Positions 1 through 64,000 of a stretch of DNA of 64,000 nt are shown piece by piece; position 1 is the stretch's first letter, and each line of letters opens with the position of its first letter. Origin of the DNA: Hymenobacter yonginensis (GTDB taxonomy: Bacteria > Bacteroidota > Bacteroidia > Cytophagales > Hymenobacteraceae). The notes under the pieces were generated by a model. It did no database searches. It worked only from the letters and a program-made list of their open reading frames with translations, and was not told the origin of the DNA. A program made the translations under genes and the position numbers. The DNA lies in the NCBI RefSeq assembly GCF_027625995.1, contig NZ_CP115396.1:1860001-1924000 (forward strand). The letters run 5' to 3'.

Positions 1-3
1 AGT

Positions 4-49
4 AGCAACAAGGCCCGCCGGATTCGTCCGGCGGGCCTTGTTGCTTTTC
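4..49 (+). terminator. Rho-independent terminator
   Basis: A perfect 19-bp stem (4-22 with 27-45) closes on the tetraloop TTCG and is followed by TTTTCT. The T-run lies on the plus strand, so it should end transcription of a rightward gene located before the window. Confidence 0.85.
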
Positions 50-63
50 TGCGGTGAACCGGT

Positions 64-155
64 AGTAGCGCGAACTTTGTAGTTCGCGCCCCCGCGCCGT
101 TCGGACGATTCCGTTTCAGCGGCGCGGGGACGCGAACTACAAAGTTCGCGCTACT
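64..155. repeat. Dispersed palindromic repeat, copy 1
   Basis: Perfect 25-bp inverted arms (64-88 and 131-155, beginning AGTAGCGCGAAC) surround a GC-rich centre. Two more copies with the same arms lie at 4010-4102 and 5964-6047. Copy 2 carries the centre in the opposite orientation, so the unit exists in both directions. It encodes nothing and fits a REP- or MITE-like intergenic element. Confidence 0.85.
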
Positions 156-158
156 GCC

Positions 159-809
159 CTAATACGCCGCCGTGAACCGCTGGCGGCTGTGCTTGGGCTG
201 CTCTACTTCGTCGAGGACTACTACGGCCAGGTCTTCGCCCGAGAGGATGCTGCGGCCTTCAGCGTTGAAGACCGGGCTTTCGGTGCCGAGGCGGTAGTGC
301 CCGGTGCGGCCGGTGTCGATGCCGGGGTGCATTTCGATGGCGGGGCTCAGGAACGTCCAGTCGAGGGTGTCGTTGGTTTTCAGCTCGTTGTGGTAGTCGC
401 GGGCGGCCTGGGCGCCGGGCTTGATGTCGGCGGGGAAGTCCGGGCCATCGACCAGCTGCTGGCCGTTGAGGTAGAGGCTGCCGGCCCCGCCGATGGCTAC
501 CAGCCGCGCCACGCCCGATTGCACGGTGGCGGCTTCGATGGCGCGGGCCCCTGCCAGGAAGTCGTGGTAGAGGTTGGGGTTGGTCCAGCCCGCGCTGAAG
601 GCGTTGATCACCACGTCGTGGCCGGCCAGCTGGCGGGCGGTTTCGTCAACGTGGGTTACGTCGCCGGTTACCACGGTCAGGTGGTCGGAGGTTTGGGTGA
701 GCTTGGCGGGGTCGCGCACGAGGGCGGTTACGTGGTGGCCGCGCTGCAGAGCTTCGGCTAGGATGCGGGAGCCAACAAAGCCAGTGGCACCGATGAGGGC
801 AATTTTCAT
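159..809 (-). CDS. NAD(P)-binding oxidoreductase, NmrA/YwnB-like
   Basis: A 216-residue atypical short-chain dehydrogenase with the Rossmann motif GATGFVG at residues 7-13, followed by a typical first beta-alpha-beta unit. The start at 809 is preferred over an upstream ATG because the family begins [10 protein letters not shown] and the 12 extra residues would be hydrophobic and unaligned. The family binds NAD(P)H; substrates are usually unknown. It lies next to an Rrf2 regulator on the same strand, as ywnB lies next to ywnA in Bacillus. A palindrome at 848-866 just upstream is shared with the regulator's own promoter, so it is probably a target of that regulator. Physiological role unknown. 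Confidence 0.85.
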
Positions 810-847
810 GGCAGTAAAGGGTAAAGTGAAGAGAAAAAGAAACACGC

Positions 848-866
848 TGTAACCAATACGGTTACA
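848..866. promoter_or_regulatory. Predicted Rrf2 operator, oxidoreductase side
   Basis: The perfect inverted repeat TGTAACC-AATAC-GGTTACA contains TGTAAC-N7-GTTACA. The same half-sites with the same spacing occur at 1373-1391 in front of the Rrf2 gene. It lies about 40 bases upstream of the oxidoreductase start and downstream of the regulator stop. Binding by the regulator is an inference from the matched pair. Confidence 0.7.
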
Positions 867-886
867 ATCAAGCGCAAAAGAAAAAG

Positions 887-1327
887 TCAGGAAATAAGGG
901 CTTTGGCCGCAATGTCGGTGGTGACCTGCTGCAGGGTGGTGTGGGCCAGCACCCGCTCCAGGGCCGTTTGGGCGCGTTGCAGCGTATCATCCAGCGCCGA
1001 CTGAATATGGCGGCCCACCAGGCAGGCCGGGTTGGGCTTGTCATGCACGCTGAACAGCTGGCCTTCCTCCACTACTTCCACGGCCCGGTACACTTCCAGC
1101 AGCGTGATGGTGGCCGGCTGGCGCGTCAGGGACGTACCGCCCGAAGCCGGCCGCACTTCCACCAGCCCGGCTTTCTTGAGCTGCCCCAGAATCCGCCGAA
1201 TCACCACCGGATTGGTGTTCACGCTGCCCGCCATGCGCTCCGAGGTCAGCAGCACGCCATCCTGCTCTGGCAGCGCCAGCAGGGAAAGCACGTGTACGGC
1301 GACAGAAAAACGGCTGCTGATCTGCAT
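887..1327 (-). CDS. Rrf2-family transcriptional regulator (YwnA-like)
   Basis: A 146-residue Rrf2 protein. The N-terminal winged helix (about residues 1-70) includes the recognition region NTNPVVIRRILGQLKKAGLV and the wing ASGGTSLTR. Only one cysteine (C102) is present, so it lacks the three-cysteine cluster of IscR or NsrR and probably does not hold an Fe-S cluster. YwnA-type members that lack the cluster sense small molecules or thiol stress. It is followed on the same strand by an NAD(P)-binding protein and faces a bestrophin gene. Identical operators before it and before the oxidoreductase suggest autoregulation and control of the neighbour. Confidence 0.9.
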   Translation of the reverse strand: MQISSRFSVAVHVLSLLALPEQDGVLLTSERMAGSVNTNPVVIRRILGQLKKAGLVEVRPASGGTSLTRQPATITLLEVYRAVEVVEEGQLFSVHDKPNPACLVGRHIQSALDDTLQRAQTALERVLAHTTLQQVTTDIAAKALIS

Positions 1328-1360
1328 AATCTGAAAGAGGAAAGCGGGGATTCAGAAAAA

Positions 1361-1393
1361 CAAAGGTAGCATTGTAACTACCTTTGTTACAAA
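1361..1393. promoter_or_regulatory. rrf2 promoter with overlapping operator
   Basis: On the minus strand, TACCTTTG (1361-1368) matches the Bacteroidota -7 box TAnnTTTG. A TTTG (1390-1393) lies 21 bases upstream of it as a -33 box. The palindrome TTGTAAC-N7-GTTACAA (1372-1392) fills the spacer. A second TACCTTTG on the plus strand (1379-1386) lies inside the palindrome and could serve the divergent bestrophin gene. Binding there would block both directions. Confidence 0.65.
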
Positions 1394-1461
1394 TTGGTTT
1401 TCGGGCGCTGATTTCATTCCGTAGCCCAACTCTCTGCCGGCCACCCCCGGCCCTCCGCCCC

Positions 1462-2382
1462 ATGATCATCCGCCCGAAGTACAACTGGTTCCGCATGCTG
1501 TTCGTGTGGCACGGTTCGGTGCTGCCCCAGATTCTGCCCCGCTTGCTGCTGCTGCTGCTCGTCTCAACGGCCGTGACGTATTTCCACGGCACTATTTTTC
1601 AGTACCACGTGCCGCTCACGGCGGCGCCGTTCAGCCTGTTCGGGGTGTCGTTGGCCATCTTTTTGGGCTTCTACAATTCCGTCAGCTACGACCGGTTCTG
1701 GGAGGGCCGCAAGCTCTGGGGCGCGCTGCTCAACGACACCCGCTCGCTGGCCCGGCAGGCGCTGACGCTCAGCGGCTACCCGCCCGATGCGCCGCAGGTG
1801 CAGCACTTCGTGCGCCTGCTCATCGCCTTTTCGCACGCGCTCCGCCACCAGTTGCGCCACACCAGTCCGGCCGCCGACCTGCACCGCTTGCTGCCGCCCG
1901 AACTGGCCGCCACGGTGCAGCAGGCCCAGTTTCAGCCGGTGCTGCTGCTGCGCGAAATGGGCCACTGGCTCCGGCAGGCCCACACCACCGGCTACCTCGA
2001 TACCACCACCCAGCTGGCCTTCGACCGCAACCTCAACCAGCTTTCCGACATCGTGGGGGGCTGCGAGCGGCTGGCCAACACGCCCGTGCCCTACACCTAC
2101 GGCGTGCTGCTGCACCGCACCGTGTACCTGTACTGCTTCCTGCTTCCGTTCGGGCTGGTGGAAACCAGCGGCTGGGCCACGCCCCTGATTGTGGTGTACA
2201 TCGGCTACACGTTTATGGCGCTGGATGCCATCATCGGCGAAATTGAGGAACCGTTTGGCCTGGAAGACAACGATCTGCCCCTCAACGCCCTGAGCACGAC
2301 CATCGAGGCCAGCCTGCGCGAGCTGGCCGACCTGCCGGCCCTGCCCCCCACGCCGCCCCACACCGGCTATATCGTGGACTGA
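1462..2382 (+). CDS. Bestrophin-family (UPF0187) anion channel
   Basis: A 306-residue membrane protein of the bestrophin/YneE family, which forms pentameric chloride or other ion channels in the inner membrane. Visible signs are an N-terminal hydrophobic pair of helices (about residues 18-70), the family core NSVSYDRFWEGRKLWG near residue 76, and further helices near residues 210-260. The start at 1462 gives the usual beginning MIIRPKYNWFR; an earlier in-frame start would add 26 non-conserved residues. It is divergent from the Rrf2 regulator, and its likely promoter overlaps that regulator's operator, so coregulation is possible. The C-terminal tail is proline-rich and probably cytosolic. Confidence 0.9.
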   Translation: MIIRPKYNWFRMLFVWHGSVLPQILPRLLLLLLVSTAVTYFHGTIFQYHVPLTAAPFSLFGVSLAIFLGFYNSVSYDRFWEGRKLWGALLNDTRSLARQALTLSGYPPDAPQVQHFVRLLIAFSHALRHQLRHTSPAADLHRLLPPELAATVQQAQFQPVLLLREMGHWLRQAHTTGYLDTTTQLAFDRNLNQLSDIVGGCERLANTPVPYTYGVLLHRTVYLYCFLLPFGLVETSGWATPLIVVYIGYTFMALDAIIGEIEEPFGLEDNDLPLNALSTTIEASLRELADLPALPPTPPHTGYIVD

Positions 2383-2458
2383 GCAAGCCGTAATACGTTC
2401 ACAAAGCCGCCGCCCCTGCCGTTTAGCAGGCAGCGGCCGGGGCGGGCAGCGTAGCCGG

Positions 2459-2818
2459 CTACTGCTCGGCGGCGGCCAGCTCGTCGCGCTGCTTTTTGGG
2501 CAGGGAGGCGCGCACCAGGTCGTAGGAATGGTCAATTAGCTCGCGTAGCTGCCGCTCCGGCGCGCCCGTCCCGATAAGCACCGTGTTCCAGTGCTTCTTG
2601 TTCATGTGGTAGCCGGGCAGCACGTACTCGTGCTGCTCGCGCAGCTCCTGGGCGCGCTCGGGGTCACACTTGAGGTTGATGCTGCCGAAGGTTTCGATGT
2701 CGGTGAGTGCAAACACTTTGCCGCCGACTTTGAACACCAGCGTTTCGGGGCCGAAGGGCGTTTCTTCGGTCACGCCGGCTTTGAGCAGGCAATAGTCGCG
2801 GAAGTCTTCGATGTTCAT
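2459..2818 (-). CDS. MmcQ/YjbR-family protein
   Basis: A 119-residue protein of the MmcQ/YjbR (CyaY-like fold) family. It opens with the typical MNIEDFRDYCL and contains TPFGPETLVFKVGGKVFAL and the conserved HMNKKHWNTV segment near residue 75. Members are often called DNA-binding, but the biochemical role is not established. It stands alone, convergent with the bestrophin gene, with about 76 bases between them. Length and motifs fit a complete gene. Confidence 0.9.
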   Translation of the reverse strand: MNIEDFRDYCLLKAGVTEETPFGPETLVFKVGGKVFALTDIETFGSINLKCDPERAQELREQHEYVLPGYHMNKKHWNTVLIGTGAPERQLRELIDHSYDLVRASLPKKQRDELAAAEQ

Positions 2819-3011
2819 GCGGCTAAGCTACCGGTTTCAACAGATTTACGAAGCATGCAGGCAGTGCGCGGGCTGTTTGGCGGTGGGCCCTGCCGGCGGC
2901 GAGAGGTGCGGGGCATAAAATCCGGCCAATTGGCTGTTGCATAGCAACCCGCTGCAAACGAAGCTGGTATAGGCAGTCATTCCAATTCTTTCCTCCTGAC
3001 CCACAACCACC

Positions 3012-3683
3012 ATGCTGCACCGCCTCACTTCTACCAAACCCCGCTTTTCCCTGCTTGCCGGCAGCCTGCTGCTGGCCCTGGGCCTCGGCAACTGCGGCAT
3101 CTCCGAGCAGGTGCAGCAGGCCAAAGCCTTCAAGGACACCCAGATCCGGCTGGCGTCGGTGGAGCAAGCCACCGTGGCCGGCATCGACGTAACCCAGATC
3201 CGGCGCCCCGGCGACCTGAGCACCATCGACAAAGCCCGACTGGCTACTGCCTACGCCACCGGTAACCTGCCGCTGCGCATGCGCGTGAATCTGGAAATCC
3301 GCAACCCCAACGACGAAACCGCCGCCCTCAACGAGCTGGACTACATTGCCCTTATCGACGGCAAGCAGGTGGCCACCGGCCGCTCCACCGAGCGCATCGA
3401 AGTGGCGCCCAACGGCACCGCGCTGGCTCCCGTCACGGTGGAAAGCAACCTGCGCGAAGCCGTGGGCGAGCAATCCGGGGAGGCGCTGGCCGACCTGGTG
3501 CTGGGTCTGGCCGACCGCGACCGGCAGCCCGTGCGCCTGACGATGCGCATCCGGCCCACGTTTATCACCGGCAGCGGCCGCCGCATCGCGCCCGCCGGCT
3601 ACATCACTGTAGACAAGGATTTCACGGCCAATCAGGTGCTCGACGCCATCGACAAGCGCGACTCGCTGAAAACGCGCCCCTAA
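3012..3683 (+). CDS. LEA type 2 family lipoprotein
   Basis: A 223-residue predicted lipoprotein. A hydrophobic signal of about 27 residues ends in a lipobox-like LGNC. The mature part has the LEA14/WHy beta-sandwich pattern: RMRVNLEIRNPNDETAALNELDYIALIDGKQVATG followed by a second strand set (residues 95-190). Such domains are found in periplasmic or membrane-anchored stress proteins, but no reaction is known. The start is preceded by an AT-richer leader after a 190-bp gap. A strong terminator follows directly (3704-3747), so it is probably monocistronic. Confidence 0.75.
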   Translation: MLHRLTSTKPRFSLLAGSLLLALGLGNCGISEQVQQAKAFKDTQIRLASVEQATVAGIDVTQIRRPGDLSTIDKARLATAYATGNLPLRMRVNLEIRNPNDETAALNELDYIALIDGKQVATGRSTERIEVAPNGTALAPVTVESNLREAVGEQSGEALADLVLGLADRDRQPVRLTMRIRPTFITGSGRRIAPAGYITVDKDFTANQVLDAIDKRDSLKTRP

Positions 3684-3703
3684 CCACGTCCGGATTTAAT
3701 TAC

Positions 3704-3747
3704 AACGGCCCCGACACCTGCCTTGCAGCAGCTGTCGGGGCCGTTTT
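3704..3747 (+). terminator. Rho-independent terminator
   Basis: A 13-bp stem AACGGCCCCGACA (3704-3716) pairs with 3733-3745, followed by TTTTG. It closes the LEA-type lipoprotein gene. The stem could also slow the converging small gene on the minus strand. Confidence 0.85.
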
Positions 3748-3759
3748 GTGTGGTGCAGC

Positions 3760-3933
3760 TTAGCGGATGAACCAGCGGTAAATCAGCACCAGAAGGCCTA
3801 CCAGAAACATGGCCATGCTCAGCTTATTGATGAAGTGCATGGTGCGCAGGTTGAAATTGGTGTGGCGCGTGGGGTCGTCTTTGCGGAAAAAGTACCCGAG
3901 CATCGGGCCGAAGTTGAACAGGTCTTTGCGCAT
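3760..3933 (-). CDS. Small DUF6728-like membrane protein
   Basis: A 57-residue protein beginning MRKDLFNFGPMLGYFFRKDDP, with one C-terminal transmembrane helix (about residues 36-55) ending in YRWFIR. Short proteins of this layout are widespread in Bacteroidota and I recall them as DUF6728; function unknown. An upstream ATG at 3993 would add 20 residues that do not resemble the family, so the start at 3933 is preferred. It is convergent with the LEA-type gene and separated from the acyl-CoA ligase by a palindromic repeat. Confidence 0.6.
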   Translation of the reverse strand: MRKDLFNFGPMLGYFFRKDDPTRHTNFNLRTMHFINKLSMAMFLVGLLVLIYRWFIR

Positions 3934-4009
3934 GAGGCAGTTGGATTCGGGTTCGGAAAGATAACACCCGGGGCGCGGAAAAGATTTGCTCAACGGCCGG
4001 ATAGCCGGT

Positions 4010-4102
4010 AGTAGCGCGAACTTTGTAGTTCGCGCCCCCCGCGCCGCTGAAACGAAATCGTCCGGACAGCGCGGGGGCGCGAACTACAAAGTTCGCGCTA
4101 CT
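4010..4102. repeat. Dispersed palindromic repeat, copy 2
   Basis: The same 25-bp arms as at 64-155 (4010-4034 and 4078-4102), perfectly inverted. Its centre is close to the reverse complement of copy 1, so this copy is inserted the other way round. The right arm ends three bases before the acyl-CoA ligase stop and may act as its transcript end. Confidence 0.85.
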
Positions 4103-4105
4103 GCG

Positions 4106-5875
4106 CTAGCCCCGAAACAGGTTCTCGATGCGCTGCTGGTTGTTTTGGCTGATGATTTTGCGGCGCACTTTGAGCGTGGGCGTCAGCTCGCCTGATTCCA
4201 CGCTCCAGAGGGCCGGCAGCAGCTCGATTTTCTTGATCTGCTCCCACTGGGCGAAGGCGGCGTTAGTTTGTTGCACCAGCTGCTCGTAGAGCTGGCGCAC
4301 CTGGGCGTGGGCGGCCAGGGCGGCGTCGGAGAGGTCGGCGGGGAGCTGGTGCTGCCGGGCCCAAGCGCGTAGCTCGGTGAAGGCAGGCACCAGCAGAGCG
4401 GCCGCGTACTTCTCGCCCTCGCCCAGCACCATCACCTGCTCCACCAGCGGCGACTCCGACAGCTTCGATTCCAGGGGCTGCGGGGCCACGTACTTGCCGT
4501 TGGAGGTCTTAAACATCTCCTTTTTGCGGTCCGTGATGCGCAGGAAGCGGCCCTGCACCAGCTCGCCAATGTCGCCGGTGTGCAGCCAGCCCTCGGCGTC
4601 GATGACCTCGGCCGTGAGGTCGGGGCGGTTGTAGTAGCCCTGCATCACCGAAGGGGAACGGGTCAGGATTTCACCGTCGGCGGCAATTTTCACTTCCACG
4701 CCCGGCAGCACCGGCCCCACGGCCCCAATGAGGTTGCCCTCGGGCACGGGCTGGCTGGCGGCAATAACGGGCGAAGTTTCCGTCATGCCGTAGCCCTCCA
4801 TCACCCGGATACCGGCGGCCCAGAACACCCGCGCCAGCCGCGGCTGCAGGGCCCCGCCCCCGCTCACGATGTAGCGCACCTGCCCGCCCATAGCCTCGCG
4901 CCACTTACTGAACACCAGCTTATTAGCCAAGGCCAACTGGGCGTTGTACCACGCGCCCTGGTCTTTTTGGGTGTCGTAGCGCAGCCCTAGGTCGAGGGCC
5001 CAGAAAAACAGCTTGCGCTTGAGGCCGGTGAGCTGCTGGCCGGTGGCCACAATCTTGTCGTAGATTTTTTCGAGCAAGCGGGGCACCGTAGTGAACACGT
5101 GGGGCTGCACCTCCCGCAAGTTGTCGGCAATGCGCTCCACGCTTTCGGCGTAGTAGATGCTGAAGCCCAGCTGCAGGTACAGGAAGGTGGCCGTGCGCTC
5201 GAAAATGTGGCTCAGGGGCAGAAAGCTGAGGGTTTTGTGGCCCGGGGACAGGGGCAGGTAGCTCAGCAGATTCTGGCAGTTGAACAGGATGTTGCGGTGG
5301 CTGAGCATCACGCCTTTGGGCCGGCCGGTGGTGCCGGAGGTGTAGATGAGCGTGAGCAGGTCGTCGGGCTGCACGACGGCTTTCAGGGGTTCCAGCGCAG
5401 CCACGTCGGCGGCGGCACCCAGAGCCAGCAGGTCGGCGAAGGAGCGGTGGCCGGGCGTGGGCTCGAAGGTGAGGATGTGTTCGGGGCCGTGCGGCAGCCC
5501 GGCCACGGCCTCCTGCACCCGGGCCAGCAGCTTCTCGCCTTCCACCAGCACCACGCGCACGCCGGCATCCTGGAAAATGTGGCGGTAGTCCTCCACCGTG
5601 ATGGTGGGGTACATGGGCACGCTCACGGCCCCCAGCTGGGCAATGCCCATGTCGGCCACCACCCACTCGGGGCGGTTGGGACAGATGATGGCCACCTTAT
5701 CGGCGGCCCGCACGCCCAGGGCACGCAGGCCCAGGCTGGCGTGGTTGCTCATTTCCTGCACCTGGGCGGCACTCAGCGGCTGCCACTGGTCGTCCTTTTT
5801 TGCTACCAGGCAGTCGGCCGCGGGGGTGGTGTGGGCCAGGTGAGCCAGAAGGTCGAAGGTGCGGGAAAACGTCAT
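4106..5875 (-). CDS. Long-chain fatty acid-CoA ligase (AMP-forming)
   Basis: A 589-residue adenylate-forming enzyme that activates long-chain fatty acids with ATP and CoA at the membrane/cytosol boundary. The AMP-binding P-loop YTSGTTGRPKGVMLSH is near residue 180. Further motifs are GYGMTETSP (near residue 360), WLHTGDIG (near 435) and the hinge ITDRKKEMFKTSNGKYV (near 453). This arrangement is typical of the FadD15-like group. The start MTFSRTFDLL is the only sensible one. It is flanked on both sides by copies of the same palindromic repeat and is not in an obvious operon. Confidence 0.92.
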   Translation of the reverse strand: MTFSRTFDLLAHLAHTTPAADCLVAKKDDQWQPLSAAQVQEMSNHASLGLRALGVRAADKVAIICPNRPEWVVADMGIAQLGAVSVPMYPTITVEDYRHIFQDAGVRVVLVEGEKLLARVQEAVAGLPHGPEHILTFEPTPGHRSFADLLALGAAADVAALEPLKAVVQPDDLLTLIYTSGTTGRPKGVMLSHRNILFNCQNLLSYLPLSPGHKTLSFLPLSHIFERTATFLYLQLGFSIYYAESVERIADNLREVQPHVFTTVPRLLEKIYDKIVATGQQLTGLKRKLFFWALDLGLRYDTQKDQGAWYNAQLALANKLVFSKWREAMGGQVRYIVSGGGALQPRLARVFWAAGIRVMEGYGMTETSPVIAASQPVPEGNLIGAVGPVLPGVEVKIAADGEILTRSPSVMQGYYNRPDLTAEVIDAEGWLHTGDIGELVQGRFLRITDRKKEMFKTSNGKYVAPQPLESKLSESPLVEQVMVLGEGEKYAAALLVPAFTELRAWARQHQLPADLSDAALAAHAQVRQLYEQLVQQTNAAFAQWEQIKKIELLPALWSVESGELTPTLKVRRKIISQNNQQRIENLFRG

Positions 5876-5963
5876 GGGAGAAGCGCGGGGAAAGCTGCCG
5901 AAACTGCGGCAATCCGTAAAAATAGGCGGCTGCGGGATGGCAATGGAGGCAGGCCATAATTTT

Positions 5964-6047
5964 AGTAGCGCGAACTTTGTAGTTCGCGTCCTCGCGCCGT
6001 TGGAGCGATTGTCGTTCTAGGGCGCGAACTACAAAGTTCGCGCTACT
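5964..6047. repeat. Dispersed palindromic repeat, copy 3
   Basis: Arms identical to the other copies (5964-5988 and 6023-6047) with a shorter centre. It lies between divergent genes, so it is not simply a terminator. Confidence 0.85.
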
Positions 6048-6096
6048 GCGCTCTGGCTTTCCGTTACCTTGCACGCGTCACCTTCCTGCCCAACCT

Positions 6097-6555
6097 ATGA
6101 AGCCTCTGCTCCTGCTGCCGCTGCTGCTCACCGCGTCGGCTACCTTCGCCCAAACCAAACCGGCCACCGAAACCGAGGCTGTGCAGCAAACCATCCGCCG
6201 CTTCTTCGACGGGATGCGCCGCGGCGACAGTGCCGCCGTGCGCGCCACGCTGGCCCCGGGCGCCGTGTTTCACACGCTCACTGCCAAAAACGGCCAGACG
6301 CAGCTGCGCCCCGAAAACCCCACGGAGTTTGTGAAAGCCGTGGGCACGCCGCACCCGGAGGTGTGGGATGAGCGCATCACGTTCGAAAAAGTGCTCATCG
6401 ATGCCAACCTGGCCAGCGTTTGGACGCCCTACGAGTTCTACCGGGGCAGCACCTTCAGCCACTGCGGCTACAACTCGTTTCAGCTGGTGAAGCTGGCCGA
6501 GGGCTGGCGCATCGCCCACGTCATCGACACGCGGCGCAAGGAGAAGTGTAAGTAA
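6097..6555 (+). CDS. Secreted NTF2-like (SnoaL-type) protein
   Basis: A 152-residue protein. A clear Sec signal peptide (MKPLLLLPLLLTASATFAQ) is followed by one NTF2-like cone-fold domain: EAVQQTIRRFFDGMRRGDSAAV starts the first helix and the C-terminal strand is YNSFQLVKLAEGWRIAHVIDT. In Bacteroidota these periplasmic nuclear-transport-factor-2-like proteins are common and their ligand is unknown. It is a single gene, divergent from the ligase across a palindromic repeat, with a second repeat family directly downstream. Confidence 0.8.
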   Translation: MKPLLLLPLLLTASATFAQTKPATETEAVQQTIRRFFDGMRRGDSAAVRATLAPGAVFHTLTAKNGQTQLRPENPTEFVKAVGTPHPEVWDERITFEKVLIDANLASVWTPYEFYRGSTFSHCGYNSFQLVKLAEGWRIAHVIDTRRKEKCK

Positions 6556-6570
6556 ACCAAGCTGGCACGG

Positions 6571-6758
6571 TGTAGAGACGCAATATTTTGCGTCTCGTCG
6601 TTGAACGGCCGGAACCGCACCACCAGACAAACAACGTCAGCAACGATGAGACGCGAAGTATCGCGTCTCTACACCGTACAACTCGTCGTTGAGCGACCGT
6701 AACCTGCATCAATCAAACAACATCAGCAACGACGGGACTTTAGCTATTGCGTCTCTAC
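6571..6758. repeat. Intergenic inverted-repeat element with GTAGAGACGC ends
   Basis: Ends TGTAGAGACGC (6571-6581) and GCGTCTCTACA (6663-6673) are inverted. The inner part, with CGTCGTTGA...CAACGTCAGCAACGATGAGACG, is partly repeated immediately after, up to GCGTCTCTAC at 6749-6758. The second, shorter copy ends inside the stop codon of the next gene. It looks like one repeat plus a partial tandem copy. Confidence 0.7.
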
Positions 6759-7420
6759 CCTTTAGCCGCGGCCACGATGTCCGGCACTTCCAGAATGGGT
6801 TTAGGGTAGCCGCGCTGGGCTACGTGCAGCATGGCCTGGCCCAGCTCCTGCAGCGTGGAGGCGAATTTGGGGGCCACGCCGCGCACCACGGGGTACAGCC
6901 AGCCGAAATACTTGTAGTACGACAGCACGTGCTGCTGACCGGGGGTGGCCCGCAGGAAGCCGGGGCGGAACATGAACGCCTGCCGGAAGCCCAGCTGCCG
7001 CAGCTCGTTTTCGGTTTCGCCCTTCACGCGGGCCCACATCTGGCGGCTGCGCAGCGTGTCGTCGGTGCCGGCGCCCGAGATGTAGCAGAACGTGAGTTCG
7101 GGGCCGTTGTAGGTTAGCAGGGTGCGGGCGAAGTGCAGGGTCAGGTCGTAGGTGAGGCGGCGGTATTCCGGCTCCGGCATCCCCACCGACGATACGCCCA
7201 GGCAGAAAAAGCAGGCGTTGTAGCCCCGCAGCTGATCAGCAATGGGCGTGAAGTTCTGGAAATCCTCGTGCAGCAGCTCCCGCAGCTTGGGGTGCTGGTG
7301 CCCGCTGGGCCGGCGGCTGATGCTGAGCACCTGCTCCACGGCGGGGTTCTGTAAACACTCCAGCAGCACCCCTTCCCCCACCATACCGGTCGTGCCGGTG
7401 AGTATCACGCGTAGTTTCAT
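6755..7420 (-). CDS. NAD-dependent epimerase/dehydratase-like protein (HTATIP2-like)
   Basis: A 221-residue atypical SDR with the Rossmann motif GTTGMVGEG near residues 8-16, followed by LLECLQNPAVEQVLSISRRP as in the Tip30/HTATIP2-like group. A YISGAGTDDTLRSRQMWARVKGETE segment near residue 110 supplies the Y...K-like region. An upstream ATG at 7510 would add 30 non-conserved residues, so MKLRVILTGTTG at 7420 is chosen. The stop codon is formed within the edge of a dispersed repeat. A second, distant relative lies at 11984-12643. Substrate unknown. Confidence 0.8.
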   Translation of the reverse strand: MKLRVILTGTTGMVGEGVLLECLQNPAVEQVLSISRRPSGHQHPKLRELLHEDFQNFTPIADQLRGYNACFFCLGVSSVGMPEPEYRRLTYDLTLHFARTLLTYNGPELTFCYISGAGTDDTLRSRQMWARVKGETENELRQLGFRQAFMFRPGFLRATPGQQHVLSYYKYFGWLYPVVRGVAPKFASTLQELGQAMLHVAQRGYPKPILEVPDIVAAAKG

Positions 7421-7452
7421 GCTGGGGAGGACGGATGAGCGGCGCGGATGTT

Positions 7453-7848
7453 TTAACACTCGAAATTCAGCGGCGGATAGTCTAAACGTTGAATGTTGCA
7501 CTTGCCGCACTCTATTCTTATCGATGGCAAATGGTCAATAGACAAAGTAACTGCCATTGCGCATCCCTGTTGAGAGGACGGCTGTTTCACACACTTAAAT
7601 TCATCTATCCGAAAACCCAAGCTATGCCGTGACGCTTTGGCAAGAGCCGCATCCACCGAATCTTGTATCCGCTGGACCTTACTACCATTACTGATGCCGG
7701 ATATAATTAACTGCCACCATGATATCCGCCTATCATCATTTTTCCAAATGACCACTTGAAGCCGGGCACGCCCTCTATGAAACAGAAACTGATCCACCAC
7801 TGCGTCATGCAATGATGGATCAGTTTCTAAATTACGGAAGTCACGCAT
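7453..7848 (-). CDS. Hypothetical protein (pair with 7853-8266)
   Basis: A 131-residue soluble protein that I do not recognise. It is rich in charged and aromatic residues and has four cysteines, two of them in a CGKC motif near the C-terminus (IECGKCNIQRLDYPPLNFEC). Base composition is lower in GC than its neighbours. It follows another unknown gene on the same strand with a 4-base gap, which suggests a two-gene operon, and it may be translationally coupled. The CxxC could bind metal or form a disulfide. No signal peptide or membrane segment is visible. Confidence 0.6.
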   Translation of the reverse strand: MRDFRNLETDPSLHDAVVDQFLFHRGRARLQVVIWKNDDRRISWWQLIISGISNGSKVQRIQDSVDAALAKASRHSLGFRIDEFKCVKQPSSQQGCAMAVTLSIDHLPSIRIECGKCNIQRLDYPPLNFEC

Positions 7849-7852
7849 AGCA

Positions 7853-8266
7853 CTACTTGGTGATGGTCAGAAAGACATCTTCTTCCAACTCGAAACCGTA
7901 ACGCTGGATTTCATAAAGACTTGTGCTTTTTCGCTCAGTTGGGAGTTGCCATTGATTACCAGCCCAGCAGGTATGAAGCTCTACTGTGTCCTCCTGTGAG
8001 AGTGCAGAATCAATGAAGGCCAGCAAGGCATTTACTGAACTGGAATTCTTCGCGACTAACTCAGCATCTTCGAAATCAATGTCGTTGGCAAATCCGCAGG
8101 AGCATCCTTGCCAGGAGCCCAGATGGTATATGTTCTTTTTAGTGAAGTGCGGGGCTACTGCCGCATCAGAAGCTGCAATTGGCTGCACGCTAAAAACAGG
8201 TTCTTTAGCATCTAACGCCACCAAAGGCAAATCAGCATCTGCTCCGAGGTAAACGTAGTAGCACAT
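7853..8266 (-). CDS. Hypothetical protein (pair with 7453-7848)
   Basis: A 137-residue unknown protein beginning MCYYVYLGADADLPLVALD. A CSCGF motif lies mid-protein (WQGCSCGFAND) and a CWAGNQW segment is near residue 105. Many short Bacteroidota proteins start with a similar CYYVYLG segment, but I know no function. The start at 8266 is chosen over one 26 residues upstream, which would overlap the ispG end with a cysteine/tryptophan-rich tail. It overlaps nothing, is the first gene of the pair, and is lower in GC than ispG next door, a hint of transfer. Confidence 0.6.
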   Translation of the reverse strand: MCYYVYLGADADLPLVALDAKEPVFSVQPIAASDAAVAPHFTKKNIYHLGSWQGCSCGFANDIDFEDAELVAKNSSSVNALLAFIDSALSQEDTVELHTCWAGNQWQLPTERKSTSLYEIQRYGFELEEDVFLTITK

Positions 8267-8288
8267 ATTAAAACAGTAATAAAGCCGC

Positions 8289-10349
8289 CTACCCCACCAC
8301 CGGCTCTTCCAGCAGCACGGGTTCCAGCCAGCGGCCGTCTTCACGCATGAGTTCGATGAGTTCGTCTACGGCGCGTTCTTCGGGGACGGATTTCTTGATG
8401 ACTTCCTGGCCGCGGTAGAGGGCAATTTTGCCTTTGCCCACACCCACGTAGCCGTAGTCGGCGTCGGCCATTTCGCCGGGGCCGTTCACGATGCAGCCCA
8501 TGATACCGATTTTCACACCCTTCAGGTGGTCGGTGCGCTTACGGATCATGGCGGTGGTTTCCTGCAGATCGAACAGGGTACGGCCGCAGCTGGGGCAGCT
8601 GATGTACTCGGTTTTGCTCATGCGGGTGCGGGCCGCCTGCAGAATGCCGAAGCTGAGCTGGTTGAGCTGGTCGAGCGTGGTGAGCCACTCCTCCTTCGAA
8701 TGCTCGGGCAGCAGCTCGGTGCTCAGCAGCACCCCGTCGCCGAGGCCGTCGAGGAGCAGGCCGCCCACGTCGGTGGCGGCGTAGAGCTGGGTTTGCTCGG
8801 GCGTGAGGGCCGGGTACTGGCGCTGGATGATGACGGGGTTGGGCACCGCGTGGTTCAGCAGCTCAAAGAACGCCCGGCGGATTTCGGGCATGGCGTGGGC
8901 GTTGTCGGTGCGCAGCAGCAGCACGGCCGTGGCATCGGCGCGCAGCAGCGGCAGGGCGGCGGGCGTGAGCGAGGCCAAGGTGTGGCGCACGAAGTTCAGC
9001 TCGGGGTGGCGCGGACCGGCCGCGGCGTACTCTTCGGCCGTGAGCAGCGGGTAGTGGTCGGAGCGCTGGCCGGCGTCGAGCCAGGCGGTGTAGTCCACCA
9101 CTTCCTTCAGGCCGTTGGGCAGCATGAACGGAATGGGCCGCTGGCCCGAGTACACGTAGTCGGCTCCCAGGTCGTTCATTTGAAACTTATCCAGGAACGC
9201 CGAATACAGATGCCCCACGGCGCGCAAATCAGCGTATTCCAGGCCGGGCAGCCGCGAAAGGTCGGCCATGACGCGCGGCACGTTCTGCCCGCCCAGGTTC
9301 AGCACCTCTCGCGTTACGCGGCGGTGGTACTGGAAAGGGTCGATGGGAATAGTAGTTGTTAGTTGTTGGTTGTCAGTTGTCAGTTCGTTTGGAGCGTCAT
9401 TCTCACTGACAACTGACAACGAAGAACTAACAACTGGAGGAATACGCTTAGCCTCCTGCGCCCGGTTCGTATACCTATCAATCAACGCCTTGGCTACGGG
9501 GGCTTCGGCTTCGGGGGCTTCGGTGAGGGACACGCGCACGGTGTCGCCCAGGCCGTCTTCGAGCAGCGTGCCGATGCCCACGGCCGATTTGATGCGGCCG
9601 TCTTCGGCCTCGCCGGCTTCCGTTACGCCCAGGTGCAGCGGGTAAGGCTGCAGGCCCTCCTCATCGAGCTTCTGCACCAGCAGGCGGTAGGCCTGCACCA
9701 TCACTTGGGTATTGCTGGCCTTCATGCTCAGCACCACGTCGTAGTAGTTTTCCTCCTCGCAGAGGCGCAGAAATTCCAGCGCCGACTCCACCATGCCCAG
9801 CGGCGTATCGCCGTAGCGGCTCAGAATCCGGTCGGACAAAGAGCCGTGGTTGGTGCCGATGCGCATGGCCGTGCCGTACTGCTTGCAGATCTGCACCAGC
9901 GGGCGGAACCGCTCCCGGATGCGCTCCACCTCGGCGGCGTAGCTGCTGTCGGTGTACTCAATGACTTCGAACTTCTTCTTATCGGCGTAGTTGCCGGGGT
10001 TCACGCGCACTTTCTCCACGATGCGGGCGGCCAGCTCGGCGGCGTTGGGCGTGAAGTGGATGTCGGCAATGAGCGGCACAGTGCAGCCGCGCTTGCGCAG
10101 CTCCTTCTTGATTTCGAGCAGGTTCTGGGCCTCCTTCACGCTGGGGGCCGTGATGCGCACGTACTCGCAGCCGGCTTCCACCATGCGCAGCGTCTGCTCC
10201 ACCGAGCCCAGCGTGTCCATGGTGTCCACGGTGGTCATGCTCTGCACCCGGATGGGGTTGAGCCCGCCCATTGGCAGGTCGCCGATTTTTACTTCCCGGC
10301 TGAGGCGGCGCTTGTATTCGGTGAGGCTGGGGCAATACGTCTTGTTCAT
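8289..10349 (-). CDS. ispG: 4-hydroxy-3-methylbut-2-enyl diphosphate synthase (long form)
   Basis: The penultimate MEP-pathway enzyme, converting MEcPP to HMBPP with a [4Fe-4S] cluster. It has 686 residues, the long form with an inserted central domain seen in Bacteroidota, Chlamydia and plants. The N-terminal TIM barrel begins with DLPMGGLNPIRVQSMTTVDT. The C-terminal cluster domain contains YISCPSCGRTLFDL, GCIVNGPGEMADADYGYVG and the end VPEERAVDELIELM. The start at 10349 (MNKTYCPSLTEYKRR) is standard; an earlier one would add 46 residues. Residues about 305-332 are encoded by an 82-bp inverted repeat inserted without breaking the frame, in the linker before the large insert domain. Confidence 0.95.
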   Translation of the reverse strand: MNKTYCPSLTEYKRRLSREVKIGDLPMGGLNPIRVQSMTTVDTMDTLGSVEQTLRMVEAGCEYVRITAPSVKEAQNLLEIKKELRKRGCTVPLIADIHFTPNAAELAARIVEKVRVNPGNYADKKKFEVIEYTDSSYAAEVERIRERFRPLVQICKQYGTAMRIGTNHGSLSDRILSRYGDTPLGMVESALEFLRLCEEENYYDVVLSMKASNTQVMVQAYRLLVQKLDEEGLQPYPLHLGVTEAGEAEDGRIKSAVGIGTLLEDGLGDTVRVSLTEAPEAEAPVAKALIDRYTNRAQEAKRIPPVVSSSLSVVSENDAPNELTTDNQQLTTTIPIDPFQYHRRVTREVLNLGGQNVPRVMADLSRLPGLEYADLRAVGHLYSAFLDKFQMNDLGADYVYSGQRPIPFMLPNGLKEVVDYTAWLDAGQRSDHYPLLTAEEYAAAGPRHPELNFVRHTLASLTPAALPLLRADATAVLLLRTDNAHAMPEIRRAFFELLNHAVPNPVIIQRQYPALTPEQTQLYAATDVGGLLLDGLGDGVLLSTELLPEHSKEEWLTTLDQLNQLSFGILQAARTRMSKTEYISCPSCGRTLFDLQETTAMIRKRTDHLKGVKIGIMGCIVNGPGEMADADYGYVGVGKGKIALYRGQEVIKKSVPEERAVDELIELMREDGRWLEPVLLEEPVVG
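9354..9435. repeat. Inverted repeat inserted in frame within ispG
   Basis: The left arm (9354-9384, AGTTGTTAGTTGTTGG...) and right arm (9405-9435) are 31 bp each with two mismatches, around a 20-base centre. The encoded peptide, about 27 residues rich in S, T, N and Q, is low-complexity and unlike IspG. Related TTGTTNGTTG(T/C)CAGTTGTC arms occur at 13801-13890, and a partial copy at about 37676-37701. Confidence 0.85.
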
Positions 10350-10549
10350 AGAAAGAAAACCGGCGGCGGAAGTCGAAAGTTGCGGGACCGAGCAAAGGTA
10401 CGAGGTAGCCGCTACGTTCGGGTGCCGCGCCAGCTGCCTGGCGCCGACCAGTGCCGGGCCGGCAGCCCCCACCCGGACGGCGTGCACCGAAAGCCCGCGT
10501 TACCCGCTAACTTGTCGGCCCGCTATACTAGGCTCCTGCCTTCCCTGCC

Positions 10550-11746
10550 ATGACCGATTTCACTACGTCCCGCCGCCATTTTCTGAAGCTCACGGGCCTT
10601 ACGCTGGTGGGTTTGCCGCTGGGCCTCTCCGGCTGCGCTGCCGCCCTCACAGGCCGCAGCCGCCCCGACTATCTGGTGTACGTGGGCACCTACGCCAAGG
10701 CAGAGGCCGACAGCATCTTCCTCTACCGCCTAAACGCCACCACCGGGGCCCTCACCCGCCTGCGGGCCGAAAAAGGCGGCCCCAACCCAACTTATATAGC
10801 CCTTGATACCAAGCGCCAGCATCTCTACGCTGCCAATGAGGTCGACGAGTTTCAGGGCGCAAAAAGCGGCTTCGTCAGCGCCTTTGCCATCGACCGGCGC
10901 ACGGGTGGCCTCATGCTGCTCAACCAGCAGCTGTCGGGCGGCGGTGGCCCCTGCTACGTCAGCATAGCCGGCAGCAACCAGGCAACGCTGGTGGCCAACT
11001 ACGGCGGCGGCAGCGTGAGCCTGCTGCCTCTCGCCCCGGATGGCAAGCTACAGCCATCGGCCGCCACTGCCCAGTACCGCGGCTCGGGGCCCGTTAAAAA
11101 CCGCCAGGGCGAGCCCCACGCTCACTGCATCCTCCCCGACCCCGCCAACCGTTTCGCCTTTGCCGTGGACCTGGGCACCGACCAGGTGCTGGGCTACCAG
11201 TTGGCGGCCAATGGTAGCCAGTGGACGCCGCTGCCGGCCCCGGCCTTCACCACTCAGCCAGGCGCCGGGCCGCGCCACCTCACGTTTCACCCCAACGGCT
11301 GCTGGGCTTTCCTCATCAATGAGCTGGCCTGCAGCATCACGGCCCTGACCTACGACACCACGGCCGGCACGTTCCGGGAGCTGCACACCGTGCCGACGCT
11401 GCCGGCCGGCTTCACGGCCCCCAACACCTGCGCCGACATCCACGTGCACCCCAACGGCCGCTTTGTGTACGCCACCAACCGTGGCCACGACAGCCTGGCC
11501 GTATTTGCCATAGCCCCCGACTCCGGCCGCCTGACGCTGGTAGAACACGTGAGCACCCAGGGCAAAACGCCCCGCAACTTCGCCATCGACCCCAGCGGCG
11601 CCATTCTGCTGGTAGCCAACCAGAACTCCAACAATATCGCCACCTACACCATCAATGCGCAAACGGGCCGGCTGACGCCTACAGGCGTGGTGGTGGAAGT
11701 GCCCGCGCCCGTCTGCCTGCAGGTGGTGCCGGATTTTCTGGCGTAG
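10550..11746 (+). CDS. Lactonase-family beta-propeller protein (6-phosphogluconolactonase-like), Tat-exported
   Basis: A 398-residue protein of the YbhE/lactonase family, a seven-bladed propeller. Blades are visible as recurring segments such as YVGTYAKAEADSIFLYRLNATTGALTRL, GPRHLTFHPNG, HVHPNGRFVYATNRGHDSLAVFAI and GKTPRNFAIDPSGAILLVANQNSNNI. The N-terminus has a twin-arginine signal, SRRHFLKLTG, then a hydrophobic stretch ending LSGC, so it is probably a Tat-exported lipoprotein. Export makes a role in the cytosolic pentose phosphate pathway unlikely; a sugar-lactone hydrolase in the envelope is more plausible. Single gene with a strong downstream terminator. Confidence 0.85.
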   Translation: MTDFTTSRRHFLKLTGLTLVGLPLGLSGCAAALTGRSRPDYLVYVGTYAKAEADSIFLYRLNATTGALTRLRAEKGGPNPTYIALDTKRQHLYAANEVDEFQGAKSGFVSAFAIDRRTGGLMLLNQQLSGGGGPCYVSIAGSNQATLVANYGGGSVSLLPLAPDGKLQPSAATAQYRGSGPVKNRQGEPHAHCILPDPANRFAFAVDLGTDQVLGYQLAANGSQWTPLPAPAFTTQPGAGPRHLTFHPNGCWAFLINELACSITALTYDTTAGTFRELHTVPTLPAGFTAPNTCADIHVHPNGRFVYATNRGHDSLAVFAIAPDSGRLTLVEHVSTQGKTPRNFAIDPSGAILLVANQNSNNIATYTINAQTGRLTPTGVVVEVPAPVCLQVVPDFLA

Positions 11747-11885
11747 GCGGCCACTGCCAGGCGGCAGTGGTGCCGGCCAATCCTATCCGCCAGCAGAGCC
11801 TGTCAGCCAGCACCCGTAATCTTCCATTCGATGCATCATTATGCGGGAGAAAACCTGATGCAACGCGGACGTACCTGATCTCCTG

Positions 11886-11957
11886 CACAAAAAAAGAAAC
11901 GAGTATCCGGCGCGGCCCCAAAGCGGGCTGGTACCGGATACTCGCTTCTTTTTTGTG
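11886..11957. terminator. Bidirectional terminator
   Basis: A long imperfect stem (CACAAAAAAAGAAACGAGTATCCGG with CCGGATACTCGCTTCTTTTTTGTG) has a T-run on each strand. It separates the convergent lactonase-family gene and the oxidoreductase at 11984-12643. The remaining bases of this gap show nothing else. Confidence 0.8.
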
Positions 11958-11983
11958 TGGGAAGTGACGTGCTGCTTCTTTCG

Positions 11984-12643
11984 CTACTGTTGGTTGGCGC
12001 GCCGGAATACGCCCTCCAGCGCATCGGTCTGCACGCCGGGCTTGGTGTCCAGGGCAGCGTTGATCATGGCTTGGGCCACCTCGCGGCCGTGGATGGGGCG
12101 GTACTGCTGCAGGCCGGGCACCCGGGCTATCAGATCAGCAAGGGGCAGCGCAATGCGCTCCGACAGGCGGGGCGTGTGGCGGCTGCCGGCCAGCATCCCG
12201 GGCTGAATGATGCGAATTCGCTGGAAAGGCAGCCGCTTGATGGCGCGCTCCAGCTCGCCCTTCATGCGGGTGTAAAACACGAAAGCCTCCGGATCGGCCG
12301 ACGCCGACGACACCAGCACGTAGGTGGCCACGCCGTTCTGCGCCGCGGCTTCCGCGGTCTGGAACTGGTAGGTATAGTCTACCTTATACTGCCCGGCCGT
12401 GCTGCCGGCCTGGCCCAGGGTGGTGCCCAGGGCCGAAAACAGCACGTCGCCGGTGAGCAGGTGCTGCCACTGCTGTGGCTGGTCGAAGTCCACGAGGTGT
12501 TCTTCCAGCCGTTCGGGATTGTGGTAACCGGTTGGCCGGCGGGTAAAAACTTTGATACGGTCAAAACGGGTATCGGAGAGCAACTGGCGCAGCGTATAGT
12601 CGCCGACCAGTCCGGTAGCCCCGATAAGTAAAGCGGTAAGCAT
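11984..12643 (-). CDS. NAD(P)H-binding SDR-type oxidoreductase
   Basis: A 219-residue atypical SDR beginning MLTALLIGATGLVGDYTLRQLL, with the Rossmann GATGLVG at residues 8-14. Central features are YVLVSSASADPEAFVFYTRMKGELERAIKRL (Y and K of the active region near residues 122-126) and RIIQPGMLAGSR. This fits the HTATIP2/YwnB-like oxidoreductases. The start at 12643 removes 13 non-conserved residues. It is convergent with the lactonase gene. Substrate unknown; it is not adjacent to a pathway gene. Confidence 0.8.
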   Translation of the reverse strand: MLTALLIGATGLVGDYTLRQLLSDTRFDRIKVFTRRPTGYHNPERLEEHLVDFDQPQQWQHLLTGDVLFSALGTTLGQAGSTAGQYKVDYTYQFQTAEAAAQNGVATYVLVSSASADPEAFVFYTRMKGELERAIKRLPFQRIRIIQPGMLAGSRHTPRLSERIALPLADLIARVPGLQQYRPIHGREVAQAMINAALDTKPGVQTDALEGVFRRANQQ

Positions 12644-12755
12644 AATGTGCAGGTGTGAGCAGAGAGCGGCAGTTCGCCACACATAGGCCGGCGAAATCCC
12701 CCCTTGTACGCAGCTACCGGCTTATGGTTCGCTGAAAAATCCTGCTTACTCAAAA

Positions 12756-13733
12756 TTATTCCACTACCAGCAGCACCAGCTTGCCAATGTGGGCGCTGCT
12801 TTCCAGCATTTCGTGCGCGGCAGCAGCCTCAGCCAGCGGAAAGGTGTGGTGCAGTAGCGGCTTCATTTTGCCGGCCGCCAGCAGCGGCCACACATGGCGC
12901 TCCACCTCGGCCGCCAGCGCGGCCTTGAAGTCGGCGGAGCGGGGCCGCAGCGTGCTACCCGTAATGGTCAGGCGGCGGCGCATCACCTCCAGCGCGTTGA
13001 ACTCGGCATTACCGCCCTGCATGGCATTGATGAACACGAGGCGGCCGTCGTCGCGCAGCAAACGCAGGTTTTTGGCCGTGTAGTCGCCGCCAATCATGTC
13101 CAGCACCACATCGGCGCCACCGGCGGCCTGCACCGCTTCCTCAAAATCCTGCTCTTTGTAGTTGACGACCAGATCGGCCCCAAGCTGGCGTACGGCCTCA
13201 GCCTTGGCCTCGCTGCCCACCGTGACTGCTACCGAACTACCCAGGGCCGTAGCCAGCTGCACGGCCGTGGTGCCAATGCCGCTGCTGCCGCCGTGCACCA
13301 GCAGCCGCTCGCCGGACTGCAGCTGCCCCCGCTGAAACACGTTGTGCCAGACCGTAAACACCGTTTCGGGCAGCGCCGCCGCCGCCGCGAATTCCCAACC
13401 AGCCGGCACCGACAGGCAGTGGCGGGCATCCACTACGGCGTACTCGGCGTAGCCGCCGGCGGCCAGCAGCGCGCACACCCGGTCGCCGGGATGCCAGCGG
13501 GCGGCGGCAGCGCCGCACTGCTCCACTACCCCAGCTATTTCCAGGCCCGGTACGGTTCCGGCCACGTCGCCGGAGCCGGCATATTTGCCCTGCCGCAGCA
13601 GCACGTCGGGCCGGTTGACGCCGGCCGCGTGCACCCGGATCAGCACTTCATGGGCGGCCGGCACCGGCCGGGGCTGCTCCTGCAACTCCAGCACCTCGGG
13701 GCCGCCGGCCTGGGTAATAACAATGGCTTTCAT
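12756..13733 (-). CDS. NAD(P)H-quinone oxidoreductase, PIG3 family
   Basis: A 325-residue zinc-independent medium-chain dehydrogenase starting MKAIVITQAGGPEVLELQ. It has the GroES-like N-domain (HAAGVNRPDVLLRQG) and the nucleotide-binding motif LLVHGGSSGIGTTAVQLA near residue 145. The C-terminal GRLVFINAMQGG and GKLVLLVVE match the PIG3/quinone oxidoreductase group, which reduces quinones with NADPH. The start at 13733 is unambiguous by homology; the frame stays open upstream through a dispersed repeat but is not coding there. Single gene. Confidence 0.92.
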   Translation of the reverse strand: MKAIVITQAGGPEVLELQEQPRPVPAAHEVLIRVHAAGVNRPDVLLRQGKYAGSGDVAGTVPGLEIAGVVEQCGAAAARWHPGDRVCALLAAGGYAEYAVVDARHCLSVPAGWEFAAAAALPETVFTVWHNVFQRGQLQSGERLLVHGGSSGIGTTAVQLATALGSSVAVTVGSEAKAEAVRQLGADLVVNYKEQDFEEAVQAAGGADVVLDMIGGDYTAKNLRLLRDDGRLVFINAMQGGNAEFNALEVMRRRLTITGSTLRPRSADFKAALAAEVERHVWPLLAAGKMKPLLHHTFPLAEAAAAHEMLESSAHIGKLVLLVVE

Positions 13734-13800
13734 AGACGAAATCAAGTGGAACAAGGCGAACATCCGCCTCGCTCCCCATACGTGCACGGCTACGCTGCTG

Positions 13801-13890
13801 GTTGTTCGTTGCCAGTTGTCAGTCGTAAAGCAGTGTTTGCTAGCATCCGGGCATTTCCCTATCCTGACGAACAACTGACAACGAGCAACT
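13801..13890. repeat. Inverted repeat related to the ispG insert
   Basis: The left arm GTTGTTCGTTGCCAGTTGTC (from 13801) and the right arm ending at 13890 are inverted with a few mismatches, around a centre of about 40 bases. The arms match those of the repeat within ispG (9354-9435). It fills most of the gap between divergent genes. Confidence 0.7.
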
Positions 13891-13938
13891 ATCCATTTCC
13901 GCACCAGTTGGGCGTGATTTTGCGTACTTGCTTCTGAC

Positions 13939-14451
13939 ATGAAAAAAGTAATCCTGCTCCCCCACTTCCTGCGCACCGCCGGCCTGCTGACCGGCATGGC
14001 CGCCTGGCAAACGGGCCGTCTGTTCCGCAAAGCCGCCGCCTCCGCCCTCGATTCTATTCAGGAAGTGCTGCGGGCCGAACTGAAAAAGGGCAATCAGCAG
14101 CTGGCGGCAGACTTTCTGACCAACAAAGCCCTGCCGGCAGCGCGGGCCCTGTTGCTGGAACGCATGGCGGCGCGGCTGCTAGTGCGCATCGGGCTGCGCG
14201 GGGCGCTGGCCTCCAGCGTGGTGGGCTGGATTCTGCCCGTTGTGCTGGAGCAGATGGTGAAGGTGGGCCAGAAGACCGGGCTGTTCGACAAAATCCGCAG
14301 CCACGGCACCGTGCAGGACACCCTGCACCGCCTCGACGAACTGAAGGAAGCCGTCTGGAAACGCCTCTCACCCGACCACGGCAGCAGCGTGGAGCTGCTC
14401 GATGATGACGCCGAATTGCCCCGCCGGATTTCGGCCTCGAAGGAAGAGTAA
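13939..14451 (+). CDS. Hypothetical protein
   Basis: A 170-residue unknown protein. The N-terminus (MKKVILLPHFLRTAGLLTGMAAWQ) is amphipathic with weak signal character. A hydrophobic segment near residues 85-105 (ASSVVGWILPVVLEQMVKVGQ) could be a membrane helix. The middle is helical and basic, and the tail is acidic (LLDDDAELPRRISASKEE). It may be a small membrane-associated protein. It is read away from the quinone oxidoreductase and followed 97 bases later by another small unknown in the same direction. No family recognised. Confidence 0.6.
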   Translation: MKKVILLPHFLRTAGLLTGMAAWQTGRLFRKAAASALDSIQEVLRAELKKGNQQLAADFLTNKALPAARALLLERMAARLLVRIGLRGALASSVVGWILPVVLEQMVKVGQKTGLFDKIRSHGTVQDTLHRLDELKEAVWKRLSPDHGSSVELLDDDAELPRRISASKEE

Positions 14452-14548
14452 ACGCCGCTTTCCGGCGGATAATTCCCCCACGAAAATTTAGCTATTTTCT
14501 GCTTAAACGGTAAATCCGGGGCGTTTTTTCCTGTCGTAAGTGGGACCG

Positions 14549-14902
14549 ATGAATACCTCGGACGAACTCACCCCGGAGCGACTTACCCAAGACTCGCTCA
14601 CGCTGAGCCGGTCGCTGCGCACCCTCTACCGCAACGCCCGGCACCTGCAACACACCGACCCTTACGCCGCGGCCCGCCTCGGCCGCATCGCCGATCAGGC
14701 AGAGTATTTTCTGCAGCAATGGCCCGCCGCCCAGTGGCCCGAGCACGCCTCCGGCCCCGACTGGCCTATGCCGGCCAAAGACGTACTGCTCACCTGGCTG
14801 ACTACGGCTCGCCGCGAGGCGGCCGCAGGTGGTACGCTCACCTACTCGCGCTGGCACCAGATGCTCAATACGCTGCTAGCGGCGCTGGTGCCGTTTGCCT
14901 GA
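14549..14902 (+). CDS. Hypothetical helical protein
   Basis: A 117-residue soluble, helical protein that I do not recognise (MNTSDELTPERLTQDSLTLSRSLRTLYRNARHLQHTDPYAAARLGRIADQ...). It has no signal peptide, membrane segment or cysteines. The ATG at 14549 is preferred over a GTG three codons upstream. It is the last chromosomal gene before the integrated element and is closed by a strong terminator at 14920-14958. Without the element it would converge with glnA. Confidence 0.55.
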   Translation: MNTSDELTPERLTQDSLTLSRSLRTLYRNARHLQHTDPYAAARLGRIADQAEYFLQQWPAAQWPEHASGPDWPMPAKDVLLTWLTTARREAAAGGTLTYSRWHQMLNTLLAALVPFA

Positions 14903-14919
14903 AACTGCTCTCCTTACTG

Positions 14920-14958
14920 AAATGGTCAGCCTACTCACAGAGTAGGCTGACCATTTTT
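14920..14958 (+). terminator. Rho-independent terminator
   Basis: A perfect 17-bp stem AAATGGTCAGCCTACTC (14920-14936) with 14940-14956, loop of three bases, then TTTTTT partly within the arm. It ends the small gene at 14549-14902. Confidence 0.9.
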
Positions 14959-14999
14959 TATATTCGTTTACCGGCGGCGAAGGCATTTGCCTCGAACTA

Positions 15000-15030
15000 T
15001 ATGGGCACAAAAAAGGCCGCCCCACCCGGA
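15000..15030. other. attL core (31-bp direct repeat)
   Basis: The 31 bases starting TATGGGCACAAAAAAGGCCG and ending ACCCGGA are identical to 61115-61145. Sequence differs at once on both sides of the two copies. The right copy lies within the glnA terminator and beside an integrase, so this copy is read as the left junction of the integrated element. Confidence 0.85.
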
Positions 15031-15089
15031 CTTATTTCAAGGCCTGAAAACCTTCTTATTACAATTTAAAGCAGGTTTCGCTCGAAAAT

Positions 15090-15113
15090 AGTGGCAGGTA
15101 TAGTGGCCAAGCC
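15090..15113 (+). repeat. Left-end 12-bp repeats (candidate arm-type integrase sites)
   Basis: Two adjacent 12-base units, AGTGGCAGGTAT and AGTGGCCAAGCC, 60 bases inside attL. The same unit is repeated six times next to the integrase at 60942-61025. Presence at both ends of the element is the reason for calling them integrase arm sites. Confidence 0.6.
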
Positions 15114-15115
15114 TG

Positions 15116-15262
15116 CTACGTTTTGGCCGCGATTTTCAGCTGGTGGAGGCTGGTTCTCCGCTCGCCTTTTCGGAAGGTAAACAGGTACCAGCGGCCGAGC
15201 ACCCGGTGGCACCGGGTGCTCGGCCGATCTAGGTTATTTTCTTCGCCTTCGCAAGAGAGACT
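15116..15262 (-). pseudogene. Remnant of a 16121-16447-like lipoprotein gene
   Basis: The minus strand can be read without a stop from about 15262 to a TAG at 15116-15118, but there is no start codon. The fragment STRCHRVLGRWYLFTFRKGE resembles YTRWRRVHGRWYQYTYARND of the lipoprotein at 16121-16447, including the GRWY core. The fragment also contains a perfect 14-bp hairpin (15193-15206 with 15212-15225). It seems to be the 3' end of a duplicated and decayed gene at the element's left edge; the 12-bp arm repeats directly follow it. Confidence 0.4.
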
Positions 15263-15427
15263 ATACTACTTATGCACAGGCATTATTCCTTTTCTGATAA
15301 AATTTCTTTCATAATTACAGCCAAAAAAAATCATTGCCGTATCAGGGCCATTGTTTTTAAGTACAGTTTCCAAGTACAGTTGGCACGTACTTTGGGTACT
15401 AGTCTTCACTGTCTTTTTCTTTTTCAT

Positions 15428-16054
15428 ATGAAGTTCCCTCCATTCATCAAACAGCTTGCTCTAACTGCCTCATTAGCCCAAATCGGGGTCACTAGCGCAT
15501 TGGTCGTGCCAGTCCTACTTCCCACGACTGCCGTTGCGCAGAACCAAGCCAGTCAGGCAGCATCAATTTCGAACCGCTTAGAGCAGTTGGTTGGCGGTCT
15601 TTTCAATGGCCAGCGTGACGCTGTGCGCCAATATGCGGAAACGCTGGTGCGTGACCGGGGCCAAAACCGGCAAGCCGCAATCCAGCAGTTTGAAAACGCC
15701 CTGAAGCCAACGCTCTCTCCAATTCAGTTTGAGCAGTACATGGCATACAGAGAGTATGTAATGACCGGGAAAGGAGCGCGTCCTGCAGCAACGAAGGGGC
15801 CACGTACACAGGCAGAAGCTGCTGGTGCTATTGCGACTCGCATTGAAAAGGGTCTTGGCGGTCTTTTCAATGGCCAGCGTGACGCTGTGCGCCAGTATGC
15901 GGAAACGCTGGTGCGTGATCGGGAGCAAAACCAGGAAGCCGCAATCCAGCAGTTTGAAAATGCCCTCAAGCCAGTGCTTTCACCGATTCAGTTTGAGAAA
16001 TATCAGGCTAACCGTGACTTTTACCTTACCGGCCGCGGCCAGAAGGGCAAATAG
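15428..16054 (+). CDS. Secreted protein with two tandem repeats
   Basis: A 208-residue exported protein. A Sec signal (to about residue 38, ending TTAVAQ) is followed by two copies of a segment of about 75 residues, each containing LFNGQRDAVRQYAETLVRDR, AAIQQFENALKP and LSPIQFE(Q/K)Y. The copies are nearly identical at the DNA level over about 70 bases (from about 15592 and 15855), so the duplication is recent. The start at 15428 is chosen because it begins the signal peptide; the frame upstream is AT-rich non-coding. First cargo gene inside the left end; a perfect terminator follows. Function unknown. Confidence 0.7.
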   Translation: MKFPPFIKQLALTASLAQIGVTSALVVPVLLPTTAVAQNQASQAASISNRLEQLVGGLFNGQRDAVRQYAETLVRDRGQNRQAAIQQFENALKPTLSPIQFEQYMAYREYVMTGKGARPAATKGPRTQAEAAGAIATRIEKGLGGLFNGQRDAVRQYAETLVRDREQNQEAAIQQFENALKPVLSPIQFEKYQANRDFYLTGRGQKGK

Positions 16055-16075
16055 CAATAATTGTATGCACTGAGT

Positions 16076-16116
16076 AAACTAACACGGGGTAGCATTCTGC
16101 TACCCCGTGTTAGTTT
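16076..16116. terminator. Terminator hairpin between convergent genes
   Basis: Perfect 19-bp inverted arms (16076-16094 and 16098-16116, starting AAACTAACACGGGG) with a 3-base loop. It has A- and T-tails, so it can work in both directions between the secreted repeat protein and the lipoprotein. Confidence 0.85.
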
Positions 16117-16120
16117 AAAG

Positions 16121-16447
16121 TCAGAACAGCTTTCTCAAACGACGTATCATATCGTTACGTGCGTAGGTGTATTGGTACCAGCGACCGTGCACCCGGCGCC
16201 ACCGGGTGTAGAACCGACCTCCTGGCCGTGGCCTGCTGCCCTCGTTGGTCAGCACAGCCGTGAGTTGCGCGACGCCGACCTGCTCAATTGTAACGGGGGC
16301 CGCCTCCACGTCGACGTGCACATGGCGCGCTTGCTGGTGGAGTGTGGTGAGGTCAGACCCTCTCTGTTTGACGTAGGCCGGCGCGCTGCAGGCGGTGGCC
16401 AGCCACAAGCCGATGCCGCCGAAAAGCAGCAACATAAGGTTTCTCAT
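16121..16447 (-). CDS. Small lipoprotein
   Basis: A 108-residue protein with a signal peptide ending in the lipobox LATAC, so it is probably a lipoprotein anchored in an envelope membrane. The mature part has an acidic/histidine segment (HVHVDVEAAPVTIEQVGVAQLTAVLTNEG) and a basic, tryptophan-rich tail (FYTRWRRVHGRWYQYTYARND). No family recognised. A decayed partial copy lies at 15116-15262. It belongs to the left-end cargo of the prophage, upstream of which sits the serine recombinase on the same strand. Confidence 0.6.
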   Translation of the reverse strand: MRNLMLLLFGGIGLWLATACSAPAYVKQRGSDLTTLHQQARHVHVDVEAAPVTIEQVGVAQLTAVLTNEGSRPRPGGRFYTRWRRVHGRWYQYTYARNDMIRRLRKLF

Positions 16448-16528
16448 ACGACTGGGGTTTAGGTTGGGATTGTGTGAAACAAGAGCCCAAAACTCACGCC
16501 CAGCAGTGCCGGCGAAAAGGACAGGAAA

Positions 16529-17110
16529 TTACGCGAACAGGTATTTGGCCACGGTGCTCGGTGAGAGCCCCAGCGCTGTGGCGATGGCCCGGTTGGAAAT
16601 GCCGGTGGCCTTGAGCCGCAGCACATGGGCCTGCTTCTCGTTGTCAACACCCGGCCGGCCCAGCTGCTTGCCCTTGGCCACGGCCTTGGCCAGTCCGGCC
16701 TTGGTCCGCTCGCCCAGTCGCACCCGCTCCTGCTTGGCAATGGTAGCCAGGATGCTGATGATAGCCTCCTTGAACATGCCGGTCGAGTCCAGGTACTGCT
16801 CGGAGTAGCTCTTGAACTGCACGCCCGCGTGCGAGAGCCGCTGCAGGTGGTTAAGCGTTTCGATGACGCCTTCGCGGCTGAAGCGGTCCAGGGCCCAGAA
16901 CAGCACCACGTCGAAGCGGCGCTGGTGGGCATCGGTAAAGAGCTGCTGAAACTGCGGCCGCTCGGCCTTGCCGCCCGACTCGGTATCGAGGTACTCCTTA
17001 TATACCGTGTAGCCCAGCCGCTCGGCGAAGGCTCGCAGCTCACGCAGCTGGTTCTCGTTGTCTTGGCCCTTGTCGCGAGTGCTCACGCGGGCATAGATGG
17101 CAGCTTTCAT
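16529..17110 (-). CDS. Serine recombinase (resolvase/invertase family)
   Basis: A 193-residue small serine recombinase. The N-terminal catalytic domain starts MKAAIYARVSTRD with the nucleophile S10 and continues with LFWALDRFSREGVIETLNHL, which carries the conserved arginines. The C-terminal helix-turn-helix is GISNRAIATALGLSPSTVAKYL. Size fits DNA invertases and Tn3-type resolvases, not the large integrases. It lies in the left cargo of the prophage with no transposase beside it. It could resolve dimers, invert a segment, or be left from a transposon; I saw no convincing crossover-site pair flanking a gene. All key residues appear intact. Confidence 0.88.
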   Translation of the reverse strand: MKAAIYARVSTRDKGQDNENQLRELRAFAERLGYTVYKEYLDTESGGKAERPQFQQLFTDAHQRRFDVVLFWALDRFSREGVIETLNHLQRLSHAGVQFKSYSEQYLDSTGMFKEAIISILATIAKQERVRLGERTKAGLAKAVAKGKQLGRPGVDNEKQAHVLRLKATGISNRAIATALGLSPSTVAKYLFA

Positions 17111-17195
17111 GCTGAAAAAGCAGTAGTCTAGGTGGACTCATTTGCAATCAAGAAGGCAGAGGTAATGTCCCAGCCACGTCCCGTATACCTACCTC

Positions 17196-17366
17196 ATGCG
17201 ACTCATTATCGTGCGGCGGCCAGCCAAAACGAACCGCCCGTCACGCTGGTGGCATAAGAATAGGTTTTGGGAAGATGAATACTGCAACCGCTTACGAGGT
17301 GCACAGCCTATTGAGTTAGAAACCGCTAATTTTCACGAATTAAGAATACTGGACTATATGATGTAA
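17196..17366 (+). CDS. Possible small hypothetical protein
   Basis: An open frame of 56 codons, MRLIIVRRPAKTNRPSRWWHKNRFWEDEYCNR..., ending at a TAA in the gap between the recombinase and a lipoprotein gene. It is basic and tryptophan-rich without a recognised domain. Nothing else is seen in this 308-base gap. Support is only the open frame, so it may be chance. Confidence 0.25.
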   Translation: MRLIIVRRPAKTNRPSRWWHKNRFWEDEYCNRLRGAQPIELETANFHELRILDYMM

Positions 17367-17418
17367 ATTTAAGTATATATTGAAGGCAGTAATAGTTGTA
17401 CTCCTAACTACTAGTCCC

Positions 17419-18033
17419 ATGCTAAAACTATTTTCGTATCCCCTCCTTTTCCTGGCGCTCTTCACATCCTGCCAAAAGGAGACTGATGGCATGCAACCGG
17501 AAGCGCCAGTTGCCAACCCACTTTCTGCCTTCCTACGCGTTGCGCAATCAAGCCCGGCAGCAGATGAATATATCTCAGGTGAATTTGATGGCATACCACT
17601 AAACTGTGCCACAGATAAATGGCCGAGCGTATCGAGCACGTTCTATATTAACAATGCACAAAGTTCAGAGTCGGGCCAACTCATCAGACAGAATCCGAAT
17701 GCAGACGTTCAGGTTAATATCAGCTTTGTTAATACTGGGATATTTCAGAAAGCGATGCCAGCTTCTTGGCCATATGCTAATCATGCCGTTTGTGAGGCAA
17801 TCACCGTCTCAATTTGGTCGTTAGGCCCCAACAATGAGCCTCTGTCGCTTTTCAAAGGAGGGACTGGCTACGGTAAACCGCTTAAAGTAGAGATTACAAG
17901 TACCGCGAATGGAATGGTGGAGGGCACCTTTTCAGGTAGATTGTATCAGGTCGTCGACGGCCAGTCTCTTATGAAGTTTTTCCTCGTCAAGAATGGCAAG
18001 TTCAGAATCCAAACCAGAACAGTGTTCATTTGA
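17419..18033 (+). CDS. Lipoprotein of unknown function
   Basis: A 204-residue predicted lipoprotein: MLKLFSYPLLFLALFTSC gives a clear signal and lipobox with the cysteine at residue 18. The mature part (EYISGEFDGIPLNCATDKWPSVSSTFYINN...) looks like an all-beta domain common in Bacteroidota lipoproteins, where GEFDGI-type starts recur. The gene at 20853-21338 has a comparable plan (SFALDGVAISCQAKV...), so the two may be distant relatives. It is lower in GC than the chromosome. The start at 17419 matches the signal peptide. Closed by the terminator at 18051-18080. Confidence 0.65.
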   Translation: MLKLFSYPLLFLALFTSCQKETDGMQPEAPVANPLSAFLRVAQSSPAADEYISGEFDGIPLNCATDKWPSVSSTFYINNAQSSESGQLIRQNPNADVQVNISFVNTGIFQKAMPASWPYANHAVCEAITVSIWSLGPNNEPLSLFKGGTGYGKPLKVEITSTANGMVEGTFSGRLYQVVDGQSLMKFFLVKNGKFRIQTRTVFI

Positions 18034-18050
18034 GGGACTTGCCTTAGTTA

Positions 18051-18080
18051 AAAGCCCAGCCCACCCGGCTGGGCTTTTTT
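18051..18080 (+). terminator. Rho-independent terminator
   Basis: Stem AAAGCCCAGCC paired with GGCTGGGCTTT across a short loop, then a run of T to 18080. It ends the lipoprotein gene at 17419-18033. Confidence 0.9.
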
Positions 18081-18461
18081 GCGGCCAAGATGTTGCGTAG
18101 CGTTAACCTAGATAAGTGGTTAATTAGGTGTCCAAAAAAGGGTAGTATAAACGGCCCCGAAAAACCGTGTTTTCGGAGCCGTGAAGGCGGGTGTAAAACG
18201 TGTCCAGAAATCGACCGTTTTTTGGAGACCACCGAGTTTACGAAACTCATCTACTTGGCACGTTTCGTAAACCTTGATTCGTAGACGGGTTCCTTAAACT
18301 CCCTAGGTGCTACAGCGGCCTTCTTTTCCGTGCTGATTGAGTAGTTTAGTAAACCGAGGGTTTGATTGCATTCGGCTAAAAAACAACATGAGCGCCATTC
18401 TTGCTCGTTGCTTTGTCGAAGCGACCAACCGCGAAGAAGTCGAGGCATCTTCGTGCTACGC
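18081..18461. other. Intergenic region with hairpins, no gene
   Basis: No convincing gene is present. A hairpin at 18152-18183 (ACGGCCCCGAAAA... / ...TTTTCGGAGCCGT) shares its core CCCCGAAAAACCGTGTTTTC with the terminator at 20758-20797. A perfect 11-bp inverted repeat GTTTACGAAAC / GTTTCGTAAAC lies at 18236-18246 and 18262-18272. Short frames here run through these palindromes and are rejected. Confidence 0.5.
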
Positions 18462-19334
18462 TCAGCGGCCGATGCGTACCAGTTGGCCGGCCTGGTAGCG
18501 GTAGCAGCCCGGGGGAACCATGGTCATGGGCACGGTGCGCAGTGTTTGGGCCGTTCGCTCCGCACCCAAGCGCTCCACTACCCGCACTGGCCCGACGCGG
18601 ATGGTACCGCTCTGGACTTGAATAGTTTGTTCGCGCCGCTCTTCACCAGCCGCGTCGTCGTCAAATTCGCCTTCGCTTCGGCGGCCATAGCTGGTATTGG
18701 TCCAGCTGGTTTCGCTTTTCAACAGCAGGCGCGGCTGCGGCTCGAGCGTCAGCAGCTCCACGAACTGGTAGTCCACCTGTCCGCCCCAAAAGCGCTGCGC
18801 TCCCGCCGCCTGGACCAGCAACCCCAGCGGCTGCCCGGGACCGAGCCCCACCGTGTCCACGGTCAATTGGTCGTGGGCGCGAAATTCCGCCCCCACCGGT
18901 TCTAGTTGCGTGCTCACCCACTGGCTCGTATCGGCGCCGGAATGAAAGTAGAAGCGCGGCATCTGCTCAACGCCCTGACCGACCCAGACGCGCCGCGTCA
19001 CTTCCGGGTAGGCCTCGACGCCGAGGTCGGTTAGCCGCGGGGTGGTCAACGACGAGACCGGGAGGGGCCGCCCGCCCCAATAGGCCCGCAGAGAGTCAGC
19101 CACAAGCGGCATCGACAGGTCAGACCGATCGGCAACCAAGTCGTCGGAACCGGCAACACTAGTTGGCGCGGCGCGCCTGAAAGCGGCGCTGACGCTCGCT
19201 CGTGGGGGCGCTGCCACGGTCGCCGGGGCAGGAGCAGGAACGGCTGCCGGTGCGCTCGTTTCTGGGGTAGCCGTCGGGCCGCAGGCGGCAGTGCCTAGTA
19301 CGCCCAGGAGCAGCAGTTGAGGCAGGATACGCAT
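18462..19334 (-). CDS. Lipoprotein of unknown function
   Basis: A 290-residue predicted lipoprotein with the signal MRILPQLLLLGVLGTAAC, cysteine at residue 18. A low-complexity Ala/Pro/Thr linker (residues 20-50) follows, then a long beta-rich domain with RVWVGQGVEQMPRFYFHSGADTSQWVSTQLEPVGAEF and an acidic patch EGEFDDDAAGEE. The domain is not recognised. The start at 19334 begins the signal peptide; 23 further upstream residues are not plausible. It is the third lipoprotein in the prophage's left cargo and, unlike its neighbours, has chromosome-like GC-rich codon use. Confidence 0.6.
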   Translation of the reverse strand: MRILPQLLLLGVLGTAACGPTATPETSAPAAVPAPAPATVAAPPRASVSAAFRRAAPTSVAGSDDLVADRSDLSMPLVADSLRAYWGGRPLPVSSLTTPRLTDLGVEAYPEVTRRVWVGQGVEQMPRFYFHSGADTSQWVSTQLEPVGAEFRAHDQLTVDTVGLGPGQPLGLLVQAAGAQRFWGGQVDYQFVELLTLEPQPRLLLKSETSWTNTSYGRRSEGEFDDDAAGEERREQTIQVQSGTIRVGPVRVVERLGAERTAQTLRTVPMTMVPPGCYRYQAGQLVRIGR

Positions 19335-19903
19335 AGTAATAAGCAAAGTAACAGACGGAGTAGAGAAGTCAAGTTTGCTTCTTTTGCAGTCGTGCAACAG
19401 CATTCCCCAGCAGCCCTACGGTCGAATACGTGCTACAGGCCATGGAGCGAATTCACAGGCTGGCACGGCAACTCGTCCTTTCCACAAGTCAGGCAGTTCA
19501 AATAAACGGTGGGATTCCTTAGTGTACTATATTATCCGTTTTCTAAGAGCACTACTTAACGCGGAGAGCATCAAAAAGGGTGGAGTAGTCAGATACGTGG
19601 CTACGGGCAAGGGTTGCAGGTATGAGGGTATTCGTCCTGCTTGTGCCTGCAGTGATTGGAGCATGAAGGTGCCCCGCCCTTTTTAATGCTCTCTAAAATC
19701 AACTACTATATGTGAGCGCCCGGGGCTAGGCTGGTATTAACCTCCATTCGCTGCCGAGCGTAGAGGACAGAAATTCGCCGCTTCGCAATAAGCTACTCAC
19801 GCTCTTGCCCCTCGACGTAGCCTTTCGCCGCACATCCACACGCTCACTGCGCAAGCATTTGTCAAGCGGTTGGGGCTCAGCCATTATCCACTGTTTTTCT
19901 ATT
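19335..19903. other. Intergenic region, possible small repeat element
   Basis: No gene is supported. Imperfect inverted ends, GAGAGCATCAAAAAGGG (about 19565-19581) and CCCTTTTTAATGCTCTC (about 19677-19693), bracket some 130 bases and may mark a MITE-like insertion. The rest is unremarkable leader for the gene at 19904. Confidence 0.4.
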
Positions 19904-20656
19904 ATGACCATGAAATGCTCTTCTTTTTTGACAGTTGGAGCACTACTCCTCACTGCTTTGCACCTGCAGGCCCAGCCGTCGCCGGAACTGACCATGGAAA
20001 TCTACAACAGCAATATCCAGGTCATTACCAGCGGGATTATCAATAAGTCGATGCTGGACAAAGCCATGGAGCGCAACGGCAATGCCATCGGCACCCGGAG
20101 CAAGGCTAGTGCCAACACCCGCTCGACGAGCACCACAGGTAGCACCGCTTACACCTCTACACCCAGCCTGCGCCAGCAAACGGTGCAGAGCTACGTCAGC
20201 CGCCTGAAAAGCAGCGACCCGGGAGGCGCGCAGGTGGTGAATACGGCCTTCGGTCCCGGTAAGTACGACTATGGGCAGGTATACCGCACCATTCTTGCTG
20301 GCACCGGCTTGCGCGACAATGATGCCGCCGACGCGCTAGCGGCGTATATGCTGATGGGCTACGCCATCGTGCATAACATACAGGATGGCAGGGCGATTAC
20401 GGTGCCGATGGCCCGTAGCGTGCGGGCGCAGGTAGCGCCACTGCTGGCGGTCAACACCCTAGCCCGCAACCGCGCCGCGCAGGTGGGCGAGGAAATGAAG
20501 CTGCAAACCGTCATCGTGCAGGGGGGCTGGCAGTCGGCTCTGAAGCAAGGCAAGCTGCCAGCCTACCAGCAAGGCATCGGAAACCTGTTCAAGACGCAAT
20601 ACGGCCTGGATTTACGTGCGCTGAAATTGACCAGCCAGGGGTTTGCCCAGCGGTAG
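19904..20656 (+). CDS. Secreted protein, possibly DUF6683-like
   Basis: A 250-residue exported protein: the signal MTMKCSSFLTVGALLLTALHLQAQ is cleaved near residue 24. A Ser/Thr-rich linker (residues 60-90) follows, then a helical domain with DNDAADALAAYMLMGYAIVHNIQDG and ARSVRAQVAPLLAVNTLARNRAAQVGEEM. The pattern of a helical, Ala-rich domain with YMLMGY resembles what I recall of DUF6683 proteins, but I am not sure. The start at 19904 fits the signal peptide. Part of the left cargo; the hairpin terminator at 20758-20797 follows. Role unknown. Confidence 0.6.
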   Translation: MTMKCSSFLTVGALLLTALHLQAQPSPELTMEIYNSNIQVITSGIINKSMLDKAMERNGNAIGTRSKASANTRSTSTTGSTAYTSTPSLRQQTVQSYVSRLKSSDPGGAQVVNTAFGPGKYDYGQVYRTILAGTGLRDNDAADALAAYMLMGYAIVHNIQDGRAITVPMARSVRAQVAPLLAVNTLARNRAAQVGEEMKLQTVIVQGGWQSALKQGKLPAYQQGIGNLFKTQYGLDLRALKLTSQGFAQR

Positions 20657-20757
20657 CCTCGGCCGGGCTGCTTCTTTACCGAACCACTCAGCCTGACCAT
20701 CCTGGGGCTCTATGGCTATTGGCTGATACTATAAACGGCATGTTCAAAACACCTCAT

Positions 20758-20797
20758 GCAAACGCCCCCGAAAAACCGTGTTTTCGGGGGCGTTTGC
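20758..20797. terminator. Strong hairpin (terminator-like)
   Basis: A perfect 17-bp stem GCAAACGCCCCCGAAAA (20758-20774) with 20781-20797 and a 6-base loop. There is no long T-run, but the position between convergent genes fits transcript ends. Its core recurs at 18152-18183. Confidence 0.65.
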
Positions 20798-20852
20798 GTG
20801 GGTAGCAAACCCGTTCAGAATTGAGTTCTAATCTGAACAGGGAAGGCTACCG

Positions 20853-21338
20853 CTAGAATTGCACTTCGGTAAAAATGCCGTCTGTAATCGTTGAGTAGGG
20901 ACCAGGGATGGAACTGCTGTTCGCCTTTACCTGCCCGGTGAAACTACCGGAAAACTTTCCTTCACTTGTTTCCATCAGCGTGAAGCTCTTACCCGCAAAA
21001 TTGTAAGGTGAGGCGTTGCCACCGCTGTAGACCGATAGCCGGCTGAGCAGGTAGGTATTGGCCGGGGAGCCGGGTACTTTATACAGGTGTAGAACCAACC
21101 GCTGAACTGCGCCAGCCGGCCTAGGGGGCGCTAGGTTAAGGTCAAGAAAATCGTAGGCGTTAGAGCCAATACTGCCCGCGCTGCGCGTCACTTTCGCCTG
21201 GCAGCTGATGGCAACCCCATCCAGCGCAAAGCTGCCGGTATTAGGGGCGGGGGATACGTCCTCCTTCTTGGAGCAGGCCAGGCAGCTCATCAGCAAAGCG
21301 GTGGCCACGAAGGGAGTAGTGAATAAGCGTACGCTCAT
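20853..21338 (-). CDS. Lipoprotein of unknown function
   Basis: A 161-residue predicted lipoprotein: MSVRLFTTPFVATALLMSCLAC contains a lipobox ending at C22, followed by SKKEDVSPAPNT. The mature domain is beta-rich, with GSFALDGVAISCQAKVTRS, LHLYKVPGSPANTYLLSRLSVYS and FSGSFTGQVKA. This layout is common in Bacteroidota lipoproteins of unknown role. It lies directly after the tape measure gene on the same strand, 129 bases downstream, so it could be read from the late tail unit and be made late in infection, or be separate lysogenic cargo. Confidence 0.6.
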   Translation of the reverse strand: MSVRLFTTPFVATALLMSCLACSKKEDVSPAPNTGSFALDGVAISCQAKVTRSAGSIGSNAYDFLDLNLAPPRPAGAVQRLVLHLYKVPGSPANTYLLSRLSVYSGGNASPYNFAGKSFTLMETSEGKFSGSFTGQVKANSSSIPGPYSTITDGIFTEVQF

Positions 21339-21467
21339 AACGAGTTGGGTTACTAGCTGCTGGCAAGCAGCCCTTATGAATTGGTAGGAATTAGCCGCAT
21401 AAAGTGCAGGCGCGCTTAAACAAGACGCTGATTTGCAGTTTACAAAAACTAGGCCGAACGCCCCGGC

Positions 21468-24400
21468 TTACCGGATTTCAGCCGCCTTCCGGGTTTGCTC
21501 CCGCTCCTCGAGCGTTTGCTCCAGCGGCTGCACCTCCAAGTACACGGCCAGTTCCCGCTGCCACTGCTCGACGCCCTGCAGGCGCGAGTCGAGCCGGCCG
21601 AGCACCTGCACCAGCAGCTGGTCGGCGCCGGCGCCGGTGGTCGCGGCCACGCTGGCCGGCGCCACGTCGGCCGAGGTGGGCCCGCCGTCGAGGTAGCCGC
21701 GCAGCCGCTTCTGCTCCAGAAACTCCTCGATGCGCACCACCTGCGGATCGGCCCGCATCCACTCGGGTATCACGTACTCGTTCTCGTGCACCACGCCGGC
21801 CACCGCGTAGCCTTCGGCATCGAGCAGCTTCCCGTTAGCTCCGATCTGGAACCCAGACAGGGCCAGCGGCGACTCGGCCGCGGCGGCCGTGCCGGTGGCG
21901 CCGCCCTTGCGGAACCCGATGCCCATGATTTTGGCGGCCGCCACACCGGCACCCACCGTCGAGGCGATGTTGGCCCCCACGGTGTAGGCCACGCCCAGCG
22001 GCACGGTGAACGGCGGGGCCGAGGCCGAGATCTTCGCGCCGGCCTCGGCGTTGGCCGCCCACTGCTTGGGTACGCTCATGGCAATTTCGGCCAGCGCCAG
22101 GCTCTTCTGCAGCGCCATGGCCGCTTTATAGAAGAGGGACTTCTTATTTAGGTTGGAGAGAACCAGGTTCATCTCCTCCGACTCCATCAGCCGGCGGGCC
22201 TGACTGATGGCCTGCTCTACCTGGGCCGTCGATTTTTGCCTGGCCGTATACTCAGCCTGACCCTGGTTCTTTTCGGCCAGCAGTTTCTTGTACTCGTCGG
22301 ACTCCTCGCCGCTTTTCTGCTTGACCAGCTCCAGCTCCCGCTCCATCGCGGCCTGCTTGACGGCAAACACCGCGTCCTGGTAGGCCTGCTCGCTGAGCAC
22401 GCCCTCGGCCAGCTGCAGTTCCAGCTCGGAGAGGCGCACGCCCTTGTCCGCCTCGGTCTGGGCAATCTGCTTGTCGAGAGTCTCCTGCCGGCGCTTCTCG
22501 TCCTCCTCCTCAAACTTACCCTGTAGCTCGCGCAAACTCAGGTCGCGCTCGGCCACGATGGCTTTCACCTGGTCGGAGTAGTCGAGTTCCAGCCCGGTCA
22601 GCTTATTGACTTGGGCCGTGGCGGCCTCGAAGAGCTTCTGGCGCTGCTGCTCGCGCCGCTGCTGCTCGTCGTTGTAGCTGCTCACATCGCGGGCCGCCCG
22701 GAGCATATCCCGACTATCGAGCACCACCAGCTCGTCCTGCACAAACCGTTTCAGGTCGTTGAGGCGCTCCTGGTCGGCTTTGTCCTGCGCCGCTTTCCTT
22801 TCCTTCCGCTCTTTCTCGCGGGCGGCCTGAGCGTCTTTGGCCGCTTTGTCGCGTTGCTCCTGGGTGGTGCCGTCGCCGCCGGCGCCGGGCCTGGTGCCTG
22901 GCTCCCCGCCCGAAACCTTGGCAGTGGCCGTTGCTGCGGGCCGGCCGGCCCGGGCGGCGTCGAAGGCGTTGAGGTAGGCGCGGCCGGCGGCCCCGCCGAT
23001 GGTGGCCAGCTCCTGGCCGGCGGCGGTGAAATCACCGCGCAGCACGGCCCGCCAGGCCTTGCCCACCTGCCCGAAGCTGGCCTGCGCGGCCGCGCTGAAG
23101 CCTTCGAAGAACGCCGGCGAGTCGCGCAGCATGTCGAACAGCAGCCGCAGCGGGGCAATCATGACCAGCACGGCCGCCTTGGCCGGCTCCGACTGCTTCA
23201 CCCACTCGATCAGCCCCTTGGCCATCTGACCGAAGCCTTCGTACACCAGGCGCGTGGGCGTGAACAGCAGGCGCAGCACCGTGCCTAGCCCGTTGGCAAT
23301 GTCCCTGGCCAGGCTGCCTTCCTTGCTCACGAAGCCCATGCTCTCGCCCAACTCCAGCAGCTCCTGCCAGATCTGCTGAATCGGCGCGTAGAGTTCCCGG
23401 AACGTAGCCCCCAGCGACACCAGCAGCGTGTAGAGAAACGTCATGCCCTCGTTGGCCAGCACCTGCAGGCTGTTGCCGGTGCCCTCGAACTGCTTGGCCA
23501 GCTCGTTCTGCGCGCCGGCCAGCTCCTTCTGCGAGGCGAGCAGCGCCTGCTGCTGCTGCACGTAGGGGTTGGTGGAGTCCACCAGCTCGTCCACGCCCTT
23601 GGTCACGTTCTTCAGCGACTGGATATAGGCCAGGCCCGCGTCCTCGCCCGGCCCGCCGAACACGTCGGCAATGACGGTTTGCAGCTGGTTGGCGGGAATT
23701 TTCGTCTCGTCCATCTGCTGGGCCACGCGCTGCAGGGCCTGGGCCGAAGTGATGCTGCCGTCGTTAATGCCCTTGAATAGCTTATGGGTGAACTCCGTAC
23801 CAAAGGCCGCCTCCATGGCGTCACTGGTCGACTTGGTCTGCTCACTGATGCGCAGGCCGAACTCCTTGATCAGGTCGGCACCCTTGTCGCTGAACACGCC
23901 GGTGGTGATGGACTGCGAAATCATCCCGACCGCCTCGTTGGCGCTCAGACCCACCGCCTTGAACTGGGGGCCGTACTCCTTTACTTGGTCGAGGAACTCG
24001 CCCGACGCATCAGCGCCGGCAATGAAGCCCTGCTCAATCAGCCGCAGCGACTCCTGCTGGCTGATGCCCATCTGCTTGCTGAGCGCGTTGCTGGCCACCA
24101 GCACCTCGTTGTATTCCTTGCCGAAGGCCTGCGACACGGCCCGCACCCCCACCGTGAGCTGATCCAGCTCCGCACCACTGGCCCCGGTGAGCGAGTTGAT
24201 GTCGGCGCGCATCTTGCCCAACTCCTTGGTGGTGGCAATCACCTCCGCCCCCAGCTCCTTGATCATATCCAGGGCGGCCTCGGCCGTGACGGCCACGCCG
24301 GCGAAGGCCAGCGCGTCCTTGAAGGTGAGGCCCTGGTCGGTGGCCTCCCCCATTTCCTTTTTTACGCCCTCGATGCGCTCCTGCAGGGCCCGGTAATCGG

Positions 24401-24794
24401 CTAGCAGTTTGGCCCGGCCGGGGTCGTCGCCACTCAGCTCGTGCAGCTCCCGCTCCAGCTGGGTGGCGGCCGCCTTCATCTGGTTGAAGGTGGCCTCTAC
24501 TTTCTGGCCGTTGAGCACCACCTCGCGGTTTTCGGCCACCAGCTTACTATGTGCGGCAGCCAGTTCCTCTTCGGTTTGGATGACCGTGCGCATCTCGGCG
24601 CGGGTAGCCGTGAGCCGCTGATTCAGCCGGGCAAAATCATCCTGGAGTTTGGCCCGGTTTGGGTCATCCTCCGCCATTTTATCCAGTTGATTCTTCAGCA
24701 CGGCCAGCCCAGCGCCCATTTCCTTGGCGCTGGCCGTGGCCTGCATGGCATCAACGACGATGCGTACTTTCCGTTCTTCGCTATTCTCAGCCAT
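21468..24794 (-). CDS. Phage tail tape measure protein
   Basis: A 1108-residue protein, the largest of the element. The N-terminal 180 residues are coiled-coil (repeats of LNQRLTATRAEMRTV and LERELHELSGDDPGRAKLLADYRALQERIEGVKKEMG). A TP901/TMP-like domain follows (TFKDALAFAGVAVTAEAALDMIKELG... SLTGASGAELDQLTVGVRAVSQAFG). Hydrophobic helices lie near residues 450-560 (VLVMIAPLRLLFDML), then a long charged coiled coil (residues 610-860) and a glycine/alanine-rich helix (SVPKQWAANAEAGAKISASAPPFTVPLGVAYTVG). Tape measures set tail length and help DNA pass the membrane. It is the last gene of the tail unit. Confidence 0.93.
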   Translation of the reverse strand: MAENSEERKVRIVVDAMQATASAKEMGAGLAVLKNQLDKMAEDDPNRAKLQDDFARLNQRLTATRAEMRTVIQTEEELAAAHSKLVAENREVVLNGQKVEATFNQMKAAATQLERELHELSGDDPGRAKLLADYRALQERIEGVKKEMGEATDQGLTFKDALAFAGVAVTAEAALDMIKELGAEVIATTKELGKMRADINSLTGASGAELDQLTVGVRAVSQAFGKEYNEVLVASNALSKQMGISQQESLRLIEQGFIAGADASGEFLDQVKEYGPQFKAVGLSANEAVGMISQSITTGVFSDKGADLIKEFGLRISEQTKSTSDAMEAAFGTEFTHKLFKGINDGSITSAQALQRVAQQMDETKIPANQLQTVIADVFGGPGEDAGLAYIQSLKNVTKGVDELVDSTNPYVQQQQALLASQKELAGAQNELAKQFEGTGNSLQVLANEGMTFLYTLLVSLGATFRELYAPIQQIWQELLELGESMGFVSKEGSLARDIANGLGTVLRLLFTPTRLVYEGFGQMAKGLIEWVKQSEPAKAAVLVMIAPLRLLFDMLRDSPAFFEGFSAAAQASFGQVGKAWRAVLRGDFTAAGQELATIGGAAGRAYLNAFDAARAGRPAATATAKVSGGEPGTRPGAGGDGTTQEQRDKAAKDAQAAREKERKERKAAQDKADQERLNDLKRFVQDELVVLDSRDMLRAARDVSSYNDEQQRREQQRQKLFEAATAQVNKLTGLELDYSDQVKAIVAERDLSLRELQGKFEEEDEKRRQETLDKQIAQTEADKGVRLSELELQLAEGVLSEQAYQDAVFAVKQAAMERELELVKQKSGEESDEYKKLLAEKNQGQAEYTARQKSTAQVEQAISQARRLMESEEMNLVLSNLNKKSLFYKAAMALQKSLALAEIAMSVPKQWAANAEAGAKISASAPPFTVPLGVAYTVGANIASTVGAGVAAAKIMGIGFRKGGATGTAAAAESPLALSGFQIGANGKLLDAEGYAVAGVVHENEYVIPEWMRADPQVVRIEEFLEQKRLRGYLDGGPTSADVAPASVAATTGAGADQLLVQVLGRLDSRLQGVEQWQRELAVYLEVQPLEQTLEEREQTRKAAEIR

Positions 24795-24806
24795 CGGGGG
24801 CGTTGA

Positions 24807-25247
24807 TTAAAAGTTTACTACTACATCCTCGGTCGGCAGCACGTCGCTGACCTGGCTGAGGAGAATGGTGCTGTGCAGCTCCGACATGAGCTCCGAAAGG
24901 CGCTTGGTCTGATAGGCCAGCGTTTTGCCCAGCCACTTCTTGGCTTTCCGCTCCCGGCGTTTGAGCTGGCCGCGGCTGTTGCGCAGGCGGTCGTAGCCGT
25001 CGTCGCCGCGGCGCACGCCCAGCCCCATGCCGCGGCCCACGCCCATGTCGACGAACTTGCCATACAAGGCGTAGCTAAGCTGCAGCTGCAGCCGACCACT
25101 GGCGGCGCCGATCACCTGCTTTTTAAAGCTGGCCATCAGCGCCCCGGTCTGCTTGATGCGCAGCTTGCGCATGTTGCGGATAAAGCTCTCGACGGTAAAA
25201 TCCAGCCACTTGCGGGCCATTTCCAGTTCTTGCTCGTCGAGGTTCAT
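24807..25247 (-). CDS. Putative tail completion protein
   Basis: A 146-residue basic, helical protein (MNLDEQELEMARKWLDFTVESFIRNMRKLRIKQTGALMASFKKQV...). The middle has YALYGKFVDMGVGRGMGLGVRR, resembling the GxxxxYAxxxEFG-type core of HK97-gp10-like tail completion proteins; that match is my inference. Its ATG overlaps the stop of the preceding gene (ATGA at 25244-25247), indicating translational coupling. It lies between a tail structural gene and the tape measure, as expected for a tail assembly factor. Confidence 0.5.
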   Translation of the reverse strand: MNLDEQELEMARKWLDFTVESFIRNMRKLRIKQTGALMASFKKQVIGAASGRLQLQLSYALYGKFVDMGVGRGMGLGVRRGDDGYDRLRNSRGQLKRRERKAKKWLGKTLAYQTKRLSELMSELHSTILLSQVSDVLPTEDVVVNF

Positions 25248-26725
25248 CGGCGGATGGGTCGGTAGGTGAAGCGGGCGGATTCGAGGCGGCGGGCGGTGCT
25301 CACGCTCACGCTCACTTTCTCCCACAGGTACTTGCGGCCCCCGACCAGCTCCTTGCGCAGCGGGTCGAGGCTGAGCAGATCGGCCACCCGGAAGACCATA
25401 GTGCGCTCCTCGCGGCTGGCCCGATCCAGAAACTCCAGCCAGGCCTGGTAGCTCACCGCGTAGAGGCCATCAGCCCCGGGCCAGCGCAGAGCCGGCAGCC
25501 CGGCGCCCCCCGGGCTGGCACTGGTGGCCAGCGGGTAGGTGCTGCCCTGGTAGGTGCTCAGGCCCCGGTCGTAGAGCAGGCGCAGGCCGGCGCGGCTGTC
25601 CTCGCCCGCCTCGAACGCCGGCGAGGCGCCCTTGGCCAGCACTGCCGGTACCAGGCGCCGGGAGTTGTCGCTGGCATCGGCCACCTCCAGCACGTGCAGC
25701 GTGCCGGCCAGGGTATCGATGGTGGTTTTGCCGTTGCCCACCCGCAGCTGGGCCCAGCTGGTGTCGCGGGTTTTGTTGAGCTCGTCATCTTCCAGCCCCA
25801 TTTTCAGCAGGAAGCCGCCGTACTCGGCCGGCACGCTGCGCGCCGGGCCACCGGTGCGCTCCACGTAGGCCTGGTCGGCTACCACGTCGCGCAGGCGCAC
25901 GATGCGCACCTCAGGGCGCACCGGGTGGAAGTCGAAGCCCAGGCCAAAGAGCTTCTGCAGGCTCACCAGCAACTCGCCCACGCCCAGATCGGGCACGTGC
26001 TGATTCAGGGCAAAGTCGGCCGGCAGTTGCGGCAGCGTGTCAGTCGGCGCGGCCAGCACCTCCACGGCCCGGTCGGAGTAGCACACCAGGTCAGCCGCGT
26101 CGGTGAGCCACTCGCCCGAGACGCGGTAACCCAGCGCCCCGAACACGCGCTCGAGCAGCGGCACCAGCCGCAGAAACGGCACGATAGGAAACTGCCAGGT
26201 GCCGCCGGTGGCGTTGAGGCGGTAAGCCCCGTTGCGGTAGTCATTAATAAAGCCCGCACCCATGGTAAAGCTGTCGTTTTTCGCATAAAACTGCGGATTG
26301 TGGTGCATCGGCAGCGCGTAGAGCTCCGCGTCCGGGCGCAGTTCCAGCGCCGTCCGGCCCAGCTCGAGCTGGCGCAGGGTGCGGCCGTCGATGCGGGCCT
26401 GCAGGTCGGCGGCGCCGGCGGCGAAGGTGTACTGCCAGGTGCGCTTCTGTTCGTCGCAGTCCTTGTAGACCAGGCTGCCCTGCCGCCAGAGCACGCCGTC
26501 CAGCACCAGGCCGTAGGGCTCGGGCGCAATCCGCTCGCCCTGGGCGGCGCGCACGTGCGGAAAGTTTAGCTGACGTAGGTTGCCAGGCGTCCAGGGGATG
26601 GAAAACGTGTAGCTGGTGGTGCCGGGCACGGCATCGAACTTGAACAGCGGGTTCTGGATTTCCAGGCTGATGGTGGTGCCGGCGGCCAGATCCAGGCCAC
26701 CATCACGGTTGACAAGGGCCATCAT
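25244..26725 (-). CDS. Phage tail structural protein, unknown family
   Basis: A 493-residue protein that I cannot assign to a named family. It begins with a beta-rich stretch (LDLAAGTTISLEIQNPLFKFDAVPGTTSYTFSIPWTPGN), which in Bacteroidota phages is typical of a protein encoded next to the tape measure. The rest is a mix of beta and helix without signal or membrane segments. Start and stop overlap both neighbours by four bases. It could be a distal tail or baseplate hub component. Position in the tail unit is the main evidence. Confidence 0.55.
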   Translation of the reverse strand: MMALVNRDGGLDLAAGTTISLEIQNPLFKFDAVPGTTSYTFSIPWTPGNLRQLNFPHVRAAQGERIAPEPYGLVLDGVLWRQGSLVYKDCDEQKRTWQYTFAAGAADLQARIDGRTLRQLELGRTALELRPDAELYALPMHHNPQFYAKNDSFTMGAGFINDYRNGAYRLNATGGTWQFPIVPFLRLVPLLERVFGALGYRVSGEWLTDAADLVCYSDRAVEVLAAPTDTLPQLPADFALNQHVPDLGVGELLVSLQKLFGLGFDFHPVRPEVRIVRLRDVVADQAYVERTGGPARSVPAEYGGFLLKMGLEDDELNKTRDTSWAQLRVGNGKTTIDTLAGTLHVLEVADASDNSRRLVPAVLAKGASPAFEAGEDSRAGLRLLYDRGLSTYQGSTYPLATSASPGGAGLPALRWPGADGLYAVSYQAWLEFLDRASREERTMVFRVADLLSLDPLRKELVGGRKYLWEKVSVSVSTARRLESARFTYRPIRR

Positions 26726-28665
26726 AGCGCGCCGGAATCAGGGCCCACGGCCGCCGGGGCAGCCGGCGGCAGGTAGGGCGTAAACTGCCGCTCGGCGGGC
26801 AGCACAAACTCCACTTCCAGCGTGGGCACGCGCTTGCCCTCGTCGAGCACGTTCACCGTTTTGGTTTTCACGTAGCCGGCCAGCCAGCGGCCGGCGTTGA
26901 GCAGCAGCACTCTGCGGCTGAGCAGCAGCTCCTGCAAACCCAGGTGCTCGGCCCGGCCCAGGTGCACGCCCGAGGCCAGCTTGAGCACCGGCCGCAACTC
27001 GCGCTCCAGCACGGCCGTGTCGCCGCGCAGCGGATCGTAGTCGAGCGGGAGTTGCACCTCTACCTGGTCGCCGGTCACTTCCGCGTCCTGCTGGGCCTCG
27101 CCTCTGGCCACGAACGTATTCATGCCGCCGAGCGAGTTGGCGTAGAGCAGGTAGCGGCACGTGGCCGGCGGCAGCCGGTCCAGGTGGTAGCGGCGCACCT
27201 CGCTCAGGCGCCGGCCGTCGTCGTCCACCACCGACACCTGCCAGCTCACGACCTTATCCCGCCGCTCGGCCGGCAGCCGCGCCAGGTTCAGCTGCCCGAA
27301 GCCGACGCCAAAGCAGAACACCTCGAACTGCCGGACGCCTTCCAGCTCACCCAGCGGCAGCACCTGGCTGGTGTTGTCGTCGAAGCGCAGCTCGGCCAGC
27401 ATACGCACGCTCGGCGTGGGGGCCAGGGCCTGGAAGTATAGGAACTCGGGCTGCCCGGCAAACACCCACTTGTCGTTCGGCTCCCAGGTCAGGAACGGTT
27501 TGTGGCGGGGCTGGTAGTCGTCGAACCAGGTGCGGGCCTGCGCCTCGGTGAAGCTGAGCCCGCCGAGTAGCACGTAATGCTGCTCGGCCCCGGTGCTGGG
27601 CCCTTTCACGGGCGGATTGCCCGCCACCTGGGCGTGGCGCAGGAAAAACCGCTTGAACAGGGCCGTGGCCCGCTCGGCCACCGGGCCGGCCGGGGCCGGC
27701 ACGTGGTAGTCAAGGTAGGGCGCCAGCAGCTCCTGCACCTGAAAGCTGGTGCGGCCGTCGCGGTCGGCCGGCTGCTCGAGCTCCGTGCCCACAGCCGTGA
27801 ACTCCTCGCTCAGGTACTGCTGCTCGACCAGCACCTGACACGTGAAGGTGAGCTCCGGCAGGCTCGTCGGGTCGGCCCGGTAGGCGTCGCCGGCGTCGAG
27901 GCGCAACGGGATGGGGTTGCGGGAGAAGTAGTAGCTCAGGCGCGAGAAGTTCACGCTCACTTCCGCCGAGCAGCCCAGCGCGTCAACAATGGCGCACACG
28001 TGGGTGCCGTCCTGCAGGTCGGTGCGCGTGGCCAGCGTGCTGCCGTCGCTCCACAGGTAGGTGAACGGGGCCGTGCCCCCGCTGGCCACCAGCGTCACCT
28101 GCGTGTCGCGCCGCTCAACCAGCACGTTGATGCGCGCGTTCTGCTCGGCCTGCAGGGCGATGGTGCACGCGGCGCCGGTGGCGTCTTCCGTCACCGTCAC
28201 GCTGTAGCGGCCGGCCGGCACCAGGCCCCGCTGCAGCGTTGTGCTGCCGTCCTCCCACAGGTAGCTGAACGGGCCCGTGATGCTGCCGCTCGTGAGCAGC
28301 TGCAGCTCGCCGGTACTGGCTCCGAAACAGATGGTCGTGAGCTTGGTCAGGCGCAGCACCAGCGTGCGCACGCCGGCCGCGCCGTCGTGGAAGTAGCCGG
28401 TGTAGGTGGCGGCCGCGCCCTCGACGCCGGGCACGCCAAAGACCAGCTCGCTCAGCGGCTTGCTGTAGTCTTCCGGCGGCTGCTCACCGGTGCTCTGGTC
28501 GACCGTGTAGCTGGCGTAGAGCGGAAACGGGGTGTACACCACCGCCAGCGACACCGTATCAAACTCCCAGGCCGCGGCGCCCAGGTAGTAGCCGTAGGCC
28601 TGGTCGTAATCCCGGTCGCCCCAGGTGCCGTTCGGGGCCCATTCTTTTTTCAGTAAAACGCGCAT
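26722..28665 (-). CDS. Large phage tail protein with SprB-like repeats
   Basis: A 647-residue structural protein. Near residues 125-250 are two or three repeats of a beta-sandwich type, each with ...YLWEDGSTTLQRGLVPAGRYSVTVTE or ...YLWSDGSTLATRTDLQDGTHVCAIVDALGCSA. This pattern (YxWxDGS ... G.Y.V.V.D..GC) is that of SprB-like repeats of Bacteroidota adhesins. The remainder (about residues 250-630) is an unrecognised beta-rich structural domain. The start MRVLLKKEWAPNG is close behind the preceding gene. In this context a host-recognition or distal tail role is plausible. Confidence 0.55.
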   Translation of the reverse strand: MRVLLKKEWAPNGTWGDRDYDQAYGYYLGAAAWEFDTVSLAVVYTPFPLYASYTVDQSTGEQPPEDYSKPLSELVFGVPGVEGAAATYTGYFHDGAAGVRTLVLRLTKLTTICFGASTGELQLLTSGSITGPFSYLWEDGSTTLQRGLVPAGRYSVTVTEDATGAACTIALQAEQNARINVLVERRDTQVTLVASGGTAPFTYLWSDGSTLATRTDLQDGTHVCAIVDALGCSAEVSVNFSRLSYYFSRNPIPLRLDAGDAYRADPTSLPELTFTCQVLVEQQYLSEEFTAVGTELEQPADRDGRTSFQVQELLAPYLDYHVPAPAGPVAERATALFKRFFLRHAQVAGNPPVKGPSTGAEQHYVLLGGLSFTEAQARTWFDDYQPRHKPFLTWEPNDKWVFAGQPEFLYFQALAPTPSVRMLAELRFDDNTSQVLPLGELEGVRQFEVFCFGVGFGQLNLARLPAERRDKVVSWQVSVVDDDGRRLSEVRRYHLDRLPPATCRYLLYANSLGGMNTFVARGEAQQDAEVTGDQVEVQLPLDYDPLRGDTAVLERELRPVLKLASGVHLGRAEHLGLQELLLSRRVLLLNAGRWLAGYVKTKTVNVLDEGKRVPTLEVEFVLPAERQFTPYLPPAAPAAVGPDSGAL

Positions 28666-28668
28666 GAG

Positions 28669-29214
28669 TTAAATCGAAAAAGCCGCCGGATTGTAGGCCA
28701 GCGCGGCCGAGGCCGGGTTGGTGAAGTCGAAGTCGAAGCGGGTGCCGTACCAGGTGCCGTCGCCGATGGGGCCGATGGTATCGGAGCTGATCGACTTCTC
28801 ATCGAGGCGCACCTTCACCTGGCCGCTGAGCTGGTGCAGCACGGCCGCCAGGATCTGCTCGCCGGTCTGCTCGGTGGCATCGATGGCGGCTTCCACCTGG
28901 TCTTCGGTGAAGTTTTTGGGCAGCTTCTCGAACACGTAGAAGGCCCCGGAGCGGCGGCGCTGCTTGTTGTCGCCGCCGTTGTCGAGGTACTGCGTGTGGC
29001 AACTCTCGACGACCAGCATCTGGCTGGTGGAGCCCGGCGCGTAGTGGCGGCCGAGCTGCGTCTGGGCCATCTCGGCCAGATCCACCTGCTTTTGAAACGG
29101 GTCGATGCTGACCACCACCCGGGCGAAGCGCGAAACCTGCGGCGAGTGCTGAATCTTGTGGTGGCGCGTGGCCAGGTCGCGAAACAAGGCGACGTACTGC
29201 GAGTGCCGGAGCAT
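28669..29214 (-). CDS. Putative tail protein
   Basis: A 181-residue protein with a positively charged first third (MLRHSQYVALFRDLATRHHKIQHSPQVSRFARVVVSIDPFQ) and a C-terminal TRFDFDFTNPASAALAYNPAAFSI. It is not recognised. It overlaps the previous gene by one base and is followed four bases later by the large SprB-like tail protein. A beta-rich C-terminal end with FDFDFTNP is seen in several Bacteroidota phage tail genes, but I know no function. Confidence 0.5.
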   Translation of the reverse strand: MLRHSQYVALFRDLATRHHKIQHSPQVSRFARVVVSIDPFQKQVDLAEMAQTQLGRHYAPGSTSQMLVVESCHTQYLDNGGDNKQRRRSGAFYVFEKLPKNFTEDQVEAAIDATEQTGEQILAAVLHQLSGQVKVRLDEKSISSDTIGPIGDGTWYGTRFDFDFTNPASAALAYNPAAFSI

Positions 29215-30023
29215 TAGCGGGTGGATTTGTGGTGGCGGGCCACCTTGGCCCGGTCGTTCATTTCCGCCAGGATGGTGCGCACGTGCTGGCCGGCGGTCTG
29301 CTCGAGCGGCCCGAAGGCGCCGCCCGAAAGCTGCCGCAGCACCCGGCCCCAGTCGGCCGATTCCTGCCGGCTGCCGGCGGCCGCCTCGGTGGCCACGTCG
29401 AACACGTCGGGGTACTCAGCCACCAGCTGCTGCCGGCAGCCACGGTACCAGAGCAGAATGCTGAGCCGGTCCACGTCGGGCACCTGGTGCATGTAGCGGG
29501 CGAAGTAGCCCACGTTGTGCTCATTGAACCGCTGCCGGGCGTCGCCGCTCCAGTCCGGATGGCCCGGGCGCAGGCCCTTGTCCGTGCGCATGGGCCGGTA
29601 GAGCGCGGCCAGGAAGTGGTCGAAGGCCTCGGCCGACTGCCGCTTGGCGTACAGGCAGAAGTAGGTATCGGCGAAGATAAACTCGCCGAAGTGCACGCCG
29701 CTGAGCGCGTCACCCGGGCCGGCCAGCGTGAGCGGCCGGGGCGTGGCCACCCGTAGCTCGGGCAGCAGCTGGCGCGTGAGCGGGTGCTCGTCGGAAAACA
29801 GAAAGTCGGTGAGGCTGTAGAGCTGCCTGACTTGCACCTCCGGCAGTTCGATAAGTAGCTCCAGCGGCGCGCCGCTCACTACGCTCAGCAGCCGCAGCTT
29901 AGCCGGCCAGAACTGCTCCGGGCCGTAGAGCACGGCCACCACGCCGGCGAGCTGGGCGCGGGTGAGTTCGTTCCAGGTGCTGGCCGGCGCGAAGTGCCGG
30001 CCCCAGATGTCGAGTCGTTCCAT
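29214..30023 (-). CDS. Phage protein, first gene of the tail unit
   Basis: A 269-residue helical protein of unknown family (MERLDIWGRHFAPASTWNELTRAQLAGVVAVLYGPEQFWPAKLRLLS...). It is the first gene after the late promoter at 30028-30062; the ATG at 30023 lies only a few bases behind the predicted -7 box, so the leader must be very short. An earlier in-frame start would lie upstream of that promoter and within the terminator and is rejected. Position before the tape measure suggests a tail assembly chaperone role, which is only an inference. Confidence 0.55.
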   Translation of the reverse strand: MERLDIWGRHFAPASTWNELTRAQLAGVVAVLYGPEQFWPAKLRLLSVVSGAPLELLIELPEVQVRQLYSLTDFLFSDEHPLTRQLLPELRVATPRPLTLAGPGDALSGVHFGEFIFADTYFCLYAKRQSAEAFDHFLAALYRPMRTDKGLRPGHPDWSGDARQRFNEHNVGYFARYMHQVPDVDRLSILLWYRGCRQQLVAEYPDVFDVATEAAAGSRQESADWGRVLRQLSGGAFGPLEQTAGQHVRTILAEMNDRAKVARHHKSTR

Positions 30024-30027
30024 GCAG

Positions 30028-30062
30028 CAAAACTGCCGCCGGCTGCCTCGGAGGAAAAGGAC
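30028..30062 (-). promoter_or_regulatory. Late phage promoter A (tail unit)
   Basis: On the minus strand, GTCCTTTT (box starting at 30062) is followed at the fixed distance by CAGTTTTG (30035-30028), the Bacteroidota -7 type. Exactly 23 bases lie between GTCC and the last box, as in four other copies. The T-run of the terminator at 30065-30092 directly precedes it. Confidence 0.75.
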
Positions 30063-30064
30063 AC

Positions 30065-30092
30065 AAAAAAGCCCCGCTGGTGAGGCGGGGCT
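30065..30092 (-). terminator. Terminator of the portal/lysis unit
   Basis: Stem AGCCCCGC / GCGGGGCT (30070-30077 with 30085-30092); on the minus strand it is followed by TTTTTT. It ends the unit portal-holin-lysozyme-spanin and abuts late promoter A. Confidence 0.85.
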
Positions 30093-30151
30093 CCAAGTTG
30101 CACTAGGGTTCTGCCTTCTACCCACACACGGGTTTAGACGGGGCAAACCTA

Positions 30152-30451
30152 CTAAGCGGCTTCCAGTTCGTCAACTCGCTGCTCCAGGCCGGCTACCACC
30201 TGCAGCAACTGCTGCTCCAGGTTGCTCAGCGGCGTGAGGGCAAACAAATCGTAAGCAGTCAGAATGGCCAGCCCCTCCCCCGTTCCCACGTACACCGGGG
30301 CTGCTTTCGGCAGGCGCGGCGGTGGCTCCGAAGCCGGCTCCTGCGAGGCCGCTGCCTCACTGGGTTGCCACTGGAAACCGTCGCCGGTCCCGTTGGGGTC
30401 ATAATCTGTTTTCCGGCCGAAGCCGATGGGACGTTGGGGTGTTTTTTCCAT
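30152..30451 (-). CDS. Small phage protein, hypothetical
   Basis: A 99-residue protein, proline- and alanine-rich in the middle (EAAASQEPASEPPPRLPKAAPVYVG), with a C-terminal amphipathic helix (LSNLEQQLLQVVAGLEQRVDELEAA) that could form a coiled coil. It follows the lysis genes with a gap of 26 bases and is the last gene before the unit's terminator. Not recognised. The start at 30451 (MEKTPQRPIGFGRK) fits the spacing; a longer frame into the lysis genes is rejected. Confidence 0.5.
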   Translation of the reverse strand: MEKTPQRPIGFGRKTDYDPNGTGDGFQWQPSEAAASQEPASEPPPRLPKAAPVYVGTGEGLAILTAYDLFALTPLSNLEQQLLQVVAGLEQRVDELEAA

Positions 30452-30477
30452 GCGCAGCAGGGTTGTAAAGTATAGCA

Positions 30478-30849
30478 CTAGCGCCAGGGTTTGAGCCAAA
30501 GTACCAGGCCGGCTAGGGCCACGAGGACGGCCGCCGTGCTCAGCTGCCGGCCGGTGATGCCGTGCTGCACCACCACGTCCGAGTCCGTGTTGCCCACGTT
30601 TTTGAGCTTGAGCTTGCCCCGGGCCGGCGCGCCAACATTGGCCAGCGCCTGCGTCTGGGCATCGGTCCAGCGCTGCACCTGCCGGGGCGAGGCCTGCGCC
30701 GGTGGCGGCACCAGGTAGGCCGGCAGCGCGGCCAGTGCCCGGAGCGAGTCGGGGTTGGGCGCGCGCACCAGCTCGGGCAGCGGGCGCAGGCTGGCGCAGC
30801 CGGTGGCCAGGCTCAGCAGCGCCCCGCAGTAAAGCAGCCGCCCGCTCAT
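30478..30849 (-). CDS. Spanin-like lipoprotein with C-terminal membrane helix
   Basis: A 123-residue protein with an N-terminal lipoprotein signal (lipobox LATGC, cysteine at residue 18) and a C-terminal transmembrane helix (about residues 102-119, STAAVLVALAGLVLWLKPWR). This topology, outer-membrane lipid anchor plus inner-membrane helix, is that of unimolecular spanins such as T1 gp11, which fuse the two membranes at the end of lysis. Its start overlaps the lysozyme stop (ATGA at 30846-30849), next to holin, so a spanin role is likely. No sequence match to a known spanin is claimed. Confidence 0.6.
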   Translation of the reverse strand: MSGRLLYCGALLSLATGCASLRPLPELVRAPNPDSLRALAALPAYLVPPPAQASPRQVQRWTDAQTQALANVGAPARGKLKLKNVGNTDSDVVVQHGITGRQLSTAAVLVALAGLVLWLKPWR

Positions 30850-31298
30850 GGCTTGAGGAATAAGGCGGCCTCGCGCAGCCGGCGCGCTTCAATGGCGGCG
30901 CTGAGCTTGCCGTTCACGTTGCGCCAGATGCGGAAGTAGTTCCGGAGCGCAGCCGGGTCGCGGACGGCCGTCGTGTTGACGTAGCGCACCAAACTGGACT
31001 TGGCCAGCGCCGCCTCGCCCAGGTTGAAGGCAAACGACACCAGGGCGTTGAACTGGTTCTGGGTGAGCGGCACGGTCACGGCGCGGTTGACGGCCGCCTC
31101 GAAGCGCGCCAGGTCTTTGCTGAGCAGCATCTGGCTCTGCTCCCGGGTGATGGTCATGCGGGCCACCACGTCGGGCCCGGTGTGGCCCACGCCGATGGTG
31201 GCCACGCCGGCCGCGCATAGGTACGTTTTCAGCACTTCGCCTTCTTCCTTCGTGATAAAGGCCCGACCGGCAGCGTCGGTTTTCATGTTCACACTCAT
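30846..31298 (-). CDS. Phage endolysin, GH24 lysozyme
   Basis: A 150-residue muramidase that cuts peptidoglycan during lysis. The catalytic pattern E-8-(D/C)-5-T is complete: E19, C28 and T34 in EEGEVLKTYLCAAGVATIGVGHT. The cysteine variant is the P22-type. The remaining fold is visible as LTQNQFNALVSFAFNLGEAALAKSSLVRYVN. No signal peptide or SAR segment is present, so release should depend on the holin encoded just upstream. It overlaps the holin stop by four bases and the spanin start by four. Confidence 0.92.
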   Translation of the reverse strand: MSVNMKTDAAGRAFITKEEGEVLKTYLCAAGVATIGVGHTGPDVVARMTITREQSQMLLSKDLARFEAAVNRAVTVPLTQNQFNALVSFAFNLGEAALAKSSLVRYVNTTAVRDPAALRNYFRIWRNVNGKLSAAIEARRLREAALFLKP

Positions 31299-31831
31299 AG
31301 TGCAGGGGGTATGGTGCCCTCAGCGGGCTCCGTGGATGGATCAGGTTCCGGGGCGGCAGGCAACTCGTCTGGGGGCGTCTTGCTGCGGAACTGGCCGGTT
31401 TCCTCCCAGTCGGTCATGCCGCGGCGCAGGAACTTGGGCAGCGGCAGGCCCAGGCCGCCAAGCCCGCGCAGGTTTTCGTCGATGCTCTTGGTTTCGATCA
31501 GCAGGATGAAGAAGTAGATGGCGCCCTTCACCCCGAAGGCCATGTACTCGGCCCAGGGAAACTTGCTGCCGTCAACCTCGATGTTGCAGAACACGTGGGC
31601 CACGACGATGCCCACGCCGTAGTCGCGCAGCTTGGTGAACATCTGGCGCATTCCCCGTGAGTGGAAGCGGCCCTGCCGGAAGCTGCGGGCCATGCCCAGG
31701 CCGGTGTCGAGCAGGAACAGCACCATGAGAAAGGCCAGCGCATTCCAGTCGTTGAAAATGTATTTCTCGAACAGATGCCACGCTTTTTCCAGCATGAAGT
31801 GCACTTGTGGAGGCAGGACTATGGAGAGCAT
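31295..31831 (-). CDS. Phage holin family protein
   Basis: A 178-residue membrane protein with about three helices: near residues 28-47 (LAFLMVLFLLDTGLGMA), 70-85 (YGVGIVVAHVFCNI) and 98-117 (FGVKGAIYFFILLIETKSIDENL). The ETKSIDEN segment after the last helix fits the Phage_holin_4 group. The C-terminal 50 residues are acidic and proline-rich and should be cytosolic. Holins time lysis by opening the inner membrane. It overlaps the preceding gene by one base (TAATG) and the lysozyme by four, forming a compact holin-lysozyme-spanin cassette. Confidence 0.8.
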   Translation of the reverse strand: MLSIVLPPQVHFMLEKAWHLFEKYIFNDWNALAFLMVLFLLDTGLGMARSFRQGRFHSRGMRQMFTKLRDYGVGIVVAHVFCNIEVDGSKFPWAEYMAFGVKGAIYFFILLIETKSIDENLRGLGGLGLPLPKFLRRGMTDWEETGQFRSKTPPDELPAAPEPDPSTEPAEGTIPPAL

Positions 31832-32847
31832 TAGCAGAAGCGGATAACCTTGGATTCAGCCGTATTGAGCGCCACGACCGGCGTGGCAGGCGCCCGGTAA
31901 GGACCGAGCGTGAAGTAGGTGGCGTACCTGGTAGCGGAGGCCGTGCGGTTCAGGAACTGCCGCATCTTCTCCAGCCGGATGTCGGCCGCGCGCTGGGCCT
32001 CGAAGGCCCGGGCGGCCAGCAGCTGGTCGAGGCCGGCATCGGCTTCCTTGCTGTTGGAGTCGTCCAGGCGGGCCACCATCAGCTCAATGCCGTCGCCGGT
32101 CAGCCGCAACCCCAGCTCGGGCACAGCCCTAGCCAGCGTCAGGCTGGCCAGCGCCGGCCGCACGAACTGCTCGAGCAGCTCTTCGTTTTCGGCCGTCAGA
32201 GTGCGGGTGCGGACCTGCTCACGCAGTTCGCTCAGGAAGTCGTAGCCCAGCTGCGGCTCGAGAATGAACAGCTCCTGCGTGCTGATCAGCGGCCGCAGGG
32301 CCTCGAACACCGGCCACGACTCCTGAATGTTCTCGAAGCGCGAGAACTCCACGGCCGACACCAGCAACTGCCGGCGGTAGAGCTGCCCGGGGCCCGCGGC
32401 CCAGGCCTGCAGCTCCGGCGTGGTGGCGCGGCTGCTTTCCAGCCACTCGAGTAGCGCGTTCATATCCTGGTAGCCCTTGCGGCTGAGCGTGCGGCGCAGG
32501 GCCGTAATCTGCCATTGGAAGGCCGTTTTCTGCGTTTCCGTGCTCACGATGTGGATGCCCGTATCGCCGAGGCTCACCTGCAGCTCGTCCAGGGCGCCGG
32601 CCATGGCCAGGCGCGCCAGCGGGGCCTGCACCCGGGCCAGCAGCTGGCCGGCCGGCGTCTGGTCGGTGGCCGCGGCGCCGGCGGCATACTGCGCATCCAG
32701 CCAGTGCAGCAGCGTGGCCCCGAGCACCGGCAGCAGCAGCTGGCCCCGCAGGCGCTCCTGCTCGCGCTGCACCGGCTCGGGCACCACGCTCGTATCCACG
32801 CTCACGTAGCGGCGCAGCTCTTCACTCGTTTTAAGCAGGCTCAGCAT
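31831..32847 (-). CDS. Phage head-tail connector-like protein (DUF6712-like)
   Basis: A 338-residue helical protein (MLSLLKTSEELRRYVSVDTSVVPEPVQREQERL...). In Bacteroidota phages a protein of this size and helical type (I recall it as DUF6712) follows the portal and is thought to belong to the head-tail connection. Features are a long Leu-rich helical core and the C-terminal TRYATYFTLGPYRAPATPVVALNTAESKVIRFC. It overlaps the portal stop by 17 bases and the holin start by one, so it sits between structural and lysis genes. Confidence 0.55.
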   Translation of the reverse strand: MLSLLKTSEELRRYVSVDTSVVPEPVQREQERLRGQLLLPVLGATLLHWLDAQYAAGAAATDQTPAGQLLARVQAPLARLAMAGALDELQVSLGDTGIHIVSTETQKTAFQWQITALRRTLSRKGYQDMNALLEWLESSRATTPELQAWAAGPGQLYRRQLLVSAVEFSRFENIQESWPVFEALRPLISTQELFILEPQLGYDFLSELREQVRTRTLTAENEELLEQFVRPALASLTLARAVPELGLRLTGDGIELMVARLDDSNSKEADAGLDQLLAARAFEAQRAADIRLEKMRQFLNRTASATRYATYFTLGPYRAPATPVVALNTAESKVIRFC

Positions 32848-34237
32848 CGTCGGATTGACCGCCGGTGGCGGTGGAAGTGTTGGATTTGGACACGTCAGCC
32901 GTCTGGGCCAGCGGATTGAGGAAGCGGAACTCCAGCTCGGCGGGCCAGCCGTTGTAGTCGCGCACCAGGTAGAGCGGCTCGAGAATCAAATCCTGGTGGA
33001 AGCGGTGAGTGCTGATGAAGTTGTTGAAGGCGATGCGCTTGTCGGAGCCTGAGCCGGCGCCCATGCCCTTGCCGGGCGAGATGCCCACCAGCGTCGGGTC
33101 CACGCTCAGCGAGGTGTAGATGTGGCTGCTGGCCTCCTGCGAGTCCTCGATGTGCAGGCCACTCTTCACTTTGTCGTCAATGGCCGTCACCTTGAAGGCC
33201 GACACGCTCTCGCCGGTGCGTGGATCCTGCACCGACACCGACAGGATGGACTTGCCGGCGCCGGCGGCCCCGGTCATGGTCTTCTCGAAGTCGGCCAGCT
33301 CGTCGCCGATGATCTGCCGGCGCTGCTCGGTCACTTTCGTGTCCCAGTCGGGGTATTTCCACTTCCAGTACCGCTCGTCCGTCTCGATCAGGTACTTGAT
33401 GCTAAGCTGATTCCTGAACATGGCCGCCTTGAACTCGGGAATGGCCTGGGCTACGTCCAGCCAGCCCGAGCGGCGGATGCTGTTCCAGCTGGCCAGCTGG
33501 TAGAGGGCCTTGCCCGGGCTCGGCAGCGCCAGCGGATACACGTACTTGAAGCCCCGCGTATCGGCCTTGAGGGCCTCCACCGGCTCGTAGTAGGGGTCGA
33601 GCACCGGCACTGAGGTGGTGAACTCGTCGCCGGGCTTGGCCTCGGGCCAGTTGGCCGAGATGTGCACCAGCTCCGGCACGGCCTGGCCAGCCTTGGGCAC
33701 CGAGTAGCGGCAGAAGGCCGTGTCCTGGGTGGTGAGGGTGGTGAGCTTCTGCCGGTTGAGCGAAAGAATCAGCTCCGGGTAGCTCTGGCCGAAGGTGAAC
33801 AGGTTCTGCAGGCCCTCGTAGGCGTAGCGCGGGATGTTGCTGCGCCGGAAAAAGGCCTCCACGTCGGGCAGCCGCACCCGCTCGAAGAGTTCGTTACCGG
33901 CCTTGTCAAAGCCCGTGACGCGGCCGTAGACCACGCCCCCGCCGTACACGGCGCGGGTTTTCCATTCCAGCACGCTGGGCAGGATCGTATTCGATTCCAG
34001 CGACTTGAGCACCTGCTGCGGGAAGTCGTTGGCCTCGCCCCACAGGGCCACGTCGCCGCTCTGGCCTTTCTCCACCGGCGAGCTGGGCGCGGCCCCATCC
34101 TGGGTGGCCGCGTTGCCGCTGCTGCCAGCGCTGCCACCGCCGGCGGCGGCCGAAAACGCGCCGTTCAGGCGCACAATGGAACCGGTGCCGGGCGAGTACG
34201 CCAGGTGGCCGGCGGAGCTGAATAGAAGCTGTTTCAT
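32831..34237 (-). CDS. Phage portal protein
   Basis: A 468-residue protein with portal-like parts: a Gly/Ser-rich N-terminus, NTILPSVLEWKTRAVYGGGVVYG near residue 85, a stem region with YEGLQNLFTFGQSYPELILSLNR, and a C-terminal wing with SSHIYTSLSVDPTLVGISPGKGMGAGSGSDKR and FNNFISTHRFHQDLILEPLYLVRDYNGW. These are typical of Bacteroidota siphophage portals, which form the dodecameric DNA gate of the capsid. It directly follows the small gene at 34238-34597 with no gap, in the unit of late promoter C. Confidence 0.8.
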   Translation of the reverse strand: MKQLLFSSAGHLAYSPGTGSIVRLNGAFSAAAGGGSAGSSGNAATQDGAAPSSPVEKGQSGDVALWGEANDFPQQVLKSLESNTILPSVLEWKTRAVYGGGVVYGRVTGFDKAGNELFERVRLPDVEAFFRRSNIPRYAYEGLQNLFTFGQSYPELILSLNRQKLTTLTTQDTAFCRYSVPKAGQAVPELVHISANWPEAKPGDEFTTSVPVLDPYYEPVEALKADTRGFKYVYPLALPSPGKALYQLASWNSIRRSGWLDVAQAIPEFKAAMFRNQLSIKYLIETDERYWKWKYPDWDTKVTEQRRQIIGDELADFEKTMTGAAGAGKSILSVSVQDPRTGESVSAFKVTAIDDKVKSGLHIEDSQEASSHIYTSLSVDPTLVGISPGKGMGAGSGSDKRIAFNNFISTHRFHQDLILEPLYLVRDYNGWPAELEFRFLNPLAQTADVSKSNTSTATGGQSDDAEPA

Positions 34238-34597
34238 TTATAGGATGACTTTGCGGCCGGCCACGGCCACCAGCAGATAGATGTGCACCTTCACCAGCTT
34301 GCCAGTGCTAGTATCCACCAGGTTGCGGGTGGCGTTGGCGTAGTGGTCGGGGTTGCAGGCAATGCGGGCCACGGTGGTCAGGTCGGCGTCCGGCTCACCG
34401 GTGAGCACCGGCACCGGCGGCGCGGCCTGACGCTTACCGGAGCCGATACCGGAGCCGAGGCGGGCGGCCGCTAGCTCCCGGAACTCGCCGCCGGTGCCGC
34501 GGCGCCTATCGCACGTGACGAAGCGCACAGCTACGGGCGTGCCGCTTTCCAGCAAAGCCAGCGCGTCCTTCAGCCGAATGGTTACGGGTGTTTCCAT
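34238..34597 (-). CDS. Small phage protein upstream of portal
   Basis: A 119-residue protein (METPVTIRLKDALALLESGTPVAVRFVTCDRRRGTGGEFRELAAARLG...). The N-terminal part with AVRFVTCDRRRGTGGE and the C-terminal GKLVKVHIYLLVAVAGRKVIL suggest a small beta/alpha fold; I do not recognise it. It opens the unit driven by late promoter C, with the ATG five bases after the -7 box, implying an almost leaderless transcript. Upstream in-frame starts would lie before the promoter and are rejected. Confidence 0.5.
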   Translation of the reverse strand: METPVTIRLKDALALLESGTPVAVRFVTCDRRRGTGGEFRELAAARLGSGIGSGKRQAAPPVPVLTGEPDADLTTVARIACNPDHYANATRNLVDTSTGKLVKVHIYLLVAVAGRKVIL

Positions 34598-34601
34598 GGG
34601 G

Positions 34602-34636
34602 CAAATCTGCCGCGCCGGCCGGCCCACCAAAAGGAC
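34602..34636 (-). promoter_or_regulatory. Late phage promoter C (portal/lysis unit)
   Basis: Minus-strand GTCCTTTTG (from 34636) with CAGATTTG (34609-34602) at the same 27-base distance as the other copies. Here the TTTTG before GTGTCC is present but no terminator abuts; the previous terminator lies 220 bases upstream. Confidence 0.75.
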
Positions 34637-34946
34637 ACAAAACCGCCTTAGTTGCCCCGAAAACGCACAAAAAGCCAATCTCACAGCGTTTTGCCCCTGC
34701 GCGCTGCAAACGCCGTTTTTGGGCGCTTTGAGCGTTTTACAGTCTCACCAGTCCAGCGCGATGCCCCGGCTTGCACTGTCGCCTGCCGGCAGCTGCCGGG
34801 GGCCGCCTCGGTGATATCTGTGGGGCCGACTCGCGTGAACATCACGCACCAGAGGACACGAAAAAGCCCCAACGCAGGCGGCGTTGGGGCTTTTGCATAG
34901 TGACTGAGCACCGACCGGGACCGAGGCAGGCCCTGGCAGGCGTTGA
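34637..34946. other. Intergenic region between terminase and portal units
   Basis: No gene is supported. It holds the terminase-unit terminator (34861-34894) directly followed, on the minus strand, by GTGTCCTCT, which looks like the first half of another late promoter without its second box. About 215 bases of unexplained sequence separate this from promoter C, possibly the site of a lost gene. Confidence 0.5.
34861..34894 (-). terminator. Terminator of the terminase unit
   Basis: Stem AAAAAGCCCCAACGC (34861-34875) with GCGTTGGGGCTTTT (34881-34894). On the minus strand it ends in a T-run after the terminase gene at 34947-36605; the A-run on the other arm could make it bidirectional. Confidence 0.85.
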
Positions 34947-36605
34947 TCAGACCACTAGCAGGGCACTGAAGTCGGGCGTGGTCATGACCACGTCGGTCCC
35001 AACGTAGAGCATGTGCAGATCCACCGTGTCGGTGAAGTGGGTGGCGTGCTCCTGCGGGAAGCTCTCCTTCCGTTCACTGGTCTTGATCTTGCTGATGTTG
35101 CCCTTGCTGTCCTGCCCCACTGGGGCCAGCAGCATGGCCTGCACCACGTCCTTGGTGTTGACCTTGTTGAAGCGCAGGCGGTAACGGCGTGGATCCTTCT
35201 CCTCGAGCACCTCCTGCCCTACCAGGTAGCGCGTGGGATGCCCGGGCACACGTCCCAGGTTAGCCCGAGTGATGCGCCAACCACGTGACTGCAGCACCTT
35301 GATGAAGGTTTCGTTGAGGGTCCAGGGGCTGTTGGGGTTGCGGTTGTTGCCCCACTCGGCGTCCTCCAGGAAGATGAACTCCTTGCGCAGCTGATGCTGG
35401 TAGTAGTCGCAGAAGGCCTGGGCCAGGTCGCTGACCATCTGGGGGTGCTTGACATACATACCCTTCAGCAGGCGGTATTCGCGCACGTCCTCGTGCTTCT
35501 GGCCCAGGGTGAGCACCGAAATCTTCCCGCCCCAGTCCACGGCCCCTACGATGGGCAAATGGCTGCGGCAGTCAGCGTCCATGCGACTGTCCGGGCTACT
35601 GAGCTTTTTGAGGTTGTACTCCAGCCCCAGGATATAATCGTCATTGTCGGCCTCCACCACGTGGCGGGCCTGGTGGAGTTTGGGATAGAACCCGCCCTCC
35701 ACGGTCGTCGGCCGCCGGTTCATGATTTCAATCATGAACGTGAAGTCAGTCATGAAGCGGCGCTGATCCAGCAGGTACTGAAGGCCCAGGTTCTGGATGT
35801 TATCGAAGGCGTTGGCCTCCGAGTAGAACGTGCCTTTGGTGGCCGCACTCGGGAAGTAGCGCACCTCCAGCATGAGCTTGACCACCTGCTCGCGCCAGAT
35901 ATGCAGCCGCTCCTCGTCGGTGGTGGCGTCGATGAAGCGCACCTGCGCCGCAATCAGCTCGTTTTGGCGCTGATTGAGGTCGATACCGTCGTTTTCGTAG
36001 TACTTGGCCTTGTCCAGCAGCCAGCGGCCCTGGTCGCCCCAGGGCATGGAGCTGAAGAGAAACACGCCGTGGTGCTTCGGGTTTTTGCCGAAATACTGGC
36101 CGTTGCCGCGGTTGGTGGCCGACAAGTCGGCATCGAGCTTCTCTTTGTTGAAGAGCAGCGCCTCGTCGCCGATAAAGCCGTCCACGTTCAGGCCCCGGGA
36201 GGCCGAGCCACCGGCATCAAGCGAGACCAGGTGAAACCCGGTCCCGTTGCGGAAAATGATGAAGTGGTCGTAGCTGAGCGGGCCTTGGATGGGCCTATCG
36301 AACAGCTTCGAGGGCGCCGGGCGCCGGCCCACGTAGAAGTCGCGGTCCAGCTTGTAGCCCAGCGCCTCCAGGCCCGCAATCGTCGAGGGCAGCGTGCGCG
36401 TGAGCACCTGCTTGTAGGTCGAGCCCACGATGACCCAGCAGCTGCGGGGCATGGTCTGCACGATTTCGTGGATGTCCCACGAAATCACGGTCGACTTGCC
36501 CGTACCGCGGCCCCAGATGCTGACGCCCTCCTTTTTGGCCTTGGCCGTGACGTAGCGCAGCTGCGGCTGGTTGAAGCTGAGCTTGATCTGATCAACGATG
36601 ACCAT
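34947..36605 (-). CDS. Terminase large subunit
   Basis: A 552-residue DNA-packaging motor. The N-terminal ATPase has Walker A WGRGTGKST with K37 and a Walker B-like GFIGDEALL (D147, E148). The C-terminal nuclease domain begins near residue 370 with VGAVDWGGKISVL, whose aspartate should bind metal, and continues with FIFLEDAEWGNN. It starts at 36605, overlapping the small-subunit candidate by 14 bases. It is the last gene of the unit begun by late promoter B. Its separation from portal and capsid units is unusual. Confidence 0.92.
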   Translation of the reverse strand: MVIVDQIKLSFNQPQLRYVTAKAKKEGVSIWGRGTGKSTVISWDIHEIVQTMPRSCWVIVGSTYKQVLTRTLPSTIAGLEALGYKLDRDFYVGRRPAPSKLFDRPIQGPLSYDHFIIFRNGTGFHLVSLDAGGSASRGLNVDGFIGDEALLFNKEKLDADLSATNRGNGQYFGKNPKHHGVFLFSSMPWGDQGRWLLDKAKYYENDGIDLNQRQNELIAAQVRFIDATTDEERLHIWREQVVKLMLEVRYFPSAATKGTFYSEANAFDNIQNLGLQYLLDQRRFMTDFTFMIEIMNRRPTTVEGGFYPKLHQARHVVEADNDDYILGLEYNLKKLSSPDSRMDADCRSHLPIVGAVDWGGKISVLTLGQKHEDVREYRLLKGMYVKHPQMVSDLAQAFCDYYQHQLRKEFIFLEDAEWGNNRNPNSPWTLNETFIKVLQSRGWRITRANLGRVPGHPTRYLVGQEVLEEKDPRRYRLRFNKVNTKDVVQAMLLAPVGQDSKGNISKIKTSERKESFPQEHATHFTDTVDLHMLYVGTDVVMTTPDFSALLVV

Positions 36606-37284
36606 CCGCTGCGCCCTCCTCGCGCCGCTCCAGCAGCAATTGCTCCATCTGCTGGGCCCCGAACACCTGCTGCTGCACGGCGTCCTGAATCAGCTCGTAA
36701 TCGGCGTCCTGGATGCTTTCCGGGTCCATGAGGTTAATGGTGCGCGGCTTGCGGCCCTCCACCGTCAGGTTGATGACATAGCTGGTGTTGCCACCGCCGG
36801 CGCCGGCCGCTTCCTCCGCGCCGCCCGAGTCGGGCCGCAGCAGCCCGGCTACGCTCGCCTCGAACTTCATGGCCGCCAGCGCCGCCCGGGTGTCGGGTGG
36901 CCGCTGCGTCAGGGCCAGCTGCAGAATCTTGCGGGCAAACTCCATCAAAATGGCCTTGCGGCCCTCCTTGCGGACTTTCTTCAGGTCGCCCATCAGGTTC
37001 TGGGCATCGGCCAGGCGCCGGTAGCACGTCGCGCGGCTGATGCCGAACTGCTTGGCCAGCAGCGGCCAGGCCTGGTCGAAGGTGTGGTAGTTACTGAGCA
37101 GCGCGTAGGCCGCCTCGATCTGCTGGTTGACCAGCTTATCGGCCGGCGAGAGTGCCGCCAGGCCCGGCCCCTCGCCGTTGGCCTCGGCGATGCTGGCGGC
37201 GTAGATGCGCTCGACGGCCGTCGACTTGTGCAGGATGACGTCCGAGGCCCCGGGCAGCTGCTTGGGTAGTAGCGATGTGGACAT
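36592..37284 (-). CDS. Putative terminase small subunit
   Basis: A 230-residue protein. A helix-turn-helix-like segment near residues 70-100 (FDQAWPLLAKQFGISRATCYRRLADAQNLMG) fits DNA recognition. Helices follow, then a Gly/Ala linker (GGAEEAAGAGGGNTS) and a beta-strand VINLTVEGRKPRTI. Small subunits bind the packaging site and hand DNA to the large subunit. It lies directly before the large subunit and overlaps it by 14 bases. The ATG at 37284 is preferred to an in-frame TTG two codons before. Confidence 0.7.
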   Translation of the reverse strand: MSTSLLPKQLPGASDVILHKSTAVERIYAASIAEANGEGPGLAALSPADKLVNQQIEAAYALLSNYHTFDQAWPLLAKQFGISRATCYRRLADAQNLMGDLKKVRKEGRKAILMEFARKILQLALTQRPPDTRAALAAMKFEASVAGLLRPDSGGAEEAAGAGGGNTSYVINLTVEGRKPRTINLMDPESIQDADYELIQDAVQQQVFGAQQMEQLLLERREEGAADGHR

Positions 37285-37295
37285 GGGCAAGTAGA

Positions 37296-37904
37296 TTAGC
37301 GAAGCGGGAGTTTTTCCCGAATCAGGTGGATCTGCGCCTCCAGACCCGGCAGCTCGGCGGCCCGCTCGGGCCGGCGGCGCACCTTGGCCCGCAGGCTGAT
37401 CAGATTATCCAGGCGCCGGTGCAGCTCGCCGGCGTCGGTCACGTCCTGGGTGGCCACCGGGCCGGGCAGCCGGCCATGCGCCAGCACGTGCTGCTCGGCC
37501 GAGAGCAGCTGCCGCACCTGGTCAGTGAGCTGACAGATGCGGTGGGCCAGTTTGTTGCGGTTAGCTAGGCGCAGGCCGGGCGTCGTGAGCTGCGCATGCG
37601 CGTGGCTGCGCTCGTCGCGGGCCGCCTTGAGCTGCGTCCGGACGCTGGCCAGCACGGCCAGGTCAGGGGCTGGCTGATTGGTTGTTGGTTGTTGGTTGTC
37701 GGCTACAGGCGCCGGGACCGACTCCTGCACCGGGCCGGCCAGCAGCTGCAGCTGCGCCACCAGCACCTGGCGGCTGTACCCGGTCTCGCCCAGGGCGAAG
37801 AGTTGCTGGTACACGGCACTGCCACCCAATTGCGCATATAGCGCCACGCCGGCGGCGAAGTCGGCCGGCGCGGCCAGCCATGCGAGGAGTTCACCCTGTT
37901 TCAT
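37296..37904 (-). CDS. Hypothetical phage protein, first gene of the terminase unit
   Basis: A 202-residue helical protein (MKQGELLAWLAAPADFAAGVALYAQLG...). The second half is a long charged helix (QLKAARDERSHAHAQLTTPGLRLANRNKLAHRICQLTDQVRQLL). Residues about 68-76 (DNQQPTTNQ) are encoded by a GTTGTTGGTTGTTGGTTGTC-type stretch, one arm of the repeat seen in ispG, so the host-repeat family has entered this phage gene in frame. The start at 37904 is four bases from promoter B's -7 box. No family recognised; it may be DNA-binding or a packaging accessory. Confidence 0.55.
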   Translation of the reverse strand: MKQGELLAWLAAPADFAAGVALYAQLGGSAVYQQLFALGETGYSRQVLVAQLQLLAGPVQESVPAPVADNQQPTTNQPAPDLAVLASVRTQLKAARDERSHAHAQLTTPGLRLANRNKLAHRICQLTDQVRQLLSAEQHVLAHGRLPGPVATQDVTDAGELHRRLDNLISLRAKVRRRPERAAELPGLEAQIHLIREKLPLR

Positions 37905-37908
37905 GACC

Positions 37909-37943
37909 CAAAACTGCCGCCGGCTGCCATGGCGAAAAAGGAC
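37909..37943 (-). promoter_or_regulatory. Late phage promoter B (terminase unit)
   Basis: Minus-strand GTCCTTTTT (from 37943) and CAGTTTTG (37916-37909) with 23 bases between GTCC and the last box. The sequence GGCAGCCGGCGGCAGTTTTG is shared exactly with promoter A. It abuts the terminator at 37946-37978. Confidence 0.75.
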
Positions 37944-37945
37944 GC

Positions 37946-37978
37946 AAAAAAGGCCCCAGCCATGCGGCTGAGGCCTTT
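37946..37978 (-). terminator. Terminator of the capsid unit
   Basis: Stem GGCCCCAGCC / GGCTGAGGCC (37952-37961 with 37966-37975, one mismatch); minus-strand T-run TTTTTT follows and continues into promoter B. Confidence 0.8.
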
Positions 37979-38009
37979 CCCCTCACTTGCCCGTTCTCTC
38001 ACCTCCGGG

Positions 38010-38240
38010 TTACTTGCTCACCGCTGGTGCCGCTCTCTTCTGCTTCTGCTTCTTCAGCACCAGATAGGTGAATGTGGGGTCCTGCACCAACTCATCGGCC
38101 TCCGCAACCGTGATGCGCGTGAGGTCGACGCGGCGGCCGAGTCGCTGGAGGTCGATAACACCAGGCGTGCGAGTGGCGGTGTACTTCTCGGCGACTTCCG
38201 GCCGCAGCATGAGCTGGCGAGGATCCTGCTTTTTAGCCAT
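38010..38240 (-). CDS. Small phage protein
   Basis: A 76-residue basic protein (MAKKQDPRQLMLRPEVAEKYTATRTPGVIDLQRLGRRVDLTRITVAEADELVQDPTF...KKQKQKRAAPAVSK). It starts two bases after the tail-tube candidate and ends the capsid unit. The lysine-rich tail suggests nucleic-acid or tail-tube contact. Unknown; in position it could be a tail assembly or head-tail joining factor. Confidence 0.5.
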   Translation of the reverse strand: MAKKQDPRQLMLRPEVAEKYTATRTPGVIDLQRLGRRVDLTRITVAEADELVQDPTFTYLVLKKQKQKRAAPAVSK

Positions 38241-38242
38241 CG

Positions 38243-38791
38243 TTAGGCAACGGGCTTGTAATCGATATTGCCGCGGTACAGCTTCAGGCCGGTGGAATAG
38301 GCCTCACCCTTCACCATGGTACCACGGCGGCCCGAGTTGAGCTTGCCCGAGTCGTAGCTGGGCAGCAGCTCTACCGGCAGGCCTTCGGCACCCACCTGGA
38401 TGTATTCGCCATCGGCATCGGGCACCAGCATGATGCCGCCGATGTTTTTCACCAGGTTCAGGAATTCCAGGCTCTCGGGCTTATTGCCGGGGTGGAACCC
38501 TTCGAAGTTGATCTTCAGGCCGCGGCCGTCCCGCTCACCCACGATGTCCGCCTTCAGCTGGTTGGAGTCGACGGTGATGTAGAGTTTCAGGAAGCCGTAG
38601 CCGTCCTTGAACACGTGGTCGGTGGCAATGATGGCCGAGGTGCCGGCTGTGGCCTGCGCAGCCGAATACTTCGGTGCCTTGGCAATGGTCGTGAACCACG
38701 CCTCCGGGGCGAACAGCACGTAGCCGAGCAAGCCGGGCGTGTTGTCCTCACCGGCGGGGCCGTCCAGGTTTTTAAGTTTGGCTAAATCCAT
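38243..38791 (-). CDS. Putative major tail tube protein
   Basis: A 182-residue protein with a beta-rich pattern (GYVLFAPEAWFTTIAKAP; GFLKLYITVDSNQLKADIVGERDGRGLKINFEGFHPGN; LNLVKNIGGIMLVPDADGEYIQVGAEGLPVELLPSYDSG). Size and strand pattern fit tail tube proteins of siphophages, and a comparable small protein follows the capsid in many Bacteroidota phages. It lies in the capsid unit rather than near the tape measure, so the assignment is an inference from fold pattern and length. It could instead be a head decoration protein. Confidence 0.45.
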   Translation of the reverse strand: MDLAKLKNLDGPAGEDNTPGLLGYVLFAPEAWFTTIAKAPKYSAAQATAGTSAIIATDHVFKDGYGFLKLYITVDSNQLKADIVGERDGRGLKINFEGFHPGNKPESLEFLNLVKNIGGIMLVPDADGEYIQVGAEGLPVELLPSYDSGKLNSGRRGTMVKGEAYSTGLKLYRGNIDYKPVA

Positions 38792-38845
38792 CAGAATGGG
38801 ACTCTAGTCGGTGTGTAATGGGTAAATGGCTACTGTTGAGCAGAA

Positions 38846-39187
38846 CTATTCGGCGGCGGCCTCTTCCTTGGTGATGAGCACCAGAAGGCCGCTCTTCGAG
38901 TCCACCAGAAGTTTGAGGGCCTCCGGGTTTTTCTCCAGCTCTTCGGCCTTCACCAGCTCGCCCTTGATGCGGAACTGCTTGCCCAGCACGCGGTACTGCT
39001 TGTCCTCGTGGGTCACCACAATGGCGTCACTGGCCGCAGCTGCCGTCTCGGCCTTTTTCAGGGCGGCGGCCTGGCCGGCAATGACAATGTTGGCGGCATC
39101 CAGCTCGCCCTGCAGGCGGGTATTCTCGGTTGTCAGCGACTCAATCGTGGGCTGGCGGGTTTCGGATTTGTTGGTTTCCTTGGCCAT
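38846..39187 (-). CDS. Small phage protein with N-terminal coiled coil
   Basis: A 113-residue protein: a Lys/Glu-rich start (MAKETNKSETRQPTIESLTTENTRLQGELDAANIVI), Ala-rich helix, and C-terminal DKQYRVLGKQFRIKGELVKAEELEKNPEALKLLVDSKSGLLVLITKEEAAAE. It resembles small head proteins placed after the capsid gene, but no family is recognised. The ATG at 39187 is used; an earlier start would lie in the hairpin region behind the capsid gene. Confidence 0.5.
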   Translation of the reverse strand: MAKETNKSETRQPTIESLTTENTRLQGELDAANIVIAGQAAALKKAETAAAASDAIVVTHEDKQYRVLGKQFRIKGELVKAEELEKNPEALKLLVDSKSGLLVLITKEEAAAE

Positions 39188-39236
39188 GACGTGGCGGGGG
39201 TGAAATCGGTAGTTGAACGATGATTTACTGGGTGTC

Positions 39237-39272
39237 AGCAAGGGCCGGCCCCACCTGGGGCCGGCCCTTGCT
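39237..39272 (-). other. Strong hairpin after the capsid gene
   Basis: A perfect 17-bp stem AGCAAGGGCCGGCCCCA (39237-39253) with 39256-39272 and a 2-base loop. There is no T-run, so it is more likely an RNA-stability or partial termination element than a true terminator. It lies between the major capsid gene and the following small gene. Confidence 0.7.
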
Positions 39273-39280
39273 CACGTGGC

Positions 39281-40240
39281 TTATACCAGCTCCTGGTCGT
39301 TGGTGAAGACGATTTCCGGGATGATGAAGCCGATGCCCATGCTGAAGTCGGTGAAGAACTTGAGCAAGCGGTCCACGCTCTCCACCTGCACCTTCGTCTG
39401 GTTCTGGATGCGCTTGCGCAGCATCACGGCGTTGCCCTTGGGCGTGCACCAGATCTTCTGCGTGTTGCGGTGCGAGGGCAGCGGCTGCAGGGTGATGTTG
39501 GTGTTGTTCACCGTCAGGCCCAGGGCCCCACCACCGGTGTTTTTGCCATACTTGCGCTCCTGGCCCCGCAGGAACTGGCGGGCAACCGTTTCCGAGCAGC
39601 CCAGCATCATGGGAATGTTCCAGTAGTCCTTGTGGATGCCGTCCACGAAGGCCTCGAACTGGTCTACCAGCGCCAGCGGATCCGTCAGCTCCAGCGCGCC
39701 GGTCACGATGGGCTCGATGCGGCCGACCGTGATTTGAGTGTTGATGGTGTGTTTCAGACCGTTGAGCGACGTGCCAGCGGCACCGGGCTGGCCCGGGGTG
39801 GGAGCCACATACTTGCCCTGGAAGATTTCGTTGAACTCGATGTCCTGCTTGATCTGCGGAATCAGGTACACTTCCACATACCAGCGCACGAAGGGCCAGG
39901 TCTTGCGGTCAATATCCTCGCCGTCGAGGAAGCCCAACCAGCTCGATTCCAGGTCGTCAGGATACTCCTGCGCGTCCACCTTCATCTTGAAGAGTTTGAT
40001 TTCCAGCGGCGTGAAGGTCACGCCCGACAGGGGCGTAAAGCCGTTCTGGAAAGGCTGTACCACGCGGGTGAACAGTGCCTTAGCAGCCCGCCACACGGTT
40101 TCGTCCGTGTTGATGGGCGTGAACATGCTCTCGGTGGTGGTGGCCGAACGCAACAGCGTGTACAGGCGCGACAGGTTCTGGCCCTGGTTGAGGTAGTAGG
40201 CGCCGAACTGAGCAACTACGTCAGCAATTTGTAAAGCCAT
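39281..40240 (-). CDS. Major capsid protein
   Basis: A 319-residue protein directly downstream of the S49-type protease/scaffold, in the place expected for the capsid subunit. It starts MALQIADVVAQFGAYYLNQGQNLSRLY and contains the segment FVRWYVEVYLIPQIKQDIEFNEIFQGKYVAPTP and the C-terminal QNQTKVQVESVDRLLKFFTDFSMGIGFIIPEIVFTND, which resembles the beta-rich end of HK97-fold capsids. No cleavable long delta domain is visible at the N-terminus. A very stable hairpin follows. Assignment rests on position and pattern. Confidence 0.7.
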   Translation of the reverse strand: MALQIADVVAQFGAYYLNQGQNLSRLYTLLRSATTTESMFTPINTDETVWRAAKALFTRVVQPFQNGFTPLSGVTFTPLEIKLFKMKVDAQEYPDDLESSWLGFLDGEDIDRKTWPFVRWYVEVYLIPQIKQDIEFNEIFQGKYVAPTPGQPGAAGTSLNGLKHTINTQITVGRIEPIVTGALELTDPLALVDQFEAFVDGIHKDYWNIPMMLGCSETVARQFLRGQERKYGKNTGGGALGLTVNNTNITLQPLPSHRNTQKIWCTPKGNAVMLRKRIQNQTKVQVESVDRLLKFFTDFSMGIGFIIPEIVFTNDQELV

Positions 40241-40292
40241 TAGAGTGGGCTTAAATGGGTGAAAAACTCGTTTTTATGGGCGATTGAACCGC

Positions 40293-41681
40293 TTAGCCCT
40301 CGCCCAGCATTTTGGCGTGCAGCGCGTCCACCGTCTTCTGATGGTCGTTGGCACTGGCCTCCCCTTCCACGTCGTTCTTTTCCTTCGACTTGCGGGGATT
40401 GGTCACGGTAGCGCCAGGCTGCTCAGCAAGCCGTTCCATCTCGGCCTCGGCCTCGCCAGCACGCTTTTCAGCAGCTGCTACAGCGTCCTCGGCCGTCTTC
40501 TGGGCGGCTTTGGCGTCGGTGGCTTCCTTCTGTGCGGTGGCCACGGCGGCCTCGGCCGTGTCGGTGCGGCCGGCCTTGGCCACCAGCTCCGTGTAGGCGG
40601 CCTCGCTCACGAGGGCCACGCCAGTGATGCCAGCCTCTTCGAGCTGGTCGTTGGCAGCCTCAACCAACGGGGTGGTCACGGCGGCGCCAGTCAGGCCTGC
40701 CAGAGCGGTCAGGGCCGAGAATTTGTTCTTTCCGAACATGGTATTTGCAGTTGAATTGGTGGCATTTTTGGGAGTACTGCCGCCGTTCTCGGCGGCATTC
40801 CGGACCATGTCCAGGGCCAGCTGCACGGCATCCTCGAAGGTGCCCATGCGGTCGGCCAGGCCGTTTTGCACGTTGGCCTCCCCGATGTAGACCATGCCGC
40901 TGAGCAGCTCGTCCTCCAGCTTCGAATCGAGCTTGCCGGCGCGGTTCTGGCGCACGGTGTCCAGGAACACTTCGTTGAGCGGATCCAGCAGCTGCTGGCG
41001 AATGGGCTTGTAGTTGCCCTTCACGGCCTGCTCGAAGGCCGCATTCTTGTTGGTGGACTTGGTGGCGGCGATGTCGTGGTCGACGACGCCGGCGGCGGCC
41101 ATGGCGTTGGAGTAGTCGCGGAAGCTGACCTTCGTGCCGATGGAGCCGAGCATGGCCGTGCGGCCCCCCACGACGATGCCGCCGTTGGCCCCGGAGCCGG
41201 CCCAATAGCCGGCCGAGCACATCTGCTGGGCGTAACTCACGAAGGGCTTCTGGGTGCCGGCGATGATGCTGGCAAAGGTTTCCAGGCCGCTCGTCGAGCC
41301 GCCGGGCGTGTTGAAGCGGCCCACGTGCGCCACGATGCTCTCGTGCGCGTCGGCCTGCTGAATCAGCCGGCCGAGGCTCTGCGTGCCGAGGCTCCAGCAC
41401 GTGTCGGCCTCCATCATCACGCCCTCAATAGTGTGCACCGCTACTGAGCCGGCCGGCACGTCGGCCAGCGACTCGTAGCCCATCAAACCCAGCTCGGCCG
41501 CGTGCGGCACAAACACCTGGATGGCCCGCGACGACTCCGGCAGCTCCCCTTCCACCCAGTCGGAGGCGCGGAACTTGCCCTCGCGCATCTGCTCGGCAAT
41601 GGGCAGATACGTATGAATGGCAGAGCCTTCCAGCAGGAAGAAGCCATTGAGCACAGCCATAAGGAGCGGGTGTACGCGCAT
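40293..41681 (-). CDS. Prohead protease (S49 family) fused to scaffold
   Basis: A 462-residue protein with two parts. Residues about 70-300 form a SppA/S49-type ClpP-fold protease: GRFNTPGGSTSGLETFASII (residues 121-140) and SYAQQMCSAGYWAGSG with the likely nucleophile S156; K208 is at the expected distance for the general base. Residues about 330-440 are a charged coiled coil (AKAGRTDTAEAAVATAQKEATDAKAAQKTAEDAVAAAEKRAGEAEAEMERL), a typical internal scaffold. Such fusions drive procapsid assembly and are digested afterwards. First gene of the unit behind late promoter D. Confidence 0.85.
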   Translation of the reverse strand: MRVHPLLMAVLNGFFLLEGSAIHTYLPIAEQMREGKFRASDWVEGELPESSRAIQVFVPHAAELGLMGYESLADVPAGSVAVHTIEGVMMEADTCWSLGTQSLGRLIQQADAHESIVAHVGRFNTPGGSTSGLETFASIIAGTQKPFVSYAQQMCSAGYWAGSGANGGIVVGGRTAMLGSIGTKVSFRDYSNAMAAAGVVDHDIAATKSTNKNAAFEQAVKGNYKPIRQQLLDPLNEVFLDTVRQNRAGKLDSKLEDELLSGMVYIGEANVQNGLADRMGTFEDAVQLALDMVRNAAENGGSTPKNATNSTANTMFGKNKFSALTALAGLTGAAVTTPLVEAANDQLEEAGITGVALVSEAAYTELVAKAGRTDTAEAAVATAQKEATDAKAAQKTAEDAVAAAEKRAGEAEAEMERLAEQPGATVTNPRKSKEKNDVEGEASANDHQKTVDALHAKMLGEG

Positions 41682-41703
41682 CAGTTTCAGGGTTGAAGTG
41701 ATG

Positions 41704-41738
41704 CAAAGCTGCCGGCGCCACAGTCCGGCAGAAAGGAC
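41704..41738 (-). promoter_or_regulatory. Late phage promoter D (capsid unit)
   Basis: Minus-strand GTCCTTTCT (from 41738) with CAGCTTTG (41711-41704) at the fixed 27-base distance. It abuts the terminator at 41741-41769. The capsid-protease start lies about 22 bases downstream of the box, so this unit has the longest leader. Confidence 0.75.
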
Positions 41739-41740
41739 AC

Positions 41741-41769
41741 AAAAAACCCCCGACCGGGTGGGTCGGGGG
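41741..41769 (-). terminator. Terminator of the fibre unit
   Basis: Stem CCCCCGACC (41747-41755) with GGTCGGGGG (41761-41769), then TTTTTT on the minus strand. It ends the unit with the beta-helix and fibre genes and abuts promoter D. Confidence 0.88.
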
Positions 41770-41798
41770 CGTGACAGTGTAAGGCGGCAGCAGTAGTG

Positions 41799-42350
41799 CT
41801 AGCGCAGCACGTAATTCTCTGCGCCGGCTCGCATGGTCCAGGCGCATTGACCGTAGCTCATATAGCCGCCAGCCCACAACTCTGCATAAGCGGGTGCCTG
41901 CTGCAGCGTGTACACCAGTTCGCCGTTCCGCAGCCACTCCACCCGGTCCGGGTAGATATTGATGTGGAACACGTCCGATGGGTTCCAGCCACCGCCGGGA
42001 TAGCCGGAGCCGGAGCCCTCCACGAAAACCATCCAGGTGGTGGCCGAGTCCACGTAGATGCCATACCGCACGTTGGCGAAGGCCGCATACGAGTCGGAAT
42101 ACCAGCCGGCAATGCCGTAATCGAAGATTGGGTTGTGCTGCAGTTCCAGGCTGGCGCGGCCTGGGAGCACAGCCTTTTTGGTCCCGAGGCCGTACGCATA
42201 CGCCCCGGTCGAGGTGAGCGTGCCGGTGGCCAGGTCCTGCGTGGTGGCGTTCAGGTCGCGATAGGTCACGAATTCCAGCACCGGCCCACCGCCTGCCGGG
42301 GGCGGGTAAAATGCATTGCGGTTGGCCTGTAGAAACTGCAGCTTAGGCAT
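41799..42350 (-). CDS. Putative tail-fibre or receptor-binding protein
   Basis: A 183-residue protein with an aromatic, glycine-rich beta pattern (YGIAGWYSDSYAAFANVRYGIYVDSATTWMVFVEGSGSGYPGGGWNPSDVFHINIYPDRVEWLRNGELVYTLQQAP). The run VEWLRNGELVYT is typical of lectin/concanavalin-type sandwiches. It overlaps the beta-helix gene by eight bases and ends the fibre unit. Located beside a beta-helix protein, it may form the tip of the host-binding apparatus. No named family is recognised. Confidence 0.5.
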   Translation of the reverse strand: MPKLQFLQANRNAFYPPPAGGGPVLEFVTYRDLNATTQDLATGTLTSTGAYAYGLGTKKAVLPGRASLELQHNPIFDYGIAGWYSDSYAAFANVRYGIYVDSATTWMVFVEGSGSGYPGGGWNPSDVFHINIYPDRVEWLRNGELVYTLQQAPAYAELWAGGYMSYGQCAWTMRAGAENYVLR

Positions 42351-44331
42351 AAGAGAGAATCACGTTGGAAGCGTTGGCCGGCGTAACCGGATTGGTTTTC
42401 ACGAGCAGGGCCACACCAGTCGCGTACTGCGCGTTGCCGGCAGCCGGCAACGCGGCCTGCGCCTCGGCCAGCGCGTTCAGGTCGGCCGTACCGGTCCAGG
42501 TGCCGGTGCTGAAGGTGGCCACCTGGTAGGCCACGCTGGCCGCGTTGTCGTCGAGCAGCATACTCAGCAGCGTGATGTGGCTGGTGAGGCGGATACGGCG
42601 CACGCGCAGGCCGTTCGTGCTGCCGATGTGCAACTCGCTTGGCCCGCTGGCTCCGCTGGTGTTCTCATTCACGACCGTCAGCTGAGCGGAGATGGCACCC
42701 GTTACCTTACCCCCGTTGCGCAGGAGGACTGTGCCCGCCGTGCCGCCGATGCTCTTTATCGTTGCGTTGTCGAGGATGAGCGTGCCCCCGGTCAGGTACG
42801 CGCCCGGCGCGCTGGTGCTGGTGTTATCGTACACGCCATCGGCCAGCGTTACCTCGCCGCTGCTCATGTACACGATTTCGGACAGGGCAAAGCCCAGGCC
42901 GGTGAACAGACTGCCACCTTCAATGCGGATTTTGGCGGTGCCTGCGCAGTCGACCAGGCGGTGGTAGCTCTGCTCGATGACGGCATCCGACTTGATCAGC
43001 GCTTGCGCGGAGCCGCTCAGCACGAAACCCTTCGAGCCGCCGAGCCGCACCGGCCCAGCGACGTGGCGGAAGATGGCCGTGCCACTGAGCACGGCTACCG
43101 TATTGTTCGTCGAGTCGCCTCGCAACAGGCCCGAATGCGTGAGCCGGCCGGCCGACATGCTAACGGCCGTGCCCGCGTTCGGATACAGCGCCTTTTCCAC
43201 TACGATATCAGAGCCGGCGCCAGTCACGGAAATAGCACCGCCGCCGTAACGGCCCTCGGGACTGTTGCCCACTACTTTGCAGGTAATGATGGTGAGGCCG
43301 TCGTCGGTGAGCAGGTTCCAGTTCACCATCCGCCCCCCCGTGGCGTAGGTCACGCCGCCTTTGAGCGTGAGTACCGGCACCGGCGCCGTACCTATGGCCT
43401 CCACCGTGTCGCCGTAATCGGCCAGGGCGTTGGCCGCGGCCAGCGTACTGTAGAAACGAGGAGCCCCGTTGGGCCAGATCAGCCGGGCCTGACTGGTGAC
43501 GGCCGCCGTGGCCGTGGCCAGTTCCTGCTGCAGCGCCGTCTCCAGATGCCGGCGCAGCACATTAGCAGCGCGGATATGGTCGCTGCCGATTGAGCCGGCG
43601 GCTAAGCTGCCGTATACCTGCCCTTCCACCTCATCCAGCATCAACTGGCTTTCCGGGTGCATGGCGGCAGCCAGCGCGGCTGGCGAGAAGCCTGCCCCGC
43701 CCGGCAGACTCGACACGAGCGGGGCCAGCGGCAGGTAGTTCGGATCATCGGCCTCGCCCGTGGGCACCGGGTTCAGGATGCCGGCCCCGGGCAGGGGCAG
43801 GTCGCGGCGGGCCTGCAGCGGAATGGTCTGGCCGTCCTCGAACTGGTACTTGAACGCGTCGCCGGCCTTGACCGGGTAGTCCTCCAGCTGCAGCCAGGGC
43901 AGGAACTCGGGCCGGGCGCTGGGGTCGCCCACCGGCAGCCAGCGCACCCGCACCCGGGCAGAGCTCTTCACGCTCACGTAGGCCCAGAGCGGGCCGGTGG
44001 AGTCCCGGCGCAGGATGAACTCGGCCTCGCCGGCCTCGACGCCGCTGGCCGCGGAAGCCGAGTCGGTGGCGTTGGCCACCAGCGCCGCCTGGCCCACCAC
44101 CGTGATGCGCTGATCCACGGTGGCCAGCTCATCGAGGGTGGAAAGCAGCAAGGGCTGGCCGAGCTTGCTCCAGAGCAGAAACAGGTCGGCCAGGTCGCGG
44201 GCCTGGGCCCGCAGGTCGGCCTCGGCGATGTTGAAGGTAACGTTGTCGGCAAAAACGGCCTGGTAGCGGTTGAGAAAGCCGGCCGGCGTGAGCAGCAGCG
44301 GCGGCTGCGGGGGAATTGCGGGAAGGGCCAT
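42343..44331 (-). CDS. Large phage protein with beta-helix region
   Basis: A 662-residue protein. The first third is a structural domain (FNIAEADLRAQARDLADLFLLWSKLGQ...; DAFKYQFEDGQTIPLQARRDLPLPGAG). Residues about 300-590 show recurring short beta turns (SVTGAGSDIVVEKALYP, GLLRGDSTNNTVAVLSGTAIF, GSAQALIKSDAVIEQSYHRLVDCAGTAKIRIEGGSL, GGTLILDNATIKSIGGTAGTVLLRNGG), typical of a right-handed beta-helix as in tailspikes. No catalytic motif is evident. A tailspike or fibre role is the best guess. It overlaps the previous gene by one base. Confidence 0.65.
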   Translation of the reverse strand: MALPAIPPQPPLLLTPAGFLNRYQAVFADNVTFNIAEADLRAQARDLADLFLLWSKLGQPLLLSTLDELATVDQRITVVGQAALVANATDSASAASGVEAGEAEFILRRDSTGPLWAYVSVKSSARVRVRWLPVGDPSARPEFLPWLQLEDYPVKAGDAFKYQFEDGQTIPLQARRDLPLPGAGILNPVPTGEADDPNYLPLAPLVSSLPGGAGFSPAALAAAMHPESQLMLDEVEGQVYGSLAAGSIGSDHIRAANVLRRHLETALQQELATATAAVTSQARLIWPNGAPRFYSTLAAANALADYGDTVEAIGTAPVPVLTLKGGVTYATGGRMVNWNLLTDDGLTIITCKVVGNSPEGRYGGGAISVTGAGSDIVVEKALYPNAGTAVSMSAGRLTHSGLLRGDSTNNTVAVLSGTAIFRHVAGPVRLGGSKGFVLSGSAQALIKSDAVIEQSYHRLVDCAGTAKIRIEGGSLFTGLGFALSEIVYMSSGEVTLADGVYDNTSTSAPGAYLTGGTLILDNATIKSIGGTAGTVLLRNGGKVTGAISAQLTVVNENTSGASGPSELHIGSTNGLRVRRIRLTSHITLLSMLLDDNAASVAYQVATFSTGTWTGTADLNALAEAQAALPAAGNAQYATGVALLVKTNPVTPANASNVILSYA

Positions 44332-44981
44332 CAGAGGATTTGGTAAGAGAGTTTAAAGCCCGAGCGCAGCACGATGGTCTTGCCGGCCGGCACCGTGGCC
44401 AGCAGCTGGCCGGCGGCCGTGCGCAGCTGCACCGTGCCGCCGGCGCCGGGCACGAGCACCACGCCGCTTTGCTGGCCATACTCGGCCACCTGCCAGGTGC
44501 CGGTGTAGGGGCGCGCCCGGCGCAGCGCCTCACCCGACAGGCTCCACTCGTAGCCGTTGCGCTGGGTCTGCGAGCCGCTGCTGTAGCTCTCGCGCCACTG
44601 CAGCGGGTGCTCGGGCGTGCCCACGAGCTGCACCTGCCCGTTCAGGTCGCGGTACAGGGCCACGAAGCGGCCGCCCTCCATCGTTTCGAGGCCGGCAGCC
44701 AGCTCCGGCGAGTGCCGGGCCAGCTCGCCCTGCAGCTTCGGGCTGAAGCCGCTGCCGTGGCGCCCGTAGTCCTTGCCGGGCTGGGTGAAGCGCACCGAGC
44801 CGCGCACGCTCACCAGCTGGTACCAGACGGCGCCGGGCGCCAGCTCGAGCTGGGCGATGGTGAGCGGGCCGCGGTGCGGGAAGCCTACCAGGTTGCGGGC
44901 CGGCGTGTACCAGAGCGCCTCCACCCCGCCCAGGTTGTCGAGGCCGGGTTCCGGGCGCAGGTTACTGTAGCGGGGCTCCAT
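44331..44981 (-). CDS. Hypothetical phage protein
   Basis: A 216-residue protein with no recognised family (MEPRYSNLRPEPGLDNLGGVEALWYTPARNLVGFPHRGPLTIAQLELAPGAVWYQLVSVRG...). It is beta-rich and carries no signal peptide; GLDNLGGVEALWYTP near the N-terminus is reminiscent of small structural proteins that precede fibre genes in Bacteroidota phages. It overlaps the upstream gene by 20 bases and the beta-helix gene by one. Likely a structural or assembly part of the fibre unit. Confidence 0.45.
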   Translation of the reverse strand: MEPRYSNLRPEPGLDNLGGVEALWYTPARNLVGFPHRGPLTIAQLELAPGAVWYQLVSVRGSVRFTQPGKDYGRHGSGFSPKLQGELARHSPELAAGLETMEGGRFVALYRDLNGQVQLVGTPEHPLQWRESYSSGSQTQRNGYEWSLSGEALRRARPYTGTWQVAEYGQQSGVVLVPGAGGTVQLRTAAGQLLATVPAGKTIVLRSGFKLSYQIL

Positions 44982-45636
44982 GCTGCTGGCGGATGAAGTC
45001 GATCAGCGACGAGGGCTGCTGCATAAGTTCCTCACGCACAGCGCGGTGCTGCCCCTGCCGGGACAATTCGCCGCTTTTGTGGGACATCTTGCCGGTTTTG
45101 CGGGACAACTCGTCGGTTTTTTGGGACATTTTACCTACCGATTTATCCGCTCTTTTTTTGCGCGGCGGCAGCTTCACGTTCCGCTGCACGGCCTTGCGCA
45201 GGGTCTCGTACTGGATGTCCTCCTCGCGCAGGTCGTAGACGGCCATGAAGTCGGTGATGATTTCCTTGATGGTGCGGCGGCGCGAGGCAAACAGGCGCAC
45301 CCACTCGTAGAGCGACTGGCGCAGGTTCTCGTCGACAAAGTCGTTGAAGTGAAAGATGGTGTAGTCCGTGACCTGGGTCAGGCCGAACTGGTAGGCCGGG
45401 AAGTTGCGCAGGTCCACGGTCAGCACTTGGGTGCAGTCCTCGCGCGACTCGGTGTGGTGCAGGCGGCCCTTGACCTGGCGCCGGAGCAGGTGGTAGAGCA
45501 TCTTGCCGAACTGATCCGAGGTGCTGAGCACGTAGGGCTGCATCTGGTTGGTGTCGGCGTGCAGGGCCAGGCGCAGGTGCACGCTCAGGTACTTGCGCAC
45601 GTGCGGCTTGAGGGGAAACTCAACGGTCTTCAGCAT
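44962..45636 (-). CDS. Hypothetical phage protein with heptad tandem repeats
   Basis: A 224-residue protein, first of the unit behind late promoter E. The N-terminal two-thirds (MLKTVEFPLKPHVRKYLSVHLRLALHADTNQ...; SLYEWVRLFASRRRTIKEIITDFMAVYDLREEDIQYETLRKAVQRNVKLPPRKKR) is helical and basic, as in DNA-binding proteins. Near residues 165-190 is a perfect-register 7-residue repeat, KMSQKTD-ELSRKTG-KMSHKSG-ELSRQG, encoded by a 21-bp tandem repeat. An earlier in-frame start would lie upstream of the promoter and is rejected. No family recognised. Confidence 0.5.
   Translation of the reverse strand: MLKTVEFPLKPHVRKYLSVHLRLALHADTNQMQPYVLSTSDQFGKMLYHLLRRQVKGRLHHTESREDCTQVLTVDLRNFPAYQFGLTQVTDYTIFHFNDFVDENLRQSLYEWVRLFASRRRTIKEIITDFMAVYDLREEDIQYETLRKAVQRNVKLPPRKKRADKSVGKMSQKTDELSRKTGKMSHKSGELSRQGQHRAVREELMQQPSSLIDFIRQQHGAPLQ
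45061..45135. repeat. 21-bp tandem repeat (3.5 units) within a gene
   Basis: Units start with GGACA at 45061, 45082, 45103 and 45124 (the last truncated), each with a TTTT stretch at the same place. They code for the heptad repeat of the gene at 44962-45636, but their periodicity and A/T-tracts would also fit iterons. Confidence 0.75.
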
Positions 45637-45669
45637 AGCGGGGGAAGCATAGCGGGGCTTGGAATCAGT

Positions 45670-45704
45670 CAAAACTATCGGGCGCTGCCCCCGGGCAAAA
45701 GGAC
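45670..45704 (-). promoter_or_regulatory. Late phage promoter E (fibre unit)
   Basis: Minus-strand GTCCTTTT (from 45704) with TAGTTTTG (45677-45670), a full match to the Bacteroidota -7 box TAnnTTTG, again 27 bases after the G of GTCC. Unlike A, B and D it has no T-run in front. The downstream gene starts about 33 bases further. Confidence 0.75.
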
Positions 45705-45938
45705 TGCAGCGCCCGGGCCGGGGCCGGCGGGCGGAAGCAGCAAGCAAGCAGGGGCAGCGGGGAGTTGCGCGCCTGGGCGCAGGCAAACAAGATACCCAAT
45801 ATCCAGGCCTATGCCAAAAGTTCAATCCCCTATAAATACCTGATTATAGACTTTTTACCACTCGCCTACTCAACCCCCTGTTCACCTTCCAGACCACGCG
45901 GCCGGCCGGCCGGAGTGGGCGCGGCGCCGGCGCGGAAC
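45705..45938. other. Intergenic region with AT-rich stretch
   Basis: No gene is supported between the early and late regions. Positions about 45785-45880 are AT-rich (CAATATCC, CCCTATAAATACC, GATTATAGACTTTTTACC) inside very GC-rich surroundings, so a melting site, replication origin or distal promoter are possibilities. No dnaA-box-like repeats were found. Confidence 0.35.
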
Positions 45939-46364
45939 TCAGAGCTGGAAGTGGGCCGTCAGGTTCAGGGCCTTCTGGTTGAGCTTGCCGTAAAGGCTGT
46001 TGAAGGCCGACTGGTAGCTGCTCTCGGCCGCCAGCAGGGTGCCCTCGACCAGCAGGGCGTTGAGCTGCAGCAGTTCGTCGAAGGCCACCCGCCACGTGCG
46101 GGGCCTCAGGTGCCGGTCGCGGGTGCGGGGCCACTCCCCTGCCAGCAGCTTTGCCAGGCGCTCGTGCACGCGCAGCGTGGCGCGGATGCTCATCGTCTCG
46201 GCCAGGTACAGGGGCCGGCGGGCGCTGAGCCAGGTCAGGTGCTGGTGGTAGAGGCGCAGCGCGTCGCACAGGGCCCGGGCCTCGTCGCGGTGCAGCGGCA
46301 GCTGCTGGTCGAGCGCGCGCAGGCTTTGGCTCAGGCTCTGGTCCAGGTTCATGCCGCCGCTCAT
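45939..46364 (-). CDS. Hypothetical early phage protein
   Basis: A 141-residue helical protein (MSGGMNLDQSLSQSLRALDQQLPLHRDEARALCDALRLYHQHLTWLSARRPLYLAETMSIRATLRVHERLAKLL...). It has no recognised domain, signal or membrane segment. It overlaps the preceding gene by four bases (ATGA at 46361-46364) and is the last gene of the early run; an ATG nine codons upstream is possible but less well placed. Could be a small replication or host-takeover factor. Confidence 0.5.
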   Translation of the reverse strand: MSGGMNLDQSLSQSLRALDQQLPLHRDEARALCDALRLYHQHLTWLSARRPLYLAETMSIRATLRVHERLAKLLAGEWPRTRDRHLRPRTWRVAFDELLQLNALLVEGTLLAAESSYQSAFNSLYGKLNQKALNLTAHFQL

Positions 46365-46666
46365 ACCAGGCGCACGCCTTTCGATACCCACACCTCCAGC
46401 CGGGCGCCGGTCTGGTGGTCGTAGAGGATCATTTCCTTGATGGGCGAAGGCCAGGCCTTGTCGAGCACGCGGCTGCGAAAGCCGCGGATGCCGTAGCGGC
46501 GCGGGTCGGCCACCTCGTAGCGGCCGCTGGTGTCGTAGGAGTGAAACGTTTTCTTAAAGCCGTTCTCCCACACCACCCAGGCGCGGGTCAGGGCCGTGGC
46601 CGGCCAGCTGGCCGGGGAAACGGACGCGGAAGAAACGGGGGCAGTGGCAGGAACGTGGGCAACCAT
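46361..46666 (-). CDS. Hypothetical early phage protein
   Basis: A 101-residue protein. The first 30 residues are Ala/Pro/Ser-rich (MVAHVPATAPVSSASVSPASWPATALTRAW), followed by a basic domain with ENGFKKTFHSYDTSGRYEVADPRRYGIRGFRSRVLDKAWPSPIKEMILYDH. It is not recognised. It sits 34 bases after the large early DNA-binding candidate and overlaps the next gene by four bases, so it is in the same unit. An early accessory protein is a reasonable guess. Confidence 0.5.
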   Translation of the reverse strand: MVAHVPATAPVSSASVSPASWPATALTRAWVVWENGFKKTFHSYDTSGRYEVADPRRYGIRGFRSRVLDKAWPSPIKEMILYDHQTGARLEVWVSKGVRLV

Positions 46667-46700
46667 GGGGTGAAAAGAAAAAAGTGAGAGAAAATCGTGG

Positions 46701-48065
46701 TTAGGCGCGCACTAGGCCCAGCTGCTCGAGGCGGGCGGCCAGGCAGTGGAGGCCCTGCTCGCCGGCCAGCCGGCGCACCAGCGTCCGATGGGTCCAGTGC
46801 AGGGTTTCCAGCGAGAGGCGCTTGGCCCGGTCGGAGGCCTGCACCGTCAGGCCCTGGTCGAGGGCGCGGCGCTGCTGGATTTCGCGCTCGGCCGTGTGCA
46901 GGGCCTTGTCCAGGGCCGTCAGGCCGCCCTGCTTGCGGCTGAGCTTGCGGGCCAGCCAGAGGCGGGTGCGCTCAAAGCCGTTCATGTTGCCGGCGTCGAA
47001 GTAGCCGCGGCCGGCGTGCACCTCGGCCCAGGGCAGGGCCGGGTAGGCCTCGGGGTGGCGCTGGAAGTACCAGTAGGCCTGGTCGACGCGGCGCAGCAGC
47101 AGCTCGTGGATCCGGTCCCAGTGCTGCTCGGGGGCGAATTCCAGCGCCGGCCGGTACTGCCCTTCCCAGATGGCCTGCTGGGCCCACTGCTGCTCCTGCG
47201 CCGAAAACGGCGGCAGCTGGGCGTAGAGCATGGTGCGGGCGTACTGGAAAAACCGCGCGACCAGCTCCCCGGCCCGGGCCTTGCGGGCCGCCAGGGCGGC
47301 ATCCGGGGCCAGCGGGGCCTGGCGGGCCACCCGGGCCGCCGCGCGCCCCTGGTGCCGCCCTTTCGCCGCCTGGCCGGCGTCGGCGGGCCCGGCCTCGGCG
47401 CGACCCCCCGGTTCCAGTAAGGGGGTTCCAGTTTTTTGGCCGAGTAGCGACTTATCCACCTGCACTACTTTCTCTTGCTGAGATTCTAGTGGTTCAAGAA
47501 CCTCAGTAAGCGAAAGATTCTTATGGTTGGGGCCCGAAAAAGGGCCTGCCGCGGGGGCGGTCGAATGGCCCTCCACAGCCTCAGGCAGGCTTTCCACCGG
47601 CACTTCCCACACAAAGGCCGGATCTATCCACACGTGGAAGTTGGCGCGCGTGCCGCGGAACTTGCGGGCCACGATCAGCCCGGCGCGCTGCAGCTGGCGC
47701 AGGTGGGCGCGCAGCGTCACCTCCGACAGGCCGCGGCGCTCCATGAGCTGGCGGGCGTTGACGGCCAGCGGGGGCAGGCGGAAGCGGCCCTGCGCGTCCA
47801 CCAGCGCCTCGCCCAGCACGGCCTGGCTGAGCAGGCGCTGCACCATGCGGCGCACGAGCTGGATCAGCAGCAGGCCGGTTTCCTTGCCCCCGTCGCACAC
47901 GGCCTTGGGGCGGGTGGCGATGGTGGCCGCGGGCCGCGCCACGCCCAGCACCTGGTGGGCGCGGCGCTGGTGCACCTTCGGGGCCTGCTGCTGGCGCAGA
48001 TTTTCGACAAGGCGATGCCAGGACAGGCGAATGCTGTCGAGCGGTAAAAGCGTAGGACGAAGCAT
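46701..48065 (-). CDS. Putative phage replication/DNA-binding protein
   Basis: A 454-residue protein, the largest of the early unit. A winged-helix-like segment near residues 100-165 (VNARQLMERRGLSEVTLRAHLRQLQRAGLIVARKFRGTRANFHVWIDPAFVWE) supports DNA binding. A linker follows (residues 185-260, Gly/Ala/Arg-rich), then a helical C-terminal half (ARFFQYARTMLYAQLPPFSAQEQQWAQQAIWEGQYRPALEFAPEQHWDRIHELLLRRVDQAYWYFQRHPEAYPALPWAEV). No helicase or primase motif is visible, so it may be a replication initiator or helicase loader. It is the only plausible replication gene of the element. Confidence 0.5.
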   Translation of the reverse strand: MLRPTLLPLDSIRLSWHRLVENLRQQQAPKVHQRRAHQVLGVARPAATIATRPKAVCDGGKETGLLLIQLVRRMVQRLLSQAVLGEALVDAQGRFRLPPLAVNARQLMERRGLSEVTLRAHLRQLQRAGLIVARKFRGTRANFHVWIDPAFVWEVPVESLPEAVEGHSTAPAAGPFSGPNHKNLSLTEVLEPLESQQEKVVQVDKSLLGQKTGTPLLEPGGRAEAGPADAGQAAKGRHQGRAAARVARQAPLAPDAALAARKARAGELVARFFQYARTMLYAQLPPFSAQEQQWAQQAIWEGQYRPALEFAPEQHWDRIHELLLRRVDQAYWYFQRHPEAYPALPWAEVHAGRGYFDAGNMNGFERTRLWLARKLSRKQGGLTALDKALHTAEREIQQRRALDQGLTVQASDRAKRLSLETLHWTHRTLVRRLAGEQGLHCLAARLEQLGLVRA

Positions 48066-48278
48066 GAAACGGTGGAAAGAGAAAGGGCGCGTGAGCAGGT
48101 AGGATATGGAGCAATGGTGGCGTCGGTGGGCCTGGCAGGCGGGTATTCCTGGCCAGGGCCGGCAGCCGGGCAGCAGTTATGGCGCTGACCCCCGCTCCCC
48201 GGCCGGCGACGAAGCCGGACCCGTCTGGGCCGCCCCCTGGGGGCGACGGGGAGTATGTAGTGTGTTAGCCGGCCAGTC

Positions 48279-48539
48279 TTAGCCAGCCAGCGCGAAGGGC
48301 GGCCGGTTGCTGGCGCGCGTGAGCTGGTGCAGGCTCCGGCACACGTTGCGCAGCTGCTCGCTGAGCTGCTGCTCGCGCAGCAGCAAACGCTGGCGCTCGG
48401 CACGGGGCGTGGCCGCCGGCAGCGCCTGCTGGGCCAGCACCAGCTCGTCCAGCTCGCGGGCCACGGAGCGCTGGTCGCGGCGCAGCTGGCGCAGGCGGGC
48501 CGCGTCGGGGGCCGGGGGCAGGTTCAGCGACAGTATCAT
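48279..48539 (-). CDS. Hypothetical early phage protein, coiled coil
   Basis: An 86-residue helical, charged protein (MILSLNLPPAPDAARLRQLRRDQRSVARELDELVLAQQALPAATPRAERQRLLLREQQLSEQLRNVCRSLHQLTRASNRPPFALAG) that should be largely coiled coil. Its start overlaps the stop of the preceding gene (ATGA at 48536-48539), so the two are probably translated together. No family recognised. The gap of about 210 bases after it shows no gene. Confidence 0.5.
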   Translation of the reverse strand: MILSLNLPPAPDAARLRQLRRDQRSVARELDELVLAQQALPAATPRAERQRLLLREQQLSEQLRNVCRSLHQLTRASNRPPFALAG

Positions 48540-48892
48540 GCGGCCTGCCCTCCTTCCTGCTGCTCGGGCAGCGGCGGCAGCTCGGCCAGCTGCTGCTCGA
48601 GGCCGGCCATCAGGCCCTCGATGCGGGTGCAGTCGGCCTGCAGCAGCTCGATTTCCTGCGCGTAGCGGCGGGGCTGGCTCTGGCCCACGCCCAGCAGGTA
48701 GCGCACCGAGTCGAGCTGCTCGCGCAGCACGCCCAGCTCGGCGCGCAGCTGCTGGCGGCGGCGGCGGTCCGGCGGGGGCAGCTCGGCCAGGTGGCGCAGG
48801 GTAACGGGCTGCTGCTGCGAGAGCAGCGCGGCCAGGCTCCGAAAGCCGGCGTCGGCCGGGTTGGAGGTGTATAGGGTCAGGGCGGGTTTCAT
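48536..48892 (-). CDS. Hypothetical early phage protein
   Basis: A 118-residue protein, predominantly helical and glutamine-rich (LSQQQPVTLRHLAELPPPDRRRRQQLRAELGVLREQLDSVRYLLGVGQSQPRRYAQEIELLQADCTRIEGLMAGLEQQLAELPPLPEQQEGG). The layout, like that of its partner downstream, is of two helical segments joined by a short basic part. It starts MKPALTLYTSNPAD. Together the two could form one complex. Unknown function. Confidence 0.5.
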   Translation of the reverse strand: MKPALTLYTSNPADAGFRSLAALLSQQQPVTLRHLAELPPPDRRRRQQLRAELGVLREQLDSVRYLLGVGQSQPRRYAQEIELLQADCTRIEGLMAGLEQQLAELPPLPEQQEGGQAA

Positions 48893-48934
48893 GGCAACGG
48901 ATGGGGAGAAGGCGAATGGGCCGGCAGGCGTCGG

Positions 48935-49312
48935 CTAGGCGGCCCGCCGCTTGAGCGGGGCGGCCGGCTCGGGGGCGGCTTTGGCCCCCAGGTTGAGCGT
49001 GCTCAGGTCGAAGTCCAGGCCCTGCCCGAAGGCGGCCAGCGCCGGCCACGGAATGCTGGGCTGGGTGGGGCTGAACCAGTAGGCCTGCAGGGTGATGAGC
49101 GTGCCGCGGCGGCCGGTTTTGCCCTTGTGCAGCCAGCGCTGCACCGTCGCCCGGCTCACCCCGCAGTGGGCCATCACCTGCTCGATGCTCAGCAGGCGGG
49201 GCACGTCGGCGCCGGCCAGCGGCAGCGCCTGCTCCATGGCCTGCAGCTGGGTGAGAATGGACTGAAAGTGCTCCGAAATGAAGCCGGCCGTGGCCAGATC
49301 AAGTGCTTGCAT
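48935..49312 (-). CDS. Helix-turn-helix DNA-binding protein (excisionase-like)
   Basis: A 125-residue protein. Residues about 40-66 form an HTH_17/MerR-like unit, LLSIEQVMAHCGVSRATVQRWLHKGKTG, the pattern of Bacteroidota excisionase-family proteins. The helical N-terminus (SEHFQSILTQLQAMEQALPL) is as in many of these small regulators. It may act as an excisionase or early regulator. It is part of the early leftward unit, 42 bases upstream of the next gene. It is not next to the integrase, which lies 10 kb away. Confidence 0.7.
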   Translation of the reverse strand: MQALDLATAGFISEHFQSILTQLQAMEQALPLAGADVPRLLSIEQVMAHCGVSRATVQRWLHKGKTGRRGTLITLQAYWFSPTQPSIPWPALAAFGQGLDFDLSTLNLGAKAAPEPAAPLKRRAA

Positions 49313-49352
49313 AAGGCAATGGAGAGGGATAGTAGACGAAACGGCGGCTTAT

Positions 49353-49664
49353 TCAGGCGGCCAGCGGCAGCAGCAGCTGAAACTCGCGGCGGCAGTCGGT
49401 GAGGTCGATTTCGCGGATGCCGGCCGGCAGCGTGGGCACCAGCAGCGTTTCCTCCGAGAGGCTTCCCTCCTGCTGCGCCGTGCGCATGTCCGGGGGCATC
49501 GTGCCGCTCACGTACACCGTCAGGTGGCCGCGCTGGTAGGTGTAGCCCAGGATGGGCTCGGGCGTGGGCACCAGGGCGCAGCCGGCGGGCAGCGCCTGCA
49601 CGCGCACGCGCTTGCCGGTGCGGGCGTCGGTGAGCGAAACGGGGGTGTCGAACTGCTTTTTCAT
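49353..49664 (-). CDS. Hypothetical early phage protein
   Basis: A 103-residue protein, beta-rich, with VSLTDARTGKRVRVQALPAGCALVPTPEPILGYTYQRGHLTVYVSGTMPPD and a charged C-terminal half. It resembles a small OB- or SH3-like fold in its strand pattern, but I recognise no family. It overlaps the preceding gene by four bases (49661-49664). Likely a small early protein. Confidence 0.5.
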   Translation of the reverse strand: MKKQFDTPVSLTDARTGKRVRVQALPAGCALVPTPEPILGYTYQRGHLTVYVSGTMPPDMRTAQQEGSLSEETLLVPTLPAGIREIDLTDCRREFQLLLPLAA

Positions 49665-49951
49665 GCGCGGGAGGCGGGTTGGGCGGTTAGCACCACGGAG
49701 CCGGCGGGCTGGCCCGTGAGGCGCAGCGCGCCGCTGAGCTGCTCGCGGCGGCGGTGCTCGTAGGCCACCACCAGCGGCGTTTCCTCGCGGTACTGCGGGT
49801 GGGTGGCGTTGATTTCGTGGCAGCGGCGCTCCAGCTCCGGCAGCGGGGCGAGCATCACCAGGGCCGGGGGCAAGAGCGTGGCCGTGAGCGTGGCCAGATC
49901 ACGCAGGCACGGGCGGCGGGCCGGCGGCGTGGGGTCGGTGTTGAGGTGCAT
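49661..49951 (-). CDS. Hypothetical early phage protein
   Basis: A 96-residue protein without recognised domain (MHLNTDPTPPARRPCLRDLATLTATLLPPALVMLAPLPELERRCHEINATHPQYREETPLVVAYEHRRREQLSGALRLTG...). It begins 24 bases after the first early gene and overlaps the next one by four bases, so it belongs to the same transcript. The centre may be a helical bundle; no signal peptide. Confidence 0.5.
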   Translation of the reverse strand: MHLNTDPTPPARRPCLRDLATLTATLLPPALVMLAPLPELERRCHEINATHPQYREETPLVVAYEHRRREQLSGALRLTGQPAGSVVLTAQPASRA

Positions 49952-49975
49952 AAGGGTATAGGCGAAAAAGTGGAC

Positions 49976-50230
49976 TTACTTCTCGGATAGGGTCGCCTCG
50001 GCCTGCGGGCGCAGGTGGGCCGGAATGGCGTAGGCGGGCAGCGCGGCCTCCACCAAGGCAATCAGGTCGGGCAGGTTGGCAATCTTGCCCTGCTTGACGT
50101 GCGAGAGCCGGCGCGACACGGACTCGTACTGCTGGCCGTAGCCGGCGCGAATGGCCATGTCCACGGCGTAGGGCGGCAGCAGCTCGCAGACTTCGGCCTG
50201 CAGGTAGTAGTACCGTTGCTTGTTTGTCAT
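49976..50230 (-). CDS. Small early regulator candidate
   Basis: An 84-residue protein (MTNKQRYYYLQAEVCELLPPYAVDMAIRAGYGQQYESVSRRLSHVKQGKIANLPDLIALVEAALPAYAIPAHLRPQAE...). The layout of helix, VSRRLSHVKQGKIANLPDLIALVEAALP is that of short lambda-repressor-like HTH proteins, with the turn near GQQYESVSRRLSHVKQGK. It opens the early leftward unit and is divergent, with only 24 bases between start codons, from a small rightward gene. A Cro-like role is possible; this is an inference from position. Confidence 0.55.
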   Translation of the reverse strand: MTNKQRYYYLQAEVCELLPPYAVDMAIRAGYGQQYESVSRRLSHVKQGKIANLPDLIALVEAALPAYAIPAHLRPQAEATLSEK

Positions 50231-50248
50231 GGCGAAAGCGTATGTTTG
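50219..50248 (+). promoter_or_regulatory. Rightward promoter for the gene at 50255
   Basis: TATGTTTG (50241-50248) matches the Bacteroidota -7 box TAnnTTTG, with CTTG (50219-50222) 18 bases in front as a weak -33 box. The ATG at 50255 lies seven bases behind the box, so the transcript would be leaderless. It overlaps the start of the leftward gene. Confidence 0.45.
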
Positions 50249-50254
50249 GAGTGT

Positions 50255-50557
50255 ATGTCGAATCCCAGTAAACACCCGCCTGAGTTGGTGAGCATTCGAA
50301 AGCAGATGCTCCGGCTCTTTCGTGAGCCGCACGATTTGCAACTGCTCATGGAGTTGCGAGACGAATGGCAGCAGCAGTTGGAAGCCTTGCAGCAGCAACC
50401 GCTGGAGCCCGAGGTGGCGCAGGTAGTCGCCAAGGCGCTCGGAAAGCTTCAGGCAGTGGCCTCTCCACCGGCTTCGCCCCCGCTCGTTCAACTTTCAGGC
50501 GAGGACCAGCGCAAGCTGTACTTGGGCAAGCTCACACAGGCCGTGGAAGAATTTTAG
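50255..50557 (+). CDS. Small helical protein divergent from early unit
   Basis: A 100-residue protein (MSNPSKHPPELVSIRKQMLRLFREPHDLQLLMELRDEWQQQLEALQQQPLEPEVAQVVAKALGKLQAVASPP...). It is helical and charged, without a recognised domain. It sits divergently opposite the early leftward unit and ends 4 bases into the stop of a convergent gene. Such a small rightward gene in an early region could regulate early transcription or block a host function. Its promoter seems to be leaderless. Confidence 0.5.
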   Translation: MSNPSKHPPELVSIRKQMLRLFREPHDLQLLMELRDEWQQQLEALQQQPLEPEVAQVVAKALGKLQAVASPPASPPLVQLSGEDQRKLYLGKLTQAVEEF

Positions 50558-50946
50558 TCCCATTCGGGACACCGCGAGACCAGCCAGCCATGCGCCACAG
50601 ACGGTGGCCCGGGCGGCTGGGCAGCGGCGGCACCTTGGAAGGCCGAGGCGGCCAGCAGCCACTGGATTTGCGCCACGCTGCTCACGCGCAGCCAGCCGAA
50701 GCCGTGCTCCAGCCGCTCTGCTACCACCCCGTTGAGCTTGCATTGCAGCAGTTCGGGCGTGGCTTCCGCCAGGAAGCGCAGGGCGTTGCCGGAGGCAAAC
50801 ACCAGGCGGGCCGTCAGGCCCAGGTGGGTGTCGTCGTTCACAAACAGCGGGTACACCTCCACCACGTAGCCCTGCTCGCTCAGCCACTGGGCTAGCGGCG
50901 CGATGAGGCGGTACGGCGGGGCAGAATAGACGGCTTGCTCTTCCAT
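50554..50946 (-). CDS. Hypothetical phage protein opposite the repressor
   Basis: A 130-residue protein (MEEQAVYSAPPYRLIAPLAQWLSEQGYVVEVYPLFVNDDTHLGLTARLVFASGNALRFLAEATPELLQCKLNGVVAERLEHGFGWLRVSSVAQIQWLLAASAF...). It has no recognised domain. It is divergent from the repressor-like gene, sharing the 119-base regulatory region, and so could be an early lytic gene controlled by it. It converges with and overlaps by four bases the small gene at 50255-50557. Confidence 0.5.
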   Translation of the reverse strand: MEEQAVYSAPPYRLIAPLAQWLSEQGYVVEVYPLFVNDDTHLGLTARLVFASGNALRFLAEATPELLQCKLNGVVAERLEHGFGWLRVSSVAQIQWLLAASAFQGAAAAQPPGPPSVAHGWLVSRCPEWD

Positions 50947-51014
50947 CGTGTTTGGCAGGTTTCGCCCCGAGCGTAGTTACTTGGGGGCGGTACTGCACAA
51001 ACATACGCTCAATC

Positions 51015-51071
51015 GTCCAATTATGGACAATTGCTAATAGAAATAATTTTCAATTGCTCACTTATATGAGC
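51015..51071. promoter_or_regulatory. Predicted repressor operators
   Basis: Three signals lie upstream of and over the repressor start: the palindrome GTCCA-ATTA-TGGAC (51015-51028), a direct repeat CAATTGCT (51028-51035 and 51051-51058, 23 bases apart), and the inverted repeat GCTCA-CTTATA-TGAGC (51056-51071), which covers the ATG at 51066. This fits autoregulation and control of the divergent gene. Confidence 0.5.
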
Positions 51072-51452
51072 CAAGAAACTGTAAGTCAGCGTCTTTCAAC
51101 TCTCATCAAAACTTTGGGCCTGAATCCGAGGAGCTTCAGTGAGAAGTATGGGGTAAACGAAGGAACAACACGAGGCTACACAACACGAGGCTCAGTTCCT
51201 AATGCTGACTACATAGGAACACTTCTGAACTCAATTGAGCATTTAAATCCTGCTTGGCTCCTGCTCGGCAAAGGCGAGATGTTCCTTACCGGGGCTCCAG
51301 AGGTGCAGGTGTTGGATGTGAAGCGGCCGGAAGATGCCACCGCGCAGGAGCAGCAGGTAAAGGCGCTTCAGCGAGAGGTAGAAAGACTGGAATCCCAGCT
51401 CCGGGACAAGGAGCGCATCATCCAGTTGCTGGAGATGCAGTTAAGTAAGTAA
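51066..51452 (+). CDS. Phage repressor-like HTH protein
   Basis: A 128-residue protein. An N-terminal XRE-like helix-turn-helix (residues 1-60, SQRLSTLIKTLGLNPRSFSEKYGVNEGTTRGYTTRGSVPNADYIGTLLNSIEHLNPAWLLLGKGEMFLTG) is followed by a linker and a C-terminal coiled coil (AQEQQVKALQREVERLESQLRDKERIIQLLEMQLSK) for dimerisation. The NPAWLLLGKGEMF segment is typical of Bacteroidota phage and transposon repressors. No S24 protease domain is present, so induction is not by RecA-driven self-cleavage of this protein. First gene of a rightward run with two membrane proteins and a DUF4145 protein. Confidence 0.75.
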   Translation: MSQETVSQRLSTLIKTLGLNPRSFSEKYGVNEGTTRGYTTRGSVPNADYIGTLLNSIEHLNPAWLLLGKGEMFLTGAPEVQVLDVKRPEDATAQEQQVKALQREVERLESQLRDKERIIQLLEMQLSK

Positions 51453-51465
51453 CCTGATATCGTCT

Positions 51466-51906
51466 ATGCCTCTATCCTTACACAACAACAATCTGATAGC
51501 CGCTACGCTCTATTTCGTGTTCATAGCCGTCTATGTTTTGCCCGTATTTTGCCTGATGCTCCCTCAGCCGTTTGGCATGTCCCAGCACCAGGGCATGAAC
51601 AGTGGAGCCCTGGCGAGCATCGTGCTTATCTGCCTGGCAGAACTCGCCTGCATGATCGGCCTTGGTATCGGTATCTATGCCGGCAAAACCTGGGCTAAGG
51701 TGGTCTACGGGCTGTTTCTGGCCTTCTTCCTCTACCACTTCAGCCAATCCGCTTCTTACCTGCTGGAGCAACACTTCTGGACAACAGGCCGCGACCAATT
51801 CGCCTTGCTCCTAGTGCTAGTCATTGCGTTTTTTCTGTTCCGGGATACGCTCACGCGCCGCGCCGCTGCTGGCGTGGCAGAGAGCGGGCATAACCGGGTG
51901 AGCTGA
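51466..51906 (+). CDS. Small four-helix membrane protein
   Basis: A 146-residue membrane protein with about four helices (LIAATLYFVFIAVYVLPVFCLML; GALASIVLICLAELACMIGLGIGIYAG; VVYGLFLAFFLYHFS; FALLLVLVIAFFLFRD). Its tail AAAGVAESGHNRVS resembles AGVAEGGHNRGN of the next gene, and the GxxxGIYAGKTWAKVVYGLFLAF middle resembles GVRAGKRWVKIAFLLYSL of the protein at 59075-59467. A family of paralogues is therefore likely. It lies 13 bases after the repressor, so it should be expressed in the lysogen. Function unknown; superinfection exclusion is a candidate role. Confidence 0.6.
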   Translation: MPLSLHNNNLIAATLYFVFIAVYVLPVFCLMLPQPFGMSQHQGMNSGALASIVLICLAELACMIGLGIGIYAGKTWAKVVYGLFLAFFLYHFSQSASYLLEQHFWTTGRDQFALLLVLVIAFFLFRDTLTRRAAAGVAESGHNRVS

Positions 51907-51907
51907 T

Positions 51908-52321
51908 ATGGCAGTCACGATTCGTAGGAACGACGTCAGGGCGTCGAATCTGCTCTTGGTGAATTTCATACTCGGTCTGGTGGCCGAAGTGTATCAATTC
52001 AAGCATGCTTTTTCTTCGCACTTCCTCGGCACACTTGTCTTCCTGGCATTCAACCTGCTGCCAGGTCTAGTATTTGTCTGGCTCATTCGGCAAGGATATC
52101 ATTGGGCCAAAGTCTACTTCATTTTCCTGTTCTTAGTCGGCTTAGCCGTTTACGCACCTAAACTTCTCGGCCAGCAGCTTCCCATCAGCACCATCCTCAT
52201 CACCTTGGCTTGCGCCATTCCACAAGCATGGGCAGTTCTTATCCTCCTTAAAGACCTATTCCGAAAGCCTAAAGCCGGAGATGCTGGGGTTGCGGAGGGC
52301 GGGCATAACCGTGGCAATTAA
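51908..52321 (+). CDS. Small membrane protein, paralogue of 59075-59467
   Basis: A 137-residue, four-helix membrane protein. It begins MAVTIRRNDVRASNLLL, nearly identical to MAVTIRKNDVKASNLIL of the gene at 59075-59467, 7 kb away in the same element. Helices span about residues 14-30, 42-62, 70-86 and 95-116. The conserved cytosolic start, with alternating basic residues, seems to be the family signature. It follows the preceding membrane protein by one base and is followed by the DUF4145 gene. Not in a family known to me. Confidence 0.65.
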   Translation: MAVTIRRNDVRASNLLLVNFILGLVAEVYQFKHAFSSHFLGTLVFLAFNLLPGLVFVWLIRQGYHWAKVYFIFLFLVGLAVYAPKLLGQQLPISTILITLACAIPQAWAVLILLKDLFRKPKAGDAGVAEGGHNRGN

Positions 52322-52334
52322 TAAAAACCTGAAT

Positions 52335-52991
52335 ATGGCTACTACTGCAAACATCACCTCAGAAACCCATAACTGTGGTCACTGTGGTAACACCTCTTAC
52401 ATGATTAAGAAAGGGGTAATTGACGATACTGTGTCCGAAGGGGACCATAAACATGGGTATTATGAAAGTGGTGACTTTTACCGTGTACTCAAATGCCCTA
52501 ACTGTTTGAAAATAAATATACTTACTTATTTCTGGCATGACTCGATGGATGCAGAAGAAGATGTAAATGAAACACTAGTTTATCCTCAACATCAGGCCTT
52601 TCCAGTAGGTCTTCCTGCTAAAATACTGGAGTACCTAACATCAGCTGAAAAAGTTAAATCAATCGATGTCCATGCCTATGCTTTGTTACTGGGCCGAATT
52701 TTAGAATTCGTTTGCTACGACAGGGGGGCTAAGAGTGACAAACTTTATCTGATGCTTGAAGAGCTAGCTGTTAAAGGCGACATCCCGGAGAAGCTAGTGA
52801 AAGTAGCCAGTGGTGTCCGCAACTTTAGAAATATCGGAGCTCATGTTGGCTCTGGTGACCTGAGTACAGCAGAACTACCAATTGTCAGAGCCCTGTTGGA
52901 TGCAATACTAACCTATATATATAGCGCTGAGCATCTTGCTGCTCAAGCTGAATTGAAACTTAGCAAGATAAAGAAGCGACGAAAGGTTTGA
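52335..52991 (+). CDS. DUF4145-domain protein
   Basis: A 218-residue protein. An N-terminal zinc-ribbon has CGHCGN near residue 13 and KCPNCLK near residue 55; a DUF4145 helical domain follows (AYALLLGRILEFVCYDRGAKSDKLYLMLEELAVKGDIPEKLVKVASGVRNFRNIGAHVGSGDLSTAEL). DUF4145 belongs to a HEPN-like group often found with restriction and other defence genes. RNIGAH resembles the conserved RxxxxH of HEPN ribonucleases, and here reads R-N-I-G-A-H. It lies between the repressor-led membrane genes and the ABC-3C operon and has the same AT-rich composition as the latter. Confidence 0.75.
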   Translation: MATTANITSETHNCGHCGNTSYMIKKGVIDDTVSEGDHKHGYYESGDFYRVLKCPNCLKINILTYFWHDSMDAEEDVNETLVYPQHQAFPVGLPAKILEYLTSAEKVKSIDVHAYALLLGRILEFVCYDRGAKSDKLYLMLEELAVKGDIPEKLVKVASGVRNFRNIGAHVGSGDLSTAELPIVRALLDAILTYIYSAEHLAAQAELKLSKIKKRRKV

Positions 52992-53148
52992 TAACATTTG
53001 CCATTTCCCAAATACCAAATTAGAGTGACTCGCACCAGCCTGAATTCATCATACTAGACATCTTAAAAATCTAGCATAGATAAAACGCGTCATGGATTAA
53101 TGTCATTTCAGGAATACGAATTATTTCTCCAGCTATTAGCGTCCTCTA

Positions 53149-54444
53149 ATGTCAGCATCGATTTTCAGCCCAGTACAAGTAACTAATTGGAATGATCCTG
53201 GTGATGAAACACTAAGAAATTTTCGATATCAGGTATGCTACGGCATTATACTGCTAGCAGACTCTATAATTAATCGGGCTGACAGGAAGGCTTACATCTC
53301 CGTGTACTGTGAACAGCAAGATGATTTTCTTTGCGAACTACCCAATGGCAAGTACGATGCAATTCAAATTAAGACAAGCACCCCTGAAAATGGTGAGTGG
53401 CAAATAACTGATGAACAGATCTTAAAAACTATTTATAGATTTTATCATATAGAAACAACATATCCTAACTATATAGAAAATTATTACATTGTTTCCAATA
53501 CCAGATATGCTGACAGGAGATCAAAGGACGTAACGGAATTGGCAAAATGTCCCACAACGTTTTGCGAAGCAATTTCATTGTTAAATCACAACAATGACAA
53601 CAAAGAAGGCTTTATAAATACATACATCAACATCAAAGAATACATATTTAAGAAAGGAATATCTAGCATTAATGACAAAACACTGCTATCGGTCTTGAGA
53701 AGAATACACTGGACATCTGGCCCTAGTAGAGATGGATTTTTTGAGTTCATTGTTCAAAGTCATTTAACTCAGATTCCTGGAATATCTTCTTGGCAAAATA
53801 ATAAAATTATAAAATTTGCAAATGAAATTGTTTTAAGAATATTTAATTCATCATCATTATCAAATGCACAACCTGACAGATGGACTGTAACAAATTCCAA
53901 ATGCAATCAACATATATATATAAATCATAAAAGAATATTTATTGATGAAATAAAAAAATTGGTTCAATTTTATGAGAATGACAATAATTTGGCAAGTGAT
54001 TATTATTCCAGTTATGAACCTATCAGATTAGCTGCAATAGATAGGGCCATGCCTATAACTAGCGAGAAGATGCAGGTTGGACAGATTCAACATAAACATA
54101 TCTCAAGGATTAAAGATCTCGCACTTACAGCTGAAAGAAAATTAATGGAGTTATCAAAAATACCGGGGTTTGACGAAAACAACATAAAGGTTATAGAAGG
54201 GATGGTTCAGTCAATTTGTGAAGAGGCTGAACTTTCCGCAACATTGAATTCAGATGGCGAAAATGCTTACGGAAGCAAAATGCTTAGCAGTGTATATTCA
54301 TCACTGAGGACAGTATCTAACAATGACTCTAAAGTTATTTATGGGCAGCCATATGAATTACTCTTAGGAGTTGCCGGATTGCTTACAGAAGAATGTAAAA
54401 TCTGGTGGAGCCCTGAATTCATTTTAAAAGGCTCACAAATATGA
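53149..54444 (+). CDS. ABC-3C effector with nuclease-like N-domain
   Basis: A 431-residue protein, first of a three-gene AT-rich operon. The N-terminus looks like a PD-(D/E)xK nuclease of the DUF4297/Cap4-like type: LRNFRYQVCYGIILL, E55 and D58-D59 in YCEQQDDF, and the metal-site segment KYDAIQIKTS with Q73 and K75. The C-terminal part (HISRIKDLALTAERKLMEL...; VIYGQPYELLLGVAGLLTEECKIWW) matches the CTD that links effectors to ABC-three-component systems. Such systems are predicted anti-phage defences in which the ABC ATPase controls the nuclease. The assignment rests on order with the MC and DUF3732 ATPase genes. Confidence 0.75.
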   Translation: MSASIFSPVQVTNWNDPGDETLRNFRYQVCYGIILLADSIINRADRKAYISVYCEQQDDFLCELPNGKYDAIQIKTSTPENGEWQITDEQILKTIYRFYHIETTYPNYIENYYIVSNTRYADRRSKDVTELAKCPTTFCEAISLLNHNNDNKEGFINTYINIKEYIFKKGISSINDKTLLSVLRRIHWTSGPSRDGFFEFIVQSHLTQIPGISSWQNNKIIKFANEIVLRIFNSSSLSNAQPDRWTVTNSKCNQHIYINHKRIFIDEIKKLVQFYENDNNLASDYYSSYEPIRLAAIDRAMPITSEKMQVGQIQHKHISRIKDLALTAERKLMELSKIPGFDENNIKVIEGMVQSICEEAELSATLNSDGENAYGSKMLSSVYSSLRTVSNNDSKVIYGQPYELLLGVAGLLTEECKIWWSPEFILKGSQI

Positions 54445-55019
54445 GCTTAAAGGTCATAAAAGCCTCCGCACAACTAGAAAAGCAGGATGAGTTTCATCTC
54501 GCAAGATTGATACTTCTGCTTAACTCATTTGATGATGCCGAGAGCAAATTTATTGAAGGCATTACAAAATTGGCAAAACTTGATTTTTTGTTACGGTATC
54601 CCAACTGCCTTGATAGAGTCGTAAAAGCGAAGTCACTTACTAAAGCAAAAGGGAACAAGGCTGCTCGTGATGCTCAGCCAATTATGGAAGAGGAGACTAA
54701 GACAATAGAAGCCAAGATGATCAGATTTAGATATGGTCCTTGGGATGATAGATACAGAAGATGGATAGGCTTACTGATAGCGCGTGGGTTAGTCGATGCT
54801 TTTTTGGATAACAAAACAGTAAATCTTAAAATAACAAATAGCGGGAAACTTATTGCGACTAGAATAGCTAGCCAACATGAGTTTCATCAAATTTCCATGA
54901 GAAGTGACTTAGTTATTCAACTTGTTGGAAGCATGGGCGCAACAGCATTGAAAAACTACATTTACGAAATTGTTCCTGAAATCACTTCAATGAAATGGGG
55001 TGATGAAATTTCCATATAG
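54441..55019 (+). CDS. ABC-3C middle component
   Basis: A 192-residue protein between effector and ATPase, overlapping the effector by four bases (ATGA) and ending one base before the ATPase start. Its helices and strands (HLARLILLLNSFDDAESKFIEGITKLAKLDFLLRYPNCLDRVVK; KMIRFRYGPWDDRYRRWIGLLIARGLVDAF; VNLKITNSGKLIATRI) fit the winged-helix-like middle component (MC) of ABC-3C systems, which is thought to couple ATPase to effector. The RFRYGPWDDRYRRWIG segment is typical. AT-rich like its neighbours. Confidence 0.75.
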   Translation: MSLKVIKASAQLEKQDEFHLARLILLLNSFDDAESKFIEGITKLAKLDFLLRYPNCLDRVVKAKSLTKAKGNKAARDAQPIMEEETKTIEAKMIRFRYGPWDDRYRRWIGLLIARGLVDAFLDNKTVNLKITNSGKLIATRIASQHEFHQISMRSDLVIQLVGSMGATALKNYIYEIVPEITSMKWGDEISI

Positions 55020-55020
55020 C

Positions 55021-56988
55021 ATGAAATTCCTAATCCAAAAGCTTACTGTTTATTTTCGCGATGGACAAGAAGTAATCGACTTCGACCAAATCTCCTATTT
55101 CTATGGCAGAATGGGCGCTGGTAAATCAAGCATTGTACGATTGATTGATTACTGTCTGGGAGGAAAATTCATACTTACGCCTGCCCTTCAAAGGGACTTT
55201 GTAGGTGCTGCATTACTTATTCAACTAGAAGATTGTAAGCTCTCTATAGATAGGACTTGGCTCTCTGAGTTCGCCAGAGTTGAGTGGCAGTCAGCGGAAG
55301 ACGATATTGTTTATAATGCAAACATATCGATACGCAATCCTATGGGTGAAATTATTGCAGAAACAGGAGTAGAGACCCTATCTGATTTAATATTTTATTT
55401 ATCAAAAAGGAAAATACCTAAAGTAAGAGTAAGTAAGACATCTGATAAGGCTGAATTATCTCGACTTAGTTTAAGAGATATGCTATGGTATTGTTATCTT
55501 GATCAAGACAATATTGACAGTAATTTCTTTCATCTAGAAGGCAGTAGCTCTCCATTTTTTAAGAAAAATAAGAGCATGGATGTATTGAGATTTATATTAG
55601 GATTCCAGAACGAAGTTGTTGCCAATCTCGAAGATGATTTGAATAAAATTCGCACTGAAAGAACACAGTACGAAACCTATTACAAAGGGCTTGCTGATGT
55701 ATTACTAGAGACCGAAACAGGAAGCAGCCTAGAAATACAAAACCAAATAAATAAACTAAAAATAGAACTAACTAAGATAGAAACAGAAATAAAAGAACAA
55801 AAGGAAATATTAAAAGAAAAGAATACTTCCAATGCCGCCAAAGAATTGCAAAATATTTGTAGAAATATCTCGATAGAGATAAATAATATTGATAATACTT
55901 TACACGAATTATCAATATCCATTGATAACGATACCAGACATTTGAATGAAATAAGTGGTTTATCTTTAAAATTCCAAAGAGCAACTTCTGCAAGAGCAAT
56001 ACTCAACGGTGTAGAATTTGAATCATGCCCTAGATGCACACAAGAATTACCTACACGAGATTATAATTGCTGCAAGGTATGTGGTCAGCTTGAAGACAAT
56101 ACACAAGAAAGCAGTAATTTTGAAATAGTTAAATCCGATGTATTTACGAGAATAAAAGAATTGAACGATATTATCAAAATACAAAATACAAATTTCACAA
56201 ATCTAACAAACAAGAGAAAAACCATTATCATAAATCAGAATCAAGCAGAAATGGCTCTTAATGAGGCTATGAAAGAATATGACTCTGCTTATTTATCAAA
56301 TATTATACAACGACAAAAAAAAATAGGATCTATTGAACAGAAAATGAAAAATTTAAATAGATTATTATTAATTGCCAAAAAATCAGATTTTTATCAGATT
56401 CAAGTTAGTAGACTAAAAATTAGAGAAAAGGAGATTAGGGAAGATTTACAAGAAGCAAAAGATAGAGCAGAAGGCAATGACAAAAACATAAGACGACTGC
56501 AACAATATTTTAAAGATTGCTTAATACGAGCAAATTTTCCTGGTATTCAAAAAAGCAGCTTAGTAGTTATATCACCTAAGACGTTTATACCAACGGTTTA
56601 TAGTGGTGATACATCGAAAGGGGAAAAGCCTACTGAAACCACATTCTTAAATGTGAGTAGCGGAGGAAAAAAAACAATATTTAAAGCATGCTTTGCAATA
56701 GCTGTACATAGACTTGCGCTCGAGCTCAAAGCTATTCTTCCTAATATACTTATAGTAGACTCCCCAATGAAAAACATAAGTGAAAGAGAGAATCAAGACG
56801 TTTTTGAAGGATTTTATAACATGATATATTCTCTTGCTTCAGACAAAATGAAAGAAACTCAATTTGTAATGGTTGATAAAGAACTTTTTTTACCAAAGGC
56901 TGAATTTAACTTACTTGTCAAAGTAAGGCATATGACTCCTAATGAGGATGCAAATCCCCCTCTTCGTAGAAGCTACAGAGGACTCTAA
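55021..56988 (+). CDS. ABC-3C ATPase, DUF3732 family (SMC/Rad50-like)
   Basis: A 655-residue SMC-like ATPase. The Walker A is YGRMGAGKSS (K35). A long central coiled coil (about residues 205-520) contains a CPRC...CKVC pair near residues 336-357, reminiscent of a Rad50-type zinc hook. The ABC signature NVSSGGKKTIFKACFA is near residue 548 and the Walker B ILIVDSPMKNISEREN near 577. DUF3732 proteins are the motor of ABC-3C systems. The ATG at 55021 lies one base behind the previous stop; an upstream start seven residues earlier would overlap it. Convergent with umuC. Confidence 0.85.
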   Translation: MKFLIQKLTVYFRDGQEVIDFDQISYFYGRMGAGKSSIVRLIDYCLGGKFILTPALQRDFVGAALLIQLEDCKLSIDRTWLSEFARVEWQSAEDDIVYNANISIRNPMGEIIAETGVETLSDLIFYLSKRKIPKVRVSKTSDKAELSRLSLRDMLWYCYLDQDNIDSNFFHLEGSSSPFFKKNKSMDVLRFILGFQNEVVANLEDDLNKIRTERTQYETYYKGLADVLLETETGSSLEIQNQINKLKIELTKIETEIKEQKEILKEKNTSNAAKELQNICRNISIEINNIDNTLHELSISIDNDTRHLNEISGLSLKFQRATSARAILNGVEFESCPRCTQELPTRDYNCCKVCGQLEDNTQESSNFEIVKSDVFTRIKELNDIIKIQNTNFTNLTNKRKTIIINQNQAEMALNEAMKEYDSAYLSNIIQRQKKIGSIEQKMKNLNRLLLIAKKSDFYQIQVSRLKIREKEIREDLQEAKDRAEGNDKNIRRLQQYFKDCLIRANFPGIQKSSLVVISPKTFIPTVYSGDTSKGEKPTETTFLNVSSGGKKTIFKACFAIAVHRLALELKAILPNILIVDSPMKNISERENQDVFEGFYNMIYSLASDKMKETQFVMVDKELFLPKAEFNLLVKVRHMTPNEDANPPLRRSYRGL

Positions 56989-57017
56989 TACAAATTATTA
57001 TAACGCCTTTGTTACTA

Positions 57018-58316
57018 CTACCCTCGAATACACAGCAAATCCTCCCACACGGTCGTATAGGCCGGGCTCTGGAACTGGTGCTGCCCCACCCAGGGCAGCA
57101 CGTACTCCCCTTTCGCCGGCAGCGCCGCCGCAAAGCCCACCTTGCCCGCCCCAAACCGCTCGTTGAGCTTATCCAGCTCGGCCATGAGCCGGGCCCGGCG
57201 CTCGGCCTGCTCGTTGGGCTCAAATAGCAGGAGCTGCTGCTGGCCGGCCGTCTCCAGCCCGTCGAGCACCACGCCCGCCTTGCGGTACACGCCGCCCGGC
57301 TCCCAGAGCCGCCGCAGCGCCGCTTTGGCGTGGCGCAGCAGCTCGCTCGTGTCACTGGTGGCCGTGGGCAGCGCCAGCACCGCCGTGCGCGTGTGCGGGG
57401 GCGGCTCGGTGCCATAGCGGCTTTTGCTCAGAAACACCGTGAGCACGCTCGCCGCCGAGTGCTGCCGGCGCAGCTTCACGGCCGCCTTGCTGGCAAAGTA
57501 GGCCACGGCCGCCGCCACGGTGGCAAAGTCGCTCAGCGGCTCGGCAAACGTGCGCGTGCAGGCCAGACTCTGGCGGCGCCGGCTGCCGTCCTCGCTCAGG
57601 GCCAGCTGCTGGCAGGGCGTGCCCTGCAGCTCGCGCACCAGCCGCGCCCCCACCACCCCGCCCAGGTTTCGGCGCGCCCAGGTTTCGCTCTGGCCGGCCA
57701 GCTGCGCGGCCGTGCAGATGCCCTGGCTGTAGAGCTTCTGCGCGTACTGGCCCCCGATGCCCCACACGTCCTCCACTCCTACCTGCTCCAGCGCCCAGCG
57801 CCGGCGCTCGTCGGAGTCCAGGTGCAGCACGCCCTGCAGCGCCGGCAGCTTCTTGGCCAGGCGGTTGGCCAGCTTGGCCAGCGTCTTGGTGGGCCCGATG
57901 CCGATGCAGACGGGAATGTGCGTGCGCCGGCGCACCTGCTCGCGCCAGCCGGCCGCCAGCCCCGCCAGCGGGCCGTGGTAGCGCTCCAGCCCGTGCAGAT
58001 CCAGAAAGCACTCGTCGATGGAGTACACCTCCACTTCCGGGGCCACCGAGGCCAGGTAGTGCATCACCCGCCCGCTCATGTCGCCGTAGAGGGCGTAGTT
58101 GCTTGAGCGCACCTGCACCTGGTGGCGGCGCACCAGCTCGCGCAGCTTGAAGTAGGGCTCGCCCATGCCAATGCCCAGCTCCTTGGCTTCCTGGGATCGG
58201 GAAATCACGCAGCCGTCGTTGTTGGAGAGCACCACCACGGGCTGGCCCAGCAGTTGCGGCTGGAAGGCCCGCTCGCAGCTCACGTAAAAGTTGTTGCAGT
58301 CGACGAGGGCGTACAT
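57018..58316 (-). CDS. umuC: Translesion DNA polymerase V subunit UmuC
   Basis: A 432-residue Y-family polymerase. It starts MYALVDCNNFYVSCERAFQP, with a catalytic aspartate in LVDCNNFYVSCE and the second acid pair in EVYSIDECFLDL; GIGPTKTLAKLANRLAK is the fingers/HhH-type region. The C-terminal little finger and QQQLLLFEP (a beta-clamp-binding-type motif QLxLF) are visible. It copies damaged DNA in the SOS response. The stop of umuD lies 48 bases upstream, so the two form an umuDC operon. Many temperate phages carry such genes. An in-frame start 40 residues upstream would overlap umuD and is rejected. Confidence 0.92.
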   Translation of the reverse strand: MYALVDCNNFYVSCERAFQPQLLGQPVVVLSNNDGCVISRSQEAKELGIGMGEPYFKLRELVRRHQVQVRSSNYALYGDMSGRVMHYLASVAPEVEVYSIDECFLDLHGLERYHGPLAGLAAGWREQVRRRTHIPVCIGIGPTKTLAKLANRLAKKLPALQGVLHLDSDERRRWALEQVGVEDVWGIGGQYAQKLYSQGICTAAQLAGQSETWARRNLGGVVGARLVRELQGTPCQQLALSEDGSRRRQSLACTRTFAEPLSDFATVAAAVAYFASKAAVKLRRQHSAASVLTVFLSKSRYGTEPPPHTRTAVLALPTATSDTSELLRHAKAALRRLWEPGGVYRKAGVVLDGLETAGQQQLLLFEPNEQAERRARLMAELDKLNERFGAGKVGFAAALPAKGEYVLPWVGQHQFQSPAYTTVWEDLLCIRG

Positions 58317-58363
58317 GCGCAGCTCCGGTTGGTGTGGCTGTGGTTGGTTTAGCTCTGGTTGGT

Positions 58364-58831
58364 TTAGCTTACCCGCAGATGGCTGCCCAGCCGCCCGCGC
58401 CGGGTCTCGGTCACCACGTGCGTCACCACGCCCCACACGTCGAACATATCGGGCGCGTCGATGGCAATTTCCGGGTACGAGGGGTTGTCGGGCACCAGAA
58501 ACCAGGCGTCGTTGCGCCGCTTCACCAGGCGCTTGACCGTAAACTCGCCCGCCACCGAGGCAATCACCACGTCGTCGGGCTGGGGCTGCAGCAGACAGTC
58601 CACGGCCAGCAGCGCCCCGTCGCGGATGCCCGACTCACCGCCGGTCATCGAGTCGCCCATCACCCGCACCAGGTACGAGGCGTCGGGGTGCGGCAGCAGC
58701 AGCCGGTTCAAATCCAGCTTCGTGCTCTGGTGGTCCTCGGCCGGCGAAGGAAAGCCCGCCGGCACCCGAATATCATAAAAGCGAAACCACGCGGGCTTGC
58801 GCAACACCGGAATAATCACAACCTGACACAT
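58364..58831 (-). CDS. umuD: UmuD-like S24 protease
   Basis: A 155-residue protein of the LexA/UmuD S24 family. The cleavage site is A25-G26 in VPAGFPSPAED. The catalytic serine is S61 in RVMGDSM and the lysine is K100 in GEFTVKRLVK. There is no N-terminal DNA-binding domain, so it is UmuD rather than LexA. RecA filaments trigger self-cleavage, giving UmuD', the partner of UmuC. It starts 48 bases before umuC and has two palindromes upstream (58868-58907) suited to LexA-type control. Confidence 0.9.
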   Translation of the reverse strand: MCQVVIIPVLRKPAWFRFYDIRVPAGFPSPAEDHQSTKLDLNRLLLPHPDASYLVRVMGDSMTGGESGIRDGALLAVDCLLQPQPDDVVIASVAGEFTVKRLVKRRNDAWFLVPDNPSYPEIAIDAPDMFDVWGVVTHVVTETRRGRLGSHLRVS

Positions 58832-58854
58832 CGCAAAAAAGGAATGGTTTTGCG

Positions 58855-58907
58855 CAAGTATACAGCCAACTAAAATAATTAGTTATATTTTTACTAAAAA
58901 AGTTAGT
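58855..58907 (-). promoter_or_regulatory. umuDC promoter with two candidate SOS operators
   Basis: Two palindromes with the same half-sites and spacing, AACTAA-N5-TTAGTT (58868-58884) and ACTAA-N5-TTAGT (58893-58907), 24 bases apart centre to centre. A -7-like TATACTTG (58862-58855 on the minus strand) lies just downstream of them. Binding would cover the spacer and upstream part of the promoter. Regulator identity (LexA or phage repressor) is not known. Confidence 0.55.
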
Positions 58908-59074
58908 TACTTCGCCGTCGGCGACCCGCTCCTGCGGCGGGGCCGGGCCGGCGCTGTTTGCGCGGATGCCGGTTTCTTTGCCTATTCTTGCCAGGCCTCC
59001 TTTCCGGTCTCCCAACAGCCTATGCCCGCCCTGCGCCCGCACCACGTCCTTCCTTTCAGTCCAGTCGAACGGCT

Positions 59075-59467
59075 ATGGCAGTAACCATCCGCAAAAACGA
59101 CGTGAAGGCGTCGAACCTGATCCTGCTTCTGGTAGCCTTGACCGGCTTACGCGCCCTGGTAGGGGCGGCCACGGGCCAAAGCAGCCCCTATTTCACGCAT
59201 TGGATGGTGGGGGGCGTGTACGTGCTCACGCTGGGCCTCTACGTTGCCATCGGGCTGGGCGTGCGCGCCGGCAAGCGCTGGGTGAAGATTGCCTTCCTGC
59301 TCTACTCGCTGCTCAACTTCTACTTTATCACGCTGCCTCCCCTCCGGCTCAGTGCACTGACCGTGGAAGAGCTGCTCAGGCTGCTTGCTCAGGCGCTGCA
59401 TATCTGGGCCTTCTTCCTCGTTGCCCGCGACCTACTGCGCCGGCCAGTGGCGGAGCAGCCCCAATAA
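59075..59467 (+). CDS. Small membrane protein, paralogue of 51908-52321
   Basis: A 130-residue protein with about four helices (ASNLILLLVALTGLRALVG; WMVGGVYVLTLGLYVAIGLGVRAG; KIAFLLYSLLNFYFITL; LLAQALHIWAFFLVARDLL). It starts MAVTIRKNDVKASNLIL, shared almost exactly with the protein at 51908-52321. The pair lies on opposite sides of the ABC-3C and umuDC cargo. The start at 59075 is set by this match. The next gene follows after eight bases. Unknown function. Confidence 0.65.
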   Translation: MAVTIRKNDVKASNLILLLVALTGLRALVGAATGQSSPYFTHWMVGGVYVLTLGLYVAIGLGVRAGKRWVKIAFLLYSLLNFYFITLPPLRLSALTVEELLRLLAQALHIWAFFLVARDLLRRPVAEQPQ

Positions 59468-59475
59468 CCAACGTT

Positions 59476-59601
59476 ATGCGCATGGCCAAGAAGATTCTGC
59501 TGGCACTAACCTTCTTGTTGGCGCTGCTTTTGCTGCTCAATCACTTTATCCCCGATGTCGACTCCAGCGCCGATATCGACCGGGAAATGGGTACGATGTA
59601 A
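59476..59601 (+). CDS. Small single-helix membrane peptide
   Basis: A 41-residue peptide, MRMAKKILLALTFLLALLLLLNHFIPDVDSSADIDREMGTM, with one leucine-rich helix (residues 7-22) after a basic start and an acidic tail. Its TAA overlaps the ATG of the integrase (TAATG at 59599-59603), so it could be translationally coupled to it. Too short for family assignment; the spacing (eight bases behind the membrane protein) supports it as a real gene. Confidence 0.45.
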   Translation: MRMAKKILLALTFLLALLLLLNHFIPDVDSSADIDREMGTM

Positions 59602-60938
59602 TGGAAGTTACCTGCCAGCTGCGCACGCAGCAGCTCTCCAAGAAAAAAGGCACAGCCGCCATCCAGCTCACTTTCTGCTGGGAAAGCCAGCGCCTGCGCC
59701 TCTCGGCCGGCGAGGTCTGCCGCCCGGCCGACTGGAACGCCAAAACCGGCCGGGTGAAAGACAAGCCCGGCACCTACGCCGAGGCCATCAACGCCGTGCT
59801 CGGCCGCTGGACGCAGGCCGGCCAAGAAGTCCACCAGGAGGCCCGCCGCAACTGGCAGCGCCTGAGCAAGCAGGAAATGGAGGCCGCCATTCGCACCCGC
59901 TACCAGCACCTGCTGGCCGAAGCGCAGGGCATCCCGGTGGCCGAGCTGCCGGTGCCGGTGCGCCGGCAGCCCAGCCTGCTCGAGCACATGGACGCGTGGT
60001 GCACCTTCATGGAAAGCGTGGTATCCGAGAAAACCGGCCGCCGGTTCAGCCAGGGCTACCTGCGCCAGGGCCGGCACGTGCGCGACGAGCTGGCCAGGTT
60101 CAGCGAGCAGAAGCACTACCCGCTCACCTTCCAGAGCATGAACGCCGAGTTCTACGCCCAGTTTCTGACCTACCAGGTGGAAACGCTCGGCAACGGCACC
60201 AACACCTTCGCCGGCTACATCAAGCGCCTCAAGAATTTCCTCTACTGGTGCGAGAGCCGCGAGCTGCCCACCACGGCCAAATTCCACGACTGGAAGGCCA
60301 GGGAAACCTACGTGGGCGCCGATTTCCTCACGGCCGCCGAGCTGCGCCGCTGGGCCGAGGTGGAGCTGCGCACGCCGGCCGTCACCGAGCTGCTGCAGCA
60401 GCACTTCCCGCTGCACGCGCGCACCACCGGCGGCCGCCGCAACCTCACCCTGCAGGACCACCAGCAGCGCCTGGAGCACGCCCGCGACAAGTTTCTGCTC
60501 TGCGCCTACACCGGCCTGCGCATCTCCGACGCCGAGCGCCTGGCCCCCGAGCACATCCACGGCGACTTGCTCAAGATCGAGGCCGGCAAGACCGGCATCC
60601 TGTGCTACATCCCCTTCCTCGACGACGAGGTGCTCAAGCCCGTGGAGCTGGTGCGCCGCTACGCCGGCCAGGGCCTGGCCACCTGCCTGCCCACCACCTA
60701 CGACCTGGACAGCTACCTGCCGCACCTGGCGCAGCTGGCCGGCATCACGCGCCTGCACGTCACCTCGCGCATCGGCCGCAAAACCTTTGTCACCACGCGC
60801 ATCTACCAGGGCGTGCCCCGCAGCCAGGTGATGCTGGCCACCGGCCACCAGACCGAGAAAAGCTTCCTGCGCTACCTGGGCACCAACGAGCAGGAGCTGG
60901 TGGCCAGCTACCGGCGCACGGCCCGGCTGACCACCTAA
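59601..60938 (+). CDS. int: Tyrosine recombinase (phage integrase)
   Basis: A 445-residue integrase of the Bacteroidota type with an arm-binding N-terminus (residues 1-90, MEVTCQLRTQQLSKKKGTAAIQLTFCWESQRLRLSAGEVCRP), a core-binding SAM-like domain (about 130-235) and a catalytic domain. The key residues appear present: R near 307 in TGLRISDAERL, H/R in HVTSRIGRKTF near 386-392, H in TGHQ near 415, and the nucleophile Y in FLRYLG near 425. It integrates and, with a partner, excises the element. It ends about 180 bases before attR. The ATG at 59601 overlaps the stop of the small peptide gene. Confidence 0.92.
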   Translation: MEVTCQLRTQQLSKKKGTAAIQLTFCWESQRLRLSAGEVCRPADWNAKTGRVKDKPGTYAEAINAVLGRWTQAGQEVHQEARRNWQRLSKQEMEAAIRTRYQHLLAEAQGIPVAELPVPVRRQPSLLEHMDAWCTFMESVVSEKTGRRFSQGYLRQGRHVRDELARFSEQKHYPLTFQSMNAEFYAQFLTYQVETLGNGTNTFAGYIKRLKNFLYWCESRELPTTAKFHDWKARETYVGADFLTAAELRRWAEVELRTPAVTELLQQHFPLHARTTGGRRNLTLQDHQQRLEHARDKFLLCAYTGLRISDAERLAPEHIHGDLLKIEAGKTGILCYIPFLDDEVLKPVELVRRYAGQGLATCLPTTYDLDSYLPHLAQLAGITRLHVTSRIGRKTFVTTRIYQGVPRSQVMLATGHQTEKSFLRYLGTNEQELVASYRRTARLTT

Positions 60939-60941
60939 GCC

Positions 60942-61025
60942 AGTGGCAGGTTTAGTGGCAAACCTAGTGGCAGTTTTAGTGGCAGATTTTCCGCCGAAAC
61001 TAGTGGCAGATTTAGTGGCAGACAA
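60942..61025 (+). repeat. Right-end 12-bp repeats (candidate arm-type integrase sites)
   Basis: Units of 12 bases starting AGTGGCA lie at 60942, 60954, 60966, 60978, 61002 and 61014; the unit at 60990 is degenerate but in register, and AGTGGTG at 61032 is off register. They lie between the integrase stop and attR. Two units of the same kind lie inside attL. Confidence 0.7.
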
Positions 61026-61063
61026 CTGCTTAGTGGTGCCTACTGCTGCCTGAGCGCCAAAAC

Positions 61064-61098
61064 AAAAACGGCCTGATCAGTACGATCAGGCCGTTTTT
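61064..61098. terminator. Bidirectional terminator
   Basis: A perfect 15-bp stem AAAAACGGCCTGATC (61064-61078) with 61084-61098 and a 5-base loop, with A- and T-tails on both sides. It ends the integrase transcript and insulates it from glnA. Confidence 0.9.
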
Positions 61099-61114
61099 GC
61101 CATTCACCGAAATG

Positions 61115-61145
61115 TATGGGCACAAAAAAGGCCGCCCCACCCGGA
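61115..61145. other. attR core (31-bp direct repeat)
   Basis: Identical to 15000-15030 over 31 bases. It overlaps the left arm and loop of the glnA terminator (61124-61156). The right arm lies outside the element. Confidence 0.85.
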
Positions 61146-61156
61146 ACGGCTTTTTT
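61124..61156 (-). terminator. glnA terminator (overlaps attR)
   Basis: AAAAAAGGCCG pairs with CGGCTTTTTT (61147-61156) with one bulged base; on the minus strand the T-run follows. It ends glnA transcription. The left arm is part of the att core, so integration leaves it intact on this side. Confidence 0.75.
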
Positions 61157-61214
61157 GAAATCATGGCACGGAGAAAATTCCCACCCAACTCCGGCCCGAT
61201 TCTGAACGCTGAGC

Positions 61215-63404
<2,190 letters not shown>

Positions 63405-63840
63405 GAAAATGGTGAGCGGGAATTGTTTGGTGTAAATCAGTTTGGTGATACAAAGGTTACGGATTGCAGACTTTTTTCCAAACCTACCCTAAAATTCAGG
63501 GTCATTATTTTCAAAAACACCAAAAATCGCAGCTACACCCCCTCCGTACAGACATATATTTTATAAATTTACTTCCGATGGCCTGCCACTCCCCTATCAG
63601 CGGTTAGTCATGCCTTGGTACGGTAAGTACTCACTATACAACTGTTGTTATTACTATGAGTATGCAGGGTGGATAGTTTGTAAGGGCGGCTTCACTCAAA
63701 ACGGCGCGCAGCCGCGACCTATAACATTGCTGAGGCCGCCCAATTCCCCCTGTCAGGTTCAGGGAACCAGTTTCGGGCAAATTTACCTTTGAGCCTGACG
63801 CGTTGCGGTAGGCATGCGGCGCGGGCGCTACCTTTGGGGC
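63405..63840. other. Intergenic region with glnA promoter
   Basis: On the minus strand TTTG (63482-63479), 19 bases, then TAACCTTTG (63459-63451) resembles the Bacteroidota -33/-7 pair and would start glnA about 45 bases before its ATG. The remaining 350 bases contain no convincing gene; a short frame at 63610-63792 is rejected. No further promoter is obvious for the gene at 63841. Confidence 0.45.
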
Positions 63841-64000
63841 GTGAAAAACCGCTTTGCGTTTCAGCCACGCTACTTCCTGTTCTGGCTGCTCTTCTTTTTC
63901 GGGACCCGGGCGCTGTTTCTGCTGTACCAGGCCGGCCAGACGGCCACCCTAGCGGCGGGCACCATAGCCGGCACGTTCGGCTACGGGCTGCGGCTGGATG
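63841..64000 (+). CDS. LTA synthase/sulfatase-like membrane protein (partial)
   Basis: The first 53 residues of a gene cut by the window end, read from a GTG: VKNRFAFQPRYFLFWLLFFFGTRALFLLYQAGQTATLAAGTIAGTFGYGLRLD. An N-terminal helix with FLFWLLFFFGTRALFLLYQ followed by FGYGLRLD is typical of Bacteroidota LTA-synthase-family sulfatases, which have several N-terminal helices and an extracellular alkaline-phosphatase-fold domain. The catalytic part lies outside the window. GTG is used because no ATG gives this start. Confidence 0.55.
   Translation, partial: MKNRFAFQPRYFLFWLLFFFGTRALFLLYQAGQTATLAAGTIAGTFGYGLRLD

Follow-up and report, generated by a model that had tools for sequence, protein, structure and literature searches.

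The window analysed here, a stretch of 64,000 nucleotides from Hymenobacter yonginensis (contig NZ_CP115396.1, positions 1,860,001 to 1,924,000; 61% GC), harbors a Hymenobacter-type prophage of about 46 kb. The prophage is marked by a 31-bp att-like direct repeat, with its left copy at 15,000-15,030 and its right copy at 61,115-61,145, and by an integrase-like gene near the prophage end (59,385-60,938, plus strand). Its late genes are located on the minus strand, as are the promoters, genes and hairpins listed next. On this strand, six elements of 35 nt, each made up of a GTCCTTT box and a downstream nAGnTTTG box, stand before genes and are treated here as putative late promoters. Promoter 1 (45,670-45,704; GTCCTTTT-N19-TAGTTTTG) is the sole copy in the window with TA at its downstream box. 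The unit behind it starts with lateA (44,962-45,636), which encodes a protein of 224 aa with a predicted helix-turn-helix (HTH), the proposed late activator LateA. The second gene of this unit (44,331-44,981; 216 aa) has a homologue in 5 of the 14 phages compared below, whereas the third (42,343-44,331; 662 aa), called a fibre gene in the preliminary description of the sequence, has no family match and was found in none of the 14.

Promoter 2 (41,704-41,738) precedes the capsid unit, the first gene of which encodes the head maturation protease (40,293-41,681). Promoter 3 (37,909-37,943) belongs to the terminase unit, where a gene for 202 aa (37,296-37,904) lies first, upstream of the gene for the terminase TerL (34,947-36,605), and promoter 4 (34,602-34,636) to the portal/lysis unit, in which a gene for 119 aa (34,238-34,597) is followed by the genes for portal (32,831-34,237), holin (31,295-31,831) and endolysin (30,846-31,298). 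The tail unit behind promoter 5 (30,028-30,062) begins with a gene for 269 aa (29,214-30,023) and contains the tape measure gene further down (21,468-24,794). The sixth element (16,488-16,522; GTCCTTTT-N19-GAGTTTTG) precedes a small lipoprotein-like ORF of 108 aa (16,121-16,447) with a computed leader of 36 nt. In the preliminary description, five of these elements had been placed before tail, portal/lysis, terminase, capsid and fibre units; the first four assignments stand, but the unit behind 45,704 opens with a putative regulator gene and not with the fibre gene.

Terminator-like hairpins end at promoter 2 (41,746-41,770), promoter 3 (37,946-37,981) and promoter 5 (30,068-30,094), that is, at three of the five previously reported promoters, and the units behind these three promoters therefore look insulated. 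None was found before 34,636 or 45,704. The terminator scan as a whole did not clearly exceed shuffled sequences (18 hits vs. a mean of 12.8, sd 3.7), and its three strongest hairpins are the ones at the promoters.

Geometry of the boxes and computed starts

The copies at 30,062, 34,636, 37,943, 41,738 and 45,704 were all re-found with the geometry previously described for them, GTCC and nAGnTTTG being separated by 23 bases. Their number had to be corrected, as that description lacked a further copy, likewise 35 nt long (16,522-16,488, minus strand), so that GTCCTTT-N20-nAGnTTTG is present six times on the late strand of the prophage. Chance had been deemed an unlikely explanation for this arrangement, in agreement with our counts: with the gap left free between 16 and 24 bases, the six matches compare with a mean of 0.03 and a maximum of one in 100 dinucleotide shuffles. 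In addition, all six matches of GTCC...AGnTTTG occur at one single spacing, with none at each of 20 further spacings. Taken by itself, GTCCTTT is not clearly enriched in the window (9 occurrences vs. 5.34 expected, with at least 9 in 12 of 100 shuffles), and the second box stands in register at six of these nine occurrences.

The downstream box had been equated with the Bacteroidota -7 element TAnnTTTG. This equation holds for the A and the TTTG, which are found in all six copies, but the first T is present at 45,704 only; four of the other boxes start with CAG and the one at 16,522 with GAG. For F. psychrophilum, TAnnTTTG has been mapped to positions -12 to -5 (PMC9723704). Based on this placement, GTCC comes to lie at -39 to -36, followed by the T run (-35 to -32), and the downstream box has its A at -11. 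The earlier suggestion that the TTT after GTCC sits near the position of a -33 element is consistent with this calculation; a -33 TTTG is absent from all six sites, five of which have TTTT and one TTTC.

The start codons at 30,023, 34,597 and 37,904 coincide exactly with the computed +1 of promoters 5, 4, and 3, respectively, while the computed start of promoter 2 lies 18 nt upstream of the ATG at 41,681 and the computed leader of lateA comprises 29 nt. At Hymenobacter sites with a box other than TA (deduplicated, like all sites used for ATG offsets, by identical 60-mers only), an open ATG stands exactly 4 nt behind the box in 62 of 140 cases, compared to 10 of 140 for the next commonest offset. 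An ATG exactly at +1 was seen at none of 13 Hymenobacter TA sites and at 4 of 19 sites outside Hymenobacter. Provided that TAnnTTTG lies at -12 to -5, an ATG 4 nt behind the box would be the +1 position and the respective mRNAs would be leaderless; in three of the six units of the window, the start codon's A would be the first base of the RNA. Leaderless mRNAs were reported to make up 5.5% in F. psychrophilum (PMC9723704), and about 3.7% of the 5′ UTRs of B. thetaiotaomicron are shorter than 10 nt (PMC7366714). If the proposed starts are true, the late units would add predicted leaderless mRNAs to a phylum in which this kind of transcript is rare.

Occurrence in Hymenobacter prophages and other Bacteroidota phages

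In genome contigs, relatives were found at 19 loci, all of them Hymenobacter prophages; close ones lie in the genomes of H. perfusus LMG 26000 and H. rigui KCTC 12533. Among 16 IMG/VR loci, which had been picked via the terminase, 14 carry between one and five strict sites, and the contigs of the remaining two (L012 and L015) carry one and two sites with a relaxed box. When sites were picked by GTCC and AGnTTTG at the given spacing alone, TTT followed GTCC at all 71 distinct sites. A weight matrix identified 103 sites at the exact spacing, 68 of which had been used to train it and 35 of which were new, vs. 0-1 at each of eight shifted spacings (duplicate loci removed beforehand). Owing to the pre-filter of this matrix, GTCCTTT seems more constant than it truly is (GTCCTTGA is found before lateA in three loci). 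The -7 box occurs in Hymenobacter in the variants CAGYTTTG, CAACTTCG, CAATTTCG, and GAGYTTTG.

A census of 15 Hymenobacter genomes yielded 109 sites at the right spacing, 95 of them within 21 same-strand clusters. In the same genomes, a pattern shortened by one base gave 7 matches and the reversed pattern a sum of 31, and because of these control values the 14 single sites are regarded as within background. At least four of the single sites are close to a contig end, among them one (contig 22 of G010) that adjoins a lateA gene (L084). On the basis of this census, a promoter used host-wide was rejected. A search for the motif in a plasmid collection gave no match. The clustering of the motif in prophages and its rarity elsewhere in the host genomes would fit a phage-encoded GTCC binder.

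GTCC, which had been described as an extra conserved part, is kept not only in Hymenobacter prophages but also in phages of other Bacteroidota, and in related phages both boxes and their spacing are kept as well. The same register was found in Bacteroides, Porphyromonas, and Cellulophaga phages (32-52% GC) and partly in the Polaribacter phage Leef_1. For this comparison, 14 other phages were used, of which terminase homology supplied 12 and LateA homology the remaining two (L352, L354); no site is present in L352-L354, which are fragments of 7-16 kb. Altogether, the 14 phages contain 22 exact sites vs. 0-2 at each of 16 further spacings, and 9 of the 14 have at least two sites with at least four of the five downstream letters. 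Three to five in-register sites each (at least 4/5 letters) are found in the Porphyromonas phages, the Cellulophaga phage Ingeline_1, the B. thetaiotaomicron phage BT-TP2, a Microcystis-labelled phage, and two gut contigs. We take the hosts of the phages with the motif to belong to the Bacteroidales, Flavobacteriales, and Cytophagales. At 34 non-Hymenobacter sites, which were selected for at least 4/5 letters, the first T of the -7 box is present in 25 and the A in 27, and outside Hymenobacter the box mostly reads TAnnTTYG.

In Leef_1 (30% GC; terminase 31% identical), GTCCTTT is found six times on the late strand, each time a short way upstream of a gene; the register is exact at only two of these six boxes, each with 4/5 downstream letters, and the number of GTCCTTT boxes is near expectation (8 on both strands vs. 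5.57). Searches for in-register GTCCTTT in the Flavobacterium phages laban6-1 and 6H yielded none. On the late strand of laban6-1, TGTCACAA occurs five times and on the opposite strand not at all (shuffled mean of 2.1 for both strands); these sites stand before late units and keep the register to the -7 box, which matches 5/5 letters at four of them and 4/5 at one. In 6H, ATGTCTTAA is likewise found before late units, four times on the late strand and never on the opposite one (shuffled mean of 0.78), with the exact register at only one of the four boxes.

The arrangement of two boxes at a fixed spacing resembles recognition by a sigma factor. It might therefore be argued that an alternative sigma factor of the host, for instance an ECF sigma, of which F. 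psychrophilum for one has seven (PMC9723704), recognizes the whole element and is exploited by the phages. The small number of chromosomal copies outside clusters (14 of 109 single, within the control range of 7 and 31) speaks against this explanation, as does the variation of the box between phages of one host family, namely GTCCTTTTAA, GTCACAA, and GTCTTAA in flavobacterial phages, and we consider it distinctly improbable.

Four control phages of Bacteroidota, picked as representatives of other lineages (of crAss001, the first 50 kb only), contained neither a LateA match nor an in-register site with 5/5 letters. Three of them carry one isolated 4/5-letter site each, which indicates that such matches also occur by chance. 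In a virome-wide scan, the 14-letter pattern gave mostly background-like matches, judged by look among the at least 120 matches listed, and the same applies to a control with shorter spacing, again among at least 120 matches listed. A second same-strand site was present at 7 of the 120 loci listed for the pattern vs. none of the 120 listed for the control.

An element repeated at fixed spacing might also be a phage DNA site unrelated to transcription, with a role in packaging, replication or recombination. This appears extremely unlikely, since in each of 13 IMG/VR records (46 sites in total; none for the reversed pattern) all sites share the same strand, and since in BT-TP2, Ingeline_1, Porphyromonas 030a, and the Microcystis-labelled phage, the four phages with annotation that were compared, the sites are found a short distance upstream of an annotated gene of the same orientation. 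The preferred ATG offset in Hymenobacter and the Bacteroidota -7 box argue in the same direction. At the level of sequence, the promoter architecture of boxes and spacing is strongly supported, the interpretation put forward in the preliminary description is supported as well, and the six elements of the window are almost certainly late promoters.

LateA as candidate regulator

The predicted structure of LateA (mean pLDDT of 77.5) contains two helices, 123-133 and 143-153, which suggest an HTH, and a gut homologue with a better prediction (86.1) has a similar C-terminal helix set. Comparison with Pfam gave nothing significant for LateA itself, four weak unrelated matches for 20 members of alignment A2 (E up to 0.05) and two for five distant homologues (E up to 1). 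A PHROG of unknown function matches the homologue from laban (E 1e-25), and the copy in BT-TP2 is annotated as 'transcriptional regulator'. Searches with Foldseek and VIA-align for solved structures related to LateA returned no convincing relative; among viral models, a 157-aa protein from Leef_1 matched best (E 4e-5). None of the invariant or nearly invariant columns of alignments A2 and A3 contains a cysteine.

In the window, lateA sits at the boundary between early and late genes. HMM searches detected LateA in the clustered prophages with an examined upstream region, including the remote L090, L091, and L092; these clustered prophages have two early modules which, by BLAST, share no early gene except an integrase. 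After iteration, one LateA-family protein was found in 13 of the 14 other phages, with several matches being weak in the first round (E 0.002 to 0.1) and strong only after iteration, and with the Leef_1 protein already contained in the seed set. Of 29 proteins of the window that were compared in a similar way, none is as widespread as LateA (13/14 vs. 12/14 for the terminase and 11/14 for the portal), which is present in 11 of the 12 phages picked by terminase homology. Since most phages were picked in this way, LateA shares ancestry with terminase and portal, and co-occurrence alone is no proof that it is the binder. The contig MT835559 has four exact sites and no LateA match; its sequence, possibly incomplete, starts close to the terminase gene. 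Seven early window genes were found in none of the 14 phages, and the same applies to three late genes; the HMMs of the early genes were built on 4-12 Hymenobacter homologues, after removal of duplicate loci, and could miss remote homologues. Early genes were rejected as source of a GTC binder, as the same motif occurs together with two early modules that have only an integrase in common and the seven early genes were found in none of the 14 phages.

Upstream of 27 listed lateA genes, an in-register GTCCTTT was found before 17 (18 with L071, the site of which is cut by the locus edge), a variant GTCC box before five, and none was seen before four. One such promoter reads GTCCTTTG-N19-TAGGTTTG. 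The full TAnnTTTG is present in 13 of the 17 GTCCTTT promoters, and TTTG follows GTCC in 7 of them, while the structural units mostly have weaker -7 boxes than the lateA promoters. Judged by eye, the -7 variants follow no clear pattern with regard to LateA type.

The frequency of consensus letters before lateA would also be expected if the elements were ordinary promoters of the host primary sigma factor, with TTTT or TTTG after GTCC as -33 element, GTCC as an incidental feature or terminator tail, and no phage factor involved. The prevalence of TAnnTTYG outside Hymenobacter, the hairpins adjoining three of the five reported sites and the number of GTCCTTT boxes in Leef_1, which is not enriched, would be in line with such an explanation. 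Yet GTC is kept at 34,636 and 45,704, where no hairpin precedes it, and in laban, where the T run is missing; moreover, the boxes of structural units (CAGYTTTG, CAACTTCG) deviate from the consensus and the element is rare outside prophage clusters. In one genome, with spacings pooled, TTTG-N17..23-TANNTTTG gave 90 matches vs. 43 for controls. Host promoters of the ordinary kind are in our view quite unlikely to account for the elements, and it is very likely that a phage factor reads GTC.

The link between LateA and the box was also approached from the protein. Eighteen loci, a set that was not deduplicated, were fetched in a virome scan by the BT-TP2 LateA protein alone, the motif not being used. 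Six of the 18 carry exact GTCCTTT sites on the strand of lateA (seven sites, five of them distinct; L370-L372 share one identical site), with no sites at 16 further spacings or on the opposite strand; the search for an exact GTCCTTT site found none in the remaining 12. For nine LateA-fetched loci (partly deduplicated; the overlapping L358 and L373 were both kept), only the -7 letters were used as input, and the top in-register 6-mers were GTCTTT (8) and GTCCTT (5), with 0 at shifted registers. This suggests that phage lineages differ in the box but keep GTC and the register. Phages with a diverged LateA have diverged boxes (GTCACAA; GTCTTT). A scan with the laban LateA gave one new locus, L356 (LateA 57% identical), in which no GTCACAA site was found.

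LateA is favored by its predicted HTH, by the position of its gene and by the parallel changes in box and protein, and it probably is the factor that reads GTC. Conceivably, late promoters as proposed could be served by a different phage protein, such as a virion protein or the 182-aa product of 38,243-38,791, which is found in 10 of the 14 phages and has no Pfam match and no known function. This gene lies within the capsid unit, however, whereas LateA is encoded at the early/late boundary, has a predicted HTH, is the most widespread of the 29 proteins and diverges along with the box in laban and gut phages; early genes, for the reasons given above, are poor candidates too. A binder other than LateA is accordingly judged unlikely.

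Proposed mechanism and comparison with known systems

According to the reading proposed here, the six elements would be the late promoters of a temperate siphophage and would belong to a promoter class spread over Bacteroidota phages. LateA would be made from promoter 1, the copy with the host-consensus -7 box, and would bind GTC(CTTT) at -39 to -33, at the position expected for the -33 contact of the host sigma. There it may recruit or position the host RNA polymerase, the sigma of which would read the -7 box nAnnTTTG at -12 to -5. Each late unit would have a promoter of its own, and a terminator-like hairpin precedes three of the five that had been reported. The full TAnnTTTG before lateA and the weaker boxes of the structural units suggest a cascade in which LateA comes first and the units that need it follow. 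As a whole, this reading of a late-promoter class of temperate Bacteroidota phages, with LateA on the GTC box and the host sigma on the -7 box, is considered likely.

It is on balance probable that the findings extend to a Bacteroidota-wide late system with a LateA family of activators and a GTC box at -39 in exact register with the -7 box. Such a system would be used by phages of about 32% to 65% GC with hosts in three orders, and would comprise insulated late units, many of them leaderless in Hymenobacter phages, and in some lineages a box and a protein that drift together. Literature searches on Bacteroidota phages found no such activator-driven late-promoter system. If true, it would offer a handle on the switch to particle production in phages of gut, oral, marine, and soil Bacteroidota, together with a candidate regulator and a sequence rule for locating late units in unannotated phages.

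Late promoters that depend on an activator have been described for the phages Mu, P2 and T4. Among host promoters, the elements resemble those of the Bacteroidota primary sigma factor sigma-ABfr (TTTG at -33, TAnnTTTG at -7) in the position of the -7 box, the letters nAnnTTTG and a T-rich stretch near -33, but differ from them by the additional conserved GTCC at -39 and, at the sites of Hymenobacter structural units, by CAG or CAA in place of TAn, and are found in phages. In P2 and P4, the small activator Ogr/Delta switches on several late operons, and the Ogr/Delta proteins bind zinc and act from about -55. The proposal of a single small activator for several late units is similar, although LateA lacks conserved cysteines and its box lies at -39. 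In phage Mu, the activator C uses a site that overlaps the -35 region or lies upstream of it to serve several late promoters, namely lys, I, P and mom (PMC4461284). Similarly, the six window sites share a box at -39 to -36, which may be a binding site. Unlike C and Mor of Mu, LateA matches no described activator family in Pfam; compared with the C regulon, its box is a short one with no evident dyad, the host sigma is a different one and the range of phages is much wider. In the middle promoters of T4, a MotA box at -30 is combined with the -10 box of the host sigma. The elements described here would be alike in layout, with a phage box replacing the -35 contact of the host and the downstream box being kept.

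Repeats at the late promoters

Promoter 1, the late promoter preceding the gene of the proposed late activator LateA, a predicted HTH protein, sits within an inverted repeat of 9 bp, GGGCGCTGC...GCAGCGCCC (window 45,680-45,714), whose arms lie around the GTCC box. This repeat may be an operator through which LateA's own promoter is controlled.

Additionally, a palindrome, GGTAATTACC or a near-match to it, was observed in the late-promoter spacer, i.e., between the GTC box and the -7 box. Palindromes of this type are found in late promoters of gut phages (loci L357, L358, L360, L361, L362, L364, L365, and L366) as well as in one Hymenobacter-type phage, the second phage of genome G023 (at 14,046 and 21,698), and their position within the spacer shifts slightly from site to site. 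The spacer palindrome is a candidate operator, perhaps for a second factor.

LateA proteins and a phage host label

Many Hymenobacter LateA proteins carry heptad-like repeats (SQKT..LSRK) at the C-terminus, as seen in residues 168-205 of protein P0001; short homologues lack these repeats. The phage L102 (MZ447863.1), labelled as a Microcystis phage, clusters with Bacteroidota phages by its terminase, its LateA-like protein, and its late promoters, and its host label may be wrong.

Other genes of the prophage

The prophage contains a low-GC island (window 53,149-56,988; about 32-38% GC per kb), where genes for a Cap4 nuclease and an AAA_23 protein probably represent a defence system. A UmuC/DinB-like polymerase gene (57,018-58,436) lies between the integrase-like and repressor-like genes of the prophage. 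For the serine resolvase/invertase gene at 16,529-17,110, a 93% identical copy is present in another Hymenobacter prophage. Finally, a late tail-region protein (26,722-28,665) contains two stretches of SprB repeats, a repeat type found in gliding adhesins.
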